DNA of 64,000 bases from Dysgonomonas sp. HDW5A (lineage in GTDB: Bacteria; Bacteroidota; Bacteroidia; Bacteroidales; Dysgonomonadaceae), in the NCBI RefSeq assembly GCF_011299555.1, contig NZ_CP049857.1, forward strand, positions 2,108,001-2,172,000, written 5' to 3'. Shown in pieces: positions 1 through 64,000 of this stretch (position 1 is its first letter; every line of letters begins with the position of its first letter). The notes beneath the pieces were generated by a model that saw only the letters and a list, made by a program, of their open reading frames with translations, had not been told where the DNA came from and searched no databases. The translations under genes and the position numbers were made by a program.

Positions 1-372
1 GGGTGTTATTTAGCAGCAAAGAAAGGACGTAATGGAGAGCGTTATATTCTGGCAAATGAAAAGAGTCTTTCTATTACCGAAACTATGTCTATCGCAAATA
101 ATCTTATTCCCGAATTAAAGTTGAAAAAGCCTGTTCGTGTTCCTAAATTTGTGCTTTACTCTGTAGCTTGGTTTATGGAGATGAGAGCAAAAATAACAGG
201 AAACCCTCCCGTTTTAACGCCCAAAGAAGTTGGCATGTTTTGGGGATTGATTCCGGATTTTGATATCTCTAAAGCGAGAACCGAACTCGGATTTAATCCT
301 AAACCCGGAAGAGAGGCTTTAGAAAATGCCTTAGTTTATATGTGGAATAATAAGGATCGGTTTTTAAACTAA
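1..372 (+). CDS. NAD-dependent epimerase/dehydratase, C-terminal part (5' truncated)
   Basis: The reading frame is open from the first base of the window to the TAA, giving 123 residues, so the start lies upstream of the window. The early segment G-E-R-Y-I-L-A-N-E followed by a Thr/Glu helix, and the closing segment with R-T-E-L-G-F-N-P-K-P-G, match the C-terminal half of extended short-chain dehydrogenases of the dihydroflavonol-reductase/epimerase type. These bind NAD(P) in the N-terminal Rossmann half, which is missing here. The substrate cannot be read from this fragment. The family call is fairly safe; the exact reaction is unknown. Confidence 0.75.
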   Translation, partial: GCYLAAKKGRNGERYILANEKSLSITETMSIANNLIPELKLKKPVRVPKFVLYSVAWFMEMRAKITGNPPVLTPKEVGMFWGLIPDFDISKARTELGFNPKPGREALENALVYMWNNKDRFLN

Positions 373-379
373 AAGTCTA

Positions 380-784
380 TTACTCTTTCTGAGGTGGTAT
401 GGGCACCTGCTCTGTAAGCATTACTTTTCCATTTTTGTCATAATATGAACAGAGCATGCCCTTTATATCAACTGTCCATTTTTCAACTCCCGAAGCTGCC
501 GAATGTTTGCAAAAAGTCATATAATTAGTCTGCCCCTGCTGATGAATAGTTAAAGCATGTTGTAGTCTTTCTATATCGCTTTCTTCAGCAATATGTAGCT
601 CTGGATACTTAGGATCAGAGGTAAGTTGAAAATTGTCTTTCCCAGAATAAACGGTGTGTCCGTCATTCACGTAAATAGTATAACTTATTACTCCCAATTC
701 AATCAGTTCCTGTATGTAATGGGGGAAGTCTGCACCACTTTTTACTTTGGCATGAATCTCTTCTATTGCATGAATTGTAAACAT
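380..784 (-). CDS. DUF1398 family protein (YbcV-like)
   Basis: A 134-residue soluble protein with an ATG start. The N-terminal pattern I-H-A-K-V-K-S-G-A-D-F-P-H-Y-I-Q-E-L-I-E-L-G-V and the following Y-T-I-Y-V-N-D-G-H-T-V-Y are characteristic of the DUF1398 family (E. coli YbcV), whose function is not established. There is no signal peptide or membrane segment. It converges tail to tail with the epimerase fragment, with only seven bases between them. No catalytic residues can be proposed. The family assignment is from memory of the pattern. Confidence 0.7.
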   Translation of the reverse strand: MFTIHAIEEIHAKVKSGADFPHYIQELIELGVISYTIYVNDGHTVYSGKDNFQLTSDPKYPELHIAEESDIERLQHALTIHQQGQTNYMTFCKHSAASGVEKWTVDIKGMLCSYYDKNGKVMLTEQVPIPPQKE

Positions 785-950
785 AATCTTATCGATTTAG
801 ATTGTCCGTTTTAATTGATTACTAAATGAATATATGATATTAATAGCCTACTATTAATATAACATTCGTATTTCGTCTTTGTTTATGATTTGATCGGTTT
901 TGTGAAGTGTATCAGTTGGTTAAATCTGATTGGTCTAAAAAGAAGACTGT

Positions 951-1805
951 TTATGACTCTTCAGTTTCTTGATTGGGAGATGATGATACGGAGGGAATAC
1001 CCGGTTCAGAAGTCTCAGATAAAGATAATTCAAGTTCTTTTTCTTTTAGAATGAAGATACTCTTGGTAAACTCTTTATCCATATTGATCTTATCCAAAGC
1101 TTCTTCTGCAGCCCTTTGCTGTGATTCTTTCTTTGAATAGCCACGACCTGTACCCGATTCTTGATCGTATATGTCAACAGCCGTATAGAATATCGGATTA
1201 TTATTGTCGTCTGTAAATGATTCGATAAGTCTGAACTCAATTGGAATTTTATTTTTTTGACTCCATTCAATCAGACGTGATTTGAAGTTTACTTCTTGTT
1301 GGGCAACCGTTTCAATATTCAGGTGTTCAACGATAAGCCTTTCATGTACAAATTTTTTGGCAATACGGTAGCCTTGATCAAGATAAATCGCACCGATTAA
1401 TGCTTCGAGAGCATTACCATACATGTGCGTTTTGTGATTGCCGGTTTTTGCAGAAGATTTTATAAGGCGATCCAGTCCTAAATTGAGTGCTAATTTGTTT
1501 AAAGTTTCGCGCTGAACAATCTTCGACCTCATATTGGTAAGGAAGCCTTCTTTCTTGTATTCGAATTCCTTAAATACGATATCAGCTACTATTGCATCGA
1601 GAATGGCATCTCCTAGAAACTCGAGACGCTCATTGTTGATCCATCTTCCGTCTTTCAGTTTGATAGACGATGATTTATGCAATAATGCTTGCTCATACAA
1701 TGTTATATTGTATGGATAGAAATTTAGTATCTTATAAAACGAAACATAAGGCTCTTTCCCTTTTTTAGGAAGAAGCCTTATATTTCGATATAGTTTCTTA
1801 AGCAC
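951..1805 (-). CDS. rnc: Ribonuclease III
   Basis: Double-strand-specific endoribonuclease that processes rRNA precursors and structured mRNAs. The RNase III signature N-E-R-L-E-F-L-G-D-A-I-L-D lies at residues 58-70. The second catalytic acidic helix (A-L-E-A-L-I-G-A-I-Y-L-D) follows near residue 135. A double-stranded RNA-binding domain covers about 167-240. A Ser/Glu-rich tail of roughly 35 residues is dispensable-looking. The start is GTG, directly after the fabF stop codon with no spacing, and no nearby ATG is in frame, so translation is probably coupled. It is last in the operon acpP-fabF-rnc. The length of 284 residues is slightly above the usual 230-250 because of the tail. Confidence 0.96.
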   Translation of the reverse strand: MLKKLYRNIRLLPKKGKEPYVSFYKILNFYPYNITLYEQALLHKSSSIKLKDGRWINNERLEFLGDAILDAIVADIVFKEFEYKKEGFLTNMRSKIVQRETLNKLALNLGLDRLIKSSAKTGNHKTHMYGNALEALIGAIYLDQGYRIAKKFVHERLIVEHLNIETVAQQEVNFKSRLIEWSQKNKIPIEFRLIESFTDDNNNPIFYTAVDIYDQESGTGRGYSKKESQQRAAEEALDKINMDKEFTKSIFILKEKELELSLSETSEPGIPSVSSSPNQETEES

Positions 1806-3068
1806 TTACTTATTAAACTTCTTTACGATTACACATGCATTGTGTCCACCAAAACCAAATGTATTTGATAAGGCAGCTCTGACTTCTCTTTTTTGAGCTT
1901 TATTAAATGTCAGGTTCAATTTGTAATCAATTTCGGGATCTTCATCACCTTCAGTGAAGTTGATCGTTGGAGGTACGATATCATTTTGTACAGAAAGTAC
2001 ACAAAATAAAGACTCCATTGCTCCGGCTGCACCAAGAAGGTGTCCGGTCATTGATTTTGTTGAACTGATATTCAGTTTATAAGCTGAGTCGCCAAATATC
2101 TCTTTGATAGCTTTGATCTCCGAAGGATCACCCACTGGTGTAGATGTTCCGTGAACATTTACATAGTCGATATCCTCAGGTTTCATGTTTGCATCCTCAA
2201 GGGCTGCTTTCATTACGATCTTAGCTCCAAGTCCTTCCGGGTGAGATGATGTCAAGTGATAAGCATCAGCCGACATTCCTCCACCTACAACTTCTGCATA
2301 TATCTTAGCTCCTCGAGCTAATGCGTGTTCTAACTCTTCGAAAATAAGACAAGCCGATCCTTCTCCCATTACAAATCCATCGCGGCTGGCGCTAAACGGA
2401 CGTGATGCTGTTTCCGGAGAATCGTTTCTTGTCGACAGAGCAGTCATTGCGTTGAATCCGCCAATAGCCGATTCGCAAATAGTGGCTTCTGCGCCACCAA
2501 CTACCATTACGTTTGCTTTACCTAAGCGAATAATGTCAAAAGACGAAATTGCACTGTGGGTAGATGATGCACAAGCCGAAACTGTTCCGAAGTTAGGTCC
2601 GCGAAGACCATGTCTCATCGATATGTGTCCCGATGCAATATCAGCAATCATTTTAGGTATAAAAAACGGATTGAATTTAGGTCCCATTTCCTTATTTTGG
2701 AAATAATATCCGACCTCCTCTTCAAATGTTTTTATACCACCTATTCCGGCAGATACAATTACACCGATTTTATCACAATCTTCAGTTTCGAACTTAAGTC
2801 CAGAATCAGCAATTGCTTCTTCTGATGCAGCTATAGCCAACTGCGTATATCTGTCGCACTTACGTGCTTCTTTTCTGTCAAGATATTTCGCCACGTCAAA
2901 ATCTTTCACCTCACAGGCAAACTGTGTTTTGAATTTCGACGCATCAAATTGAGTAATGGGTCCAGCTCCACTAACTCCGTTGATTGCATTGTTCCATGTG
3001 GTTTGCACATCGTTGCCCAGCGGTGTTACTGCACCTAAACCCGTTACTACTACTCTTTTTAATTCCAT
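1806..3068 (-). CDS. fabF: 3-oxoacyl-[ACP] synthase II
   Basis: Condensing enzyme of type II fatty-acid synthesis. It joins malonyl-ACP to an acyl-ACP primer in the cytoplasm. The catalytic triad is visible: Cys166 in V-S-A-C-A-S-S-T, the first His in N-V-H-G-T-S-T-P and the second in M-T-G-H-L-L-G-A-A-G. The glycine-rich C-terminus F-G-F-G-G-H-N-A is typical. The length of 420 is standard. It lies 19 nt after acpP, its substrate carrier, and runs straight into rnc. This gene order is common in Bacteroidales. Confidence 0.97.
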   Translation of the reverse strand: MELKRVVVTGLGAVTPLGNDVQTTWNNAINGVSGAGPITQFDASKFKTQFACEVKDFDVAKYLDRKEARKCDRYTQLAIAASEEAIADSGLKFETEDCDKIGVIVSAGIGGIKTFEEEVGYYFQNKEMGPKFNPFFIPKMIADIASGHISMRHGLRGPNFGTVSACASSTHSAISSFDIIRLGKANVMVVGGAEATICESAIGGFNAMTALSTRNDSPETASRPFSASRDGFVMGEGSACLIFEELEHALARGAKIYAEVVGGGMSADAYHLTSSHPEGLGAKIVMKAALEDANMKPEDIDYVNVHGTSTPVGDPSEIKAIKEIFGDSAYKLNISSTKSMTGHLLGAAGAMESLFCVLSVQNDIVPPTINFTEGDEDPEIDYKLNLTFNKAQKREVRAALSNTFGFGGHNACVIVKKFNK

Positions 3069-3087
3069 AAATTATTTGTGGAAATTT

Positions 3088-3324
3088 TTATTTTGCGTTA
3101 GCTTCAATATAAGAAACTGCGTCTCCTACTGTAGAAATTTTTTCAGCTTGATCATCTGGAATAGAAATACCGAATTCTTTTTCAAATTCCATGATAAGTT
3201 CTACTGTATCAAGTGAGTCAGCTCCTAGATCGTTTGTAAAACTAGCAGCATTTGTAACTTCTGTTTCTTCAACACCTAATTTATCAACGATAATTGCTTT
3301 AACTCTTGATGCTACGTCAGACAT
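3088..3324 (-). CDS. acpP: Acyl carrier protein
   Basis: Small acidic carrier of 78 residues. It holds growing acyl chains on a phosphopantetheine arm attached at Ser37 in the motif [10 protein letters not shown]. The four-helix ACP pattern and high Asp/Glu content are evident. It is first in the operon with fabF and rnc, and the promoter candidate upstream serves all three. It diverges from purN. Confidence 0.97.
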
Positions 3325-3374
3325 AACTTTTTGATTTTAATGAATAATTAAATTTTATTTCTAATTTTGTCGAT

Positions 3375-3408
3375 GCAAAGTAAGCGTATTTTATTAATAC
3401 GAAACAAA
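3375..3408 (-). promoter_or_regulatory. Candidate promoter of acpP-fabF-rnc
   Basis: On the minus strand a TTTG (-33 type) is followed after 21 nt by TTACTTTG, one mismatch from the Bacteroidota -7 consensus TAnnTTTG. It lies about 50 nt upstream of the acpP start. This is a pattern match only. Confidence 0.5.
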
Positions 3409-3480
3409 TATTTTGGACAGAAAATTCGTTAAAACTGCACATTTCTTCTTTTTGTGTGCAAAGTCAATTAAAACCCGTTT

Positions 3481-4059
3481 ATGGTCAATATAGCTATTTT
3501 TGCTTCCGGATCCGGCTCTAATGCTGAGAATATTAGCAATTATTTTAAGAATAAAGAGGGTGCTTCAGTAAGCCTGATTATATCGAATAAAGCAGATGCT
3601 TTTGTGCATAAGAGAGCAGAAGTTTTAGGCATAAAATCGATAACTTTTTCTAAAGATGACTTTGAAAAGACCGATTTGGTTCTTGATTGTTTAAGAGAAA
3701 ATCAGATAGATTTCATTGTTTTGGCAGGTTTTTTATTGAAAGTACCTCAAAATTTAATTGATGCCTACCCTCAGAGAATAGTGAATATTCATCCTGCTCT
3801 ACTTCCTAAGTTTGGCGGAAAAGGTATGTATGGAGATAATGTTCACAAGGCTGTTGTTGCTGCCCGAGAATCCGAATCAGGAATAACAATTCATTATATT
3901 AATGAGAACTATGACGAAGGAAATATCATTTTTCAGGCCAAATGTGAGGTCTTGTCGGATGATACATTTCAAAATGTAGCCGAAAAGGTTCATCAATTGG
4001 AATATCTTCATTTCCCTCCTGTAATCGACTCAGTAATAGCTAAATTAAGTAACGAATAA
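3481..4059 (+). CDS. purN: Phosphoribosylglycinamide formyltransferase
   Basis: Folate-dependent GAR transformylase, third step of purine synthesis. It transfers a formyl group from 10-formyl-tetrahydrofolate to GAR. The N-terminal phosphate-binding loop G-S-G-S-N-A-E-N lies near residues 10-17. The catalytic Asn102 and His104 are in N-I-H-P-A-L-L-P, and Asp145 is in Y-D-E-G. The length of 192 is normal. It is transcribed alone, divergent from acpP, and ends before a palindrome and a terminator. Confidence 0.95.
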   Translation: MVNIAIFASGSGSNAENISNYFKNKEGASVSLIISNKADAFVHKRAEVLGIKSITFSKDDFEKTDLVLDCLRENQIDFIVLAGFLLKVPQNLIDAYPQRIVNIHPALLPKFGGKGMYGDNVHKAVVAARESESGITIHYINENYDEGNIIFQAKCEVLSDDTFQNVAEKVHQLEYLHFPPVIDSVIAKLSNE

Positions 4060-4092
4060 AATTTATTGGTATATTTTATAGTTGCAACAATC

Positions 4093-4100
4093 TATATTTG
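4093..4100 (+). promoter_or_regulatory. Promoter-like -7 box downstream of purN
   Basis: TATATTTG is an exact match to TAnnTTTG. It lies just after the purN stop and before the palindrome at 4123 and the terminator at 4155. If active it would give a transcript of roughly 80 nt containing two hairpins and no open reading frame. No good -33 box is visible at the usual spacing. Confidence 0.3.
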
Positions 4101-4122
4101 TTATACTTGCCAAAGCTATAAA

Positions 4123-4137
4123 AAGGTCTGTGACCTT
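4123..4137 (+). repeat. Dispersed palindrome (copy 1)
   Basis: AAGGTCTGTGACCTT: 6-bp stem with a 3-nt loop, preceded by the shared flank CCAAAGCTATAAA. It lies 3' of purN, outside any coding region. Confidence 0.8.
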
Positions 4138-4154
4138 ATAATCTCAAAATGAAA

Positions 4155-4187
4155 AAAGAGCGAAAAGTGATTCACTTTTCGCTCTTT
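4155..4187. terminator. Bidirectional terminator between purN and the secreted protein gene
   Basis: A 16-bp perfect inverted repeat (left arm AAAGAGCGAAAAGTGA) around a single T, with A-rich and T-rich ends. It can end both the rightward purN transcript and the leftward transcript of the convergent gene. Confidence 0.85.
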
Positions 4188-4209
4188 CGTTATATTATAG
4201 AGTGTCTTT

Positions 4210-5310
4210 TTAATTATCGTATTTTACCTCGTACCATACTTCTCCATTTGGATTTCCTGATACAGTATTTCTGGTGCGTACTTCTTTATTAATTATTTCT
4301 TTCTTTCTAAGTCTGTTTACTTCGATCTTGTCTACTTCTTTTCCGTTGATGAAGTAGGTAGGCTCATGTCCGAATTCCGAAGTCTCTTCATCTACTACGT
4401 TTGTTATGTTTGTTGTAGTATTGTCTGAATTATTGTTGGCATAAGATGGGTTTGTTGCCGGCTTCTTTCTTAATGTGGCACGACCGGCTCCGCCGGATAA
4501 GCGTGACGACATAGAACCTGCACTTGTTGTTTGTGCTTGTTCTTTTCGAAGGTCCTCCAGTAATGCTTCTACTGCTAATGCAGCTTCTTCCATTGTTTTG
4601 TACTGAGGTGTATATTTTTTGTTAAACACCGATGTCTTTTTGGAGGTAGTCTTTGTTTGAGCCGTTTTATTTGCTTCTTTACTGATTTGATTGTTGTTTG
4701 TATTTACCTTGGTAACGGTTACATTATCAGCTTGTTCTTCGTTTGCTAATGTAATTGGTGAATTTTTAATCGTAGTAGATCTTGTCCCCACTTCTGTATT
4801 TGTTTCAGTAGCATTATTGCTTGCGGATTCTTTATGGCTTAAAACCTCTGTTGGTTTTAACGCCTCTTTTCGTATAATGCTAGACCTTACAGGAGCTTTT
4901 TCTTGTGTTGTTGCTTCTGTTCTGATTGGCTCTGCTGGTGAAACGATTCGCGTACTCAACGGTTTTTCGATAGGAGTGATTTTTGTATCTTCACTATCAT
5001 CTTTTATTAGGTAATTACTTTCGCTTTCTTCAGTTTTAACATTCTGAGGAGTGGAGGTAGTATGGGATGTTGTATCAGCTGGGGTTTCTTCTTCTTTTTG
5101 AGTTGTTGAACTACTTTGAGTTTGATAAACGACTAATCCATCGTCGTTTATGTAAAATGTATTTAGTGATTTGAACTGATTTTCAAGACGTTTTTTTTCA
5201 TTCTCGTCAATTTTAGTACTGCGAGAATCCCTGTTGGGGCTTTGTGCAAAAGCATATGATGCTATGGAAAGCAGAACTATTGTTACTGAGAGTTTCATCT
5301 TCTTATTCAT
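4210..5310 (-). CDS. Secreted Ser/Thr/Asn-rich protein of unknown function
   Basis: The product has 366 residues from the ATG chosen. An upstream in-frame start would put 22 polar residues before a normal signal peptide, so the shorter form is preferred. The signal peptide is a Lys-rich start, then L-S-V-T-I-V-L-L-S-I-A-S-Y-A-F-A, with cleavage before Q-S-P. The middle is low-complexity (Thr, Ser, Glu, Asn) and probably disordered. A short helix (M-E-E-A-A-L-A-V-E-A-L-L-E-D-L-R-K-E) and a compact C-terminal end with F-I-N-G-K-E-V-D-K-I-E-V-N may be the ordered parts. It is probably periplasmic or surface exposed. No family is recognised. Confidence 0.7.
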   Translation of the reverse strand: MNKKMKLSVTIVLLSIASYAFAQSPNRDSRSTKIDENEKKRLENQFKSLNTFYINDDGLVVYQTQSSSTTQKEEETPADTTSHTTSTPQNVKTEESESNYLIKDDSEDTKITPIEKPLSTRIVSPAEPIRTEATTQEKAPVRSSIIRKEALKPTEVLSHKESASNNATETNTEVGTRSTTIKNSPITLANEEQADNVTVTKVNTNNNQISKEANKTAQTKTTSKKTSVFNKKYTPQYKTMEEAALAVEALLEDLRKEQAQTTSAGSMSSRLSGGAGRATLRKKPATNPSYANNNSDNTTTNITNVVDEETSEFGHEPTYFINGKEVDKIEVNRLRKKEIINKEVRTRNTVSGNPNGEVWYEVKYDN

Positions 5311-5468
5311 TTCTGTTAAAAAAAGAGCATTCGTTTCGATCCATCTAACCGGATTCTTTGTTAAGGTATGCTTCAAAAACTATACGCTTTAGTTATTCTT
5401 AGAGCCTACAAATTTAACACAAATCTTTGAGATAAAAAATAGAAAAGTGTTAACCCCGTGAAAATGTG

Positions 5469-6335
5469 TCAATTTCGTCTTTGCTTATACCACACCTGAC
5501 TTGAGTTGATTATATTTTGCCAAAGTATGTAGGCTCCCGGTCCGATTGATGCAATTGGGTTCAGGTAAGTTTGTGCCATCCAGATCGAAAGTATAGTGTT
5601 TTTTTGTCCCAATCCCTGTCCTCCTGCGATAGTGTCGCTATATCGCCGTCCTAACAGCCTTCCAATGTAGAATTGTACAATGCAAATTATTAGGGTTAAT
5701 CCGAAAATTATTAGTGATGTTTGAACGTGATTACTACCTTCGAGCAGTAGGAAATTAACAGTTCGGGCAGTTACTATCATTAAGGCAATATTCCATAAAT
5801 AAAATGAATAAGACTGAGATGTCTTTATTTTATGATGAGTTTTTGGTGATATTTTCCCTAAGAGAATAGCCAGAAAGAACGGTAGCAGTAATAATACGAA
5901 TACCCGCAGTGTAATTTCTTGTAATTCTTCCCAGAAGGAAAAGCCCGAATGCCCTCCTATTATAGTAAACAATAGTGGTGCAACCACGGCAACAGTAAGG
6001 TTGCTAAGTAAACTGAAAGCGGTCAGGCTGGCGGTATTACCTCCCAACATGCCTGTAATGACAACAGCCGAAGTGGCAGTAGGTGCTAAGATGCAAATCA
6101 TTGCACTTTGGGCAATAATGGGATCTATACCGCGTATGGCGAGGTATGCGCCGATACTTCCTAACAGTTGAATTGCCAAAAGCCATAGGTGCAGCATCGA
6201 GAACCTAACTGATCTGATGGATATATTGGTATATGTAATAAGCAGCATAAAAAAGATGAGGTAAGGGGTCAAAAATGATAACTCCGATAAATAGGAGTAA
6301 AATAAGGCTCCTGTAATCATTGATATGGGCATCAT
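5469..6335 (-). CDS. BASS-type (bile acid:sodium symporter family) transporter
   Basis: An integral membrane protein of 288 residues with about nine to ten hydrophobic segments. The core P-T-A-T-S-A-V-V-I-T-G-M-L-G-G-N and the late G-L-G-Q-K-N-T segment fit the BASS/ACR3 superfamily, which moves organic anions with Na+. The substrate is unknown. A longer frame could begin at a TTG 51 nt upstream, but that TTG lies inside an exact -7 promoter box. The M-M-P-I-S start is therefore chosen, giving a leader of about 40 nt. A terminator separates it from the ABC exporter upstream, so it is its own unit. Confidence 0.8.
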   Translation of the reverse strand: MMPISMITGALFYSYLSELSFLTPYLIFFMLLITYTNISIRSVRFSMLHLWLLAIQLLGSIGAYLAIRGIDPIIAQSAMICILAPTATSAVVITGMLGGNTASLTAFSLLSNLTVAVVAPLLFTIIGGHSGFSFWEELQEITLRVFVLLLLPFFLAILLGKISPKTHHKIKTSQSYSFYLWNIALMIVTARTVNFLLLEGSNHVQTSLIIFGLTLIICIVQFYIGRLLGRRYSDTIAGGQGLGQKNTILSIWMAQTYLNPIASIGPGAYILWQNIINSSQVWYKQRRN

Positions 6336-6383
6336 ATATGATTTGATCTTTCTCAACTTTTTTCTCGTTATTTTAGTTCGATA

Positions 6384-6391
6384 CAAAGATA
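6384..6391 (-). promoter_or_regulatory. -7 promoter box of the BASS transporter gene
   Basis: TATCTTTG on the minus strand matches TAnnTTTG exactly. It rules out the upstream TTG start, since transcription would begin after it. The -33 region reads TTTA rather than TTTG. Confidence 0.55.
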
Positions 6392-6414
6392 GGTTTAAAT
6401 ATTTCTTTTAAATA

Positions 6415-6449
6415 AAAAAATGCCCGACAGAATCGTTCGGGCATTTTTT
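6415..6449. terminator. Terminator after the ABC exporter operon
   Basis: Arms AAAAAATGCCCGA and TCGGGCATTTTTT pair perfectly around a 9-nt loop. With T-runs on both strands it ends the leftward ABC transcript before the BASS promoter. Confidence 0.88.
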
Positions 6450-6477
6450 AAGTTGGAATACTCGTCAAAGCAATAAA

Positions 6478-6492
6478 AAGGTCTGTGACCTT
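6478..6492 (+). repeat. Dispersed palindrome (copy 2)
   Basis: AAGGTCTGTGACCTT with flank TCAAAGCAATAAA and downstream AATC. It lies in the 3' region of the ABC operon, between its stop codon and its terminator, and is oriented against the flanking genes. Confidence 0.8.
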
Positions 6493-6512
6493 AATCAAAA
6501 GATTAGTGATTT

Positions 6513-7799
6513 TTATTTATAAGAGAACCATTTGATAAGTTCTTTAATAGTTGGCTTTTTTCCATACATAAGGATTCCTACACGGTAAATTTTTGCCGCA
6601 AATTTTACAACAAAGAAAATACTTACATATAATATGACTATAGATAGGATTTTTTCCCATAAAGGAATTTCGAAAGGTATACGCACCATCATTACGATAG
6701 GAGATGTCAGTGGTATCATTGAGCACCAGAAAGCAAGCGGGCCATCCGGATTTTGTAGGCTGTATATACCTACATAAAAGGAAAACATAAATATGAGCGT
6801 TATAGGCATAACAAACTGTTGTGTATCTTGTGCATTATCTACCGCTGCACCGAACATAGCAAAAAGCGATGCATAGATAAGATATCCTCCGATGAAAAGG
6901 AGTAAGAAATAGATAATGATTTCGATCCAGTTTATCGAAAATAGCATCTGTATATTACCTAATTGAGAAGATATATTCTGGATGTCGGCAGCCGGAAATA
7001 GTGTGCTTTTTAATCCCAGGATAATTGCAAAGATTCCGAACCAGATGAAGAGCTGAGTAATGCCGGTAAGTCCTATTCCGATAATTTTACCCATCATCAG
7101 ATCGAAAGGACGTACAGACGAAATCATAACTTCGACAATGCGATTGCTTTTTTCTTCAACGACTCCCTGCATAACCATTGTTCCGTACATAAGTATAAAC
7201 AGATACATGATGAATGTGAAAATACCTCCGACAGCCGCTGCAATATCAGTAGATGTTTCTTTCTCGGAGCCATCCTCACTCCATCTCAGTGTTGTTACTT
7301 TTATATTTCCTGAGGTCTCAATAACATGGCGTATATCAACCATTACTTGGGTATCTATATCTGCCTTTTGTGCCAGAAGATTTATTTTGTCTGATTTTAC
7401 AATCTCCGAAAGCGTATTGTTGATATAGCCTTGTAGATCTAAAGGAACTTGTTTTTCGGAAACAAAAGCCGCAGCTGCAGAATTTTCTGTTAAGTCGCCG
7501 GTTATTTCGAGTATTCCGAATAAGTCTTTTCCTACTTTCGTTTTTAAATTATCCTCCTGATTACCTCCTACTATTTCGAATGTGTAATGATCGAATGATT
7601 TTAAGTGTGAAGCATATCTTCCGGTGTTATCAATTACCGCTATCCGTTTGGTCTCAGAATCTTTGATATTTGATAACAACAGGGGAACAAATACTAATGC
7701 AGCCATAAGAAGTGGCATTAAGATGGTGAGTACCACAAATGACTTCTTTTTTATTCGTGAAAGATATTCTCTCTTTATTATAATACTTAATGCGTTCAT
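6513..7799 (-). CDS. ABC-2 type transporter permease (NatB-like)
   Basis: Membrane subunit of an ABC exporter, 428 residues. One transmembrane segment follows the N-terminal S-R-I-K-K-K-S-F motif. A large extracytoplasmic domain (about residues 45-185) comes next, then five to six membrane segments with V-V-E-E-K-S-N-R-I-V-E-V-M-I-S-S-V-R-P typical of the NatB/ABC2_membrane_3 family. The ATG overlaps the ATPase stop by four bases (ATGA), so translation is coupled. In Bacillus NatAB exports Na+; the substrate here is not known. Confidence 0.88.
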   Translation of the reverse strand: MNALSIIIKREYLSRIKKKSFVVLTILMPLLMAALVFVPLLLSNIKDSETKRIAVIDNTGRYASHLKSFDHYTFEIVGGNQEDNLKTKVGKDLFGILEITGDLTENSAAAAFVSEKQVPLDLQGYINNTLSEIVKSDKINLLAQKADIDTQVMVDIRHVIETSGNIKVTTLRWSEDGSEKETSTDIAAAVGGIFTFIMYLFILMYGTMVMQGVVEEKSNRIVEVMISSVRPFDLMMGKIIGIGLTGITQLFIWFGIFAIILGLKSTLFPAADIQNISSQLGNIQMLFSINWIEIIIYFLLLFIGGYLIYASLFAMFGAAVDNAQDTQQFVMPITLIFMFSFYVGIYSLQNPDGPLAFWCSMIPLTSPIVMMVRIPFEIPLWEKILSIVILYVSIFFVVKFAAKIYRVGILMYGKKPTIKELIKWFSYK

Positions 7800-8701
7800 A
7801 GTGCTGTAACTGTTTGAATAAATATTTCGTTCATAGATGGCAGTTCTTCCTCAAAAGAGAGTACTTCGTATTTGTTGGTGATTTCCCTGAGAATCTCGGA
7901 GTTAGTTGATTGCACTGATTTTTTGATTCTTACTTTGGTGGTTTCAAAATAAGACTCTTTTGATTCCAACGAAAATAATTCGGAAGGAAGGTCAAAGTCG
8001 TTTCCACTTACAGTGACGGTAAAAACGTGTTTTTTGTATTTGTTTCGAATCTCCTTCACATTTCCTTGTAATACGACTTGCGATTTATTGATGAGTGTAA
8101 TTTCGTCACAAAGGGCTTCGACCGACTCCATGTTATGGGTTGAAAGAATAATTGTTTTTCCTTTTTCTTTCAATTCGAGTATCTCCTTCTTTAATAGTTC
8201 GGCATTAACAGGATCGAATCCGCTGAAAGGTTCGTCCAATATCAGTAATTCAGGATCGTGAATCACTGTCGTTATGAACTGTATTTTTTGTTGCATACCT
8301 TTTGATAGCTCTTCGACCTTTTTGTCTTTCCATGAAGTGATATTGAATTTCTCAAACCATTCATCTATTCTTCGGTTGGCTTCGTGTTTCTTTAAGCCCT
8401 TAAGCTCGGCTAAGAATAAAGCATGTTCTTTTACTTTCATCTTTTTATAGAGACCTCTCTCTTCGGGAAGATAGCCGATATTATATATATCGGAAGGAAG
8501 GGATGCTCTGCCATTGAGGAAAACTTCACCGCTGTCGGGTGCTGTAATCCGGTTTATGATCCGTATCAGAGTTGTTTTTCCGGCTCCGTTAGGACCCAGT
8601 AAACCATAGATTTTGCCCTTTGGTACTTGTATACTTACATCGTTGAGTGCTCTATGGCTTGCATATTGCTTAATTATATTTCTGGCTTCTAGGTATATCA
8701 T
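7796..8701 (-). CDS. ABC transporter ATP-binding protein (NatA-like)
   Basis: Nucleotide-binding subunit paired with the overlapping permease. The Walker A G-P-N-G-A-G-K-T-T is at residues 36-44, followed by signature L-S-K-G-M-Q-Q-K, Walker B L-L-I-L-D-E-P and switch His in L-S-T-H-N-M-E. The C-terminal 80 residues form the extra domain common in NatA/CcmA-type ATPases. At 301 residues it has the standard length. It is first gene of the two-gene operon and reads into the permease. Confidence 0.92.
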   Translation of the reverse strand: MIYLEARNIIKQYASHRALNDVSIQVPKGKIYGLLGPNGAGKTTLIRIINRITAPDSGEVFLNGRASLPSDIYNIGYLPEERGLYKKMKVKEHALFLAELKGLKKHEANRRIDEWFEKFNITSWKDKKVEELSKGMQQKIQFITTVIHDPELLILDEPFSGFDPVNAELLKKEILELKEKGKTIILSTHNMESVEALCDEITLINKSQVVLQGNVKEIRNKYKKHVFTVTVSGNDFDLPSELFSLESKESYFETTKVRIKKSVQSTNSEILREITNKYEVLSFEEELPSMNEIFIQTVTAL

Positions 8702-9080
8702 ATTTTGTTAAGGTGTTGTTTCTATATAATTAGTGGTACGTTCTGTGAAAAAGTCACATCGGTATTAATCTTTTTAATATTGATTTGTTGTTTAAACTGT
8801 CAGATTACGAAATTAATTTATTATTCCAGATTATAAAGTATAAATTTGCGAGACTAACAGATAATTAACGAACACTATCTTCAGGTTAAGGTTTTCGAAT
8901 TTTTTATTATCCGTTCAAGTATAACAACTCTGAAGAGATAATCAAAATTACTTCTATAAAATTTAAGCAAACTCTTGATATAAAGAATAAAATAGACCAA
9001 CAATTGTTATATGAAACTTAAATAGGAGTTTTAGATAAAAGGTGCCTTAAAATGTGTTTTCCAGTCAGGAATTAATATCG
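8702..9080. other. Intergenic region without a recognised gene
   Basis: AT-rich DNA between the divergently placed NatA-like gene and the terminator of the C1q-like gene. No credible reading frame, repeat family member or clear promoter box was found. Confidence 0.5.
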
Positions 9081-9116
9081 TTTTTAACCTTCCCTTTGAT
9101 CAGGGAAGGTTAAAAA
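9081..9116. terminator. Terminator of the C1q-like secreted protein gene
   Basis: A perfect 15-bp stem (TTTTTAACCTTCCCT and its complement) with loop TTGATC, 15 nt after the leftward stop codon. The T-runs make it functional on either strand. Confidence 0.88.
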
Positions 9117-9130
9117 TAAATAGGGTATTT

Positions 9131-9871
9131 TTAAAGCTTAACTATGGATATCGAAGCAGAAGGTGTCGAGTAAACTGCATCTATACTAAGAAAGGTGATC
9201 GGGCTACCTTGCAAGGTTGTCCCGGATCGGGTTCTATAGAATGAATAGCGAAGCAAATCGCCTTGAGACAATGAGGCAATAACAGTAGGAAGAATCGCCG
9301 GAGTGCTTTGCCCGGTAGTCCAATTAATATTAAATATAGGTCTATATCCAACTACATCGAACCATGTACCTCCATTATTACTGCTTTTTTGTAAAGATAT
9401 ATTTATAAAAACATTACTACCCGTTGTAGACGTTCCAATTACATAATTAATCAAAGAACTTATCTGATATATTCCGGTTTCGGCAATCCTTATATAGCCA
9501 TTTTGTATATTTATCCCCAAATTGTTTATTAAAATATCGGATGCAATGAAATCAAACGATTGACGAGATCCATCATTAAAAACAGTTAATGTGTTAGGGT
9601 CGGAAGAACTACTCAGCATTAGCCTGTTGGTCTGAATGGCAAGAATGGGGCTGATAGCTTGGGTTGCGACTGATCTTACAACATGCCCCTCAGGATCTAC
9701 AAATAAGGGTTTAAGATTAGCATTGTTAGCACTTTTTGGAGATGTATTCTTAATAATTAAATCTCCTTCAATGTGTAAGGTGGCTTGAGGGCTCTCAGTA
9801 TTGATCCCAACTTGGGCGTATGAAGATCCCAAGGAAAAAGAAATTAAAATGAATAAAGCTTTTTTAATCAT
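9131..9871 (-). CDS. Secreted protein with a C1q/tail-fibre-like C-terminal domain
   Basis: The product has 246 residues from the ATG placed directly before a signal peptide (M-I-K-K-A-L-F-I-L-I-S-F-S-L-G-S-S-Y-A, cleaved before Q). A frame 18 codons longer is rejected because it adds a second hydrophobic stretch. The mature start Q-V-G-I-N-T-E-S-P-Q-A-T-L-H-I-E-G-D is the linker found at the start of many secreted Bacteroidota fibre-like proteins. The C-terminal 140 residues alternate hydrophobic and polar residues, with G-I-Y-Q-I-S-S-L-I and G-D-L-L-R-Y-S-F-Y, as in TNF/C1q jelly rolls. The role is unknown, possibly surface adhesion. Confidence 0.65.
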   Translation of the reverse strand: MIKKALFILISFSLGSSYAQVGINTESPQATLHIEGDLIIKNTSPKSANNANLKPLFVDPEGHVVRSVATQAISPILAIQTNRLMLSSSSDPNTLTVFNDGSRQSFDFIASDILINNLGINIQNGYIRIAETGIYQISSLINYVIGTSTTGSNVFINISLQKSSNNGGTWFDVVGYRPIFNINWTTGQSTPAILPTVIASLSQGDLLRYSFYRTRSGTTLQGSPITFLSIDAVYSTPSASISIVKL

Positions 9872-10513
9872 AAATGATTTTAGAAAATTAAATAGTTTGA
9901 CAAATAATAAATCAAACAACAGCATATAATATTTAGGTAGTGTTGTTGTCTAAACTGTAAATAGTCTCTGGGGTGGATAACCTATAAATTTGAGAAAAAG
10001 CAGTAGCCAGATTACATAGCTAAGCCATATCCGATGTAAACATGCGAACACAAAATAATCTCCCGAAAAAAAATTACGGGTATTTATTTTAAGTAGCTAT
10101 TGCCATATAAAAGTGTGTGGAATTTAATTAAGCTATTGTCGCTCTAATTCCTTGACATACAGATCGGAATACAAATCGTTAGAAATCAAACCTAAAAAAT
10201 ATCTCTCTCAATTTTACCGAATTTATAAATAAATAAATTATAGATGGTTAGTGTCGTTTGCATAAATACATTTAGTGTGTATGCTTTTACCAAAACCATA
10301 AAAAGTTTTTGGATTTTTCCCCAGAGTTTTGAGGTGCAAATGTAGATTTTTTCTCGATATTTTTTTTGTTAAAAAATATTTTTTTACTGTTAATTTGTCT
10401 AAACTGTTATCTTTTGATCTCACAAACAGCATGTTGTAAACCAAGTTACTAGCCATTCTCTGTTATACTGGAAAAAACGGAAATACTCTGAGGTCAGTTT
10501 GAAATATTATTTC
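9872..10513. other. Intergenic region upstream of the efflux operon
   Basis: About 640 bp of AT-rich DNA. A 72-residue Lys-rich leftward frame lies within it but has no recognisable features and is not called. No terminator or repeat element was found. The last part holds the upstream side of the tetR promoter. Confidence 0.5.
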
Positions 10514-10521
10514 TATATTTG
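10514..10521 (+). promoter_or_regulatory. -7 box of the tetR promoter
   Basis: TATATTTG, exact match to TAnnTTTG. The operator palindrome starts six bases downstream, so it would cover the transcription start. Confidence 0.6.
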
Positions 10522-10526
10522 CACAG

Positions 10527-10542
10527 TTAACAATTTTGTTAA
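10527..10542. promoter_or_regulatory. TetR operator, site 1 (autoregulation)
   Basis: TTAACAATTTTGTTAA: 7-bp arms around TT. The same core followed by the same AAACAGAA context recurs before the TolC-like gene. The position just after the -7 box fits repression by the TetR protein encoded next. Confidence 0.75.
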
Positions 10543-10557
10543 ACAGAAAAGTTGATA

Positions 10558-11172
10558 ATGGAAAAGAAAGATATAACGACTGAACAAACAATTCTCGAAG
10601 CAGCAGAGCAAGAATTTTTGGAGAAAGGATTTGCCGGAGCAAAGACTACTGCAATTGCCAAGCGTGCCGGGGTGAACCATGCAATGATTCATTATTATTT
10701 CAGGACAAAGGAAAACTTATTTACAATGGTTTTTCAGCAAAAGATACGTATTTTGGCGGAATCATTCTCGCAATCATTTAATCAGGATCTATCTTTTTTC
10801 GACCAACTAAAATTAGCTATAGGTACTCATTTCGATTTTATTGCTGCCAATCCACGGTTGTTATTCTTTGTTTATGGAGAAATAATCACGAATGACAGGC
10901 GAAAGAAAATGCTGGTTCAAAGCGTGTTTCCTAAACTGAAAGGGATAGTGAAAAGATTGAAGGATGGAATAGATGCTGAAGTGGAAAATGGAACTATTCG
11001 TTTTATTCGTCCTACCGAACTGTTAATGAATATAATTGCACTGAATGCGATTACATTTTTAGCAATGCCTTTGTTGCAGATTATAAAAAGAAACAATAAT
11101 GAAGTGGAGAAGCTTTTGAAACAAAGAAGAGAGAATAATATTCAATTTATTATAAATGGATTGAAAATCTGA
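10558..11172 (+). CDS. TetR/AcrR family repressor of the efflux operon (CecR-like)
   Basis: The product has 204 residues from the ATG; a TTG six bases upstream is less likely. The N-terminal helix-turn-helix fits TetR: I-L-E-A-A-E-Q-E-F-L-E-K-G-F-A-G, then T-T-A-I-A-K-R-A-G-V-N and the recognition helix end H-Y-Y-F-R-T-K-E-N-L-F. The C-terminal part is helical and would bind the inducer and form the dimer. It is flanked by two copies of a palindrome, one over its own promoter and one before the next gene. It probably represses itself and the exporter. The position matches E. coli cecR, which controls ybhGFSR. Confidence 0.9.
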   Translation: MEKKDITTEQTILEAAEQEFLEKGFAGAKTTAIAKRAGVNHAMIHYYFRTKENLFTMVFQQKIRILAESFSQSFNQDLSFFDQLKLAIGTHFDFIAANPRLLFFVYGEIITNDRRKKMLVQSVFPKLKGIVKRLKDGIDAEVENGTIRFIRPTELLMNIIALNAITFLAMPLLQIIKRNNNEVEKLLKQRRENNIQFIINGLKI

Positions 11173-11189
11173 TTTTTTTTATAACTAAA

Positions 11190-11205
11190 CTAACAATTTT
11201 GTTAA
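11190..11205. promoter_or_regulatory. TetR operator, site 2 (before the exporter genes)
   Basis: CTAACAATTTTGTTAA, one base from site 1, followed again by ACAGAA. It lies between tetR and the TolC-like gene. Confidence 0.72.
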
Positions 11206-11235
11206 ACAGAAGTGTTTGAAAATAGAATGTATAAT

Positions 11236-12495
11236 ATGAAGAGAATATTACTTGTTTTGTGCATTATGCTAAGTGGCTATTCGGTTGCATATTGTCAATT
11301 GACTATAGAGCTATGCCACGAAAAAGCAAAGAAGAACTATCCTTTGATTAAGAGGTATGATCTGATAGAGAAAACCAAAGATTATAACCTGTCTAATGCA
11401 GGTAAAGGTTATTTACCTCAGTTCTCGATGTCGGCAAAAGCCACTTACCAATCGGATGTTCCGCATTTGCCCATATCTGTGCCGGGTGTTAATATAAGAC
11501 CATTGAGTCAAGACCAGTACGGAGTTACATTGGATGTAAACCAAACGATCTGGGATGGGGGAGTTATCAGTTCTAAAAAGGAAATGGCAAAGACAACTTC
11601 TGAAGTAGCCTTAAAACAGCTCGAAGTAAATCTGTATTCAATAAATGATAGGGTCAACCAGCTGTACTTCGGCATTCTTTTGCTTGATGGAAAGATTAAA
11701 CAGAACCAATTGCTTCAGGAAGAACTGGAACGGAATTTTAATCTCATATCGAGTTATATTCAGAATGGAGTTGCCAATCAGTCGGATTTGGATGCCATAA
11801 AAGTAGAGCAATTGAAATCAATACAAATTCAGACACAGTTGATGTCAAACAGGAGAGCATATATAGATATGCTGGCGGCATTAATTGGTGAACCAATTGA
11901 CGAGAATGTGATCATGGAGAAACCGAATACAAGTACTCAGTTGATAACGGGACAAATCGAACGTCCTGAATTACGTTTATTCGAGGCACAACAAACTGAT
12001 CTCGAAACACAAAAGAAATTAATAAAGACCGGATATATGCCTAAGTTGGGTGTGTTTGCAACAGGCGGATATGGTAGACCCGGTTTGAATATGCTGGAGG
12101 ATAAGTTTGCTGCCTATTATATAGGAGGGGTTCGTTTGTCGTGGAATTTCGGCGGATTATATACCGAAAAAAATGACCGCAGAATTATAGAAGCCAGCCA
12201 AAGTTCACTCGCTGCCGAGAAAGAAACATTTCTGTTCAACACCAATCTGCAAGTAACACAAGAGCAGAGCGAAATTAAGAAAAACAGAGATTTGTTAAAA
12301 TATGATGATGAAATAATAATCCTCCGTAATAATGTAAAGAAAGCGGCAGAAGTAAAAGTGGCAAACGGCATGCTCACCGTAACAGATCTTATGCGCGAGA
12401 TAAACGCAGAGGATTTGGCAAAGCAAGATAAAATCCAGCACGAGGTAGAGCTTTTACTATCCATTTATAATTTGAAGTATACAACAAATAATTGA
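11236..12495 (+). CDS. TolC-family outer membrane efflux protein
   Basis: Outer-membrane channel of a tripartite exporter, 419 residues. GTG (24 nt upstream) and ATG (9 nt upstream) starts are also in frame. The ATG directly before the signal peptide (M-K-R-I-L-L-V-L-C-I-M-L-S-G) is chosen. The protein has long amphipathic helices rich in Gln/Asn/Glu and two repeats of the OEP type: a long helix near residues 110-210 and a second near 315-410. Short beta segments with aromatic residues lie between them. It is first structural gene after the second operator; the adaptor gene follows after 19 nt. Confidence 0.88.
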   Translation: MKRILLVLCIMLSGYSVAYCQLTIELCHEKAKKNYPLIKRYDLIEKTKDYNLSNAGKGYLPQFSMSAKATYQSDVPHLPISVPGVNIRPLSQDQYGVTLDVNQTIWDGGVISSKKEMAKTTSEVALKQLEVNLYSINDRVNQLYFGILLLDGKIKQNQLLQEELERNFNLISSYIQNGVANQSDLDAIKVEQLKSIQIQTQLMSNRRAYIDMLAALIGEPIDENVIMEKPNTSTQLITGQIERPELRLFEAQQTDLETQKKLIKTGYMPKLGVFATGGYGRPGLNMLEDKFAAYYIGGVRLSWNFGGLYTEKNDRRIIEASQSSLAAEKETFLFNTNLQVTQEQSEIKKNRDLLKYDDEIIILRNNVKKAAEVKVANGMLTVTDLMREINAEDLAKQDKIQHEVELLLSIYNLKYTTNN

Positions 12496-12514
12496 ACGGT
12501 TAAGACTGAAATAT

Positions 12515-13420
12515 ATGAGAACTATAAAAACAACATTCCTTTTAGCCATTACATTTTTATTCGTAGCCTGTGGCAGCAAAAACGGAGATTATGATGCTTC
12601 GGGAATATTCGAGACGACAGAAGTGATTGTTTCTGCGGAAGCTAATGGCAAAATATTAGAACTGAATCTGGAAGAAGGTCAGATTGTAAATCCCGATGTA
12701 CCTTTGGGATATATTGACACTACGCAGCTTTACCTCAAAAAGATGCAACTGTTGGCTAGTAATCAGGCGGTAAAAAGTAAACAAACCGATGTTCCCCGAC
12801 AAATTGCAGCGATACAGCAGCAGATTATAACCCAGAAGAAAGAACGGACACGTTTCGAAAATCTGATAAAATCGAATGCAGCCAATCAAAAGCAGTTGGA
12901 TGATATCAATGCTCAGATTCTTTATCTCGAAAAACAATTGGCTGCACAGACCGAAGTCTTGATGAACTCCAACAGGGGAGTCTCCGAAGAAAGTTCTTCT
13001 ATGCAAATACAGGTTGCCCAACTCGAAGATCAGATAGCAAAATCGGTAATTAAGAGTCCTATAAAAGGAACTATACTGTCTAAATATGCGGAGCAAGGCG
13101 AATTGGCTGTACAGGGTAAAGCCTTATTCAAAGTGGGTGATATCGAAAATATGATTCTCCGCACTTATATTACAGCAAGCCAGTTGACACAGTTGAAGGT
13201 GGGTCAGACAGTAGGAGTGTTTTCGGATTTGGGCGAAGCTGATCGAAAAGAATATTCAGGCACGGTGAAGTGGATATCCGACAAAGCCGAATTCACGCCA
13301 AAGACAATACAAACACGTGACGAACGTGCCAATCTGGTGTATGCGGTGAAAATAGCCGTTAAGAACGATGGTTATATCAAAAGGGGAATGTATGGCGAGA
13401 TAAAGCTGTTAAATCCATGA
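12515..13420 (+). CDS. HlyD-family periplasmic adaptor, probable lipoprotein (YbhG-like)
   Basis: Membrane fusion protein linking the inner-membrane ABC exporter to the TolC-like channel. The N-terminus M-R-T-I-K-T-T-F-L-L-A-I-T-F-L-F-V-A-C-G looks like a lipoprotein signal with Cys19 as anchor. The biotinyl-lipoyl half motif V-S-A-E-A-N-G-K-I-L-E-L-N-L-E-E-G is near residues 35-55. A coiled-coil hairpin rich in Gln/Lys spans about 80-165. The second lipoyl half S-P-I-K-G-T-I-L follows near 175, then a beta domain. It overlaps the next ATPase gene by four bases. Confidence 0.9.
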   Translation: MRTIKTTFLLAITFLFVACGSKNGDYDASGIFETTEVIVSAEANGKILELNLEEGQIVNPDVPLGYIDTTQLYLKKMQLLASNQAVKSKQTDVPRQIAAIQQQIITQKKERTRFENLIKSNAANQKQLDDINAQILYLEKQLAAQTEVLMNSNRGVSEESSSMQIQVAQLEDQIAKSVIKSPIKGTILSKYAEQGELAVQGKALFKVGDIENMILRTYITASQLTQLKVGQTVGVFSDLGEADRKEYSGTVKWISDKAEFTPKTIQTRDERANLVYAVKIAVKNDGYIKRGMYGEIKLLNP

Positions 13421-14328
13421 TTGCAATCTCAGTACAAAATATAAATAAGAAGTACGGCGATATCCAAGCCTTGAATAACATCAGCTTTGAAGTTGAGCAG
13501 GGAGAGATATACGGTATTATCGGTCCCGATGGAGCCGGCAAAACTTCCTTATTTCGTATCCTTACCACACTTTTATTGGCTGAAAGTGGAACAGCCACGG
13601 TTGATGGCTTGGATATTGTTAAAGATTACAAGCAAATCCGTAGTAGGATAGGGTATATGCCCGGAAAATTTTCCCTCTATCAGGATTTAACGGTAGAGGA
13701 GAATCTCGAATTCTTTGCAACTGTTTTTAATACCACAATAAAAGAGAATTATGATCTGATCAAAGATATTTACAGTCAAATAGAGCCATTTAAAGATCGT
13801 CGGGCGGGAAAACTATCAGGCGGAATGAAACAAAAACTGGCACTCAGCTGTGCTTTAATTCATAAACCGACCGTTCTGTTTTTGGATGAACCGACGACAG
13901 GTGTCGATCCTGTTTCGCGAAAAGAATTCTGGGAGATGCTCCGTAAATTGAAAGAGCAAAATATAACGATTCTGGTCTCCACGCCGTATATGGATGAGGC
14001 TATGTTGTGTGATCGTATTGCTTTGATTCAAGAAGGATCTTTTCTTCAGGTCGATACACCACACAGTATCATAGAAAGATTTCCCGAAAAGCTTTGGGCA
14101 GTAAAAAGCAACGAGATGTTTAGGTTACTCTATGATCTGAGACAGTACAATGGTATCAAAACCTGTTTTACTTTTGGTGAAGTGCATCATATAACCGTCA
14201 AAGATGAGCTTGAAATGGTCGATTTGGAAGAATATCTACAAGAGAAAGGTCATCACGAAATAGAAATATATGCAATTAAACCCAATATCGAGGATTGTTA
14301 TATGCAATTGGCACAAAATGCAAGATGA
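13417..14328 (+). CDS. ABC exporter ATPase 1 (YbhF N-half-like)
   Basis: The first of two ATPases that correspond to the two halves of E. coli YbhF. Walker A G-P-D-G-A-G-K-T-S is at 36-44, a canonical signature L-S-G-G-M-K-Q at 133-139, and Walker B L-F-L-D-E-P ends at Glu158. The switch histidine is replaced: the sequence reads V-S-T-P-Y-M-D-E-A with Pro190. This subunit therefore gives a good signature but a weak Walker/switch side. It overlaps the adaptor gene and the second ATPase gene by four bases each (ATGA), which suggests coupled, equal synthesis. Confidence 0.92.
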   Translation: MIAISVQNINKKYGDIQALNNISFEVEQGEIYGIIGPDGAGKTSLFRILTTLLLAESGTATVDGLDIVKDYKQIRSRIGYMPGKFSLYQDLTVEENLEFFATVFNTTIKENYDLIKDIYSQIEPFKDRRAGKLSGGMKQKLALSCALIHKPTVLFLDEPTTGVDPVSRKEFWEMLRKLKEQNITILVSTPYMDEAMLCDRIALIQEGSFLQVDTPHSIIERFPEKLWAVKSNEMFRLLYDLRQYNGIKTCFTFGEVHHITVKDELEMVDLEEYLQEKGHHEIEIYAIKPNIEDCYMQLAQNAR

Positions 14329-15071
14329 TGAATGAATCTGTAATATATACTGAAAACCTGACTAAGAAATTCGGCACATTCACGGCTGTCGATAATATAT
14401 CGTTCAGCGTTGATAAGGGTGAGATTTTCGGTTTTTTGGGTGCTAACGGTGCCGGGAAAACCACAGCTATGCGTATGTTGTGCGGATTGAGCCATCCGAC
14501 ATCGGGCAAAGGCTTTGTCGCAGGATATAATATTGAGAAAGAATCTGAGAAAGTGAAGAAAAATATCGGTTACATGAGTCAGAAATTTTCTTTATACGAA
14601 GACCTAAAGGTTTGGGAAAATATCCGCCTGTTTGGAGGAATCTATGGGATGAAAGAAAAGCTTATAGCCGCAAAAACAGATGAGATATTAGATGAGTTGG
14701 GTTTTCTGGGTGAGCGTAACACACTTGTTCGGGAATTACCTTTAGGGTGGAAACAGAAACTGGCTTTCTCTGTGTCCATATTTCATGAACCTAAAGTCGT
14801 ATTCTTGGATGAACCCACAGGAGGTGTTGACCCTGTAACCCGCAGGCAGTTCTGGGAGCTTATTTATGCGGCGACCGACAGAGGCATTACAGTCTTTGTT
14901 ACGACTCATTATATGGACGAGGCCGAATATTGTAACCGAGTTTCAATTATGGTGGATGGTAAAATTGAGGCTTTGGACACCCCTAAAAATTTAAAACTCC
15001 AATTCGGAGCAGATAGTATGGATGAGGTATTTCAGCAATTAGCCAGAAAAGCAACACGATCGGATAACTAA
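14325..15071 (+). CDS. ABC exporter ATPase 2 (YbhF C-half-like)
   Basis: The start is the ATG that overlaps the previous stop; an upstream TTG frame is rejected. The product has 248 residues. Walker A G-A-N-G-A-G-K-T-T is at 39-47, Walker B V-V-F-L-D-E-P, and the switch His195 in V-T-T-H-Y-M-D-E-A is intact. The signature is altered to L-P-L-G-W-K-Q (138-144). It is complementary to ATPase 1: together they can form one canonical and one degenerate ATP site. Confidence 0.92.
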   Translation: MMNESVIYTENLTKKFGTFTAVDNISFSVDKGEIFGFLGANGAGKTTAMRMLCGLSHPTSGKGFVAGYNIEKESEKVKKNIGYMSQKFSLYEDLKVWENIRLFGGIYGMKEKLIAAKTDEILDELGFLGERNTLVRELPLGWKQKLAFSVSIFHEPKVVFLDEPTGGVDPVTRRQFWELIYAATDRGITVFVTTHYMDEAEYCNRVSIMVDGKIEALDTPKNLKLQFGADSMDEVFQQLARKATRSDN

Positions 15072-15083
15072 ACGAGCCTAAAT

Positions 15084-15611
15084 ATGAACGAATTTCAAAT
15101 AGTAGTTTGGCTATTGCCCATTGTATTTATGATACATGACTTTGAGGAAATAATTTTCTTCAAACCATGGGTTACTAAGAATAGTCCCTATTTGAAAAAG
15201 CGTTTTCCATTCTTAGCAAAACGTTTATTGCCACGTATGGAAGCATTGTCTGTTGCTGCATTTTCCGTCGCTGTTTTTGAGGAATTTGTATTGTTGAGCA
15301 TAATTACTTTTGCAGCTTTTTATTTTGACTATTATAGTATCTGGCTAGCAGTATTCATGGCATTTTTTATTCATCTGTTTATCCATATTATTCAATGGAT
15401 GGTACTGAAAAGATATATACCTGCCATAGTCACTGCCATACTTGCTTTACCATATTGCATGTGGGGATTTATAATCGTATTGAGGAGTCATTTATTTACT
15501 GTATCCGAAATTATTTTGCTGTCATTGGCAGGAGTCTTTTTTATGGTGCTAAATCTCCTCTTCGCTCATTTTCTTGCAGAGAAGTTCGATAAAAAAATAT
15601 CAATTGAATGA
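15084..15611 (+). CDS. HXXEE domain membrane protein
   Basis: The product has 175 residues and five or six hydrophobic segments. The motif H-D-F-E-E near residue 19 and the later acidic V-F-E-E and H-L-F-I-H segments match the HXXEE family (proposed from conserved His and Glu to be a membrane enzyme; activity not established). It sits inside the efflux operon, 12 nt after the ATPase gene, and overlaps the first permease gene by four bases, so it is translated with the exporter. This gene is not part of E. coli ybhGFSR and may be an accessory factor. Confidence 0.8.
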   Translation: MNEFQIVVWLLPIVFMIHDFEEIIFFKPWVTKNSPYLKKRFPFLAKRLLPRMEALSVAAFSVAVFEEFVLLSIITFAAFYFDYYSIWLAVFMAFFIHLFIHIIQWMVLKRYIPAIVTAILALPYCMWGFIIVLRSHLFTVSEIILLSLAGVFFMVLNLLFAHFLAEKFDKKISIE

Positions 15612-16717
15612 AACAATTTCTATCATTTGTAAAAAAAGAATTTTATCATATATTTCGTGATACACGAACCATGATGATTATATTGGGTATTCCGGTTATA
15701 CAGATGCTCCTTTTTGGTTTTGCGATAACAACCGAGGTGCGTAATGTGCAGGTGGCTGTATTCGATCCGTCGAAAGATATTTCAACCGAGCGTATAATCA
15801 ATCGGTTGGACGCCAGCAAGTATTTTCATGTAGTAAAGATGTTGAATAATCCGGATGAAATTAATTCGATCTTTAAAAAAGATCATAATATTAATCTGGT
15901 TATTGTATTCGATGAAAATTTCAATGAAAACCTCCTGCATACAGGTGAGGCATCCGTTCAGTTGATTGCAGATGCTACAGACCCCAATCAGGCTACAACT
16001 CTTACTGGATATGCTACTAACATAATAAACTCTTATCAACAAGAGCTTCTAGAAGGGGCTAAAATTCCGATTCAGATAAAGCCCGAGGTAAGGATGCTTT
16101 ATAATCCACAGATTAAAAGTGCATATAATTTTGTCCCCGGAGTAATGGGGTTGATCTTTATGTTGATCTGTGCTATGATGACTTCTATCTCTATTGTCCG
16201 GGAAAAGGAGACCGGTACTATGGAAATATTATTGGCTTCGCCTGTGAAACCCATCTATATCATTGTGGCGAAAGCAATACCCTATTTTGTAATCTCCATG
16301 GTAAATCTCACCACAATACTTTTGCTGTCTGTTTATATTTTGAAAGTGCCGGTAACGGGAAATTTTTATTCACTGATCGGTATTTCTTTACTCTTTATAA
16401 TGGTGGCATTATCGTTGGGTATACTCATTTCAACTATTGCTCAAACGCAAGTTGCTGCTATGCTGGTATCGGGTATGGGGATGATACTTCCTGTTATGAT
16501 TCTGTCGGGAATGATATTTCCTATCGAAAGTATGCCTGTCATTCTGCAATGGGTATCGGATATCATTCCCGCAAAATGGTATATCTCAGCGGTAAGAAAA
16601 TTAATGATACAGGGACTGGGCATCACTGCTGTATATAAAGAACTGTCCGTTCTGTTAGGGATGTTCGTTTTTTTAATATTTGTAAGTCTCAAAAATTTCA
16701 AGACAAGGCTTGATTAA
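15608..16717 (+). CDS. ABC-2 type exporter permease 1 (YbhS-like)
   Basis: The product has 369 residues. It begins with the family motif F-V-K-K-E-F-Y-H-I-F-R-D-T-R-T and one membrane helix. A periplasmic domain spans about residues 45-170. Five C-terminal membrane helices follow, including I-V-R-E-K-E-T-G-T-M-E-I-L-L-A-S-P-V. The pattern is that of YbhS/YhhJ-type ABC2 permeases. It probably forms a heterodimer with the next permease and is driven by the two ATPases upstream. The substrate is probably a hydrophobic drug or toxic compound, by analogy. Confidence 0.9.
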   Translation: MKQFLSFVKKEFYHIFRDTRTMMIILGIPVIQMLLFGFAITTEVRNVQVAVFDPSKDISTERIINRLDASKYFHVVKMLNNPDEINSIFKKDHNINLVIVFDENFNENLLHTGEASVQLIADATDPNQATTLTGYATNIINSYQQELLEGAKIPIQIKPEVRMLYNPQIKSAYNFVPGVMGLIFMLICAMMTSISIVREKETGTMEILLASPVKPIYIIVAKAIPYFVISMVNLTTILLLSVYILKVPVTGNFYSLIGISLLFIMVALSLGILISTIAQTQVAAMLVSGMGMILPVMILSGMIFPIESMPVILQWVSDIIPAKWYISAVRKLMIQGLGITAVYKELSVLLGMFVFLIFVSLKNFKTRLD

Positions 16718-16741
16718 GGTCACAGCACTTTCTTGTTGCTT
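16711..16741 (-). repeat. Decayed copy of the dispersed palindrome
   Basis: On the minus strand the sequence AAGCAACAAGAAAGTGCTG continues into TGACCTTAATC. It retains the left flank and right arm of the family but has lost the perfect stem. It overlaps the stop codon of permease 1 and fills the gap before permease 2. Confidence 0.45.
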
Positions 16742-16771
16742 CGATAGCCGATAACTTAAGTTGATTTAATC

Positions 16772-17884
16772 ATGATAAAATTTCTATTAGAAAAAGAATT
16801 TAAGCAGATTCTCCGGAATTCATTTCTTCCCAGAATGATTATTGCTATGCCTCTAATGATGATGCTTGTATTTCCGTGGGCTGCTAATCAGGAAATAAAA
16901 AACTTGCGTTTAAGTGTTGTGGATAATGATCATAGTGTTTATTCTGAACGTCTGATACAGAAAGTAACAGCTTCTGGATATTTTAATCTGACAAATGTAT
17001 CGGCGTCGAATGAAGAAGCTTTACAAAGTTTAGAGTCCGATAAGGCTGATATAATTTTAGAGCTTCAGCCCAATTTCGAGAAACATTTGATTAAAGAAGG
17101 AGCGGCTAATGTTATGATTTCTGCTAATGCGGTAAATGGAATGAAAGGTGGTTTAGGCACTGCTTATCTGTCTGTGATATTACAGGATTATGCGACCGAA
17201 ATAAGAGATGAGTGGAAGCAGTCTTCCCTGATGGCGACTTTGCCTGTAATAAATATTGTGCCTCAAAATCGATTTAATCCTCATCTGGATTATAAAGTAT
17301 TTATGGTTCCTGCAATAATGGTTACGCTTTTGACTATGCTATGCGGTTTTTTACCGGCATTGAATATTGTAGGAGAAAAAGAAACAGGCACTATCGAACA
17401 GATGAATGTTACACCTGTTAATAAACTTACCTTTATTTTGGCAAAACTTATTCCTTACTGGACTGTTGGGCTTTTGGCTCTGACTCTTTGTATAACTTTG
17501 GCGGCTACCGTATATGGCTTAGTGCCTGCGGGGCGTTTGGTTACGCTTTACTTTTTTGCCAGTTTATATATTCTGGTGGTTTCAGGATTGGGGCTGGTTA
17601 TTTCCAACTATTCTAATACAATGCAGCAGGCTATGTTTGTCATGTTTTTCTTTATTATGATTTTTATTTTGATGAGTGGTCTTTTTACTCCGATTTCGAG
17701 CATGCCTCAATGGGCAGAGACTATTACTACATTTAATCCCTTGAAGTACTTTATACAGGTCATGAGAATGGTTTATTTAAAAGGGAGCGGTATTGTTGAC
17801 CTTACTATGCAGATGGTTGCTTTGGGTTGCTTTGCTGTCTTTTTTAACGGTTGGGCAGTGATTAGTTACAGAAAGAATAATTAG
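16772..17884 (+). CDS. ABC-2 type exporter permease 2 (YbhR-like)
   Basis: The product has 370 residues with the same architecture as the preceding permease. The opening is L-L-E-K-E-F-K-Q-I-L-R-N, followed by one helix, a periplasmic domain and five helices containing I-V-G-E-K-E-T-G-T-I-E-Q-M-N-V-T-P-V. It is last gene of the island. The 54-nt gap before it, unlike the overlaps upstream, is occupied by a decayed palindrome copy. Together with permease 1 it would form the membrane channel of the exporter. Confidence 0.9.
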   Translation: MIKFLLEKEFKQILRNSFLPRMIIAMPLMMMLVFPWAANQEIKNLRLSVVDNDHSVYSERLIQKVTASGYFNLTNVSASNEEALQSLESDKADIILELQPNFEKHLIKEGAANVMISANAVNGMKGGLGTAYLSVILQDYATEIRDEWKQSSLMATLPVINIVPQNRFNPHLDYKVFMVPAIMVTLLTMLCGFLPALNIVGEKETGTIEQMNVTPVNKLTFILAKLIPYWTVGLLALTLCITLAATVYGLVPAGRLVTLYFFASLYILVVSGLGLVISNYSNTMQQAMFVMFFFIMIFILMSGLFTPISSMPQWAETITTFNPLKYFIQVMRMVYLKGSGIVDLTMQMVALGCFAVFFNGWAVISYRKNN

Positions 17885-17913
17885 ATTATATATTCTTTAT
17901 AATCTGTTTATTA
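17883..17913 (+). terminator. Weak terminator at the end of the efflux operon
   Basis: AGATTATA and TATAATCT form an 8-bp AT-only stem that starts at the stop codon and is followed by GTTTATT. The stability is low. Confidence 0.35.
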
Positions 17914-18110
17914 ATAGTTATTCAGAAATCTCCAAAAGGAAATTTATTAGAATAAAAGGAGTTTATTTGTTTATAGTTGTTATTTTTGTGTAAAATTAAC
18001 ATAAGAAATGAGGTGAAATCTTACTTTCATAGTCGAATATGAACTATTTTATCTATTTGTATACATACAAACACATTTCCACATTTTAATTATAAACTAA
18101 CATTAACAAA

Positions 18111-21100
18111 ATGAACAACAAATTTCTTTTAGTGTTACTCAGTTTCTTTCTGAGTACAACTTATTTGCAAGCACAATTATCAAAAAATATTGATGTGTCG
18201 GTGCCTGGAACCTTGGCTAATTCTTTGGGAGATGATAAAACAAAAGTGGGCGAATTAATTCTTACCGGTACTATTAATGATGCCGACTTTGCAACGATTA
18301 AACAAATGTCTTTACTTAAGGTTTTGGATATGTCAGATGTTGATATTGTAAATGGAACGATACCTAGTGAAGCATTTCGTTGGAGAGTAATGGAGATTGT
18401 TCGTCTGCCGTCCTCACTTAAAACAATCGGTTTTAATGCTTTCCGTGAAGCTACTATTGATGTTTTAGATTTTTCTTCTTGTACCTCTTTAGAGTCATTG
18501 TCAGCTTATGCATTTTCCAATTTAAATGTAAAGTTCGGTCTAGATCTATCTAACTGTAGTTCTTTAACTCAAATCGGAAATTATACTTTCGAAAGTTCTG
18601 TTTCGTCTGTAATTTTGCCTCATAACTTAAAAGAACTGGGTTCTTTGTCTTTTGCATACTTCAAGGGATCGGTAACTATCCCTTCTACTTTAGAGAGTAT
18701 CGGTTCAGAGGCTTTCCGTTGGAGTAAGATGAGTTCCTTGTCTTTGCCGTCCTCACTTAAAACAATCGGTTTTAATGCTTTCCGTGAAGCTACTATTGAT
18801 GTTTTAGATTTTTCTTCTTGTACCTCTTTAGAGTCATTGTCAGCTTATGCATTTTCCAATTTAAATGTAAAGTCCGGTCTAGATCTATCTAACTGTAGTT
18901 CTTTAACTCAAATCGGAAATTATACTTTCGAAAGTTCTGTTTCGTCTGTAATTTTGCCTCATAATTTAAAAGAACTGGGTTCTTTGTCTTTTGCATACTT
19001 CAAGGGATCGGTAACTATCCCTTCTACTTTAGAGAGTATCGGTTCAGAGGCTTTCCGTTGGAGTAGGATGGCTTCTTTGTCTTTACCATCCAGTTTAAAG
19101 TCTATTGGATATCAGGCTTTCCGTGAAGCTACTATTGATGTTTTAGATTTTTCTTCTTGTACCTCTTTAGAGTCATTGTCAGCTTATGCATTTTCCAATT
19201 TAAATGTAAAGTCCGGTCTAGATCTATCTAACTGTAGTTCTTTAACTCAAATCGGAAATTATACTTTCGAAAGTTCTGTTTCGTCTGTAATTTTGCCTCA
19301 TAACTTAAAAGAACTGGGTTCTTTGTCTTTTGCATACTTCAAGGGATCGGTAACTATCCCTTCTACTTTAGAGAGTATCGGTTCAGAGGCTTTCCGTTGG
19401 AGTAAGATGAGTTCCTTGTCTTTGCCGTCCTCACTTAAAACAATCGGTTTTAATGCTTTCCGTGAAGCTACTATTGATGTTTTAGATTTTTCTTCTTGTA
19501 CCTCTTTAGAGTCATTGTCAGCTTATGCATTTTCCAATTTAAATGTAAAGTCCGGTCTAGATCTATCTAACTGTAGTTCTTTAACTCAAATCGGAAATTA
19601 TACTTTCGAAAGTTCTGTTTCGTCTGTAATTTTGCCTCATAATTTAAAAGAATTGGGTTCTTTGTCTTTTGCAAGATTCAAAGGATTGGTAACTATCCCT
19701 GCTACTTTAGAGAGTATCGGTTCAGAGGCTTTCCGTTGGAGTTTTATTACTGAGATTACTTTGCCTGCATCACTTAAGTATATTAGTTCAAGTGGGTTTC
19801 AGGAGTGTGGTAAATTGAATACATTGGTTAGTCTAAATCCTTTTCCTCCTGCATTAGGGGCAAATGTTTTTAATAGTGTAAATAAAACTACCTGTAAATT
19901 AATTGTTCCGGAAGGAAGTGTTGAATTATATAAAGCTGCTTATCAATGGAAGGATTTTCTTATAGAAGCAGCTCCCAGACCAGTTCAAAAAGTAACTTTA
20001 CATTATACTGAAGATTCAGGTCAAACAATAAAAGGTGATTATGAAGCAGTCCGCATAGGAGAATATTATTGGATGAATAGTGCATTCAAAAATGAAGTTA
20101 TGACAAGTCCAACGGATATTGCTAGTTTGGGATACGAAGAGCAGGCATATATAAACTATTCGTGGTTACCTAACAATTCTATAAAGAGATCCCAAATTGA
20201 TTTATGGCATTGGAGAGCATGGATGTTTGAGAATTCAGATAATATAGCTGAACGATTATCTTATTTTGATGAACTAAAAGGAGTTTCAGAGCAAGAGAAA
20301 CTGGCTAATATAGAGAAATATTATGGAACTTATCATTCTCGTATACATTTGGATTGGTTATGGCTAAATGCTATACATTCTGGGAAGAATAGCCGAGTGC
20401 GTTTGTTAGAAGGCGATACTAAAATATATAATATTTGGACAGAGCCTTCGGTTCAGGCTACAATGCAGTTGTTTGCTATGTGTGGTAATGCTACCAGGGA
20501 TGAGATTAAAATTTATTTGTCGGATCAATATAATGAAACAGATAATAATAATCCGGTTGTTATTAAAAATAGATCATACATGACTTGGTTTGATAAAACT
20601 ATACACAATGATGTTGCACACTTGGCTAATGGTTACAAATCACAATATATCAATAGATACGGTTTTAATTTATTACCAACAGGGGATAGATTGAATAATC
20701 CGGCAGTCATTCAGCTAAAAGACCATAAGACAGGAATGAATGTGCAATATAATGGAGTTATAGGAGACTTTGAAGGATTAAATCAAAAGGCTGTTTTACC
20801 TATGGGAACAAGTTATGCGGTGTTACATGATTATCCAGAGATAGTCTATACCAAGTTGTATCATTGGGCCCCAATCCGCTTTTGCAGACCACTTACTGAC
20901 GAAGAATTAGGTTATAAATTATACATCAACGTTTCAGGGTATCCTGAGTTGGAAAGTTATAACTTTTTGAGTACGCTTTATCAAAATCATCAAAATGGAG
21001 TATTTGAAGTTAAAATAGAGAAAAAAGAACTGGGACAGTCTCCAAACAATGGCTTTTATGAGTTGCCTAAAGGATATTTAAGAGGCTTTTACGTTCAATA

Positions 21101-21482
21101 CATGATTGAGTATCCCGATGATACTAAAACAATGACGGATTTATTAAGAATTGCTCAGCAAAATCCGTTTGTTTTTTGGGATAAGCCTACCGCAGACGGA
21201 TTGGATGTGCCAGATTACTTGCCCTCAACTCGCTCTTCTTTATCTTTAGAGTCGGAGTCAACAAACATATCTATCTATCCTAACCCTGTGACAGATGTTT
21301 TATACTTTGACTCTCCGGGCTCTATTACGGAAGTGAACATTTATAGTACAGCAGGTAAATTAGTATTAAGTCAAACAAATGTCGGCTCATCGGTTTCAGT
21401 TAATCATTTGACAAGTGGTACATATATCTTGAAGCTTCAGACCAACAATAAATCTTATACTCAGAAGATTATTAAGAAATAA
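18111..21482 (+). CDS. BspA-like leucine-rich-repeat surface protein with type IX sorting tail
   Basis: A secreted protein of 1123 residues. The signal peptide is at 1-22 (ends Y-L-Q-A-Q). BspA/LRR_5-type repeats cover about 60-600, dominated by four near-identical 113-residue units (100-551), each holding about five LRRs. Residues about 610-1040 form a region of unknown fold with many Trp and Tyr. The last 75 residues (Y-P-N-P-V-T-D, then G-K-L-V, then S-G-T-Y-I-L-K-L) are a type A sorting domain of the type IX secretion system. The protein should be exported across the outer membrane and fixed to the surface. The window also encodes PorW/SprE. BspA-like proteins often act as adhesins; the ligand is unknown. 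Confidence 0.88.
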   Translation: MNNKFLLVLLSFFLSTTYLQAQLSKNIDVSVPGTLANSLGDDKTKVGELILTGTINDADFATIKQMSLLKVLDMSDVDIVNGTIPSEAFRWRVMEIVRLPSSLKTIGFNAFREATIDVLDFSSCTSLESLSAYAFSNLNVKFGLDLSNCSSLTQIGNYTFESSVSSVILPHNLKELGSLSFAYFKGSVTIPSTLESIGSEAFRWSKMSSLSLPSSLKTIGFNAFREATIDVLDFSSCTSLESLSAYAFSNLNVKSGLDLSNCSSLTQIGNYTFESSVSSVILPHNLKELGSLSFAYFKGSVTIPSTLESIGSEAFRWSRMASLSLPSSLKSIGYQAFREATIDVLDFSSCTSLESLSAYAFSNLNVKSGLDLSNCSSLTQIGNYTFESSVSSVILPHNLKELGSLSFAYFKGSVTIPSTLESIGSEAFRWSKMSSLSLPSSLKTIGFNAFREATIDVLDFSSCTSLESLSAYAFSNLNVKSGLDLSNCSSLTQIGNYTFESSVSSVILPHNLKELGSLSFARFKGLVTIPATLESIGSEAFRWSFITEITLPASLKYISSSGFQECGKLNTLVSLNPFPPALGANVFNSVNKTTCKLIVPEGSVELYKAAYQWKDFLIEAAPRPVQKVTLHYTEDSGQTIKGDYEAVRIGEYYWMNSAFKNEVMTSPTDIASLGYEEQAYINYSWLPNNSIKRSQIDLWHWRAWMFENSDNIAERLSYFDELKGVSEQEKLANIEKYYGTYHSRIHLDWLWLNAIHSGKNSRVRLLEGDTKIYNIWTEPSVQATMQLFAMCGNATRDEIKIYLSDQYNETDNNNPVVIKNRSYMTWFDKTIHNDVAHLANGYKSQYINRYGFNLLPTGDRLNNPAVIQLKDHKTGMNVQYNGVIGDFEGLNQKAVLPMGTSYAVLHDYPEIVYTKLYHWAPIRFCRPLTDEELGYKLYINVSGYPELESYNFLSTLYQNHQNGVFEVKIEKKELGQSPNNGFYELPKGYLRGFYVQYMIEYPDDTKTMTDLLRIAQQNPFVFWDKPTADGLDVPDYLPSTRSSLSLESESTNISIYPNPVTDVLYFDSPGSITEVNIYSTAGKLVLSQTNVGSSVSVNHLTSGTYILKLQTNNKSYTQKIIKK
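18408..19763 (+). repeat. Four tandem 339-bp repeats inside the LRR gene
   Basis: Unit starts are at 18408, 18747, 19086 and 19425. The spacing is exactly 339 bp each time. Copies 1 and 2 differ by very few bases. Copy 3 has a different first ~12 codons. Copy 4 differs mainly near its end (Y-F-K-G-S changed to R-F-K-G-L). A diverged fifth unit follows. Even third-codon positions are conserved, so duplication or gene conversion is recent. Confidence 0.95.
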
Positions 21483-21505
21483 GAATATAAGGATATATTA
21501 CAAAT

Positions 21506-21537
21506 AAAAAAGCGACTAATTAATTAGTCGCTTTTTT
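21506..21537. terminator. Terminator of the LRR protein gene
   Basis: A fully palindromic 32-nt segment, arm AAAAAAGCGACTAATT, 23 nt after the stop codon, with a T-run at its end. Confidence 0.88.
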
Positions 21538-21621
21538 ATTTGAGTAGCATTAGCTATCTAATACAGCATAGTTTAATTGTAACTATAGGTTGTAATTATA
21601 CTTGCCACAGCTTAATATAAA

Positions 21622-21939
21622 TTACTGTAATTGCTTATCAATTTTTTCTACTAAAGCCGATTTTGGAGCTGCTCCAACTTGTTTGTCAACGATTTCTCCA
21701 TTCTTGAAAAATAGAATGGTAGGAATGTTGCGGATTCCAAATTTAGATGTAATCTCGTCATTGTTATCAACATCTACTTTTCCTACTATTACTTTGTCTG
21801 CATAGTCAACAGCCAATTCTTCTACGATTGGACCTACCATGCGACATGGGCCACACCATTCTGCCCAAAAATCAACCACGACTAATTTGTCTGATTTTAA
21901 AACTTCTTCAAAAGTTGCATCTGTAATTTCAAGTGCCAT
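21622..21939 (-). CDS. trxA: Thioredoxin
   Basis: Cytoplasmic dithiol-disulfide carrier of 105 residues. The active site W-C-G-P-C is at 28-32. The buried Asp (V-V-V-D-F-W-A) and the cis-Pro loop (R-N-I-P-T-I-L-F-F) are present. It has no signal peptide. It lies 70 nt downstream of dnaE on the same strand, an arrangement seen in related genomes. It may be cotranscribed with dnaE. Confidence 0.97.
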
Positions 21940-22009
21940 ACTACTAATGTTTATTATGTTTCGTTTAATTTTATAACAAATATAACCAAAGTCTCTGAGA
22001 TACGGAAAA

Positions 22010-25000
22010 TCAATTTACCTTGAATACGATGTTTTCGTTTTCTTCCAGATAGTCAATTAATTCCTTGCGGATATTAATTTTAAGACCTCGGGCAAAGAGT
22101 TCAACTTTCATATTCCGTTCACCATCGACAATCTCAAAATATAACAATGAATTACCCACATTGTTTTTAGTCAGAGTTGAAAGCTCTTCTACCATTTGAG
22201 CATTCATTTCGTGGATAGGCAATGTTATGGTTATCTTCTCAATAACCTGATCTTTCACATCAGGAAGTAGCTGAATCGATACGATTTTAAGTTCGAGCTG
22301 ATTTTCATTAAATCTTCGTCCCTGAACACGGGCTTTTACATATACATAAAGTCCGAGACGCCCGTATTTGCTAAAGTTGATGTAATCATCTCCAAATAAA
22401 GGAATTTCTCCACTTCCGGTAAAATCTTCGATTTTGATGATCATATAAGGTTTACCATTCTTGGTAATGCCTTCTCTGGCAGCACATACCAACCCTCCAA
22501 ATGTTACTTCTTTGTTTCTTAGAGCTTCTTTGTCCTCAATGTCAGCCATTCCCACATTGCATCCATATTTAAGTGCTATGGCGTATTCGTCAAGAGGGTG
22601 GGCTGATAAGTAAATACCAATCAACTCACGTTCTTTATTTAAACGTTCCAGGTCTGACCATTTTTCGGCTTTTGGAATTTCAGGATGAGTAGGCAAAACA
22701 ATGTCATCTCCACCGAAAAGTGAATTGGTTGCTTGTGCCTTATCGATCTGATACATATTTCCGTAACGAACCAGCTGGTCTATAAAAGTTTCACCTTTAG
22801 CGTTTGTTTCAAAGAACTGTTCGCGGGTAATTTCCGGGAAATTATCGAAAGCTCCGGCAAGAGCGAGTGACTCTATATTCTTCTTGTTACAAGAGGATAG
22901 ATTTACACGTTCTACTAGATCAAATATAGTTTTATAAGGACCATTGAGAGTTCGTTCCTTGATAATATCATTCACCGCTCCACTGCCCACTCCTTTTATG
23001 GCAGCCATTCCGAAGCGTATATCACCTGCTTTATTTACCGAAAACTTAAGATATGATTCGTTTATGTCCGGACCAAGTACATTCATTCCCATGTACTTGC
23101 ATTCATCCATAAACTTGGTGATTTCCGTGATATTCGACAAGTTTCGAGATAGAACGGCTGCCATATATTCGGATGGATAGTTGGCCTTGAGCCATGCTGT
23201 TTGATAAGCTATCCACGAATAACAGGTTGCATGCGATTTGTTGAAAGCGTATGATGCAAACTTTTCCCAGTCAGCCCATATCTTGTTCAATGTTTTTTCG
23301 GCATGTCCGTTCTTCTTTCCTCCTGCTAAGAATTTCTCCTTTAGGGCATTCATCTTGTCGATGAGCTTCTTACCCATCGCCTTACGTAACTCATCGGACT
23401 GACCACGAGTAAAGTCGGCCAATAGACGAGACAAAAGCATGACCTGTTCCTGATACACCGTAATACCATATGTATCGTCAAGATACCGTTCCATAATCGG
23501 GATATCGTAGGCTATTTCTTCACGTCCATGTTTACGGGCAACAAACGAAGGAATATAATCCATCGGGCCGGGACGATACAGGGCATTCATGGCAATTAAG
23601 TCTTCGAACTTACTTGGCTGAAGTTCTTTGAGGTATTTTTGCATACCGGCAGACTCAAACTGGAATGTACCTGTTGTCTTTCCCTGACTATATAATTCGT
23701 ATGTCTTAGCATCTTCAAGCGAAATAGTACTGATGTCTACATCTTCTCCTGTAGTCTGCTTTATATTTTCGAGAGCTTCTTTTATAATCGAAAGGGTTTT
23801 TAAACCCAAAAAGTCCATCTTGATAAGTCCCGTTTCTTCGATAATCGATCCCTCATACTGGGTCACCAGCATCGTTTCTCCTGTTTCTTTATCTTCGGCA
23901 GTACTTACGGGAACTGTATCCGAAATAGCAGTTTGCCCAATAATAACCCCACAGGCATGCACTCCGGTGTTACGTACGTTACCTTCGAGCATTTGTGCGT
24001 ATTTCATCGTGTCGCGCATAATGAGATCCGTACTGTTTGAAGCCTGCTTTAATTCGGGTACATATTCGATGGCATCTTTAAGGGTTACCTTCTTTTTATC
24101 GGGTATTCTATCCGGAACTAGTTTCGCTAAGTAGTTAGATTGTACTAGTGGTAGCTTTTGAACACGGGCAACGTCTTTGATTGCCGATTTGGTTGCCATA
24201 GTACCGTATGTGATAATGTGGGCAACCCTTTCTTGTCCGTATTTTTCTGTTACCCAGCGAAGAACCTCTCCACGTCCATCATCATCAAAGTCGATATCGA
24301 TATCGGGCATTGATATACGGTCGGGATTAAGGAAACGCTCAAACAGAAGGTCATATTTAATAGGGTCGATATCGGTAATTCCGAGGCAATAGGCTACAGC
24401 AGAACCTGCTGCCGATCCACGTCCCGGACCTACTGCAACACCCATTCTGCGAGCAGCTGCAATAAAGTCTTGTACAATAAGGAAATATCCGGGGAATCCC
24501 ATGGTCTTCATAACGTCTAATTCAAATTCCAGACGTTCGCGAGTTTCATCATTCATATTTTCTCCGTAGCGTTTTACTGCACCTATCATTGTCAGGTGTT
24601 TCAGGTAATCGGCTTCGAGTTTTATTCGGATTACTTTGTCGTATCCTCCTAAGCGATGATATTCTTTGTCTCCGAATTCAGTGATAAGATCTGTTTCTGT
24701 GAACTTTTCTCTGTAATCTGCTTCTGTCCCGAAAGAAGGGTCAATATCAAAGAATGGCATCAAAGCATCCGAATCTATCGAGTAATATTCAACTTTTTCG
24801 GCTATTTCCAGCGTGTTGGATAGTACATGAGGGATATCCTTGAACAGCTCGTTCATCTCGGCAGTTGTTTTTAACCACTCCTGTTTGGTATATCTCATCC
24901 GTTTCGGGTCATCCAGATCTTTTCCTGTACTGAGACAGATCAGACGATCGTGGGCATCCGAATCTTCTTCGCCGATAAAATGCACATCATTGGTTGCAAT

Positions 25001-25744
25001 AACTTTGACGTTATGCTTTACGCTTAATTTTAACAACTCCTGATTGACACGTTCCTGAAGCGGATATACCTCAAGGTTAGCATCAGGGCGACTTGTTTTA
25101 TGTCGTTGAAGCTCAAGATAGAAATCGTCTCCGAAAAGATTCTTGAACCATTGTATGGCTTCGTCTACTTCTTCGGGGGTTCCGCGTGTTATTTTTTTGG
25201 GAATTTCTCCTCCCAGACAGGCTGATGATACGATGAGTCCTTCGTGGTATTTTTCGAGTAGTTCTTTGTCGATACGAGGGCGCATGTAAAAGCCTTCTGT
25301 CCAGCTTTGCGAAACCATCTTAATCAGGTTTTTGTAGCCTTGCAGATTTTTAGCCAGTACTATTAAGTGCCAGCCGCTCATATCGGGTTTTCCTTCTTTT
25401 AACTTGCGGTTTCGATGGGCTACATAACATTCGCATCCTAAAATAGGTTTGAATAAATGGGATTCTTCTTCCTGAAGCTTTTTGTTCAACTCCTCCAAAA
25501 GAGGACTTCCTTCTTTAGCTTCGGCTATTGCCGCTTTAATTTTTTTTATTTCGGCAAATACAGGTGCGTTTTTTTTCTTTACGTAGTTGTAAAACTCTTT
25601 GATCCCGAACATCGATCCGTGATCGGTCAAGGCTAAAGCCTTCATACCATCTCCTTTGGCTTTGTCAACGAGTCGTTGAATACTTGCCTGCCCGTCGAGC
25701 AGTGAGTATTGAGAATGTACATGCAGATGTATAAAGGGTTCCAT
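22010..25744 (-). CDS. dnaE: DNA polymerase III alpha subunit
   Basis: Replicative polymerase of 1244 residues. The N-terminal PHP domain starts [13 protein letters not shown]. The catalytic aspartates are in [12 protein letters not shown], preceded by [10 protein letters not shown]. The helix-hairpin-helix region (I-K-G-V-G-S-G-A-V) and a C-terminal OB-fold follow. The length is normal for DnaE of this phylum. A copy of the dispersed palindrome lies 16 nt upstream of its ATG, so the hairpin would sit beside the ribosome-binding region. Confidence 0.97.
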
Positions 25745-25760
25745 ATATATTTAAGAATTA

Positions 25761-25775
25761 AAGGTTGCAAACCTT
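25761..25775 (-). repeat. Dispersed palindrome (copy 3, compensated variant, before dnaE)
   Basis: On the minus strand AAGGTTTGCAACCTT: compared with AAGGTCTGTGACCTT, a C-to-T change on the left is matched by a G-to-A change on the right, so the stem is kept. The left flank is CCAACAAAGCACTAA. It is 16 nt from the dnaE ATG and oriented with it. Confidence 0.75.
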
Positions 25776-25960
25776 TTTAGTGCTTTGTTGGGTGAATACA
25801 TTAAAATAACTCTGATCCAATCACCGAATATTGATAAGCATATTGGTGTTTGATTTTATAAAGGTACCCTTTTTATCGAAAAAAAGATACCTATATTTTA
25901 TTGATTTTATCAATGCTTTTTTAACTCGAAAAGAATCAATACTATATCTCAATTATTTAA

Positions 25961-26914
25961 CTAAGAGTTGCTTTTGCGAGTGTTTCTTAACTTTTGAAGA
26001 AGATTGGCAACGTTAATTTTATCTTGTTTTATGTTCTTTACCAAAGTTTCGAGATCCTTAAACTTTTCGTCAGTACGCATAAATTTGACGAATTCAACGG
26101 ATAATGTTTTGCCATATAGATTCTGATCGAAGTCGAGTATATTTACCTCCAGACTTATGTTATCTCCATTATGAAGCGTGGGTCTTTTGCCTATATAAAG
26201 CATCCCTTCGTATTGATCGTCATCGATAAGCACATATACGGCATATACACCAAAGGCGGGAACGACTTTGAAATCTTCCCAGATTTTAATGTTAGCAGTG
26301 GGAAAACCGATTGTACGACCTACCTGAAATCCTTCAACAATCTGTCCTGATATTGTGTAGGTATATCCGAGAAGTTGGTTTGCTTTGGCAATATCACCTT
26401 CGCCCAATAAGCGTCGTATGCGTGATGAGCTGACGTGTGTGCCACCCTCTAGTTCTTTGGCTTGTATTACATCAATTCCTACCTCTTTACCGTACTTTTG
26501 ATACTCCTCGAAGCCATCTTCGCGGTTGTGCCCAAAGCGATGGTCGTAACCGATAAGCAGTGTTTGTACATTGAGCTTTTCTTTGAGTATTTGTTGAATG
26601 AATTCGCGAGCGCTCAAAGTTGACATTTCCCGGGTGAAATCGAGTGTTATGCAATAATCGACATCTGTTGTAGCAAGGCGTTTTACTTTTTCCTGATATC
26701 CACAAAGTAAAGCGGGCTGGTAATCACTGCATAAAACTTTTCGCGGATGTACCGGAAATGTTATAACGGCCGAAGGCAGATTCTGCTTTTTAGCTTCTGC
26801 CTTAAGCTGTTCTATGAGGTACTGATGACCGGTGTGTACACCGTCGAAGAAACCTATAGTAGCTACCAGAGGTTGATGTTGGGTGTTGTTATGTTCGGGA
26901 TCTATTAAGTTCAT
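25961..26914 (-). CDS. ribF: Bifunctional riboflavin kinase / FAD synthetase
   Basis: Makes FMN from riboflavin and then FAD. The N-terminal adenylyltransferase domain has G-F-F-D-G-V-H-T-G-H near residue 21 and the S-S-S-R-I-R-R-L-L motif near 165. The C-terminal riboflavin kinase domain has G-R-T-I-G-F-P-T-A-N-I near 205, and the Glu/Asn pair lies in V-N-I-L-D-F. The length of 317 is typical. A palindrome copy lies 10 nt before the ATG. No FMN riboswitch is recognisable upstream. Confidence 0.95.
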   Translation of the reverse strand: MNLIDPEHNNTQHQPLVATIGFFDGVHTGHQYLIEQLKAEAKKQNLPSAVITFPVHPRKVLCSDYQPALLCGYQEKVKRLATTDVDYCITLDFTREMSTLSAREFIQQILKEKLNVQTLLIGYDHRFGHNREDGFEEYQKYGKEVGIDVIQAKELEGGTHVSSSRIRRLLGEGDIAKANQLLGYTYTISGQIVEGFQVGRTIGFPTANIKIWEDFKVVPAFGVYAVYVLIDDDQYEGMLYIGKRPTLHNGDNISLEVNILDFDQNLYGKTLSVEFVKFMRTDEKFKDLETLVKNIKQDKINVANLLQKLRNTRKSNS

Positions 26915-26924
26915 TGAACTGTCG

Positions 26925-26939
26925 AAGGTCTCAGACCTT
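26925..26939 (-). repeat. Dispersed palindrome (copy 4, before ribF)
   Basis: On the minus strand AAGGTCTGAGACCTT, perfect 7-bp arms around one G, with flank CCAAAGCAATAAAA. It is 10 nt from the ribF start and oriented with it. A second small palindrome CATCCAATTTGGATG lies about 35-50 nt further upstream. Confidence 0.82.
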
Positions 26940-27071
26940 TTTTATTGCTTTGGCCTAAGGATACTCCCCCGATTCATCCAATTTGGATGGGTTGAGTAAG
27001 CCCTACAAGCCGAAAGTATATTGTTAAATACGTTTTTGTGTATAACCTGATTGGCAGGTCTTAGGTGATCT

Positions 27072-27692
27072 TTATTCAAAAACTTTTCTCAGGTCTTCTT
27101 CTTGATCGACCAGGTATGTTTTAAAGCCGAATTTTTCGGCAGCATCCAGATTCGATTGTCCGTCATCTAAAAATAAAGTTTCTTCGGGGTTGATCTTTGC
27201 TTCTTCGATAACTATTTCAAATGTTTCTTTTGCAGGCTTTGTGTGTCCCATTTTGAAAGACCAGAACATCTGATCGAAGAATGCTGAAATGGGTTCTCCC
27301 GAAGGTGAGAAATCTTTAGTATCAGCCCATCCCATAATAACGGGGTTGGTGTTGCTAAGCAAATATATATTGTACTTTTTGCGAAGTTCTTTCAGTAGAT
27401 CGAATTTATATTCGGGTATTCCTGTAAGAAATGCTAACCATCCTGAATCTATGTCTTTATCGGGAATATTCTTTCCTGCCAGTTTTCTTAATTCATCATA
27501 AAATTCTTCTTTACTGATCGTTCCTTCTTCTAGCTGAAGGAAAATTCCTTCTTGACGAAATTCGCCCAGAAAGTCTTCGATATTATCAACTCCTATTTCT
27601 TTGAAACGCTTTACAGCATTATCTTTATTGATACTAACAATTACACCTCCAAAGTCGAAGAGTAAATTCTTTATTCCGGTTAAATCAGCCAT
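27072..27692 (-). CDS. HAD-superfamily phosphatase (YihX-like, subfamily IA)
   Basis: The product has 206 residues. A longer frame starting at a TTG is rejected; the ATG before A-D-L-T-G-I-K-N fits the family. Motif I is F-D-F-G-G-V-I-V (nucleophile Asp; second Asp replaced by Gly as in YihX-type proteins). Motif II is L-S-N-T-N, motif III Lys is in G-H-T-K-P, and motif IV is F-L-D-D. A helical cap lies between motifs I and II. The substrate is unknown, probably a sugar phosphate or nucleotide. It is probably separate from ribF, since about 155 nt lie between them. Confidence 0.85.
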   Translation of the reverse strand: MADLTGIKNLLFDFGGVIVSINKDNAVKRFKEIGVDNIEDFLGEFRQEGIFLQLEEGTISKEEFYDELRKLAGKNIPDKDIDSGWLAFLTGIPEYKFDLLKELRKKYNIYLLSNTNPVIMGWADTKDFSPSGEPISAFFDQMFWSFKMGHTKPAKETFEIVIEEAKINPEETLFLDDGQSNLDAAEKFGFKTYLVDQEEDLRKVFE

Positions 27693-28029
27693 ATTCAACT
27701 TTTTATATTTGAGACTATCGATGCCTTTAAGATATTGTATAATTTTTACAGACAATAAGTAAGCCTGTTACCTTTTCTTTTTATTATGCGAAGTTAATCA
27801 TTTTATAAATTATTACTGATGAATTTATTTATAACTATTCAAAATATCAAAGCTTGCAGAATTTTCAAAGGTTTTATTAAGCATACATAATAGATTATCA
27901 ATAATTGAAATTTTTTATGGACTGTAGTGGGGAGTGTATTGCATATGCACTGTGTTAATAATTGTATTCGTCGGGAATACATCCGCAATTGGAAATGTTT
28001 GAATAAATTCTTCAATTTTCCTAACGCAC

Positions 28030-28440
28030 CCTATCGGGTTTGTTTTTCATTTTGCCTTGATGCAAAACGAAACAAAAGATCAAGACTGTGCCTCTTTGCC
28101 CGACCCGCTACGGACTCGAAAGCTAAAACAAAAGAAAAACGTTTATCGTTGATATCCTTTTGTTTCTTAACGCTTTCATTCGCCCTACGGTACCCCGTGC
28201 AACCGTCAAGGTCGGGGAAGCCTGACGGGCGAAAGCCACTTACGTGCGTCAGCCCAAGTGCATAAGTAGCACAGCCGTTGGCTGACAAGCGAAGCGGGCG
28301 TAAAACTAAACGTGCCGTAAGGCAGTAGGTTTAGTTTAGCCTGTAATCTTAAGTCATATAGGCGAGCCAGTCAGCACAAAGCCTTTTTGATTCCTTTTGC
28401 GGCTTTGGGCAAAAGGAATACAAGCAATCTTTGATTGTGC
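28030..28440. repeat. GC-richer intergenic block of imperfect hairpins
   Basis: The base composition stands out from the AT-rich surroundings. Hairpins visible: 28118-28177 (GAAAGC...GCTTTC with inner AACAAAAG/CTTTTGTT and AACG/CGTT), 28303-28337 (AAACTAAAC/GTTTAGTTT with inner TGCC/GGCA) and 28391-28418 (TTCCTTTTGC/GCAAAAGGAA). It resembles the interspersed non-coding repeats seen in Bacteroidota genomes. Copy number elsewhere cannot be judged from this window. Confidence 0.55.
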
Positions 28441-28868
28441 GTAGTTAAAAGAGTATAATGAAATTGAACGTATATCCAACTATTAATTGGCATGATTAAT
28501 AAATTCTATCTGGTTGCTTAAAAGCAGCAATAGAAAACATTTAGTGATACATTTGAAAACCATAGTTGCTTTTATCTATCCATATAGAGCTTATCTGAAA
28601 AACAGAACCTAAATAAGAAGCTGTATAAAAAGTGTCACTTTTGTCACTTTTGTAATGTTTTTGGGTATTATGTTTTGATAATTAGATGTTTGTGAAAATG
28701 ACAAAAATGTACATATACTTGTTTGGATTTGTTGCCTTTGTAACTTTTTTGTATGGCTTATGTATGCTTTTGTAACCTTATTTTTTCAGTCTTTAGTTGT
28801 ATTAAATAGTTGATATTTCGTTAATTTGTATATCATTTAAGTTTGCAGAGCTATTTGTTGCTTTGGCT

Positions 28869-28925
28869 GTAGGGGTGAACCTGTGTGTTCACCTATTTCG
28901 GACAGACACATAGGTCTGCCCCTAC
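28869..28925. repeat. 57-bp element of nested inverted repeats
   Basis: The outer ends are GTAGGGG and CCCCTAC. Each half is itself a palindrome: GGTGAAC-CTGTGT-GTTCACC on the left, GACAGAC-ACATAG-GTCTGCC on the right. The two halves are imperfect inverted copies of each other. It looks like a small mobile palindromic element. Confidence 0.7.
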
Positions 28926-28980
28926 CAACAATAATGTGTCATTACATATTTTCTTTTACTTAAATTAGAATCATTTGACT

Positions 28981-29880
28981 ATGTTGAATTTCCGTCTTCG
29001 GGTTTTTTATTCAGTGGCTACATTCTCAAGCTTTACAAAAGCTGCCGAAGAGATGTTTATCACTCAGCCTGCTGTAACCAAAAATATAAAGGAGCTTGAG
29101 TCTGAATTGGGTATTCGCCTTTTTAACCGGATATCAAATAAAATAACTCTTACTGAGGCAGGAAAGCTTCTTCTGCATTATACGGAGCATGTTCTGACTT
29201 TGGATAAGAAATTTATGTTTGATTTGGGTGTGTTGAAGCAAAAATTTTCGGGAGATCTTAAATTGGGAGCCAGTACTACTATCGGGCAATATGTATTACC
29301 ACCTATACTTGCAAAATTTAAGATGGAACAGCCTGAGATGGAATTGTCGTTACTGAATGACAATACACAGCGGATAGAAACTGCTTTAATTGAGAAAATT
29401 CTGGATCTTGGGATTGTAGAGGGCAATTCTAAAAATAGTCAGTTGAAATACATTCCTTTCATTAAAGACGAAATTGTGGCTATTGCTCACTCCTCACAAC
29501 CCTTATTCGAGAAAGACGAGATTACATTGAATGAGTTTAAAGAAATTCCTTTGGTATTGAGAGAATTAGGATCGGGAAGTTTAGAGGTGATAACCGAAAA
29601 GCTAAGGTTGAAAGATGTGAAATTGAAGGATTTGAATGTTGTAATGCACTTGGGCAGTACAGAGAGTATTAAAACATTTCTGGCAAATTCAAATAGTATC
29701 GGACTTATCTCGATTAATGCTGTCAGCAAAGAAATTGCTAATGGCGAGTTTAAAATTATAGATATAGCTGATTTCGAGATTGTGCGTAACTTTTATTTTA
29801 TTCATTTGCATGGAGTCCCTTCGGGTTTTACAGAAATGTTTATCCAGTATGCCCTCAGTTATTATAACCAGAGGTTATAG
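28981..29880 (+). CDS. LysR-family transcriptional regulator
   Basis: The product has 299 residues from the ATG; a TTG two codons upstream is less likely. The N-terminal winged helix-turn-helix reads F-Y-S-V-A-T-F-S-S-F-T-K-A-A-E-E-M-F-I-T-Q-P-A-V-T-K-N-I-K-E-L-E. The effector domain begins L-K-L-G-A-S-T-T-I-G near residue 92. It lies 74 nt before a YeiH-type exporter gene on the same strand. E. coli likewise has a LysR gene (yeiE) next to yeiH, so control of the exporter is the natural inference. Confidence 0.92.
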   Translation: MLNFRLRVFYSVATFSSFTKAAEEMFITQPAVTKNIKELESELGIRLFNRISNKITLTEAGKLLLHYTEHVLTLDKKFMFDLGVLKQKFSGDLKLGASTTIGQYVLPPILAKFKMEQPEMELSLLNDNTQRIETALIEKILDLGIVEGNSKNSQLKYIPFIKDEIVAIAHSSQPLFEKDEITLNEFKEIPLVLRELGSGSLEVITEKLRLKDVKLKDLNVVMHLGSTESIKTFLANSNSIGLISINAVSKEIANGEFKIIDIADFEIVRNFYFIHLHGVPSGFTEMFIQYALSYYNQRL

Positions 29881-29954
29881 GCGATGAAATATTTGAATAT
29901 ACAACCAAGCTTTTTTTAAGAGACCTTTGTCTGCATAAATCAAACATCAAGAAA

Positions 29955-30881
29955 ATGAAAATTAATTCGAAATTGTTGAAAAAAGGTATCTTTATAATAC
30001 TGGTTATATTGTGTTTGTTTCCTTTTGTGGAACCTCCGGTTGCTCTTCTAGCGGGTTTTATTTTGTCATTTACGATAGGACATCCGTATCTTCATCTCAA
30101 TAACAAGGCGACTAAAATTTTATTACAGGCTTCTGTTGTAGGGCTGGGTTTTGGAATGAATATTTATGATGCAATGGCTGTAGGAAAAGAAGGACTGATA
30201 TTTACCGTTTCGTCTATTGTTCTTACTCTGGCTTTTGGTTTGTTGCTCGGGAAGCTATTTCATATAAATAAAAAAACGAGTGTCTTGGTATCGTCCGGTA
30301 CTGCTATTTGCGGAGGAAGTGCAATCGCTGCAATGGTACCTATTATAGATGCCAATGAGGAAGAAACTTCGGTTTCATTAGGGGTTATATTCGTCTTAAA
30401 TTCAGTTGCACTGTTTTTATTCCCTGTGATTGGTCATCTGTTGAGTATGACACAAGAGCAGTTCGGTCTTTGGTCTGCCATTGCCATACACGACACGAGC
30501 TCTGTTGTGGGTGCTGCTCATAAATATGGGGAAGAAGCACTGAAAATAGCCACAACAGTAAAATTGGAAAGGGCTTTGTGGATAATTCCACTCTCTTTTG
30601 TAACAGCTCTTTTGTATAGGAAGGGTAAGGTGTCTATTCCTTATTTTATTTTTCTATATGTGGTTGCAATGATTATTAATACTTTTATTCCGGCTGTTCA
30701 AACAGTATCACCGGCTATTGTTATGATCGCTAAGAGGGGGTTGACTCTAACTTTATTCCTTATTGGTGCCGGATTAAGTAAAGAGGCCTTAAAGAAGATT
30801 GGTGTAAAACCTTTATTACAAGGTATAATACTCTGGGCTTTTATCTCTATACTGTCTCTTCTTGTGATTTTAAATATGTAG
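29955..30881 (+). CDS. YeiH-family (UPF0324) putative sulfate exporter
   Basis: An integral membrane protein of 308 residues with about ten hydrophobic segments. Family hallmarks are the internal S-S-G-T-A-I-C-G-G-S-A-I-A-A segment near 115 and A-I-H-D-T-S-S-V-V-G-A-A near 180. The name of the family rests on weak evidence for sulfur-anion export, so the substrate is uncertain. It follows the LysR gene and ends before a strong terminator. Confidence 0.85.
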   Translation: MKINSKLLKKGIFIILVILCLFPFVEPPVALLAGFILSFTIGHPYLHLNNKATKILLQASVVGLGFGMNIYDAMAVGKEGLIFTVSSIVLTLAFGLLLGKLFHINKKTSVLVSSGTAICGGSAIAAMVPIIDANEEETSVSLGVIFVLNSVALFLFPVIGHLLSMTQEQFGLWSAIAIHDTSSVVGAAHKYGEEALKIATTVKLERALWIIPLSFVTALLYRKGKVSIPYFIFLYVVAMIINTFIPAVQTVSPAIVMIAKRGLTLTLFLIGAGLSKEALKKIGVKPLLQGIILWAFISILSLLVILNM

Positions 30882-30894
30882 ATATATAAAAAAC

Positions 30895-30924
30895 AAGCAG
30901 CTATAATTGATATTATAGCTGCTT
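30895..30924. terminator. Bidirectional terminator between yeiH-like and membrane-Nudix genes
   Basis: A 13-bp perfect stem (AAGCAGCTATAAT) with loop TGAT between convergent genes. An A-run before it acts as T-run for the leftward transcript. Confidence 0.8.
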
Positions 30925-30943
30925 AGTTCTTTTATATTGTATC

Positions 30944-32077
30944 TCAATTATTTTGAGTTACTTCTCTTTTTAATATATCTGCCTGAATAACAGTGTTTTT
31001 TAAATATTCATATTCCAGTTGGAAGCATTCACTGAATATGTTATCCTCAAGCAAGCTTTGCTCTATTTGCTTGGGAGTCCAGAATTTACCATCCAGTAAA
31101 CTGATACTTTTGAGCTGATCTTCATTTTCTATTCTGGATACGAATAAGAATACCAGACGCTTTACATCTTCATTTTCGAATACGTATTTTAAAAGGAAGT
31201 TGAAAGGTAGCTCTTGCATATTTAATGCTTTTGATATGCTATTTCTTACCGATATATTTATCTCGTGATTAAAAAGCATTAGCTTCTCGAAAGGGTGATC
31301 ATACATAGAGGGGTTTATGCTGTTACTGCCCGGCCTCTTTTGTATATAGATTTCGCCATTATGTATCAACGCAATACGTACCATTGGATGCATAAAGCGT
31401 TTCTTCATCTTAGAGGATACCGATTTAGCAATTCGACCTGTAACTTCGCCTGATTCGTTAACGATGGGTAGCCACTCCTCTTTTCTTAATTGCTTAACAA
31501 TGTTTCTGGTCTTGATTTCCTCATAAACAATAATGGAAGCGAGTATTGTCACAGGTATTATTGTGTAGAATACATTATTAATTAAAGAGTTCGGATCCAA
31601 ATCACGTTGAACTAATTGATAGATCAACAATATAAATATATGAAATGTCAATCCGTATTGGGTAAGCTTTGCAACCTCAAAAAACTCTCCAAGGAATGTC
31701 TTTTGAATGATACTTTGCTTTTTTCCTAAGTACATATTTATATATGCTTTTCCTAATCTTACGGTAAAGAGAAGACTGACGAATATAACTTCGAAAAACA
31801 CAAGATACATTAATTCTGGTATGGTGGTCTTGTGTAAAATATACCAGAGAATAAGTGTCGTGAAAAGTGCGAGGAAATTCAGTATGAACATAAGTCCACA
31901 CGCATTAGACTTGGTGTAAAATCTAAGAATAATGTCTGCAGTGCCCGCAAACAGGACAGAGATTATTAATGAATAACCAATATTACTAGTTGCTGTGAAT
32001 AATGCTATATATAGTATACTAGCTAGCAATCCTAGTGAAGGGTTTACTAAGTATTTTTTTGCTCCTTTTGAAATCAT
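30944..32077 (-). CDS. Membrane protein with a degenerate C-terminal Nudix-like domain
   Basis: The product has 377 residues. The N-terminal 190 residues hold about six hydrophobic segments. The C-terminal part starts E-E-W-L-P-I-V-N-E-S-G-E-V-T-G-R and continues H-P-M-V-R-I-A-L-I-H-N-G-E-I-Y-I-Q-K-R, closely parallel to the true Nudix protein at 44411. Where the catalytic G-x5-E-x7-R-E-x2-E-E box should be, the sequence reads Y-D-H-P-F-E-K-L-M-L-F-N-H-E-I-N-I-S-V-R-N-S, so the metal-binding glutamates are absent. It is probably a non-catalytic sensor or binding domain at the membrane. The function is unknown. Confidence 0.72.
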   Translation of the reverse strand: MISKGAKKYLVNPSLGLLASILYIALFTATSNIGYSLIISVLFAGTADIILRFYTKSNACGLMFILNFLALFTTLILWYILHKTTIPELMYLVFFEVIFVSLLFTVRLGKAYINMYLGKKQSIIQKTFLGEFFEVAKLTQYGLTFHIFILLIYQLVQRDLDPNSLINNVFYTIIPVTILASIIVYEEIKTRNIVKQLRKEEWLPIVNESGEVTGRIAKSVSSKMKKRFMHPMVRIALIHNGEIYIQKRPGSNSINPSMYDHPFEKLMLFNHEINISVRNSISKALNMQELPFNFLLKYVFENEDVKRLVFLFVSRIENEDQLKSISLLDGKFWTPKQIEQSLLEDNIFSECFQLEYEYLKNTVIQADILKREVTQNN

Positions 32078-32328
32078 AAATTACATATATACAGATGGTT
32101 TACTCCTTGATGGTGTTAGCATGTTACAATTGTCATTTTCTAAATATACAACTTATTATTGCCTTATTTCTCAGGGTTTTATATTAAAACAAATATCAAT
32201 AAGTTTTGTTTATTGAGTAAATTAAATATAGATTCTAATACACTAAGAAGCTGTGATAGATTAGTCTTTTGTACGCATCGACTGTAAATATATATTATAA
32301 AATGTAATTTTCGATGTTTATCTAAAGT

Positions 32329-32358
32329 AAAAAAACGCAGGAGTTTTTTACTCCTGCG
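32329..32358 (-). terminator. Terminator of dipeptidyl peptidase IV gene
   Basis: CGCAGGAGT pairs with ACTCCTGCG around a 5-nt loop. On the minus strand it is followed by seven T residues and lies just after the stop codon. Confidence 0.85.
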
Positions 32359-32366
32359 CTCCGGCC

Positions 32367-34520
32367 TTATTTAAACTTCAAAAAATCAATCACTTTTGTA
32401 TATAAATAATTTCTATTATGACTTCCCGGGATAGAGTGATTTTGATCAGGGAAGACAAAAAGCTCGAATTGTTTATTTGCTTTTATCAATGCTGATGTGT
32501 ATTCTATTGTATTTTGGAAATGAACATTGTCATCGGCTGTTCCGTGAATTAGGAGAAGCCGTCCGGATAAAGATGAGGCTAAAGTGCTGGGCGAGCTGTT
32601 TTGATATCCAGAGGCATTTTGCTGAGGAGTTCGCATATACCGCTCGGTATATACCGAATCATAGAAACGCCAATCGGTAACAGGTGCGATAGCAACTCCC
32701 GATTTGAATACGTCGTTTCCTCTGCTTAAGCTCATAAGAACATTATAGCCGCCGTAGCTCCAGCCCCAGATTGAAATATTAGCAGCATCGATGTAGGGTA
32801 ATGTCCCGAAATACCGTGCAGCTGCAATCTGGTCATCGGATTCTTTTATCCCTAAATTCATATAAGTGCATTTTCGGAATTCCTGACCGCGGGCACCTGT
32901 GCCTCGTCCGTCTACAGCTACCACTATATAATCTTGAGTAGTCAGATAGTCAACCCAATCGATATTAAAACGATCTAATACTTCTTGTGAATCAGGCCCG
33001 CTGTATTGAACCATCAATAAGGGATATTTTTTGCTCGAGTTGAAATTCGCAGGTTTAAGCATCCATGCATTAAGAGAAGTGCCGTCTGCTCCTTTTACCG
33101 TAATGAACTCTTTTTTAGGCAGACCTAAAGAGGGTAGTTTACTTTTCAGCTCTTTGTTGTCTTCAAGAACTCTCAATTCTTTTCCAGAAGCATCATTCAT
33201 GGTTATCAAAGAAGGATTTTCGGTGTTAGACCAATTATTGATGAAGTATTTACCATTCGAACTAAAGCCGGCAGTATTATATCCTGCTTTTGTTGATAAT
33301 TTGGTTTTAGTGCCTTTAAGGATGTCTACTTTATATATAGCTCTTTGAAGTGGACTCTCTTCTGCCGCTTGGTAGTAAACGGTTTTGCTTACAGGGTCGC
33401 AAGCCAAAATTTCCATAACATCATAATTACCCGATGTTAGCTGTTTTTGTTGAACTCCGGTTAATGAGTATATATAAATATGACTATAACCATCTTTTTC
33501 GCTGATATATGTAAATTGATCCCCTAAGAAATGAATCGAATTAAAGAAATCATAATTGATGTATCTGTCGTTTTGTTCTCTCAGAATTAGTTTGGCTATA
33601 GTTGTTCTGGGATCGGCAAAATACATATTAAAATCGTTCTGATCACGATTGAGTGTCATTATAGCTAACTGAGAGGTAGGAGTAAACTCAATTTTGGGTA
33701 TATATTCAAAACTAGTATTAGCCGGGAAATTTATAGGTCTGATTGTCTTTGATTCAATATCAAAAATGTTGCAAGTCACTTTTGAGTTAGCTTCGCCTGC
33801 TTTTGGATATTTAAAGGATATAAAATCTGGATACAATTGTTGCTTGAAGTTTTGAAACGAAAATTCAGGAACCTTAGTCTCATCAAATCTTACATAGGAT
33901 AACAGTTTATTATCAGGCGAAAAATCCATTAATGCTGTTGTACCAAATTCTTCTTCATATACCCAATCGGTAGCACCATTTATGATTTTACCTATTTCTC
34001 CGTCTTTCGTAATCTGTGACTCTGTTCCATAATCAAACTTAGATAGCCATATATTGTTGTCACAAACATAAGCGAGCATACGTCCGTCACGAGAAAATAT
34101 AGGAGCCATTTGTTTTGACTTATTGTCGCTTAATTTGCGTATCAAATTGCGGCGTATATCGAAGTAAAAATAATCGGCTTTAAACGATCGGCGATATATT
34201 TGTTCACTGTTGGTATAAACAACGAGTCGGTTTTCGTCAGGACTCATAATGAACCCTTCAAAAGAAGGAATGTTGCAATCGCGTGCCGTTTGTATATCAA
34301 ATACTGTTTCCACAGGCTGTCCTGTTTTATAAGAGTATTTTATAATTTTAGTTTTTGATTGATCTGCTTGGAAATAGAATTCGCCGTCTGCCGAAGATAC
34401 TTCCGAAGCTATTCCTTTAGCTCTGTATTTACCGTCGGTAATATCTTTTAGATTTAGTGTTTGGGCAAAAAAAGAGGTTGAAACCAGCATTGCAAGAAGC
34501 ACAAAACAAACTTTTTTCAT
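32367..34520 (-). CDS. Dipeptidyl peptidase IV (S9B serine peptidase)
   Basis: A secreted peptidase that removes X-Pro or X-Ala dipeptides from N-termini. It has 717 residues with a signal peptide (ends S-F-F-A before Q-T-L). The N-terminal eight-bladed propeller contains the D-W-V-Y-E-E-E-F substrate-binding motif (double Glu that holds the free N-terminus). The C-terminal hydrolase has nucleophile Ser in G-W-S-Y-G-G, Asp663 region G-T-A-D-D-N and His695 in D-Q-N-H-S-I. All key residues are present. It is probably periplasmic and feeds peptide use. It is a single gene with its own -7 box and terminator. Confidence 0.93.
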   Translation of the reverse strand: MKKVCFVLLAMLVSTSFFAQTLNLKDITDGKYRAKGIASEVSSADGEFYFQADQSKTKIIKYSYKTGQPVETVFDIQTARDCNIPSFEGFIMSPDENRLVVYTNSEQIYRRSFKADYFYFDIRRNLIRKLSDNKSKQMAPIFSRDGRMLAYVCDNNIWLSKFDYGTESQITKDGEIGKIINGATDWVYEEEFGTTALMDFSPDNKLLSYVRFDETKVPEFSFQNFKQQLYPDFISFKYPKAGEANSKVTCNIFDIESKTIRPINFPANTSFEYIPKIEFTPTSQLAIMTLNRDQNDFNMYFADPRTTIAKLILREQNDRYINYDFFNSIHFLGDQFTYISEKDGYSHIYIYSLTGVQQKQLTSGNYDVMEILACDPVSKTVYYQAAEESPLQRAIYKVDILKGTKTKLSTKAGYNTAGFSSNGKYFINNWSNTENPSLITMNDASGKELRVLEDNKELKSKLPSLGLPKKEFITVKGADGTSLNAWMLKPANFNSSKKYPLLMVQYSGPDSQEVLDRFNIDWVDYLTTQDYIVVAVDGRGTGARGQEFRKCTYMNLGIKESDDQIAAARYFGTLPYIDAANISIWGWSYGGYNVLMSLSRGNDVFKSGVAIAPVTDWRFYDSVYTERYMRTPQQNASGYQNSSPSTLASSLSGRLLLIHGTADDNVHFQNTIEYTSALIKANKQFELFVFPDQNHSIPGSHNRNYLYTKVIDFLKFK

Positions 34521-34543
34521 AGGTTATATTATTTTATACAATA

Positions 34544-34551
34544 CAAATATA
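34544..34551 (-). promoter_or_regulatory. -7 box of the dipeptidyl peptidase gene
   Basis: TATATTTG on the minus strand, exact consensus, 24 nt before the ATG. No TTTG is seen at the -33 position. Confidence 0.55.
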
Positions 34552-34600
34552 CATTCTTTCGATGTAGAATCTTAACTTCGTTTCCTAAAAAATATACCGT

Positions 34601-35002
34601 ATGATAAATGAAGTGCCCTATTCTGATGTATTGGAAATCCGTCATAAAGTAATGTATCCCGAAAAAGAAATAGATTATGTTATATTGCCTGAAGATGATA
34701 AAGGCTTGCATATCGGATATTATAAAGAAGGGCTATTGGTAAGCGTGTTGTCTTTATTCTTGAATAATAGAGAATTACAGTTTCGTAAATTTGCGACATT
34801 AGCCGAATTTCAAGGACAAGGTTATGGTTCGGAATTATTGAAATGGGTACTTGATTATGCGAATGACATGAAGTTTGAAAGGGTTTGGTGTAATTCGAGA
34901 ATCGAAAAAACCGATTTTTATAAAAAGTTTGAATTTGTCGAAACCGATCAAATTTTCGAAAAAGACGGTCGTCAGTTTGTTATTTTAGAAAGAAAATTCT
35001 AA
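34601..35002 (+). CDS. GNAT-family N-acetyltransferase
   Basis: A small cytoplasmic acetyltransferase of 133 residues. The acetyl-CoA loop reads A-E-F-Q-G-Q-G-Y-G-S-E-L-L (Q-x-x-G-x-G/A type). It is preceded by the beta strand Q-F-R-K-F-A-T-L and followed by the helix and K-T-D-F-Y-K-K-F-E-F, the usual C-terminal motif. The substrate is unknown. It is divergent from the peptidase gene, and a decayed palindrome follows the stop. Confidence 0.85.
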   Translation: MINEVPYSDVLEIRHKVMYPEKEIDYVILPEDDKGLHIGYYKEGLLVSVLSLFLNNRELQFRKFATLAEFQGQGYGSELLKWVLDYANDMKFERVWCNSRIEKTDFYKKFEFVETDQIFEKDGRQFVILERKF

Positions 35003-35025
35003 CAAGATGCTTTGAGACCTTAAAA
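35001..35025 (+). repeat. Decayed copy of the dispersed palindrome
   Basis: AACAAGATGCTTTGAGACCT followed by TAAAA keeps the right arm TGAGACCTTAAAA and the AACAA flank, but the left arm is changed to GATGCT. It begins at the stop codon of the acetyltransferase gene. Confidence 0.4.
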
Positions 35026-35061
35026 AAAAATAATGAACACCTTTATTTTCTTCTATTTAAC

Positions 35062-35069
35062 TATATTTG
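35062..35069 (+). promoter_or_regulatory. -7 box of the DUF2723 gene
   Basis: TATATTTG, exact consensus, 67 nt before the start codon. The -33 region is not clear. Confidence 0.5.
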
Positions 35070-35136
35070 CAACTTTGTTCTTATAGACACAGAAGTTGTA
35101 ATCACGAATTTTTATAATAAACATTTAATTTTCAAC

Positions 35137-38100
35137 ATGAAAAAGTATAACCTAGTCAATAACATTTTTGGGTGGTTGAGCTTTATTATTGCAGCAATTA
35201 CCTATTTGTTGACAATCGAACCTACTGCAAGTTTTTGGGATTGTGGTGAGTTTATTACTTCGGCATATAAATTTGAAGTGGGACACCCTCCCGGTGCTCC
35301 TTTTTTCATGTTGACAGGAAAGTTTTTCACACTCTTTGCATCTGATGTGACTCAGGTAGCAAAAATGGTTAACACCATGTCTGCCTTATTGAGTGCATTA
35401 ACTATACTATTCCTTTTCTGGACAATAACGCATCTCGCAAAAAAACTGATATATGCCGATACCGATAAAGAAATGTCGTTAGGACAAATGATTGCAATTA
35501 TTGGTTCAGGTCTTGTAGGAGCGTTAGTATATACATTCTCCGATACATTTTGGTTCTCAGCTGTTGAGGGTGAAGTTTATGCTTTCTCGTCTATGTTTAC
35601 CGCTTTGGTATTCTGGTTAATTCTGAAATGGGAAAATAGAGCCGATAAACCAGGTTCTGATAAGTGGTTGGTTTTGATAGCTTATACTATGGGATTGTCT
35701 ATTGGGGTTCACTTGTTGAACTTGCTTTGTATCCCTGCCATTGTATTGGTTTATTATTTCAAAAAGACACAAACTCCGAACTTTAAGGGAATATTATTGG
35801 CACTACTTGGTTCGATGGGATTGATCGTGGTTTTAATGTACGGTGTTATTCCTGGATTTACTAAAGTAGGTGGTGCTGTTGAACTATTCTTTGTAAATAC
35901 GTTAGGCTTCTCATATAACAGTGGGGTATTTACCTATTTAATTATTTTACTTTTATCTCTTGCCTGGGGACTTTATGAAACTCTATCATCAAAAGGCAAT
36001 CTGAAAAGAGCTAAAATAGCTTTTATCTTAACAATGGCATTATCGGGTATAACATTTATCGGATCGAATGTTTTACTTTGGATTGTTCTATTAGGAGGTT
36101 TAATCTTCTTCTGCTTCAAAGGACAGAAGGTTACCTTCAGATTGGTTAATACAAGCCTTTTGTGTTTGTTGGTAATATTAATTGGATATTCTTCGTTCGC
36201 TATAATACCTATTCGTTCTACAGCGAATACACCGATGGATCAAAACTCCCCCGAAGATGTATTCTCATTGACCGATTATCTAAATCGTGAACAGTATGGA
36301 GATTCTCCTTTGGTTTATGGGCGTACTTATGCCTCAGAGGTAAAAAGAGATGCAAGTGGTAAGGCTATTGAAGCTTCAAAGAAAGCTAGATATGACAGAA
36401 TTGTAAAGAAATCGCCGGATGAGAAAGACCGTTATTTTATAGCTAGTGAGGCGCCTTCATATGAATATACAAATACAATGCTATTCCCTCGTATGTATTC
36501 TGACGATCCTCGCCATATTCAAGGATATAAGAATTGGGGTGGTATTACAGACGCAAAAGTTCCTCCTACATTCTTTGAGAATCTGCAATACTTATTTAAA
36601 TATCAAATAAATTTCATGTATTGGAGATACTTTATGTGGAATTTCTCCGGTCGTCAGAATGATATCCAATCATTAGGCGAAATAAATAATGGTAACTGGA
36701 TGACAGGTATCAGTTTTATTGATGAGCATGTACTCGGCTTAGGGCCACAAGATAATTTACCTCCTGATATTGCCGATAATAAAGGACATAATGTGTTTTA
36801 TATGCTACCTCTTATTTTAGGTTTATGTGGTATCTTTTTCCAATTGACCAGAGGTAAAAAAGGAGAGCAACAACTGTGGATTACCTTCATGTTGTTTTTT
36901 ATGACAGGTTTGGCTATTGTGCTCTATCTGAATCAAAAACCTTACGAACCACGTGAAAGAGATTATGCATATGCCGGATCGTTCTATGCTTTTAGTATTT
37001 GGGTCGGGCTGGGTGTTGCTGCTCTTTGGACTTTGCTCAAGCGATATGTTCCTGAGACTGTAGCTGCGGCTGTGGTAACAGTGCTGGCTCTGTTGGTTCC
37101 TGTGCAAATGGTCTCTCAAACTTGGGATGATCATGATCGCTCAAACCGATACACAATGCGTGATTTTGGAATGAACTATCTGCGAAGTGTCGAAAAAGAT
37201 GGTATCCTGTTTACGAATGGCGATAATGATACATTCCCTCTTTGGTATGCTCAGGAAGTTGAAGGCTTCCGTACTGATGTTCGTGTGTCTAACTTAAGTT
37301 ATCTGCAAACCGACTGGTATGTAGATCAAATGCGTCGTCAGGCTTATGACTCAAAACCACTTCCTATAGAATGGGACAAGTCTCGCTATATCGGAGACAA
37401 GGGTATGTATGCCTATGTGATTACAAAAGATCAAATAGAAAGTGTTCTGAAACAGCAACTCGAAAAGCAAGGAGGTGCCTCGTGGATGGATAAAATGCAG
37501 AATGATCAAAATTTCAATTTTGGAAATTATTACGATAAAAATGCATTTACCGACACTGTTTCCTTAGATAATATAATGGAGATATTGAAGACACAGGATA
37601 GTTATATTCCAAAGAATCCGTTTATCGAAGGTGGAGGTAAAGAATTTATTATTCCCGGAAACCTTTTATATATGCCCGTTGATACTGCTGCTGTTGACTG
37701 GAAAGCCTTGGATGCAGCACCATCTCCTCATATGGTGATCAACTTAGGAAATAAAAATGTTTTATATCGTCAGGAATTAATGATTCTGGAGATGTTGAAC
37801 AATATCAATAAAGACGGATGGAAACGACCTATATATTTTGCAACTACCGTTGGTAGCGATATGTATTTGAATCTGAAAGATAAGAACTTTATGCTCGAAG
37901 GTTTGGCATATAGAATTACACCGGGGAAAATAAATCCTACAGGAGTTAATACTGAAGTTGCTTATGATAATATGGTCAATAAGTTTAAATGGGGAGGCAT
38001 TGATAATCCGAAAGTATATTTAGATGAGAATAACTTAAGGATGTGTAAGACATTCCGAATCATGTTTAATGAACTTATTGCAGCCCTAATTAATGAAGGT

Positions 38101-38637
38101 AAAGATGATAAAGCTCTTGCTGCATTAGACTACTGCTTGAAGGTTATTCCTGCAAATACTGTTCCAATGGGTGGTGAGTCGGTTTCTTTTGCAGATGCTT
38201 ATTTTGCAATAGACCAACCCGAAAAAGCTGAAGCTGTAATTAAAATAATACTAGATAGATCGGAGCAGTCATTAAATTGGTTCCATCGTTTGAAACCCGA
38301 CCAAATGGCAGGTTCAACAAGTGATATAAGAAGCAATTTCGATAATCTGTTGCGTATTGCTATGGTTTATCAACAACATGGGGATATGGCTAAATACAAA
38401 GCCTTAATTGAGAAATTACAAGGTTATGCACAGTTATATTTCACAAATAGAGTACCTGCTCTAGGAAATTATGCGTTAAAAAATATTACTGATACATCAG
38501 TTAGAGGATATTATGTTGCTGAGAAAGGTTCTGAAAATCAGAAAATTGAAGAAGAGTTAGCTCAGCAATCAATGCAGTTGATGCAACAATTTAGTCCCGC
38601 ACTATTAAAAGAATATACAAGTCAAAGCAACAATTAA
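35137..38637 (+). CDS. DUF2723 membrane protein, O-mannosyltransferase-like
   Basis: A large protein of 1166 residues. About a dozen membrane segments lie in two blocks: residues 1-370 and about 555-665. The family signature is at the start: T-I-E-P-T-A-S-F-W-D-C-G-E-F-I-T, then G-H-P-P-G-A-P. These acidic and His residues resemble the active region of GT-C glycosyltransferases. The eukaryotic relative TMEM260 is an O-mannosyltransferase. The C-terminal 450 residues are soluble and end in TPR-like helices (D-D-K-A-L-A-A-L-D-Y-C-L). It probably transfers sugar to secreted proteins, but this is an inference from the family. Confidence 0.8.
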   Translation: MKKYNLVNNIFGWLSFIIAAITYLLTIEPTASFWDCGEFITSAYKFEVGHPPGAPFFMLTGKFFTLFASDVTQVAKMVNTMSALLSALTILFLFWTITHLAKKLIYADTDKEMSLGQMIAIIGSGLVGALVYTFSDTFWFSAVEGEVYAFSSMFTALVFWLILKWENRADKPGSDKWLVLIAYTMGLSIGVHLLNLLCIPAIVLVYYFKKTQTPNFKGILLALLGSMGLIVVLMYGVIPGFTKVGGAVELFFVNTLGFSYNSGVFTYLIILLLSLAWGLYETLSSKGNLKRAKIAFILTMALSGITFIGSNVLLWIVLLGGLIFFCFKGQKVTFRLVNTSLLCLLVILIGYSSFAIIPIRSTANTPMDQNSPEDVFSLTDYLNREQYGDSPLVYGRTYASEVKRDASGKAIEASKKARYDRIVKKSPDEKDRYFIASEAPSYEYTNTMLFPRMYSDDPRHIQGYKNWGGITDAKVPPTFFENLQYLFKYQINFMYWRYFMWNFSGRQNDIQSLGEINNGNWMTGISFIDEHVLGLGPQDNLPPDIADNKGHNVFYMLPLILGLCGIFFQLTRGKKGEQQLWITFMLFFMTGLAIVLYLNQKPYEPRERDYAYAGSFYAFSIWVGLGVAALWTLLKRYVPETVAAAVVTVLALLVPVQMVSQTWDDHDRSNRYTMRDFGMNYLRSVEKDGILFTNGDNDTFPLWYAQEVEGFRTDVRVSNLSYLQTDWYVDQMRRQAYDSKPLPIEWDKSRYIGDKGMYAYVITKDQIESVLKQQLEKQGGASWMDKMQNDQNFNFGNYYDKNAFTDTVSLDNIMEILKTQDSYIPKNPFIEGGGKEFIIPGNLLYMPVDTAAVDWKALDAAPSPHMVINLGNKNVLYRQELMILEMLNNINKDGWKRPIYFATTVGSDMYLNLKDKNFMLEGLAYRITPGKINPTGVNTEVAYDNMVNKFKWGGIDNPKVYLDENNLRMCKTFRIMFNELIAALINEGKDDKALAALDYCLKVIPANTVPMGGESVSFADAYFAIDQPEKAEAVIKIILDRSEQSLNWFHRLKPDQMAGSTSDIRSNFDNLLRIAMVYQQHGDMAKYKALIEKLQGYAQLYFTNRVPALGNYALKNITDTSVRGYYVAEKGSENQKIEEELAQQSMQLMQQFSPALLKEYTSQSNN

Positions 38638-38715
38638 GATAATATTGCGTCTATAGTGATGAAAGGCATGATTTTGCTTTTCATCATTGTAGACAATATT
38701 ATTTTTAAGAGAAAT

Positions 38716-39420
38716 ATGTTGATAGAACAACCGCCGTTAGTTTATAGACTCCTGTTTCCGGGAGGACATTGGAGGCTACCTAGCAAAAAAGAGAAAGTAA
38801 TTTATTTGACTTTTGATGACGGACCCATACCGGAACTTACGCCGTGGGTTTTAGATTTGTTGGATAGGTATAACATAAAGGCTACCTTCTTTTGTGTTGG
38901 AGATAATGTCAGGAAATATCCGGAGATTTATCAAGATGTTTTAGACAGGGGGCATAAAGTCGGAAATCATACATACAATCATATCCAAGGGATAAAAAAC
39001 TTTACCAAAAACTATATAAAGAATACTCAAGAGGCTGCTGAGTATATAGAATCTCCCTTGTTTCGTCCTCCTCACGGACACATGCGTTTACCTCAATTCT
39101 TTAAGCTTCGTAAAAAGTATAAAATTATACTATGGGATGTTGTAACCCGTGATTATAGTAACAGGTTAACCCCTGACGATGTTCTTAATAATGTGAAGAA
39201 TTATGCACGCAATGGTTCTATTGTTGTATTCCATGACTCATTAAAAGCCGAGAAGAATATGAAATATGCTTTGCCTTTAGCTATTGAATGGCTCAAGGAG
39301 CAAGGATATGTTTTCAAAACAATAGAAGAGGGGCTGGCTGAGGTTTCTAACGAAGCAGTAGAGACGAATCTCCATAACTCAGAAAACGATAATGGTGAGC
39401 TAGTGCGTGATTATAGATAG
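38716..39420 (+). CDS. Polysaccharide deacetylase family protein
   Basis: The product has 234 residues from the ATG before L-I-E-Q-P-P, where relatives begin. GTG and ATG starts 57-60 nt upstream would add a hydrophobic leader and cannot be excluded. The NodB domain starts Y-L-T-F-D-D-G-P-I-P (metal-binding Asp pair), then G-N-H-T-Y-N-H (the two His), F-R-P-P-H-G-H and W-D-V-V-T-R-D-Y. The active site is complete except for normal family variation. The likely substrate is N-acetylglucosamine in peptidoglycan or surface glycan. Its last 25 codons overlap the convergent queA gene. Confidence 0.85.
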   Translation: MLIEQPPLVYRLLFPGGHWRLPSKKEKVIYLTFDDGPIPELTPWVLDLLDRYNIKATFFCVGDNVRKYPEIYQDVLDRGHKVGNHTYNHIQGIKNFTKNYIKNTQEAAEYIESPLFRPPHGHMRLPQFFKLRKKYKIILWDVVTRDYSNRLTPDDVLNNVKNYARNGSIVVFHDSLKAEKNMKYALPLAIEWLKEQGYVFKTIEEGLAEVSNEAVETNLHNSENDNGELVRDYR

Positions 39421-40564
39421 ACATCCACTTGCCTTCGACAAAGGCAGAAACCAATAATAAAAGAGTGCTTTGCGGCTGGTGAAAATTAGTAACTATGCCG
39501 CTTACTACTTTAAATACATAGCCCGGAACAATCATTATTTGAGTATCAGCCAATAAAGTATTTATTGAATGAGAATCAAGATAATCTAAAATGTTCTTGA
39601 GGGCTTTTTCTTTTGATATCGTGTTGCAACCGTTATATGGTTGCCATTGTTCGACTTTTAAAGTTTCAGAATTTGGATTCTGTTCCAAAGCAGCTCCGAT
39701 ATGATATAAACTCTCGAGCGTTCGCACCGATGTTGTACCTACTGCAATTATATTCCCTTTGTGAGATAATATATGTTCAATTGTTTCTCGCTTCACCGAA
39801 ATAAATTCGGAGTGCATTTCATGCCCGTTAATCGTTTCACTCTTTACAGGTTTAAAAGTACCTGCCCCAACGTGTAGGGTAACTTCATCTGTTTGGATAC
39901 CTTTTTTCTTAAGGTTTTCGAATGTTCTTTCCGTAAAATGTAGTCCGGCTGTGGGAGCGGCTACAGAGCCTTTAATCTTAGAATATAGTGTCTGGTAGGT
40001 CTCTTTATCCTTTTCCTCAGTATCACGATTCAAATAGGGTGGAATCGGCAATTCGCCCACTGTATCAAGAATATCTGCAAAAGTATATTGAGAATTATTC
40101 CATTCAAATTTGATTACATGCATATTGCCTGCCGATTGTATCCGTTCGGCTTTCAGTAATACAGTTTCGTTATTTATTATAATTTCTTTTTCGAGAATAC
40201 CTTCTTTCCATTTTTTTAGATTCCCAATCATACATTGCCATGAACAATGATCTGTTGCTTGAAATATTAAATTATAATCGTGTGGAAAATAAGGGTCGAG
40301 GCAGAATATTTCTATTTGTGCCCCCGTTGCCTTCTTGAAGTGGAGACGTGCCTGAATCACTTTCGTATTATTGAATATCATTAGGCTGTCCTCAGGTAAG
40401 TAATCTGTAATAGCCGAAAAACGGCTGTCGGTGATTGTTTTTCCTTTGTAGACAAGCAACTGAGAATTATCCCTCTCTTGGAGTGGATACTTGGCTATTT
40501 TATTATCAGGTAAATCGTAATTATAATCTTTGATATGTATATGGCGAGGGTCAGATAATTCCAT
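39347..40564 (-). CDS. queA: S-adenosylmethionine:tRNA ribosyltransferase-isomerase
   Basis: Makes epoxyqueuosine at the wobble base of tRNAs, using the ribosyl part of SAM. It has 405 residues. The features are the N-terminal Y-D-L-P-D-N-K-I-A-K-Y-P-L, the motif G-S-V-A-A-P-T-A-G-L-H-F-T, the H-V-G-A-G-T-F-K-P segment and the C-terminal Y-R-F-L-S-Y-G-D-S-S-L-L-L, all typical. The stop codon lies 74 bp inside the convergent deacetylase gene, and both ends look genuine. A variant palindrome copy lies about 55 nt upstream. Confidence 0.95.
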   Translation of the reverse strand: MELSDPRHIHIKDYNYDLPDNKIAKYPLQERDNSQLLVYKGKTITDSRFSAITDYLPEDSLMIFNNTKVIQARLHFKKATGAQIEIFCLDPYFPHDYNLIFQATDHCSWQCMIGNLKKWKEGILEKEIIINNETVLLKAERIQSAGNMHVIKFEWNNSQYTFADILDTVGELPIPPYLNRDTEEKDKETYQTLYSKIKGSVAAPTAGLHFTERTFENLKKKGIQTDEVTLHVGAGTFKPVKSETINGHEMHSEFISVKRETIEHILSHKGNIIAVGTTSVRTLESLYHIGAALEQNPNSETLKVEQWQPYNGCNTISKEKALKNILDYLDSHSINTLLADTQIMIVPGYVFKVVSGIVTNFHQPQSTLLLLVSAFVEGKWMSIYNHALAHHYRFLSYGDSSLLLR

Positions 40565-40617
40565 TTTTCTCTTTTTTTATCCGTCAAAATTAATCAACTT
40601 TGTATGAATATGAAAGT

Positions 40618-40640
40618 ATTAAGGTTGCAGACCCTTTTAT
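40618..40640 (-). repeat. Variant copy of the dispersed palindrome, before queA
   Basis: On the minus strand AAAAGGGTCTGCAACCTTAA: both arms are recognisable but the stem is imperfect. It is oriented with queA, opposite to the copy at 40688 that faces the other gene of this divergent region. Confidence 0.5.
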
Positions 40641-40687
40641 TTTTGTATTTTGTAGAATAATAGATTCAGCAAATTGTAAGAACAAAT

Positions 40688-40700
40688 AGGTCTGAGACCT
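40688..40700 (+). repeat. Dispersed palindrome (copy 5, before the DUF2027-Smr gene)
   Basis: AGGTCTGAGACCT, with left flank ACAAAT and right CAAAAC. It is 17 nt before the ATG and oriented with the gene. Confidence 0.78.
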
Positions 40701-40717
40701 CAAAACAAGATATTATT

Positions 40718-41764
40718 ATGAAAGTTGGAGATAAGGTACGTTTTCTAAATACAACAGGTGGTGGCATTGTAAAAGGTTTTCAAGGTAAAGACATAGTCAT
40801 CGTAGACGATGATGGTTTTGATACACCTATACTTATGCGTGAGTGTATTGTAATTGAACCCGCTAATGAAGCACAAGTGCGTCAGTCTGTAAAACCAAAA
40901 GCACAGGAAGTAACTGCATATCAAAAGGAACCAAAGACTGAAAGTCATGTTCCTGTTGTGGAAACTAAAGAGGGAGAGCGTATTACTGCGTGTTTGGCTT
41001 ATCTGCCTTTAGATATAAAAACACTCAGCACAACAGGATACGAATGTTATTTGGTGAACGATAGTAATTTTTATCTCTCTTATAATTATATGAGTAGATC
41101 AGAACAAGGATGGATTAGTCGTGCAGTTGGTACTATAGAACCGAATACCAAGATTTTTCTGGAAGAATTTACGAAGACTGACCTGAATGATCTGGAAAAA
41201 GTTTGTGTTCAATTTATCCCTTATAAGATTGATAAACCGTTCAGCTTAAAGAATCCTTGCTCTTCGGAAATCAGAATTGATACGGTTAAGTTTTATAAGC
41301 TGCATAGTTTCAAAGAAAATGACTATTTCGATGACGATGCCATTATCTATTATCTGATGAAAAACGATCTTACAGAAAGAGAATTATTCGTTTCGGCAGA
41401 GGCTATTGAAGAAGCCATGAAGGAGAAAAAGCAATTGGATCGCCAACAGCCACAACCTATTAAGAAGAAAGATACAGCTTCATCTATTCTTGAGGTCGAT
41501 TTGCATATCGAAGAATTGATAGATAGCACAGCCGGATTAGATGCTAAGGATATTCTTGAATATCAGATAACAAAATTCAGGGAGATACTAGATGAGAATA
41601 AAAGCAAGAAAGGTCAGAAAATTGTTTTTATTCATGGTAAAGGCGAGGGTGTTTTAAAGAAAGCGATATTAAATGATCTGAAAACCCGATACAGTCATTT
41701 GAATTATCAGGATGCTTCTTTTAAAGAGTACGGATTTGGTGCAACTATGATTACTATAAAGTAA
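40718..41764 (+). CDS. DUF2027 protein with C-terminal Smr domain
   Basis: The product has 348 residues and no signal peptide. The N-terminal K-V-G-D-K-V-R-F-L-N-T-T-G-G-G-I-V is a small Tudor/KOW-like barrel. The middle (about 85-225) is the DUF2027 domain. A charged linker follows, then a Smr domain from about 260 with D-L-H-I-E-E-L and the catalytic-type loop F-I-H-G-K-G-E-G-V-L. Smr domains cut or bind structured nucleic acids. It is not MutS2: the ATPase core is absent. Function is unknown, possibly nucleic-acid related. Confidence 0.85.
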   Translation: MKVGDKVRFLNTTGGGIVKGFQGKDIVIVDDDGFDTPILMRECIVIEPANEAQVRQSVKPKAQEVTAYQKEPKTESHVPVVETKEGERITACLAYLPLDIKTLSTTGYECYLVNDSNFYLSYNYMSRSEQGWISRAVGTIEPNTKIFLEEFTKTDLNDLEKVCVQFIPYKIDKPFSLKNPCSSEIRIDTVKFYKLHSFKENDYFDDDAIIYYLMKNDLTERELFVSAEAIEEAMKEKKQLDRQQPQPIKKKDTASSILEVDLHIEELIDSTAGLDAKDILEYQITKFREILDENKSKKGQKIVFIHGKGEGVLKKAILNDLKTRYSHLNYQDASFKEYGFGATMITIK

Positions 41765-41842
41765 GAGTAATATCTAAAGGATTTAATGTCGTATTTGAAG
41801 ACTATAGCAATTGATAGGTTGCTATTTAGGATGAAAAATAAA

Positions 41843-41857
41843 TAGGTCTGAGACCTT
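41843..41857 (+). repeat. Dispersed palindrome (copy 6)
   Basis: TAGGTCTGAGACCTT then AAAATAAAGC. It is 17 nt before the next ATG and oriented with it. Confidence 0.8.
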
Positions 41858-41874
41858 AAAATAAAGCAAGTGAT

Positions 41875-42834
41875 ATGAAGTTTCGGAAGAAGTATAAGAA
41901 TTTATTGAATGCTCTATTTGTATTTATTATTGCATTCTCCTCTTTTTTGGCTTTTGAACCGTTGTTTGAGCATTTGGGACAAAAAGCTTCTCAAGAGTTT
42001 GCTGCTGCTATCTTCGGAACTATTTTTGCCGCTGTAATTACTATGGTATTGCTCAATAAGCAGACCGAGACAGAGGAGGAGAGAAGTCGCAGTGAGAAGG
42101 TTTTCGAGCAAAAGATCACTCTTTATAATCAAGCCATCGATACACTGCAAAGTATTTTCGAAAGACAAGACGACCGGAATCAAATAAAGCTGGAACGATC
42201 TCAAATCACGCAACTGGAATTTCTTCTTGCTAAAATGATGATGATTGGTAATGATAAGACAATAAATGAGTTTAAAGCTTTTTATGAGATTGTTACTAAT
42301 AACTATTCCCCTCAAACAAAAATATTGTACTTAGATTCATCTGATAAGCAAACTATTTTTCGCTTTGCCGATTATTGCAGGGAGGAACTCGGGCTGTCTG
42401 ATAAAACCTTGGAAAAAGAAACCTTAGAGGATATTGTTTTGCAGGGTGAGTTGTTTTACAATATGGAAGAGACAGGAGAGCTACACCCGAATGTTGTTGA
42501 CACTATAAAAGATATCTATGGATATTTGGTGTTCGATCTTGATTTACCTACCCGTAATATTGTTTTTAAATCGAATGGTTTTGATGTATATATCACTAAA
42601 ACCCATGAGGCTGAAATGTGTTTTTTGCAATGCACATTCGATATGAGTACGGTTCGTTTGGTATTAGAGCACGATCATGTAATAAAGGGATTTGCCAAGA
42701 ATAAAGAAGATAATAAGTCCATATTCTTATTCGAATCATCGGATCGGGAGAAAGTGAAGCTATATATTTCCGATATAGAACGTGCCATAAAACAAAGTTA
42801 TTTGCAATCAAAAAAGAAGTTCTTGAATTTATAA
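41875..42834 (+). CDS. Membrane-anchored protein of unknown function
   Basis: The product has 319 residues. Two hydrophobic helices lie near the N-terminus (about 10-28 and 42-60). A charged helical stretch rich in Glu, Arg and Gln (about 62-110) follows and may form a coiled coil. The rest is a soluble mixed alpha/beta domain on the cytoplasmic side, including D-I-Y-G-Y-L-V-F-D-L-D-L and R-E-K-V-K-L-Y-I. No catalytic motif was recognised. It is followed after 15 nt by a lipoprotein gene, so the two may be cotranscribed. Confidence 0.7.
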   Translation: MKFRKKYKNLLNALFVFIIAFSSFLAFEPLFEHLGQKASQEFAAAIFGTIFAAVITMVLLNKQTETEEERSRSEKVFEQKITLYNQAIDTLQSIFERQDDRNQIKLERSQITQLEFLLAKMMMIGNDKTINEFKAFYEIVTNNYSPQTKILYLDSSDKQTIFRFADYCREELGLSDKTLEKETLEDIVLQGELFYNMEETGELHPNVVDTIKDIYGYLVFDLDLPTRNIVFKSNGFDVYITKTHEAEMCFLQCTFDMSTVRLVLEHDHVIKGFAKNKEDNKSIFLFESSDREKVKLYISDIERAIKQSYLQSKKKFLNL

Positions 42835-42849
42835 AAGATATAATTTTTA

Positions 42850-43452
42850 ATGACTAAATATACAATGAAACAGAAGCTATTGGTATTCTTATTGCTTTGT
42901 GCAACAATACTATTCTCGGGCTGTGGGGTAACTAATGACCTTACGAGTGCCTATAATGTAACTAAATGTGAATATGATTATAAATCGATTTCAAATTTAA
43001 CCGTATCGGGGATGAATTTATCGAATGGAATTTCGCCAACTTACATTCCTAAACTATTAGGAATATTGGGAGGGACGGCTTCATCGATACCAATGAATTT
43101 CACACTGAATCTGGATGTGAAAAACCCAAACTCGACAGCTGCTATAATGAACGGATTACAGTATATCATCAGCATCGATGATATTCAGTTTACCACAGGA
43201 CATGTTGATCAAACAATGAATATCGCCGCGGGTACAAGTCAAATTTTACCTTTAAATATTGGAGTTGATCTTGCAACGCTGATGACTAATAATTCAAAAT
43301 CGGCAGTACAAAACATTGCTAAGAATTTTATTGGAATAGGAGATACTAAGTCTAATGTAAAGGTTCAGATCAAACCAACCTTTATGATTGGAGGGACACC
43401 AATTACATCTCCTGCGTACTTTCCTGTAAGCTTCACGTTTGGAGGTAAGTAA
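42850..43452 (+). CDS. LEA type 2 family lipoprotein
   Basis: The product has 200 residues. The lipoprotein signal L-L-V-F-L-L-L-C-A-T-I-L-F-S-G-C has the anchor Cys near residue 25; an in-frame Met five codons later could also start it. The mature part has the LEA_2/WHy pattern of alternating strands (F-T-L-N-L-D-V-K-N-P-N-S-T-A-A-I, then a matching second half). Such domains occur in secreted Bacteroidota lipoproteins of unknown role. It is the last gene before a terminator. Confidence 0.75.
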   Translation: MTKYTMKQKLLVFLLLCATILFSGCGVTNDLTSAYNVTKCEYDYKSISNLTVSGMNLSNGISPTYIPKLLGILGGTASSIPMNFTLNLDVKNPNSTAAIMNGLQYIISIDDIQFTTGHVDQTMNIAAGTSQILPLNIGVDLATLMTNNSKSAVQNIAKNFIGIGDTKSNVKVQIKPTFMIGGTPITSPAYFPVSFTFGGK

Positions 43453-43468
43453 CAAATGATAAAAACGG

Positions 43469-43505
43469 AAGAACCGACTAGTCAATCTGATTAATCGGTT
43501 CTTTT
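43469..43505 (+). terminator. Terminator after the LEA2 lipoprotein gene
   Basis: AAGAACCGA and TCGGTTCTT pair, followed by TTCTTATTT. It sits between convergent genes and may act both ways. Confidence 0.75.
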
Positions 43506-43526
43506 CTTATTTATATATGTCTTCAA

Positions 43527-44414
43527 TTAGAGTATAAAATCTGTTTGTGGAGGATAAAGTCCTATATATTCTTCAGTGATTTCGTCAGCATATGCAATCT
43601 TTAGATTATCTAAAAGATCTTCCTCTTCCAGAACTTCTAAAATAGTATGTATTGCTATGTTTTTGTCTACAACATAACAAAAAATATTCATTGTCGCCGA
43701 TCCGATATCTCCTCCGTCACAATGCCCATTACCCGTCCAGCCCAGACAATTGTTGAATAGCGATTCCACATAATCTCTTTTTTCGATTAGCTCTGCTTCA
43801 TCAGCGTTTTTTTCATATGAATATTGAACAATGAATTCAGTTAAATCATTTACTTCTTCATAACCGGCTTCTTTTTGTTCGCTGATATATTTAGCTAATA
43901 AAAGATCTGTAGAGAGATCATTGTTTTTAGTATCCAGATTTTCAGTTTCTCCTACTTCTCCTAATTTTCCTTGATGGATAGTAAGTGTTTTATCTTCATT
44001 TACCCAGATTTCAAAATAATAGGTTGCACTATCCGATTTCTTGTATAGTTTTACCATTTTCAGATCGGTCTCTTCTGTATTTAGGGCACTATCGTCATTC
44101 CATTCATTGATATTGGGAACTTTTCCCTTTGTATAATACTGCGAAAATAGGTTTATAATTTCCTCTTGAGTAGCATATGTACGGCTATAGTGTTTGAAAT
44201 TATCATCCGTTCCAAATACAAATCTTATTTCAGCATAGTACTCGTTGTTTTGCTTGATTGCTTGTATGTAAATACTGTTTTCTATCGGGTTTTTAGGCTC
44301 TAGGATGATATAGCTGTCTTCATCCTCAGTAAGGCTCTGTATTGTAGTTTTAAGTATATCCTGATCGTGTTTGCGAACGCTGCTTCCGTCTTTTATTAAT
44401 TTGAACTGTATCAT
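43527..44414 (-). CDS. Hypothetical protein with a WGR-like segment
   Basis: The product has 295 residues, acidic, with no signal or membrane segment. The middle Y-Y-F-E-I-W-V-N-E-D-K-T-L-T-I-H-Q-G-K-L-G resembles the start of a WGR-type beta domain, though the Trp-Gly-Arg itself reads Q-G-K-L-G. The C-terminal part contains G-H-C-D-G-G-D-I-G-S-A. Its ATG overlaps the Nudix stop by four bases, so it is the third gene of topB-nudix-unknown. No function is proposed. Confidence 0.65.
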   Translation of the reverse strand: MIQFKLIKDGSSVRKHDQDILKTTIQSLTEDEDSYIILEPKNPIENSIYIQAIKQNNEYYAEIRFVFGTDDNFKHYSRTYATQEEIINLFSQYYTKGKVPNINEWNDDSALNTEETDLKMVKLYKKSDSATYYFEIWVNEDKTLTIHQGKLGEVGETENLDTKNNDLSTDLLLAKYISEQKEAGYEEVNDLTEFIVQYSYEKNADEAELIEKRDYVESLFNNCLGWTGNGHCDGGDIGSATMNIFCYVVDKNIAIHTILEVLEEEDLLDNLKIAYADEITEEYIGLYPPQTDFIL

Positions 44415-44944
44415 ATGCTATTCATGTTTTCTTTAAGTAAATGGTCAAGCCCTTTGGATAGAAAATGTCCGAAATCAAGTTCGAAATTCGGTGTAAATAT
44501 ATCTTTTCCTAACTGGTTTTTGATTTCAGATATCTCCCAGAAACGACCGTCGGATACCTCTTTCAGATCTATTTGCGGGATTTGATTGGTTATGGTATAG
44601 AAGCAATAAGTAAGTTCTCTCTCCCTGTCGGTTTCTATGATATACTTATCGAGGTAATGCAAGGTCAGATCATTTAAACCTATTTCTTCTCCGGCTTCTC
44701 TTGACGCAGCCTCCGAAGGGCTCTCATTCAGATCAATGTGCCCCCCAACCGAAGAATCCCATTTGTCGGGTTGTATATCTTTAGTTGATGAACGTTTTTG
44801 CATATATAATTTGCCTTCCTCATTAAAAACATGGAGATGTATTACCGGATGTAACAGCATAGAGCCACTATGGCACTGACTGCGTGTTGCTTGGCCAATC
44901 ACATTGCCTTGTTCATCTACCAAAGGAAATATTTCTTCTTGCAT
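44411..44944 (-). CDS. Nudix hydrolase (Idi/YfcD-like)
   Basis: The product has 177 residues. The complete Nudix box is at 68-90: G-H-I-D-L-N-E, then R-E-A-G-E-E-I-G-L. The leading E-I-F-P-L-V-D-E-Q-G-N-V-I-G and H-P-V-I-H-L-H-V-F are typical of the isopentenyl-diphosphate-isomerase-like branch, which here more likely hydrolyses nucleoside diphosphate derivatives. It lies four bases after topB and overlaps the next gene, so the three form an operon. Confidence 0.88.
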   Translation of the reverse strand: MQEEIFPLVDEQGNVIGQATRSQCHSGSMLLHPVIHLHVFNEEGKLYMQKRSSTKDIQPDKWDSSVGGHIDLNESPSEAASREAGEEIGLNDLTLHYLDKYIIETDRERELTYCFYTITNQIPQIDLKEVSDGRFWEISEIKNQLGKDIFTPNFELDFGHFLSKGLDHLLKENMNSI

Positions 44945-44948
44945 AATG

Positions 44949-47021
44949 TTATTTGTCTAAGAAGTTTCTTAATTCATCATTACTTAAGTTTTCAACACTG
45001 CCGTCAAATCCTAAACGGAAAGTACATCCCGATTTCCATTCCGAGCAGCCATAGGCTGCTTTTCCTTTCAAAAGATTTCCTTTTTTACAAAGAGGGCATA
45101 ATACTGCTCTGTCAGACTTTTGTGTTGCTTCTTTTTCTTTTTTCTTTTCAGTAGGCTCTTTTTTCTTGCGTGGAGAAGTCTTTTTTGCGGGCTTTGTTTC
45201 CGGTTCTTTTACTTCTTCTATTTCTATAGACTTTCTTGAATAATCGTTACGGACATTCATAACTATTTGAGTCAGCATTTGCTTTAGCTCATCTATGAAT
45301 ATTTTTGTATCGTATTGATTACGCTCTATTTGTCTAAGCTTATTTTCCCAAATTCCGGTAAGTTCTGCCGATTTTAGTAATTCCTCTTGGATGGTTTGTA
45401 TCAATTGTACTCCTGTAATTGTAGCCAGAAGATTCTTCTTTTCTTTACGAATATAATTACGTTTAAACAGGGTTTCTATAATGGCAGCACGCGTAGACGG
45501 GCGCCCTATACCGTTTTCTTTCAGGGCATCTCTGAGTTCATCATTTTCGACAAATTTACCTGCTGTTTCCATCGCCCGAAGTAGAGTCGCTTCGGTATAA
45601 TATTTAGGAGGAGAAGTCCACTTTTCAGTTAAAGAAGGTTCGTGTGATCCACTTTCTCCTTTTTCAAATGTAGGAAGAATATTCTCTTCATCCTTGTCAT
45701 TACTTTCAGAGTCATCGGATGAGGAGTTGTTTGATTGTTTTTCGAACACCACTCTCCATCCCGGATCTAGTATTTGTTTTCCGGTCACCTTAAATTCAAC
45801 CTTAGCTGCTTCTCCTAAAACAGTAGTGGTAGACACTTTACAATTTGGATAAAATACGGCTATAAATCGTCGGGTTACCATATCGTATACCTTACGTTCA
45901 TTTTCGGTAAGGGCATTTGCTCTTACACCTGTCGGAATGATAGCGTGGTGATCGGTCACCTTACTGTTATCAAATACTTTTTTCGATTTCTTGATTTTTG
46001 CTGCAAGTATGGGTGCTACTAAATCTTCATAACCCATCAATCCTTTTAAAGTTGCGGGTACTTTAGGAAATATATCATCACTTAGAAAAGTAGTATCAAC
46101 ACGAGGATAAGTCGTAAGCTTCTTTTCGTATAGCGATTGTATTGTTTTCAATGTATCTTCTGCCGAAAAGGCAAATTTTTTGTTGCATTCTACCTGTAAC
46201 GATGTCAGGTCGAATAATCGTGGGGGGAGCTCTTCTCCCGCTTTTGTTGTAACATCTGTTACTTCAAAATCTGACAATTTGATTACTTCGAGAAATTTCT
46301 CACCTTCTTCCTGAGTTGTAAATCTTCCTTTAGTTGCAGAGAAGGTTGTCGCTCTATAGATGGTCTTTAATTCCCAATAAGGCTCGGGTTTAAAGTTCTC
46401 TATTTCTAATTGTCTGTTTACAATCAATGCCAGAGTAGGGGTCTGTACCCTTCCAATGGATAGGACGGACTTGTTTTGCCCATACTTTATGGTATACAGT
46501 CTGGTTGCATTCATTCCCAGTAACCAATCGCCTATGGCACGTGATAATCCGGCCTCATACAGCTTGTCAAAATCGCTTTGTGCCCGTAGGTTCTGAAAAC
46601 CTTCACGTATGGCGTCTTCGGTAAGTGATGAAATCCAGAGACGTTTAACAGGGCATTTAGCCTGTGCCTTTTGCATTACCCAGCGTTGTATAAGCTCTCC
46701 TTCTTGCCCGGCATCACCACAGTTTATTATCTCTTCAGCATTTGCAAACAGGGTTTCGATAACCGAAAACTGTTTGGTGATTCCCTGATTATCTATTAAC
46801 CTGATCCCAAATCGGGGAGGGATCATCGGTAGTAAATCCAATGACCAACGTTTCCATTGGGGATAATATTCATGGGGTTCTTTGAGGGTACAAAAATGAC
46901 CGAATGTCCAGGTAACTTGGTATCCGTTTCCTTCAAAATATCCGTCTTTTTTGTTTTTTGCTCCTAGAACATTGGCTATCTCTCGGGCTACACTTGGCTT
47001 TTCGGCTATACAAACTTTCAT
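44949..47021 (-). CDS. topB: DNA topoisomerase III
   Basis: A type IA topoisomerase of 690 residues. It unlinks DNA by single-strand passage during replication and recombination. The Toprim domain at the N-terminus has E-K-P-S-V-A-R-E and D-A-G-Q-E-G-E (103-109). The catalytic Tyr305 is in T-Y-P-R-V-D-T. The C-terminal tail is Lys-rich (about 590-635), followed by a zinc ribbon C-P-L-C...C-S-E-W-K-S-G-C. It may instead be a plasmid-type TopB homologue, but no mobile genes are near. Confidence 0.93.
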   Translation of the reverse strand: MKVCIAEKPSVAREIANVLGAKNKKDGYFEGNGYQVTWTFGHFCTLKEPHEYYPQWKRWSLDLLPMIPPRFGIRLIDNQGITKQFSVIETLFANAEEIINCGDAGQEGELIQRWVMQKAQAKCPVKRLWISSLTEDAIREGFQNLRAQSDFDKLYEAGLSRAIGDWLLGMNATRLYTIKYGQNKSVLSIGRVQTPTLALIVNRQLEIENFKPEPYWELKTIYRATTFSATKGRFTTQEEGEKFLEVIKLSDFEVTDVTTKAGEELPPRLFDLTSLQVECNKKFAFSAEDTLKTIQSLYEKKLTTYPRVDTTFLSDDIFPKVPATLKGLMGYEDLVAPILAAKIKKSKKVFDNSKVTDHHAIIPTGVRANALTENERKVYDMVTRRFIAVFYPNCKVSTTTVLGEAAKVEFKVTGKQILDPGWRVVFEKQSNNSSSDDSESNDKDEENILPTFEKGESGSHEPSLTEKWTSPPKYYTEATLLRAMETAGKFVENDELRDALKENGIGRPSTRAAIIETLFKRNYIRKEKKNLLATITGVQLIQTIQEELLKSAELTGIWENKLRQIERNQYDTKIFIDELKQMLTQIVMNVRNDYSRKSIEIEEVKEPETKPAKKTSPRKKKEPTEKKKEKEATQKSDRAVLCPLCKKGNLLKGKAAYGCSEWKSGCTFRLGFDGSVENLSNDELRNFLDK

Positions 47022-47029
47022 ATTAAAGA

Positions 47030-47061
47030 AGCATGTCTGCTATAACTCAAACAGACATGCT
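47030..47061 (-). terminator. Hairpin between panB and topB
   Basis: AGCATGTCTG pairs with CAGACATGCT (10 bp, 12-nt loop). On the minus strand only TTCTTT follows, so it is a weak terminator or an attenuating structure in the topB leader. Confidence 0.45.
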
Positions 47062-47096
47062 GTACATATTTTATTTAGTGAAACTTCTTTGAATTA

Positions 47097-47111
47097 AAGG
47101 TCTGATACTTT
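47097..47111 (+). repeat. Decayed copy of the dispersed palindrome
   Basis: AAAGGTCTGATACTTTAATA keeps the left arm, while the right arm is mutated. It overlaps the panB stop codon. Confidence 0.35.
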
Positions 47112-47928
47112 AATAGCTTTCTTTTTCGTTAGGAAAGTCTGATTCCTTGACGTCCTTTATATATGATTGCACTGCTTCACTCATTATGGTATGAAGGTCT
47201 GCATAACGACGTAAGAATTTAGGTGAGAAGTCTTTATTAATGCCCAGCATATCATGAATCACGAGTACTTGTCCGTCAACACCTCCACCTGCTCCTATAC
47301 CGATCATAGGAATCGTTAATTCTTTGGCAACTTGTTCTGCTAATGTAGCCGGAATTTTCTCCAATACTATACCAAAACATCCAACTTCTTGTAGAAGGCG
47401 TGCATCATCAATGAGTTTTTGAGCTTCCGTTCCTTCTTTAGCCCGTACAGCATAGGTACCATATTTATTTATCGATTGAGGCATTAATCCCAAATGTCCC
47501 ATAACCGGAATACCTGCATCGATAATCTTTTTAATATCTGCAATAATTTCTTTACCTCCTTCAATCTTTAAAGCATCGGCACCTGTCTCCTTCATTATTC
47601 TGATTGCAGCTTCAAGAGAAAGCGTGGGGTTACCCGAGCAGGTTCCGAATGGCATATCTACAATAACTAAAGCTCGTTTTACTCCATTTACAACCGATCT
47701 GCCATGATAAATCATCTGATCAAGCGTCATAGGTAGGGTGGTCGTGTTTCCTGCCATAACATTGGAGGCCGAATCGCCTATCAGAATTACATCCATGCCT
47801 GCCTGATCTACGATCGAAGCCATAGAAAAATCATACGCTGTAAGCATTGAGATCTTTTCGCCTCGTTGCTTCATTTCCAGTAAACGATGAGTCGTTACTT
47901 TGCGGTTGTCTTCTGTATAAGTTGACAT
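47110..47928 (-). CDS. panB: 3-methyl-2-oxobutanoate hydroxymethyltransferase
   Basis: First step of pantothenate synthesis: ketopantoate from 2-oxoisovalerate and methylene-tetrahydrofolate. It has 272 residues, standard. Motifs are [10 protein letters not shown] near 28, the metal ligands in I-L-I-G-D-S and [20 protein letters not shown] and I-G-I-G-A-G near 211. It is transcribed from its own -7 box with a palindrome copy in the leader. Confidence 0.95.
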
Positions 47929-48012
47929 AATCTTTAAATAAAAGTTAGAATTTAATGCACATCTTAAAATTATACCTAAAAAGTAGGTCTTATATTCAAG
48001 ATGGATAACAAA

Positions 48013-48027
48013 AAGGTCTAAGACCTT
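48013..48027. repeat. Dispersed palindrome (copy 7, in the panB leader)
   Basis: AAGGTCTAAGACCTT, perfect arms around one A, with left flank AACAAA. It is 85 nt before the panB start, downstream of the panB -7 box. Confidence 0.8.
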
Positions 48028-48047
48028 TATTGGTATTTTTAGCTATG

Positions 48048-48055
48048 CAAATGTA
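48048..48055 (-). promoter_or_regulatory. -7 box of panB
   Basis: TACATTTG on the minus strand, exact consensus. It would give a leader of about 110 nt holding the palindrome. Confidence 0.45.
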
Positions 48056-48091
48056 TAAAAAGCAAATGGTAATAAATATTATAAACAGAAA

Positions 48092-48119
48092 AAGCTGCAC
48101 TATTTAAACAGTGCAGCTT
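48092..48119 (-). terminator. Leftward terminator upstream of panB
   Basis: AAGCTGCACT and AGTGCAGCTT form a 10-bp stem with an 8-nt loop. TTTTTCTG follows on the minus strand. No leftward gene ends here, so it either insulates panB or ends an unseen transcript. Confidence 0.65.
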
Positions 48120-48184
48120 ATCTCAATAAGTTCTCTCATTCTCGCTTGAAGTGAGTTAAAGTATAATTATCAGGGGGCTGTAAA

Positions 48185-48215
48185 TCTCTAATTTATGTAG
48201 ATTAGAGAATCTACA
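48185..48215 (+). promoter_or_regulatory. Overlapping alternative hairpins in the lipoprotein leader
   Basis: Hairpin A: TCTCTAAT with ATTAGAGA. Hairpin B: TGTAGATT with AATCTACA. They share bases 196-203, so only one can form at a time. They lie 57-87 nt upstream of the next ATG. Confidence 0.4.
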
Positions 48216-48271
48216 TTTTAATATAAATCAGATGTAGATATAATTTTTTAGATTAAAAACACAAAACAATT

Positions 48272-49117
48272 ATGAAAAAAGCGTTATTATTTATTACATC
48301 ATTTTTCTTGTTAACTTTATTTTCATGTAATAATGAGGATAATGAAGATATTACTAAGCAAGCTGTATCTGAACAAACTATTCCAGAGAGTCTCATCGAG
48401 TTTGTATTTGAAGGGAAAAAGTATTCTACGGCTTATACTAAGGTTGGAGATAGTTTAATATTCGAGAATAAAGAAGCGTCTGATATATTAAATGCTGCTA
48501 AATATTCGAATAACTATTCAATTACATTCAATGAAGATAGGGTAGTTATTGATAAAAAAGCATTCTCTTTATCAGAAGAGTCTTCTCATATGGAGCTAAG
48601 AGGGTCTGCTGCTGGTGGTGGAAGAGGGGGCAATTCGGGGAGTGGTATTGTAGAGTTTAAACCTATGATTGGTGCGGTTGTCTTATTTGATTCTTACGGT
48701 AATAATAAGATATTTTCGGCTAATGGAGATGAAGGTATCCAAGAGCGTTCGGTTATGCAATATGGTTGGGGTGATAAAAGGGTACTTTCATTTAGAATTC
48801 TCAATATGACAGATGAGACATGGATATTTGCCTACTATTCAGAGATCATGTATATAAGTGGTACGGTAAAAGTTGAAATTCCACCAAGTTCTATTAGTGA
48901 TATTGCGAGAAATAGCATTCAAGGATCGAATGGTGGATCTCAAGAAGCTCTATTAGCATATCTTACAACAGAGTGGAATCGTCTTACTCATTCACCTTTT
49001 GAATCATTTAGATATCTACCCAAAAGTAAATGGACAGAGATTCAATGGACAGAGAATGAGCAAGGCAGGACAACTGGAGATAGAGGAGGTTCTAATGGAC
49101 TGCCTAGCAGAAGATAA
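48272..49117 (+). CDS. Lipoprotein of unknown function
   Basis: The product has 281 residues. The lipoprotein signal M-K-K-A-L-L-F-I-T-S-F-F-L-L-T-L-F-S-C has the anchor Cys19, followed by acidic N-N-E-D-N-E-D, a type that often directs surface export in Bacteroidota. A Gly/Arg-rich linker near 110-122 (A-A-G-G-G-R-G-G-N-S-G-S-G) joins two halves. The C-terminus is again polar, with Arg/Gly/Ser. No family is recognised. It is flanked by strong hairpins on both sides and is a single-gene unit. Confidence 0.75.
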   Translation: MKKALLFITSFFLLTLFSCNNEDNEDITKQAVSEQTIPESLIEFVFEGKKYSTAYTKVGDSLIFENKEASDILNAAKYSNNYSITFNEDRVVIDKKAFSLSEESSHMELRGSAAGGGRGGNSGSGIVEFKPMIGAVVLFDSYGNNKIFSANGDEGIQERSVMQYGWGDKRVLSFRILNMTDETWIFAYYSEIMYISGTVKVEIPPSSISDIARNSIQGSNGGSQEALLAYLTTEWNRLTHSPFESFRYLPKSKWTEIQWTENEQGRTTGDRGGSNGLPSRR

Positions 49118-49141
49118 TTCTATAATGGCGAAAAAACATGT

Positions 49142-49192
49142 ATATACACAGAAAAGCTGTACTCATAACGAGTACAGCTTTTCTGTGTATAT
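49142..49192. terminator. Bidirectional terminator with a 23-bp perfect stem
   Basis: The arms (inner half AAAAGCTGTACTC) pair without mismatch over 23 bp around loop ATAAC, between convergent genes. A T-run follows on the plus strand. Confidence 0.88.
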
Positions 49193-49212
49193 CTTTTTAT
49201 ATCTTTTATTTT

Positions 49213-50760
49213 TTAGAATCTATATCCTATGGTTAGTAGACCGCTGAACATATTATTTTTAAGTTCTGTTTTATCAGATCCTCCATGTGTGTATAGATCA
49301 TCGGTGCGATTTTGCATTACAAATGCCACATCCGTATAAAATTGAGGTGTAAATCTATATCCAAGACCGTAAGTGAAATAATTAGCATTTCCTACAAGAG
49401 AATAATTAGTAATAGTTCCTGCAGTAGCAGCTGTGTGTGTGCCATTTGCACTTCCGTTTCTGAGTATATCCTTCACCGGACTTTGTTGCCACATATAGCC
49501 TACACGTCCCGAAAATTGTGGAGTGATACGAAACTCGCCTCCTACCCTTAGGGTAGATGAACTTCTAAAATCTTCTTTGATATCTTGGTTTGCTGATAAT
49601 CCGAAACCGTTTCTATCTTGCAGGTTCATACTGGCGTAATTCGTAAGTTCATAGTCTGCACTTATTATAGCTCTTTGAGCAATAATTCCCGCTAAACTGA
49701 ATACCCATTTATCGGGTGTGCGGAATTTATAGTCACTGAAAACAACTCCTTCTTCCGCTCTGGAGGAAACAGTAGTACTGCCGTTATCCATGAGTACAGT
49801 ATAAGAATCAGTCATATTATACCATGTTGGAGAATGATAGGCAACTCCAATTCTTAATTCTTGAATAGGTTTAAAAATAAGTCCAGCTTTTACTTGCCAA
49901 CCTGAACCATCTGTTCTCAGCTGATTGTCAAAATCATAAAAATGAGCGGGATTTGTATTCTGCCCTTCATATAAATCTTCACTATAAAGGGTTGTTACAT
50001 TATAACTAATATCTGTAACAGATACCGAAAGACCGGCACTAAGCATATCAGCAAAAGTAGTACCCATGTTGAAGTCGTAAGAATCTATAGATCCTCTTTC
50101 AAAAACATGTAGAAAATTATCTACAGTAGGGTCATTCATTGTTTTAATAACAGATTCGTATCGATCTCCATTACCTCCTGGTACTGTGGGAGAAATCATA
50201 CCTGTATTATAGGCTAAGGCTCCCAACCAATAATCAGAAGATCGATCAAAAAAAGGATCCTGACTTAACTCTAGATCTCTAGATGGAATTCCTTCTACTC
50301 GATTTGCTATATATTGTGTTTGTGATTGATTTAGAAAATTACCATGCATCGTGTATCTTCGATCAAAAGATTGCAAGCGATTATAAGAAAAACCAAAATT
50401 AATTAATGGAGCAACATCACTATGTAATGGCACTGTTCCTACAAATGCTAAATTATCAAAACTAAACTTGAATTTGCTGTCATCTGTTCTGCTTCCGTAC
50501 AAATCGGTTTTAGTCCTTGTATTTGTGAAATTCAGCGTTGTTACTACCTCAGATGTCGTGTACACACCAATTCCGGCAGGATTTATGGCAATCCCCGAAA
50601 TGTCGCCTCCCAAAGCACCAAAGGCACCCCCCATTGCAACAGAGCGGGCTGTTCCTTTCAATCCATTATAAGACAGGTTGAAAGCATCCATCTCTCCTTG
50701 TGCTAATGCCGATCCTGTGAAAGAAGCGGAAAGTAAAGCAAGAATAAAAATACGTTTCAT
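49213..50760 (-). CDS. FadL/OmpP1-family outer membrane porin
   Basis: The product has 515 residues. The signal peptide ends G-S-A-L-A before Q-G-E. The N-terminal R-S-V-A-M-G-G-A-F-G-A-L-G-G-D-I-S-G-I-A, then N-P-A-G-I-G, is the hatch segment typical of the FadL/Toluene_X family. The remainder is amphipathic strands, ending in aromatic G-Y-R-F as outer-membrane barrels do. It probably moves hydrophobic compounds. A PorV-like role in type IX secretion is possible but not supported by specific motifs. Confidence 0.8.
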   Translation of the reverse strand: MKRIFILALLSASFTGSALAQGEMDAFNLSYNGLKGTARSVAMGGAFGALGGDISGIAINPAGIGVYTTSEVVTTLNFTNTRTKTDLYGSRTDDSKFKFSFDNLAFVGTVPLHSDVAPLINFGFSYNRLQSFDRRYTMHGNFLNQSQTQYIANRVEGIPSRDLELSQDPFFDRSSDYWLGALAYNTGMISPTVPGGNGDRYESVIKTMNDPTVDNFLHVFERGSIDSYDFNMGTTFADMLSAGLSVSVTDISYNVTTLYSEDLYEGQNTNPAHFYDFDNQLRTDGSGWQVKAGLIFKPIQELRIGVAYHSPTWYNMTDSYTVLMDNGSTTVSSRAEEGVVFSDYKFRTPDKWVFSLAGIIAQRAIISADYELTNYASMNLQDRNGFGLSANQDIKEDFRSSSTLRVGGEFRITPQFSGRVGYMWQQSPVKDILRNGSANGTHTAATAGTITNYSLVGNANYFTYGLGYRFTPQFYTDVAFVMQNRTDDLYTHGGSDKTELKNNMFSGLLTIGYRF

Positions 50761-50779
50761 AGTTATTGTTTTTTTCTTA

Positions 50780-50820
50780 AAAAAAGCTATTTTAGTTTAA
50801 ACAGCTAAAATAGCTTTTTT
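50780..50820. terminator. Terminator of the Gly/Trp/Met-rich protein gene
   Basis: AAAAAAGCTATTTTAG and its full complement (16 bp) flank a 9-nt loop, 35 nt after the leftward stop codon. Confidence 0.88.
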
Positions 50821-50854
50821 GTTTTTATTCAATTTCTTTTTCTTCCAATTAATG

Positions 50855-52252
50855 TTACCTGCGTCCTCCACTGCTGCGGCTCGAACCTCCACCACCACTG
50901 GATGAGCGTCCGCCGCTGCTAGCTCCGCCGGATGAACGTCCGCTACTGCTGCTAGGTGATGATCTTTGTACAGAAGAGCCTGACGATCTGCTATTGGATG
51001 AACTTCCTGTGTTGAAGTTTCTGTTGTTATTTGTTGCAGGTCTTGCACTTGTTCCACTATTTGTTCTTGAAGAACCCTGGTTGGTTACTGCTCCACCTCT
51101 GTTATTTGTTGTTGTACCTCTATTGGTTGTACTACCTGCTCTATTAGTCGTAGAACCTGTTGTATTTCGGGTTGGAGAATTAGTAACTATTCGACCAGTA
51201 CCTGCATCGTAAGTAGCATTTCGGTTGACCGAAGTTCTGCTGCCTGTTGCACTTGTACCTCTGTTGTTTGTTGTTGTAGGTCTTGTACTTACTCCTGATT
51301 CTCTTGTTGAATTACGTCCTGAATTTTCTCTGGTTGTACTACTGCGAGTACCTTCATATCTTCCTGTTCCACGTCCTGCAGCATCTCTGCCTGTAGTGGT
51401 ACGTCCTGATTCTCTTGTTGAAGTACGTCCGGACTCTCTGGTTGCACCAGAGCCACGTCCATTCGTATCTCTTGCTGAGGAACCTCTATCACGGTTTGTA
51501 CTGGAGTTTCTTCCTGAAGAATTACGTGAGGAGTTGCGTGAAGAGTCTCTGGAAGTTGTTCTGCCGGGTCTGTTGTAGTTAGCTCTTGGACGGTTCCAAC
51601 CGCCACCCCAGCCACCGCCCCAACCGGGACCCCAGGCTCCGCCCCAGCCCCAACCGGGACCCATGCCCCAGCCGCCGCCCCAGCCCCAGCCCATGTTCCA
51701 GCCGCCACCCCAGCCCCAGCCCATGTTCCAGCCCCAACCGGGACCCATACCCATGCCCCAGCCCCAACCGGGACCCCACATGCCCCAGGGACGCATGCCC
51801 CAGCCCATGCCCATGCCCATGTTCCAACCCCAGTTGTTCCAAGGGTCGTTCCAAGGGTCATTTCTCCATGCCATGGTAGTGGTTAGACTGTTTGCATAAT
51901 AGTCATCTAAAGAACCATTCAAGACAAAGACATTAATGTTGTCATCGCTCGAAATTCTTACACTATTAGGTGCTTCGTATCTTAGGTCAAATTCATTTAT
52001 GAAATCACTTTGTGAATTAATGCTTACATTAGTGCCTTCATCGACACCTACCGAAACATCTCCTCTTGTAGAGATATTTACATTATTATTGGCATTTTCT
52101 ATATAAACATTGGTTGCGGGAGTTGTATTCCTTTGTGAATTTCGATTTTGTCTTCTGTTAGGAGATGAACCATAGATGTCATCACCCCAATTTTGAGAGA
52201 AACTCGCTAATGGCAACAACGCTGCTAATAATAACAATTTACTCCTTTTCAT
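50855..52252 (-). CDS. Secreted Gly/Trp/Met-rich low-complexity protein
   Basis: The product has 465 residues. The signal peptide at 1-19 ends A-S-F-S before Q-N-W. Residues about 45-125 are a short ordered beta region (V-Y-I-E-N-A-N-N-N-V-N-I-S-T-R-G-D-V-S-V). Residues about 128-225 are almost entirely Gly, Trp, Met, Pro and Asn in G-W-G-W / M-G-M-G / G-P-G-W repeats. From 225 to the end the sequence is Arg/Ser/Thr/Asn/Gly-rich and positively charged. The middle is strongly GC-biased because of GGN and TGG codons. AGAGAGGAG lies before the start. It is probably a cell-envelope or matrix protein; the function is unknown. Confidence 0.75.
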   Translation of the reverse strand: MKRSKLLLLAALLPLASFSQNWGDDIYGSSPNRRQNRNSQRNTTPATNVYIENANNNVNISTRGDVSVGVDEGTNVSINSQSDFINEFDLRYEAPNSVRISSDDNINVFVLNGSLDDYYANSLTTTMAWRNDPWNDPWNNWGWNMGMGMGWGMRPWGMWGPGWGWGMGMGPGWGWNMGWGWGGGWNMGWGWGGGWGMGPGWGWGGAWGPGWGGGWGGGWNRPRANYNRPGRTTSRDSSRNSSRNSSGRNSSTNRDRGSSARDTNGRGSGATRESGRTSTRESGRTTTGRDAAGRGTGRYEGTRSSTTRENSGRNSTRESGVSTRPTTTNNRGTSATGSRTSVNRNATYDAGTGRIVTNSPTRNTTGSTTNRAGSTTNRGTTTNNRGGAVTNQGSSRTNSGTSARPATNNNRNFNTGSSSNSRSSGSSVQRSSPSSSSGRSSGGASSGGRSSSGGGGSSRSSGGRR

Positions 52253-52683
52253 TATTTTATCTCCTCTCTAGTTATATGTAAATTCGATTTCAAATTTTTA
52301 CTTATTTACTCCTTAGACTTGCTAAAGTACTAAATGGTTTAATAGACACATCAAAGAAAGTCTATTTTTTTATAACAAAGATGCAAAAATACCAGCTCTG
52401 TTGCTCGCAATATCCTTAACAAATCTAAAAAACAGAATAGCTCAGACCTGTATAAACAGAACTCGATGAAAGCTAAACGTTTGAACTTTAGTCTTTGTTT
52501 TTGAAAAACCAGATTCTTTTGTAAAGAAACAAAAAAATACAAAAAATAATTGACATAACTATCATTAAATGTTTCGAAAAGAGAGAAACGTAGAAACTTA
52601 TTGGCGTAAAAACTATATTTTTGCCAATTATTAAAGCTGATGCTAAATGATGAAGACTATAAATGGACGGAAATCGAATTAAC
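52253..52683. other. Intergenic region between the Gly/Trp/Met-rich protein gene and prmA
   Basis: AT-rich, with no credible gene. A minus-strand TATTTTTG (52384-52391) matches the -7 consensus and could start the leftward gene with a leader of about 130 nt. A half-site AGACCT of the dispersed palindrome near 52444 is too decayed to call. Confidence 0.45.
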
Positions 52684-52691
52684 TATCTTTG
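52684..52691 (+). promoter_or_regulatory. -7 box of prmA
   Basis: TATCTTTG, exact consensus, 50 nt before the ATG. Confidence 0.5.
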
Positions 52692-52741
52692 TCTTCTTCT
52701 TTAAATTGGATGTTTATAATACATAAAAAATATATATCAAA

Positions 52742-53593
52742 ATGAATTATATCGAAGCAGTATTTGTTTGTATTCCTCACGATGAGATTGTAACAGAGGT
52801 ATTATCTGCAGAGTTGGGTGAAGTGGGTTTCGAAAGTTTTGTGGATACTGCAACCGGATTGACTGCCTATATTCAAGAAAGCCTTTATGACGAGGAAACG
52901 GTAGAGGGAGTTCTTAATAATTTTCCTTTGGAGGCTAAGATAACTTATACAACGAGCCTTATTGAAGGTAAAGATTGGAATGAGGAGTGGGAAAAGAATT
53001 ACTTTAAACCTCTTATTATTGATGATAAATGTATCATTCAAAGTACCTTCCATAAAGAACCGGCTACTTATGAATATAATATATATATAGACCCTAAAAT
53101 GGCCTTTGGTACAGGACATCATCAGACAACAGAACTAATGATCCGTGAAATACTGAATATGGATTTTGCCGGCAAGTCGGTTTTAGATATGGGATGTGGA
53201 ACTGCTATTTTAGCTATTCTTGCATCTATGAGAGGTGCTGATCCTATCTTGGCTATAGATATTGACGAATGGGCATACGATAATGCTAAGGAAAATCTGG
53301 ACTTAAATAAAGTCTCTAATGTAGATGTTCAAATTGGTGGAGCCGAACTTTTGACCTCAGATAAAACATTTGATGTTGTATTGGCAAATATCAATCGAAA
53401 TATTTTACTCAATGATATTCATGTGTATGCATCAGTGCTTAATGCTGATGGGGTATTGTTTATGAGTGGTTTTTATACGGAGGATATACCTGCTCTAAAA
53501 GAGGAGTGTAACAAGCATAGTTTGACATTTGTCCATTCGCATAATAAGGACAACTGGGCTAATGTGAAGTTTATAAAAAAAGGACTAGTTTAA
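52742..53593 (+). CDS. prmA: Ribosomal protein L11 methyltransferase
   Basis: SAM-dependent enzyme that trimethylates L11. It has 283 residues. The N-terminal substrate-binding domain (about 1-65) is followed by a linker with the typical D-P-K-M-A-F-G-T-G-H-H-Q-T-T segment. The Rossmann fold has V-L-D-M-G-C-G-T-A-I-L near 143 and D-I-D near 170. The post-fold N-I-N-R-N-I-L motif is the N-[IV]-x-x-x-x-L type for amide/amine substrates. Its last five codons and stop are part of the terminator hairpin. Confidence 0.94.
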   Translation: MNYIEAVFVCIPHDEIVTEVLSAELGEVGFESFVDTATGLTAYIQESLYDEETVEGVLNNFPLEAKITYTTSLIEGKDWNEEWEKNYFKPLIIDDKCIIQSTFHKEPATYEYNIYIDPKMAFGTGHHQTTELMIREILNMDFAGKSVLDMGCGTAILAILASMRGADPILAIDIDEWAYDNAKENLDLNKVSNVDVQIGGAELLTSDKTFDVVLANINRNILLNDIHVYASVLNADGVLFMSGFYTEDIPALKEECNKHSLTFVHSHNKDNWANVKFIKKGLV

Positions 53594-53607
53594 ACTAGTC
53601 CTTTTTT
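53576..53607. terminator. Terminator overlapping the prmA stop codon
   Basis: A 32-nt perfect palindrome with arm AAAAAAGGACTAGTTT. The stop codon straddles its centre. Confidence 0.88.
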
Positions 53608-53622
53608 ATTTTATACTAAATC

Positions 53623-54063
53623 TTAATAATTTATTAGAGAATTAGGATCTACATTTATGTTTGGATTTGGAGCTTCTTCTATCGCAACAATACTGTCTAC
53701 AATAAAGCGGGTATAGCCTCTCCACGGCAGAGCTCCAAAATATTCTTTGTAATGGAGTTTTACGTTTTGTCCCGCCAAATTCATCAATTGTTTGGCTAAT
53801 TCTTTATTCTCTATAGAGAATTCAAACTCATTAGATTGTACGCCTCCCGTTGTTCCGGTTTTAATACCTGTCTGTATTAATTTGCCTTCGTATGTTTTAA
53901 ATATGACTCCTTTGTGCATGACATAATTAAGCTGTCCTGCTTTTACGCTACTGTCTCCATAGGGAAGGTAGAAGTATGCAATTACACCTCCTATTACTAA
54001 TATTATCAGTACAATAAATATTTTAGTAAATGTTTTCTTCCACGAGCTGGTTGTTGTTCCCAT
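53623..54063 (-). CDS. Small single-pass membrane protein of unknown function
   Basis: The product has 146 residues. One membrane helix at about 12-31 (F-I-V-L-I-I-L-V-I-G-G-V-I-A-Y-F-Y) follows a short positive N-terminus, so the rest is probably periplasmic. The soluble part is beta-rich with G-V-I-F-K-T-Y-E-G-K-L-I-Q-T-G and P-W-R-G-Y-T-R-F-I-V-D-S-I. Similar small proteins occur across Bacteroidales, but I know no function. It lies 53 nt after porW on the same strand and may be cotranscribed. Confidence 0.7.
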   Translation of the reverse strand: MGTTTSSWKKTFTKIFIVLIILVIGGVIAYFYLPYGDSSVKAGQLNYVMHKGVIFKTYEGKLIQTGIKTGTTGGVQSNEFEFSIENKELAKQLMNLAGQNVKLHYKEYFGALPWRGYTRFIVDSIVAIEEAPNPNINVDPNSLINY

Positions 54064-54116
54064 TTTCTGATTTGTTAGTTATTCTGTTTGATTAACATCA
54101 AGTGACTTCTATTTGT

Positions 54117-57100
54117 TTATTTCTTCTTCGCTTTTTCTTTAGCAAGACGTTCTTTTTCCTTGCGCTCGGCTTCACGCTGTTTTAGGCGTTCCTTGCGTTC
54201 ACGTTCACGCTCTTTTAATCTTTCCTTTTGAGCTTTTTCTTTTTCTTTTAGCTCCTGCTGACGTTGTTTACGTGCATCTTCCCGAGCCTTTACAGTTTCT
54301 TTTTGTTCATTTATTTTAGCTTCTGCGGCGGCTCGTTCTTCGGCTTGTTTTTGTTTTTCGGCATTACTAATCGAATCTAGTCGTGCCTGTTCAGCATCTA
54401 TCAGAGCTTGTTCTTCGGCTTTGACCTTAGCTTTGCGTTGTTTCTCAAGATCTTTGAGGCGTTTGTTTTCTGCCTTTTGAGCAGCCTTTTCTTCCTTAGT
54501 CAACTTGGGTTTATTTCCTGATGAGTTGAACAGATTTTTCAGACCGTCTACAGGATTATTTATTATGTCAATTGTTTTGTTTATAACATTGTCAACTTGC
54601 TCTATCTGATCATCCGATAAAACATCACTTACTCCTATTTCTTTTCCTTTATCTTCAGATTCCTCTTCACTAACAAGAGGGGTAATTTTCCTTGGAGGTG
54701 CAGGTTTAGTCGGTTTTACCTCAGGTTTAGGTTCTTCGACCACAGGAGTTGTTGTTTCTGGCTCAGGCTGGGGTTTATCTTCTGCTGTTGGCGGAATCTT
54801 ATTTCGCTGTTGATTCCAATACATGATTAATTTGATCATTTCTCTAGTATAATTCTTCTCAAAGAATAAGAAATACTCATTGAGGCTCTTACCATTCATC
54901 AGTGCAACAAAGTTGTCGGTAGATATCGGAAGAGGAATTATCGACGGATCGAGTTCAGACATTAATGAGTTTTTGTCGAAAGCTTTATCTATATACATTT
55001 CAATTTCAGCCAGCGATTTAAATCCTTTTACCTGTAACATTTCTAACGAATTGGCTTCAGTAAAGCTTAAGTCAAATGTTTGATAAATGAAGCTGGAGAA
55101 ATTATAGCTTGCAACATCATATATAAGCTGATTTTTATCTATAGTTTGCGATTTATAGATAAACAAAAGCATGTATTCTGCATCCGGATTAGCGACAAAG
55201 TCTACGCCTGCCATTTCTTCCGGATTCTGGCCTGTTCCGAATCTTATATCCCATATCATTCCACGTGCAGGAGATGAGTCGGATGATAATGTTTTACCTC
55301 CCAGAATACCTTTTAGCATATCAGAGGCTAATGGCGTAACATCAGCTTTGGGATACTTTTCGATCAGGTCACGTAAGTGAGTCTTAAATTCATCAGGATC
55401 ATTGGTCTGGGCATACGTAAGAGCATTTAAAAACATAAACTTGGGTATCAATGCTGAAAGAGGATACTTTTCTTTCATCGACTGATAGTTTGCCCTAACA
55501 GTGTTTATGTTTGCTGCCAGATACGCCTCATATGTTTGCTGGTAAAGATTATCTTCCAGCTGGTGCATATTCCTGAGATTCCATTCATAATTAGGATCGG
55601 CTAATGCGGCCGCATAAGAACTTTTAGGAAAAGAGTTTAAGAGATAACGTCTATACAACTCTGTCATTTCTTTATTTCCTAACCTCAAGTAAATGAGAAA
55701 TAATTGATAGTATATTTCCTCTCTATTCGGTCCGTTTGGAAAACGAGAAAGATTAGTTGTGAAGGCATCTATCGCTAAGTTGTAATCTTCCAGTTTGTCT
55801 TTGTAGAGTTTACCTAGACTAAAGAATGCATTTTCGATGATTTCGTTCGAAGCTTTAATGGCTTCTGGTGTCATCGGGATTTGTTGCAGATAAAATTCGG
55901 GCGAATACACGTCTTGACTAGCAGGCGTTTCTGCCTTTTGTTCTGATGTTTGGGCTGAATCCTTAGGTGTTTGGTCTGCTTCGGGATTGGTATTGCCTTC
56001 ATCGAAAGTGGTTACGCGTTTATTACGCCTGCGCCAATTATCTTCCAGTTTTCGGTTGCCCCATTTTCGTTGGAAGGCGACCTTTCCTTGGTTTACTAAT
56101 TGAGGATTATAAAAATAGAATGATGACGAATTGCCACCAATGTTGACCGGTGCTGAAGGAATATTTGGAGAACTCTGTTCGAAGAACGGACTGTTTGGGT
56201 TTATCGCCGACGAATTATTATTCTCTCTTTCTAACTTTTGCTGTTCTCTCTTTTCGGCTTCTTCTTTTTTTCTAAGGTCGGCAATTATCTTTGTGACAAC
56301 AGCTACTTGTTCTTCGTAAGGCTTTTGTGCCAGATTTTGGAGACTGTCCTGTAAATGTATAGCTTCTATATGGACAACTAATTCGTCCAGCACTTCTGCA
56401 CGAAGGGTAACTCTGGGGTATGCTTCGTGCTTTTTACTTATAGAAGCTAGTGCTTCGGAGTAGTTTGGCTGAGCTTTTGCGTATTTTTGCTGTGCAAAAT
56501 AAATATCCCCCAAGGCAATCTGGCTCAGAGCTTTGTCGTAACCGTTACGAGTGCTTGCTTTGACGGCTTTTTCGTATTCAGTTATAGCTTTTGCCGTATC
56601 TTGGTTGTTTAAATAGATGTTTCCGATAGCATAATATACCTGATCGAGATATTCTTTGTTTTTAGGATCTTTACTCATTTTTGTAAGTAATGATAATATC
56701 TCTTGCTTATTGGAGCTGTTTACAAACGAGGCTTGTTGCATCTTAGCATTGAATGAGTAAAGGTAGGGTGTGTTAAGCCCTGTTACGCTTTCAAAAGCTT
56801 GAAATGCTTTTTCCTGATTCTTGGTATGCGAATACAGTTGTCCCAGCAAATATTTCATGCGTATTTTTTGAAACCCGTCGCTCTCATCTTTTATGGCTTG
56901 TTCCAGGAATGGTATTGCTTTTTCGTATTCTTTTCTTTTGATCAGAAAATCGGCATATACTTTATTGTATTCTGCGGTTAGATTTTCGGGAACACCTCCT
57001 GCCAGTTTTATCTTATGAAATATATCTTCTGCTTCGTAAAACCACCCCATAGCCGTGTATGCTTTGGCGATCCATATGCGTGCTTCGGCTACAACATCAT

Positions 57101-57599
57101 TATCTCCTTTGTAAAGACGGGTTACGTATAATAGAGTCGATACAGCTTGTATGTAGTCTTCGTTCTGGAATTCGGCTTTACCTAGTAGTAACCATGCATT
57201 TTTCAGGAAAGGATTAAACTCTTGTTGTTTTAGCCATGCCTGATATTCCTGATTTTTTCTCTTGGCCGGGTCGCGTTCGGGTTTGGTGCGTATTGAGTGG
57301 ATTTTTATTGCTTTTGTTGTTTTATCTACCGTAACATCAAAGCTGCCTCCCGTTCTTTGCTTTAGTTCTTCCTCTTCAATTGCTCCCGGATATATTGATA
57401 TTATTTGTGAGAGATTGTCTTGATAACCTGCTTGTTTTGATTTTAAAGATCCTTTGTAAGCTTCGTTTGCATTAAAATAAATGTTGTACTTGGTGTTTAT
57501 GGCATGGTACATACGGGTTGTTGATGTATTCTTTTTAGAAGCACACCCCAACATTGCCAGAATAACGACAGACGCTATTATATATTTATACTTAAACAC
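54117..57599 (-). CDS. porW: Type IX secretion system lipoprotein PorW/SprE
   Basis: The product has 1160 residues with a GTG start. The lipoprotein signal I-I-A-S-V-V-I-L-A-M-L-G-C-A-S-K-K-N has the anchor Cys19. The conserved head R-M-Y-H-A-I-N-T-K-Y-N-I-Y-F-N-A-N-E and many TPR helices (about 120-450 and 570-760) match PorW/SprE, which links the T9SS translocon with the motor complex. The last 180 residues are extremely Lys/Glu/Arg/Ala-rich and should form a long charged helix. This fits the type IX sorting tail on the LRR protein at 18111. Confidence 0.87.
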   Translation of the reverse strand: MFKYKYIIASVVILAMLGCASKKNTSTTRMYHAINTKYNIYFNANEAYKGSLKSKQAGYQDNLSQIISIYPGAIEEEELKQRTGGSFDVTVDKTTKAIKIHSIRTKPERDPAKRKNQEYQAWLKQQEFNPFLKNAWLLLGKAEFQNEDYIQAVSTLLYVTRLYKGDNDVVAEARIWIAKAYTAMGWFYEAEDIFHKIKLAGGVPENLTAEYNKVYADFLIKRKEYEKAIPFLEQAIKDESDGFQKIRMKYLLGQLYSHTKNQEKAFQAFESVTGLNTPYLYSFNAKMQQASFVNSSNKQEILSLLTKMSKDPKNKEYLDQVYYAIGNIYLNNQDTAKAITEYEKAVKASTRNGYDKALSQIALGDIYFAQQKYAKAQPNYSEALASISKKHEAYPRVTLRAEVLDELVVHIEAIHLQDSLQNLAQKPYEEQVAVVTKIIADLRKKEEAEKREQQKLERENNNSSAINPNSPFFEQSSPNIPSAPVNIGGNSSSFYFYNPQLVNQGKVAFQRKWGNRKLEDNWRRRNKRVTTFDEGNTNPEADQTPKDSAQTSEQKAETPASQDVYSPEFYLQQIPMTPEAIKASNEIIENAFFSLGKLYKDKLEDYNLAIDAFTTNLSRFPNGPNREEIYYQLFLIYLRLGNKEMTELYRRYLLNSFPKSSYAAALADPNYEWNLRNMHQLEDNLYQQTYEAYLAANINTVRANYQSMKEKYPLSALIPKFMFLNALTYAQTNDPDEFKTHLRDLIEKYPKADVTPLASDMLKGILGGKTLSSDSSPARGMIWDIRFGTGQNPEEMAGVDFVANPDAEYMLLFIYKSQTIDKNQLIYDVASYNFSSFIYQTFDLSFTEANSLEMLQVKGFKSLAEIEMYIDKAFDKNSLMSELDPSIIPLPISTDNFVALMNGKSLNEYFLFFEKNYTREMIKLIMYWNQQRNKIPPTAEDKPQPEPETTTPVVEEPKPEVKPTKPAPPRKITPLVSEEESEDKGKEIGVSDVLSDDQIEQVDNVINKTIDIINNPVDGLKNLFNSSGNKPKLTKEEKAAQKAENKRLKDLEKQRKAKVKAEEQALIDAEQARLDSISNAEKQKQAEERAAAEAKINEQKETVKAREDARKQRQQELKEKEKAQKERLKERERERKERLKQREAERKEKERLAKEKAKKK

Positions 57600-58002
57600 C
57601 TTGATTCAGAACTTTGTAAGTTTGATATAGATATTCACCTACAGCAAATTGTTTAGTACAAAAGTAGCAGAATTATTGATCATTGAAATTTTTGTATTTA
57701 ATAAAAACGAAAAGAGCTATTAAATATTAGACGAAAAATGCATATACTTGCAACCTCAAAAAATGAGCTTAGAATTTTAAAATGGAAATATCGAAGAGGA
57801 CGATTGAGTGAGAGTAAGTCTGCTTCTGACTGTATCGGCTTTTGATTTGAATTCTATATCAGTAAATTGATAGCGTAATCTTTCAGTTTATCCTTCAAAT
57901 AATGCAGTTTGTCAATATTCTATTTAAAGAGACCTGACTTTATTATTATTTTGTGGAATAATATTATTCTAAATATAGCGTGAATTTAACAACTAACTAA
58001 TT
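57600..58002. other. Divergent intergenic region between porW and the PorT-like gene
   Basis: About 400 bp, AT-rich, with no credible gene. It holds the porW -7 box and the leader of the rightward gene. Confidence 0.5.
57659..57666 (-). promoter_or_regulatory. -7 box of porW
   Basis: TACTTTTG on the minus strand, exact consensus. A TTTC lies 18 nt further upstream. The leader is about 55 nt. Confidence 0.5.
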
Positions 58003-58590
58003 ATGAAAAAGTATTTTTTAGTACTTGTATGTTTAAGTATGTTTGCTTTGTCTGCATCTTCTCAACTTCGATTTGGGGTAAAAGGAGGATTAAACCTTTC
58101 GGGAGTTTCCGGTAAGAATATAGATAATTTCGTAGATAAGAATGTTACCGGTTTTCAGCTTGGAGCATCTTTAGAGTGGATGATCAAGGGTGGGTTTGGT
58201 CTTGAAAGTGGACTTCTATATTCGGAAAGAGGTATGAAGTTTAGAGGAGGCGACCGTCCTAAAAACGGTTATATTGATTTGCCTGTTAATATTAGGTTTA
58301 AATATCCATTGTCAAAAACTGTGCAACCTTTTGTAAATGCAGGACCTTATATTAGCTTGAGGATTTCTGGTGATGGAAATTTTGACCAGATATGGAATGA
58401 CGTTGATCAGCAATGGAAAGCCCAGTCTTTTGGTGCAGGGTTAAACTTTGGTGGAGGTGTTGAACTGTTCCACTTCCTTCAATTAGGTGCTAACTACGGC
58501 TTGGGTATGACTGACAACTATAAAGAAAGTAATGGCAATTATAAAGTAAAAGACAGAACGTGGTCTATTACTGCTGCTGTGTACTTTTAA
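58003..58590 (+). CDS. PorT-like outer membrane beta-barrel protein
   Basis: The product has 195 residues. The signal peptide ends S-A-S-S before Q-L-R-F. The mature start F-G-V-K-G-G-L-N-L-S is the hallmark of the PorT/outer-membrane-beta-barrel family. Strands alternate through L-E-S-G-L-L-Y, L-P-V-N-I-R-F, P-F-V-N-A-G-P-Y and the final aromatic Phe. It is probably an eight-stranded barrel. It is too short and generic to be called the T9SS component PorT itself. Confidence 0.82.
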   Translation: MKKYFLVLVCLSMFALSASSQLRFGVKGGLNLSGVSGKNIDNFVDKNVTGFQLGASLEWMIKGGFGLESGLLYSERGMKFRGGDRPKNGYIDLPVNIRFKYPLSKTVQPFVNAGPYISLRISGDGNFDQIWNDVDQQWKAQSFGAGLNFGGGVELFHFLQLGANYGLGMTDNYKESNGNYKVKDRTWSITAAVYF

Positions 58591-58616
58591 TGCATTTCTA
58601 TACGAGATAAGTAACG

Positions 58617-58646
58617 AAAAAGCTTCTATTTTTAGAAGCTTTTTTT
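58617..58646. terminator. Terminator after the PorT-like gene
   Basis: AAAAAGCTTCTA pairs with TAGAAGCTTTTT around a 4-nt loop, followed by a T-run. Confidence 0.85.
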
Positions 58647-58722
58647 ATTGGGTATAAATAGAGTCTATCAGCTTTGCTCTATTATTAACTATCTAGTTTT
58701 CTGCAAATAGACTAAAAAGGTG

Positions 58723-58730
58723 TATTTTTG
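58723..58730 (+). promoter_or_regulatory. -7 box of the ygiQ-like gene
   Basis: TATTTTTG, exact consensus. The start codon follows only seven nt later, which implies a leaderless or nearly leaderless mRNA. Confidence 0.55.
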
Positions 58731-58737
58731 CGTCCAA

Positions 58738-60618
58738 ATGAAAGAATATAGATTAACAGATTGGTTGCCTACAACCAAAAAAGAGATAGAATTAAGAGGA
58801 TGGGAAGAGCTGGATGTTATACTTTTCTCTGGTGATGCTTATGTAGACCATCCTGCTTTTGGTGCTGCTGTAATTGGCCGAATATTAGAAAGCGAAGGAT
58901 TAAAAGTGGCTATAGTACCTCAGCCTAACTGGCGTGACGATTTACGCGATTTTAAGAAACTCGGCAAGCCCCGTTTGTTTTTTGGAGTTACGGCAGGTGC
59001 TATGGATTCGATGATAAACCATTATACGGCCAACAAACGTTTGCGTTCGGATGATGCTTATACTCCTGATAGTAAATCGGGCATGCGTCCAGATAGACCC
59101 TCAATCGTTTATACAAATATCCTGAAAGAATTGTATCCCGATGTTCCTGTCGTTTTGGGCGGAATAGAGGCTTCGTTGCGTAGGGTAACCCATTATGATT
59201 ACTGGGATGATGTGCTTCGCAAATCGATATTGTTTGATGCCAAAGCCGATATCCTTGTGTATGGAATGGGGGAACAACCTCTTCGTGAAATTGTAAAACG
59301 ATTAAACGACGGTCAATCAATCCTTGATCTGAAGGATATTAAACAAACTGTTTATTTAACAGATTCTTATACAGAGCAGGAAAAAGATACGGTTCTTTTT
59401 CCGCATGAAGATTGTTTGAAGGATAAACTGAAACAAGCAAGGAATTTTAAAGTTGTAGAGGAGCAATCGAATATGATGAATGCCTCCCGAATAATACAAC
59501 AATGTGGAACGGGATATGTGATAATCAATCAACCCTACCCTCCGATGAAAGAGAATGAGATTGATGCTTCTTTTGATTTACCATACACCCGCTTGCCTCA
59601 CCCTAAATACAAAGAGAAAACTATTCCGGCTTTCGAGATGATAAAATTCTCGGTGAATATGCACCGTGGATGCTTTGGTGGATGTGCTTTTTGTACCATA
59701 TCTGCCCATCAAGGTAAGTTTGTAGCTTCACGATCTAAAGATTCGATACTTAAAGAAGTAAAGCAAATTACAGAAATGCCTGACTTTAAAGGGTATTTAA
59801 GTGACCTGGGAGGACCTTCGGCAAATATGTATGCCATGCGTGGCAAGGATGAATCGATCTGCGGTAAATGTAAACGCCCGTCATGTATTCACCCCAAGAT
59901 ATGTAAAAACCTGAATGTAGATCACTCAGCATTGCTGGACATATATAAATCGGTAGATGCACTTCCTAAAATCAAGAAATCGTTTGTCGGAAGTGGTGTG
60001 AGATACGATATGCTTCTTCACCGTTCGGATGATGATAAATTGAATAAGGTTTCCGAAGAATATGCTCATGAGTTGATTAAGAATCATGTGTCTGGACGTC
60101 TCAAAGTAGCACCTGAACATACATCTGATACCGTTCTCAATTTTATGCGTAAACCAAGTTTCAGTCAGTTTTATGCTTTTAAGAAGATATTCGATAAAGT
60201 GAATGACGATTATGGTATGAAACAGCAAATGATTCCTTATTTCATATCGTCACATCCCGGATGTACCGAGGTCGAAATGGCGGAATTGGCTGTGACAACA
60301 AAGCCTTTGGGTTTCAATTTGGAACAGGTGCAGGATTTTACCCCTTCGCCAATGACCTTGGCTACTGAAATATACTATACAGGCTATCATCCTTATACTC
60401 TCGAGAAAGTATTTACACCCAAAACAAAAGAAGAAAAACTAGCTCAAAGACAATTTTTCTTTTGGTATAATAACGATTATAAGCCTCAGATCATAAAATC
60501 GTTAAAGGGAATGAAGAGAGAGGATTTACTCAATAAGTTATATCCTGCCGGAACAGGTGGAAATGCGGTTAGTAAGACAAAAAGTTACAATCCGAATTTT
60601 AATAAGAGAAGAAAATAA
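58738..60618 (+). CDS. YgiQ-family radical SAM protein
   Basis: The product has 626 residues from the ATG before K-E-Y-R-L-T-D-W-L-P, where relatives begin; an upstream GTG lies in the promoter and is rejected. The N-terminal domain has G-D-A-Y-V-D-H-P-A-F-G (B12-like fold). The radical SAM cluster cysteines are Cys312, Cys316 and Cys319 in C-F-G-G-C-A-F-C. A further Cys group (C-G-K-C-K-R-P-S-C-x3-P-x2-C) near 385-400 may hold a second metal. The substrate of the family is not known. Confidence 0.9.
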   Translation: MKEYRLTDWLPTTKKEIELRGWEELDVILFSGDAYVDHPAFGAAVIGRILESEGLKVAIVPQPNWRDDLRDFKKLGKPRLFFGVTAGAMDSMINHYTANKRLRSDDAYTPDSKSGMRPDRPSIVYTNILKELYPDVPVVLGGIEASLRRVTHYDYWDDVLRKSILFDAKADILVYGMGEQPLREIVKRLNDGQSILDLKDIKQTVYLTDSYTEQEKDTVLFPHEDCLKDKLKQARNFKVVEEQSNMMNASRIIQQCGTGYVIINQPYPPMKENEIDASFDLPYTRLPHPKYKEKTIPAFEMIKFSVNMHRGCFGGCAFCTISAHQGKFVASRSKDSILKEVKQITEMPDFKGYLSDLGGPSANMYAMRGKDESICGKCKRPSCIHPKICKNLNVDHSALLDIYKSVDALPKIKKSFVGSGVRYDMLLHRSDDDKLNKVSEEYAHELIKNHVSGRLKVAPEHTSDTVLNFMRKPSFSQFYAFKKIFDKVNDDYGMKQQMIPYFISSHPGCTEVEMAELAVTTKPLGFNLEQVQDFTPSPMTLATEIYYTGYHPYTLEKVFTPKTKEEKLAQRQFFFWYNNDYKPQIIKSLKGMKREDLLNKLYPAGTGGNAVSKTKSYNPNFNKRRK

Positions 60619-60783
60619 TTCAGCTATTTGATATTTTATTTTTACAGAGTAACGAAACACTATAACGAAGGATAAATTATAATTGTTAACTTTACTTTTG
60701 TTAAGTAAGTAAAAGTCTTTTGTAATGTACTTTAAAGGTATATGTGGATATTAGCATGCTTACTGCCTCAATAGATAACAAAT

Positions 60784-60797
60784 GGGTCTGTGACCTT
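60784..60797 (+). repeat. Dispersed palindrome (copy 8, before the nucleoside kinase gene)
   Basis: GGGTCTGTGACCTT then AAAATAAAAA. It is 13 nt before the ATG and oriented with the gene. Confidence 0.75.
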
Positions 60798-60810
60798 AAA
60801 ATAAAAATAT

Positions 60811-62478
60811 ATGAATCAAATTTTTCAAGTATTCTGTAAGAATGACAACCAGTATCATTATTTACCTTTGGGTATTACTTTAGCAGAGGCTCAGAAATTA
60901 TTGAAAATCGAAACGCCTTATCAGATCGTTAATTGTAAAGTAAATAACAAAACAGAATCGCTTGATTACAAGCTGTATCAACCCAAGCATATCGAGTTTG
61001 TAGACTTGAGTGAGTCTTCGGGGATGAGAACTTATGTTCGTTCTTTGTGCTTTATATTAGCAAAAGCGATTTCGGAAGTTTTTCCTAATGCCAGAATGAG
61101 AATAGAACATCCTATTTCTAAAGGATATTATGGGAGAGTAGAGGGCAAAGACAAGCTTTCGGACAAAGATATTAGTAAGATAAAGGCAGTAATGGATGAT
61201 CTGATTAAAGAAGATATTCCATTTGTAGCATTAGAAGATGAAAAGGATAAGGTAATACAACTTTTCAGAGAACGTGGCTTTGAATCTAAGGCTTCGTTAT
61301 TGGAAGCCTCAGATTCAGTGTATTCTAAATACTATCGTTTAGGGGATTATTTCGATTATTTTTATGGGTATTTAGTACCTTCAAGTGGATATATAAAGTT
61401 ATACGATATTGAACCATATCTGAATGGGTTTTTATTACGTGTGCCCAATAGAAATAATCCCGTGGAATTAGAACCCCGTATCGAACAACCTAAGATGCAA
61501 CAGGTTTATCTGGAGCATTTAAAGTTTCTGAATATACTGGGTTTGGAAAATGTTTCGGACTTAAACAGGGCGAACAAAAACGGAGGTATGTCGGATGTGG
61601 TAAAAGTTGCTGAGGCTTTGCAGGAAAGGTCTATCGGCGATATTGCTGAGAAAATAGCCGGTCGCTTCAAAAAAGGAGTGCGTATTGTGATGGTTTCGGG
61701 TCCTTCTTCATCAGGAAAAACGACATTCCGAAAACGTCTTGAGGTGCAATTGATGGTAAACCTCATAAAGCCTGTCGGAATTTCGCTAGATGATTATTTT
61801 GTAAATCGTGCAGACACACCCAAAGATGAGAAGGGCGATTATGATTATGAATCATTATACGCTTTGGATCTTAAACAGTTCAATGACGATATGTCGCGTT
61901 TGTTGAAAGGTGAAAAGGTGTCTTTGCCTACTTATAATTTTACAACCGGACAGCGTGAATATAACGGGCATGAACTTCAAATAGACGAACATAATGTTAT
62001 CATTATAGAGGGGATTCATGGTCTAAACCCGGAGTTAACCAAGCAAATAGATGACAGTAAGAAGTTCTTGATATACGTATCGGCTCTTACTAGCATATCG
62101 TTAGACGATCATAACTGGATATCTACTACCGATAACCGTTTAATCAGACGCTTGGTAAGAGACTTTAATTACCGGAATTATTCGGCTATTGATACCATTT
62201 CGAGATGGGATAGTGTACGACGTGGTGAAGAAAAATGGATTTTCCCTTTTCAAGAGAATGCAGATGTAATGTTCAATTCAGCTATTATGTATGAATTGGC
62301 TGCATTGCGTAAATACGCCGAACCGATCCTGATTCAGGTACCTAAAACAGCTCCTGAATTTGCTGAGGCGAGTCGCTTACTTAAATTTCTTAGTTATTTC
62401 AGTTATATAAATGATTCGGAGATGCCGCCAACATCATTGTTGAGAGAGTTTCTGGGTGGAAGTAGCTTCACATATTAA
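60811..62478 (+). CDS. TGS/ThrRS-like domain fused to a uridine-kinase-like nucleoside kinase
   Basis: The product has 555 residues. The first ~60 residues resemble a TGS domain (L-P-L-G-I-T-L-A-E-A-Q-K-L). About 65-225 resemble the second additional domain of threonyl-tRNA synthetase (H-P-I-S-K-G-Y-Y, with other His lost). From about 290 a phosphoribulokinase/uridine kinase domain has P-loop G-P-S-S-S-G-K-T-T (297-305), the D-D-Y-F motif and the G-I-H-G-L-N-P segment. It probably phosphorylates a nucleoside; the N-terminal part may sense tRNA or a nucleotide. A palindrome lies just before the start. Confidence 0.88.
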   Translation: MNQIFQVFCKNDNQYHYLPLGITLAEAQKLLKIETPYQIVNCKVNNKTESLDYKLYQPKHIEFVDLSESSGMRTYVRSLCFILAKAISEVFPNARMRIEHPISKGYYGRVEGKDKLSDKDISKIKAVMDDLIKEDIPFVALEDEKDKVIQLFRERGFESKASLLEASDSVYSKYYRLGDYFDYFYGYLVPSSGYIKLYDIEPYLNGFLLRVPNRNNPVELEPRIEQPKMQQVYLEHLKFLNILGLENVSDLNRANKNGGMSDVVKVAEALQERSIGDIAEKIAGRFKKGVRIVMVSGPSSSGKTTFRKRLEVQLMVNLIKPVGISLDDYFVNRADTPKDEKGDYDYESLYALDLKQFNDDMSRLLKGEKVSLPTYNFTTGQREYNGHELQIDEHNVIIIEGIHGLNPELTKQIDDSKKFLIYVSALTSISLDDHNWISTTDNRLIRRLVRDFNYRNYSAIDTISRWDSVRRGEEKWIFPFQENADVMFNSAIMYELAALRKYAEPILIQVPKTAPEFAEASRLLKFLSYFSYINDSEMPPTSLLREFLGGSSFTY

Positions 62479-62539
62479 GATTATAGAAATACATTTATCG
62501 CCAATTAAGTAATAGAACCAACTTAAAAATGCGTGGGTA

Positions 62540-62571
62540 TTTGTCAGTTACAATAATTGTTTATATTTTTG
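62540..62571 (+). promoter_or_regulatory. Promoter of rplS
   Basis: TTTG, 20-nt spacer, then TATTTTTG: the best full match to the Bacteroidota promoter pattern in the window. The leader is about 70 nt. Confidence 0.72.
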
Positions 62572-62649
62572 CATCCGCTTTGCGTAATCTCTGACGAGAC
62601 TAACTCGTGAATATTGCGTATTGTTTTACAATATAAAGCTATAATAGTC

Positions 62650-63006
62650 ATGGATTTAATGAAGATTGCACAAGATGCATTTGCTACAGGTAAAGAACAT
62701 CCTCAATTTAAGAGTGGAGATACTGTAACTATAGCATATCGTATCAAAGAAGGTAACAAAGAGCGTGTACAGCAGTATCGTGGTGTTGTTATCAAAATCG
62801 GCGGACACGGCGCTAAAAAACGCTTTACTGTACGCAAAATGTCAGACAATATTGGTGTAGAGCGTATCTTCCCTCTTGAGTCTCCATTTATCGACAGTAT
62901 TACTGTAAATAAAGTTGGTAAAGTTCGCAGAGCGAAACTATATTACCTACGTGCCCTTACAGGTAAAAAAGCAAGAATTAAAGAAAAGAGAGTGGCTCGC
63001 GCTTAA
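62650..63006 (+). CDS. rplS: 50S ribosomal protein L19
   Basis: A structural protein of the large subunit at the subunit interface, 118 residues from the ATG before D-L-M-K-I-A-Q. A non-ATG start 36 nt upstream is rejected on length. Typical motifs are [37 protein letters not shown] and R-R-A-K-L-Y-Y-L-R. It has its own promoter and a strong terminator. Confidence 0.97.
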
Positions 63007-63022
63007 TCTTTTCTCACTTCAT

Positions 63023-63056
63023 AAAAAAGCACTTCAAGCAATTGAAGTGCTTTTTT
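63023..63056. terminator. Terminator of rplS
   Basis: AAAAAAGCACTTCAA and its complement (15 bp) around loop GCAA, 17 nt after the stop codon. Confidence 0.9.
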
Positions 63057-63078
63057 ATTTAGATGTAGATGTAACAAA

Positions 63079-63093
63079 AAGGTCTGAGACCTT
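63079..63093 (+). repeat. Dispersed palindrome (copy 9)
   Basis: AAGGTCTGAGACCTT with left flank AACAAA and right AACAA. It lies between the rplS terminator and the dnaG promoter. Confidence 0.8.
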
Positions 63094-63137
63094 AACAATA
63101 TAATTGAAGTTTATTTCTCAAGTAACATTGAGTATTT

Positions 63138-63169
63138 ATTGTTATATCTTACAACTATAACTATCTTTG
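63138..63169 (+). promoter_or_regulatory. Promoter of dnaG
   Basis: ATTG, 20-nt spacer, TATCTTTG (exact -7 box). The predicted start near 63176 puts the next palindrome inside the 5' leader. Confidence 0.65.
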
Positions 63170-63195
63170 TTTATTGTGTTTGCCAAAGCAATAAA

Positions 63196-63210
63196 AAGGT
63201 CTGAGACCTT
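63196..63210 (+). repeat. Dispersed palindrome (copy 10, in the dnaG leader)
   Basis: AAGGTCTGAGACCTT with the full left flank CCAAAGCAATAAA. It lies between the predicted transcription start and the ribosome-binding site, 24 nt from the ATG. Confidence 0.85.
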
Positions 63211-63223
63211 AACTTCGTTCCTT

Positions 63224-63228
63224 GGAGG
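63224..63228 (+). promoter_or_regulatory. Strong Shine-Dalgarno sequence of dnaG
   Basis: GGAGG six bases before the ATG. Such a perfect site is rare in this window and decides the start. Confidence 0.7.
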
Positions 63229-63234
63229 AAAAAA

Positions 63235-64000
63235 ATGATAGATCAACTTACGATAGATAGGATAATGGAAGCTGCACGCATCGAAGATGTTGTCGCAGAA
63301 TTTGTTACGCTTAAGAAAAAAGGAATTAACTTTGTTGGATTATGCCCGTTTCACTCCGATAAAACACCTTCATTTTATGTGTCCCCTTCCAAAAATATCT
63401 GCAAATGTTTTGCATGCGGAGAGGGTGGGAGTGCTGTGCATTTCATTATGAAACATGAGCAGCTTTCGTATTATGAAGCACTTCGTTATCTGGCTAAAAA
63501 GTATAATATAGAGATACAGGAAAAAGAACTTACCGAAGAGCAAAAGAATGCTTACAATGAACGAGAGAGTCTTTTTATCCTGAATGAATATGCACGAACT
63601 TATTTTGTAAATACACTTCATCAACATAGCGAAGGAAAGACTGTCGGATTAAGTTATTTCAGGGAGAGAGGTTTTAGAGAAGATATTATTAAAAAATTTC
63701 AACTCGGATATAGTCTCGAACAAAGAGATGCTTTCACTCAGGATGCTCTTAAGAGCGGATTCAATAAAGATTATCTGGTAAGAACTGGTCTGACTATAGA
63801 AGGTGATAACTATATGGTCGATCGCTTTCGCGGTCGTGTCATGTTTCCGGTGCATACACTTTCCGGTAAAGTTGTTGCTTTCGGTGGGCGTATTCTTAAG
63901 AAAGCAGAAAATACAGGTAAATATGTCAATTCGCCTGAAAGTGACATTTATCATAAGAGTGACCAGTTATATGGAATCTATTTTGCTAAGCAAGCTATTT
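63235..64000 (+). CDS. dnaG: DNA primase, N-terminal part (3' truncated by window end)
   Basis: The reading frame is open to the last base, giving 255 residues of a protein usually near 650. It makes RNA primers for replication. The CHC2 zinc-binding domain shows C-P-F-H and C-K-C-F-A-C-G-E-G-G-S near 40-65. The catalytic core begins with Y-F-R-E-R-G-F and contains D-R-F-R-G-R-V-M-F-P and V-V-A-F-G-G-R-I-L; the acidic Toprim residues lie beyond the window. It is preceded by a promoter, a palindrome and a strong Shine-Dalgarno. Confidence 0.94.
   Translation, partial: MIDQLTIDRIMEAARIEDVVAEFVTLKKKGINFVGLCPFHSDKTPSFYVSPSKNICKCFACGEGGSAVHFIMKHEQLSYYEALRYLAKKYNIEIQEKELTEEQKNAYNERESLFILNEYARTYFVNTLHQHSEGKTVGLSYFRERGFREDIIKKFQLGYSLEQRDAFTQDALKSGFNKDYLVRTGLTIEGDNYMVDRFRGRVMFPVHTLSGKVVAFGGRILKKAENTGKYVNSPESDIYHKSDQLYGIYFAKQAI

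Follow-up and report, generated by a model that had tools for sequence, protein, structure and literature searches.

A short palindrome scattered through the intergenic DNA of Dysgonomonas sp. HDW5A is very probably the right-hand end of a small, MITE-like, non-autonomous mobile element of about 90 bp between duplicated TA dinucleotides. It is read as a mobile element because matching sites are filled in one species and empty in another, most empty sites examined fit a single TA, and variable interiors lie between constant ends. A transposase acting in trans would recognise both ends and insert the unit at TA, and gene-breaking copies would be lost, leaving the survivors intergenic. Coordinates refer to the window, the whole 64,000-nucleotide stretch that was analysed (contig NZ_CP049857.1, positions 2,108,001 to 2,172,000).

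Abundance of the palindrome

The window contains 24 strand-matches to the 15-mer at up to three mismatches, whereas 100 shuffles averaged 1.72 and never exceeded 6. Across the whole genome (4,298,355 bp), at up to two mismatches, the palindrome matched 263 times forward and 268 times reverse, far from the 2 and 1 of a reversed-pattern control, which sets the family apart from a chance count; AAGGTCTNAGACCTT had 64 exact matches and its control none. All ten clear sites listed in the initial annotation are present, and all ten lie outside ORFs of at least 90 amino acids, as it had claimed. Our register differs by one base at two of them (40687 and 60783 for 40688 and 60784), and the sites at 25761 and 60783 match with three mismatches. 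Its four decayed sites were recovered as matches at 16716, 35007, 40621 and 47097, but the profile of the longer unit backs 40621 only, and weakly (E 0.03). At 16716 and 47097 the match overlaps a stop codon by two bases. Copies are not equally common inside genes: in a 1.18-Mb sample of which called genes make up about 86%, just one of 228 profile matches lay more than 60% within a called gene, genes having been called with a simple in-house hexamer caller that missed some and trimmed some starts.

Architecture of the unit

The palindrome forms the right end of a directional unit of about 92 bp (about 90 bp between the TAs), with the layout TA/AGTAA…TATTTAATG…CAATAAAAAGGTCTGAGACCT/TA. The unit of about 30 bp proposed earlier is its best-kept right end, and homology reaches about 75 bp to one side of the palindrome only. 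Boundaries in the profile of 69 full copies are sharp, with T (.88) and A (.81) then AGTAA on the left, and GACCT then T (.90) and A (.87) on the right; outside the TA the DNA is AT-rich, with no strong preference except for A (.59) following the right TA and T (.54) preceding the left TA. The unit model spans 93-94 positions, and the element is short, without coding capacity and present in many copies, as MITEs are. Parts comprising the right end only occur besides full units. While the ends are constant, the interiors vary; a class of about 125 nt has a GTAG-type interior, and one nested copy was seen. Copies have diverged, with a mean column identity of 63% over 51 full copies.

The terminal inverted repeats of the unit are weak. 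At a length of 24 bases the value for subfamily B was reached by 23 of 5000 shuffles and that for subfamily A by 4458 of 5000; over 38 bases the counts were 543 and 1514 of 5000, respectively. Pairing of a unit's own ends was not better than cross pairing (p 0.86).

Full-length elements lie on the + strand of the window at 4046..4138 (hairpin 4123-4137; profile E 1e-18), 47935..48027 (E 7.8e-7), 60702..60798 (an old copy, E 3.8e-8) and 63120..63211 (the best in the window, E 1.3e-19). To these are added a nearly full element of subfamily B at 41774..41858 (+, E 1.5e-8) and a 112-nt element with a different interior at 26925..27036 (-, E 1e-8), 10 bp upstream of a ribF-like ORF. Right-end parts occur at 6452..6493 (+, hairpin 6478-6492, E 1.1e-8), 25761..25800 (-, divergent hairpin, E 1.3e-3) and 63060..63094 (+, E 4e-5), the last after a ribosomal L19-like ORF. 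The profile also yielded one further copy and two partial ones that the initial annotation did not contain: a 126-nt variant with a decayed hairpin, normal ends and a GTAGGGGC...ACCCCTAC interior at 28838..28963 (-, E 7e-8), and two left parts, at 21541..21611 (+, without hairpin, E 9e-4) and 28526..28575 (+, E 2.6e-3).

Presence and absence between species

The source genome was compared with D. alginatilytica over 0.56 Mb of syntenic DNA containing 61 joints between aligned blocks. Units stood at 42 of the 61 joints, 17 in the source genome only, 20 in D. alginatilytica only and 5 in both, and thus underlie many intergenic differences between the two species; the 17 and 20 one-sided joints are the presence and absence at matching sites characteristic of MITEs. 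At least one joint scored as D. alginatilytica only (own coordinates 179896-180015 of the joined stretch) resembles a decayed, undetected copy. Profile matches had densities of 181 and 194 per Mb in the two stretches compared. Among 19 empty sites with a small gap, flanks joined by one TA were the sole best match in 9 and joint best in 5, and another number of TA fitted better in 5. TA was found on both sides of 31 of 52 full copies and was missing from one or both sides of 21; from these flanks and the empty-site comparison, the element duplicates its target site.

Within the window, the matching D. alginatilytica places lack the units at 4046..4138, 6452..6493 and 26925..27036, that at 41774..41858 is empty in both D. 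alginatilytica and genome G004, and a 14-nt gap in D. alginatilytica corresponds to 25761..25800. The copies at 63060..63094 and 63120..63211 are absent from Dysgonomonas sp. HGC4 and D. alginatilytica. The element at 47935..48027 is common to the window and D. alginatilytica.

These filled and empty sites uphold the earlier suggestion that the repeats are copies of a unit and not only convergent operator sites. A perfect palindrome with many intergenic copies might indeed be bound by a DNA-binding regulator, but we dropped this reading on the one-sided homology of about 75 bp and the presence/absence with TA duplication, and clean one-TA empty sites, the occurrence of copies at stop codons as well as in convergent spaces, and 40 of 61 family genomes without a model match make it extremely improbable.

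A regulatory RNA (5' leader or sRNA) conserved in structure was also considered. The hairpin at 60783 belongs to the old element lying 12 bp 5' to ORF 60811 and is kept near the start codon in three species, with a counterpart at the equivalent place in both D. alginatilytica and Dysgonomonas sp. HGC4, and the stem shows nine two-sided Watson-Crick changes over 140 copies. RNAalifold, however, gave only three pairs at about 0 kcal/mol for 51 full copies, the window had no Rfam match, and at 12 shared-insertion sites the non-hairpin bases of the unit were 58% alike against 81% for flanking intergenic DNA, so such a role is very unlikely. In the eight shared copies aligned without gaps, 97 of 120 hairpin bases were kept against 305 of the 494 other bases in those units (p 7e-5). 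This count leaves out the 4 gapped sites among the 12 (144 of 229 hairpin bases with them), and the apparent constraint on the hairpin after insertion may reflect the choice of copies by a profile that requires the right end. Two right-end-like hairpins in the window have counterparts elsewhere. That at 40620..40644 (-, old, weak in the profile), upstream of a queA-like ORF, has a hairpin at the equivalent place in D. alginatilytica, G005 and G003 and none in G004; that at 40679..40701 (+, E 2e-3), 5' of ORF 40718-41764, is also found in D. alginatilytica, where one stem pair is altered on both sides.

The hairpin end and stop codons

The hairpin end of the unit, and not the other end, docks on stop codons about nine times above expectation. 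Of 208 right ends in the merged sample, 42 lay exactly on stop codons, with 2.2% expected (p 1.8e-27), against 3 of 114 left ends. A second sample, sited independently of known copies except for the window, gave 29 of 164 right ends, with 2.0% expected by chance (p 6e-19), and 3 of 101 left ends. None of seven copies was stop-docked in a sample from a second genus (G075). In the window, the decayed hairpins at 16716..16730 (-) and 47097..47111 (+), both missed by the profile, abut the stop codons of ORFs 15608-16717 and 47110-47928 (-), and the left end of 4046..4138 holds the stop codon of ORF 3481-4059.

A stop codon followed by a hairpin and a T-run (TAAGGTCTCAGACCTTTTTATTG) suggests dispersed intrinsic terminators that end transcription and are kept for that reason; this arrangement is found at those 42 right ends, and the T-run is confined to that strand. 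The hairpin is weak (-5.5 kcal/mol), however, and falls short of the strong GC hairpin of a terminator, though the T-run is present. Stop-docked hairpins are no better kept than the other 166 (4.26 vs 4.40 of 5 positions paired, p 0.25; energy p 0.20; T-run p 0.54). There is no enrichment at convergent ends, since a co-directional gene comes next for 35 of the 42 stop-docked copies, compared with 709 of 925 gene 3' ends, and for 11 of the 17 full copies in co-directional settings the following gene starts at most 34 nt from the unit. The full unit of about 90 bp and its TA duplication would be superfluous for such a role, and we consider it unlikely. Copies per kb of intergenic DNA are similar in co-directional (1.33), divergent (1.09) and convergent (1.23) spaces. 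Our preferred reading, a tentative one, is that TAA with a small hairpin immediately behind it may make a well-tolerated or mildly useful 3' end for the gene upstream and not a true terminator, as has been proposed for REP elements. It is conceivable, though rather doubtful, that the hairpin end reaches the TA of stop codons by targeting at insertion itself, and not by later selection, through a TA-specific transposase that belongs to none of the four families looked for in its hosts. The one-ended preference offers a simple, countable system for asking whether targeting or selection acts at gene ends.

By inspection, TATACTTG upstream of the hairpin is like the Bacteroidetes -7 promoter motif. 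A promoter reading was unsupported, co-directional copies being oriented 36 forward and 36 reverse.

Distribution among genomes

Copy number is very uneven among relatives. Four of six genus genomes have at least 150 model matches each and the remaining two have 71 and 1; the palindrome matches 476 times in G004 and 252 times in G005. The element is common in Dysgonomonas and patchy in a second genus, two of whose genomes (G055 and G075) have matches up to the reporting cap, and the model matched none of 117 further genomes sampled from the order. In a genome of another family (G040), with 110 palindrome matches, five loci that were read showed a different repeat around the palindrome, and the model had no match. 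Phage, plasmid and virus collections gave no match to the subfamily B consensus or the exact right-end pattern. The open-access literature yielded no report of miniature inverted-repeat or repetitive extragenic elements in Dysgonomonas, and the sole match there to six literal forms of the palindrome or of its core is a paper on Bordetella.

Search for a transposase

No autonomous partner was found with four transposase families in six genus genomes or with outward end pairs in 0.56 Mb. DDE_3 (IS630-type) was found in none of the six, DDE_Tnp_1 in one as a fragment only, and DDE_Tnp_1_2 in one below the cut-off. Larger indels in the 0.56-Mb syntenic comparison showed no transposase-enclosing unit. 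The two syntenic stretches held 12 outward end pairs; the one that was followed, around extra D. alginatilytica DNA, encloses HAD, DUF6080 and UbiA genes and no transposase.

Y1_Tnp matched once in each of three of the six genomes and not in G004 or G005, which are rich in palindromes, and gives no support to the RAYT-type transposase suggested initially. The palindrome, being short and intergenic, could be a REP mobilised by a Y1 transposase, and GTAG REPs share its proximity to stop codons (PMC3733652). The unit here is bounded by TA at both ends, however, and its hairpin foot is A/T on either side with no GTAG or CGTC tag, which leaves this origin highly improbable. As the cited passages describe them, GTAG/CGTC-tagged REPs are intergenic hairpins near gene 3' ends, often supplying the stop codon (PMC3733652); the Dysgonomonas hairpin is similarly placed, but REPs carry the tetranucleotide tag and GTAG REPs a RAYT link. 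A GTAG-like repeat is the interior of one Dysgonomonas size class.

Comparison with known repeats

RUP of Streptococcus pneumoniae is described, in the passages cited, as a 107-bp element of about 110 copies inserting at TA (PMC2229807, PMC3049150), and resembles the Dysgonomonas unit in small size, high copy number and TA insertion. The terminal inverted repeats of RUP are said there to match IS630-Spn1, whereas the Dysgonomonas ends are unequal and the six genus genomes lack the IS630-type DDE_3 family. Porphyromonas gingivalis belongs to the Bacteroidales. Its BrickBuilt and other MITEs are likewise intergenic, but BrickBuilt is, in the cited portion, far longer; its core is a 23-nt repeat, its ends are of IS5 type (GAGACC...) and its duplications vary in length (PMC4596501). 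BOX of S. pneumoniae, modular (boxA/B/C) unlike the present unit, is recorded in the cited part as overlapping 58 CDSs, 36 of them at the 3' end with BOX supplying the stop codon (PMC3049150). Gene stop codons also fall within the Dysgonomonas element, a likeness of description. Correia elements of Neisseria have a TA target and long symmetric ends. They are similarly small repeats beside genes, differing in their hosts and in the promoter activity reported for them in the cited passage (PMC10969869).

Structure of the repeat unit

A BLAST comparison of 4.2 kb of the window with the genus gave many short matches at the hairpins, 17 of which covered 74-108 bases and ran on to one side of the hairpin of copy 41843 (copies are named by the start of the palindrome in the window). 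Alignment of the listed copies and two subfamilies revealed a unit of about 92 bp that terminates in the hairpin, and a unit profile of 94 columns was built in three rounds. The profile edges are sharp in 69 full copies, with TA then AGTAA at the left and GACCT then TA at the right, and the DNA beyond them is AT-rich without a strong preference. TA flanks both sides of 31 of the 52 full copies in two syntenic stretches.

A class of about 125 nt (window 28838-28963; L158, L113, L114 and other loci of compared genomes) combines the usual ends with different interiors, in which a REP/BIME-like hairpin pair, GTAGGGGC...CCCCTAC, lies between the two retained ends. One copy was found within another. 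The copies at 592010 and 3563242 of contig G000:C1 have flanks identical across the 135 bases compared, and a longer segment may have been duplicated around them. An old hairpin at window 40620-40644, 5' of a queA-like gene, occupies the same position in four species and has the promoter-like motif TAATTTTG downstream of it.

Abundance and spread

The palindrome family proposed in the initial annotation is real, its counts far exceeding chance in both the window and the whole genome (4,298,355 bp, single contig). Across 41 genomes, with up to two mismatches allowed, five members of the genus had forward counts of 552, 476, 263, 252 and 89, and the sixth, which is 62% complete, had 1. Outside the genus, G019 had 25 matches, G023 had 11 and G040, from another family of the order, had 110; the remaining 32 genomes had 0 to 4 each. 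In G040 a short repeat of its own surrounds a similar palindrome (L164, L168, L178), and at L168 it is TAAGTAAGCCACATAAAATAGGTC...ACTTACTTA-like.

A covariance model built on 51 full copies matched 21 of 61 genomes in the family survey, including all six of the genus (counted separately as at least 150 matches each in G000, G001, G004 and G005, 71 in G003 and 1 in G002). Another genus of the family, g6, was matched in 11 of 12 genomes, with from 1 to at least 70 matches each; G019 had 24, and three other family genomes had 1-2 each, weak in two of the three. An order-wide draw of 119 genomes, at a stricter threshold than the family survey and with filters applied, gave matches in G000 and G010 only, both of this family. 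Plasmid, phage and viral collections searched for the unit gave no matches.

Filled and empty sites

The protein encoded at window 60811-62478 is 95% identical to its relative in Dysgonomonas sp. HGC4 and 94% identical to that in Dysgonomonas alginatilytica. The D. alginatilytica locus L084 (NZ_QICL01000003.1) matches contig C3 of G001 without a difference and at identical coordinates, so G001 is D. alginatilytica. The units at 63079 and 63196 are missing from HGC4 and D. alginatilytica, and that at 41843 from G001 and G004.

When 304 kb around the window was aligned with 258 kb of G001, 61 joints with gaps of up to 1,500 bases were obtained between colinear blocks, with units only in the window genome at 17, in both genomes at 5 and only in G001 at 20, at least one of these last resembling a decayed copy overlooked by the profile. 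Some insertions are base-precise; at C3:241024, for instance, the G001 copy interrupts what in the window genome reads simply as a TAA stop. At 19 empty sites with small gaps, flanks joined by exactly one TA were the sole best arrangement in 9, tied for best in 5 and were beaten in 5, several of these alignments scoring too low for much meaning. In these respects, and in keeping its ends around differing interiors, the unit behaves as a non-autonomous transposon in which the ends alone matter.

In G001:C3, two units with hairpins outward (L214:8880-11887) enclose about 3 kb that carries HAD, DUF6080 and UbiA genes; the joint concerned measures 4,374 bases in G001 versus 901 in the window genome. 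In HGC4, beside the counterpart of copy 60783, about 770 additional bases (L031, about 3034-3806) separate a YgiQ-like from a kinase-like gene and look like an inserted gene, a candidate.

Placement and stop codon docking

Only 1 of 228 profile matches had over 60% of its length within a called gene. Of the 105 copies in syntenic stretches, 36 in forward and 36 in reverse orientation lie between co-directional genes, 23 in divergent and 10 in convergent spaces, approximately as the intergenic bases are divided. The stop codon is the exception.

We scored a copy as docked when the TA at its end coincided with that of a stop codon. In 1.36 Mb from G000, G001, G004 and G075, chosen without reference to known copies except for the window, the hairpin end was docked in 29 of 164 cases, against 2.0% expected (G004 14/63, G001 11/47, G000 4/47, G075 0/7); the second commonest hairpin-end-to-stop distance was shared by 4 copies. 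Both ends are equally able to supply TAA, which makes the left end a suitable control for accidental truncation; it was docked in 3 of 101 (Fisher p 1.8e-4). A merged larger sample, which overlaps the first and was in part located around listed copies, gave 42/208 and 3/114 (p 3.0e-6). For full copies alone, right versus left docking was 16 versus 3 (p 0.004) in the 1.36 Mb sample, 21 versus 3 (p 2.8e-4) in the merged sample and 7 versus 2 (p 0.18) when only the syntenic stretches were counted. Of 28 full copies found in just one of the two aligned species, 5 had a docked hairpin end and 1 a docked left end, with one copy in both counts.

The window encodes a Type IX secretion lipoprotein, PorW/SprE-like, at 54117-57599, and in its G001 counterpart a unit whose interior is of the GTAG type falls precisely at the stop codon.

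The nearest published kinds of element, among those compared, are RUP, BOX, Correia, REP and Porphyromonas MITEs. Provision of stop codons has already been reported for BOX elements (PMC3049150) and for GTAG REPs (PMC3733652). What is new, as far as searches of an open-access library show, is the family as such, together with the inequality of its ends, the variability of its interior and the counted preference for stops at one end only.

Conservation of the hairpin

The obvious explanation of docking would be that the hairpin serves as a transcription terminator. However, the hairpin is weak, and stop-docked copies are neither better preserved than others nor commoner than expected where genes converge. 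Of 17 full docked copies between co-directional genes, 11 have the next start within 34 nt of the unit. At 12 shared insertions, identity was 58% in the unit outside the hairpin versus 81% in flanking intergenic DNA. Within the stem, nine two-sided Watson-Crick changes were counted over 140 copies. All of them fall in the five innermost pairs, for which about three two-sided changes, pairing or not, would be expected from independent decay. The outermost pair changed on both sides five times, never to a pairing combination. Subfamily history can be the source of the Watson-Crick changes. Across the five innermost pairs, changes confined to one side numbered 49 in the left arm and 20 in the right, an imbalance that end recognition can produce.
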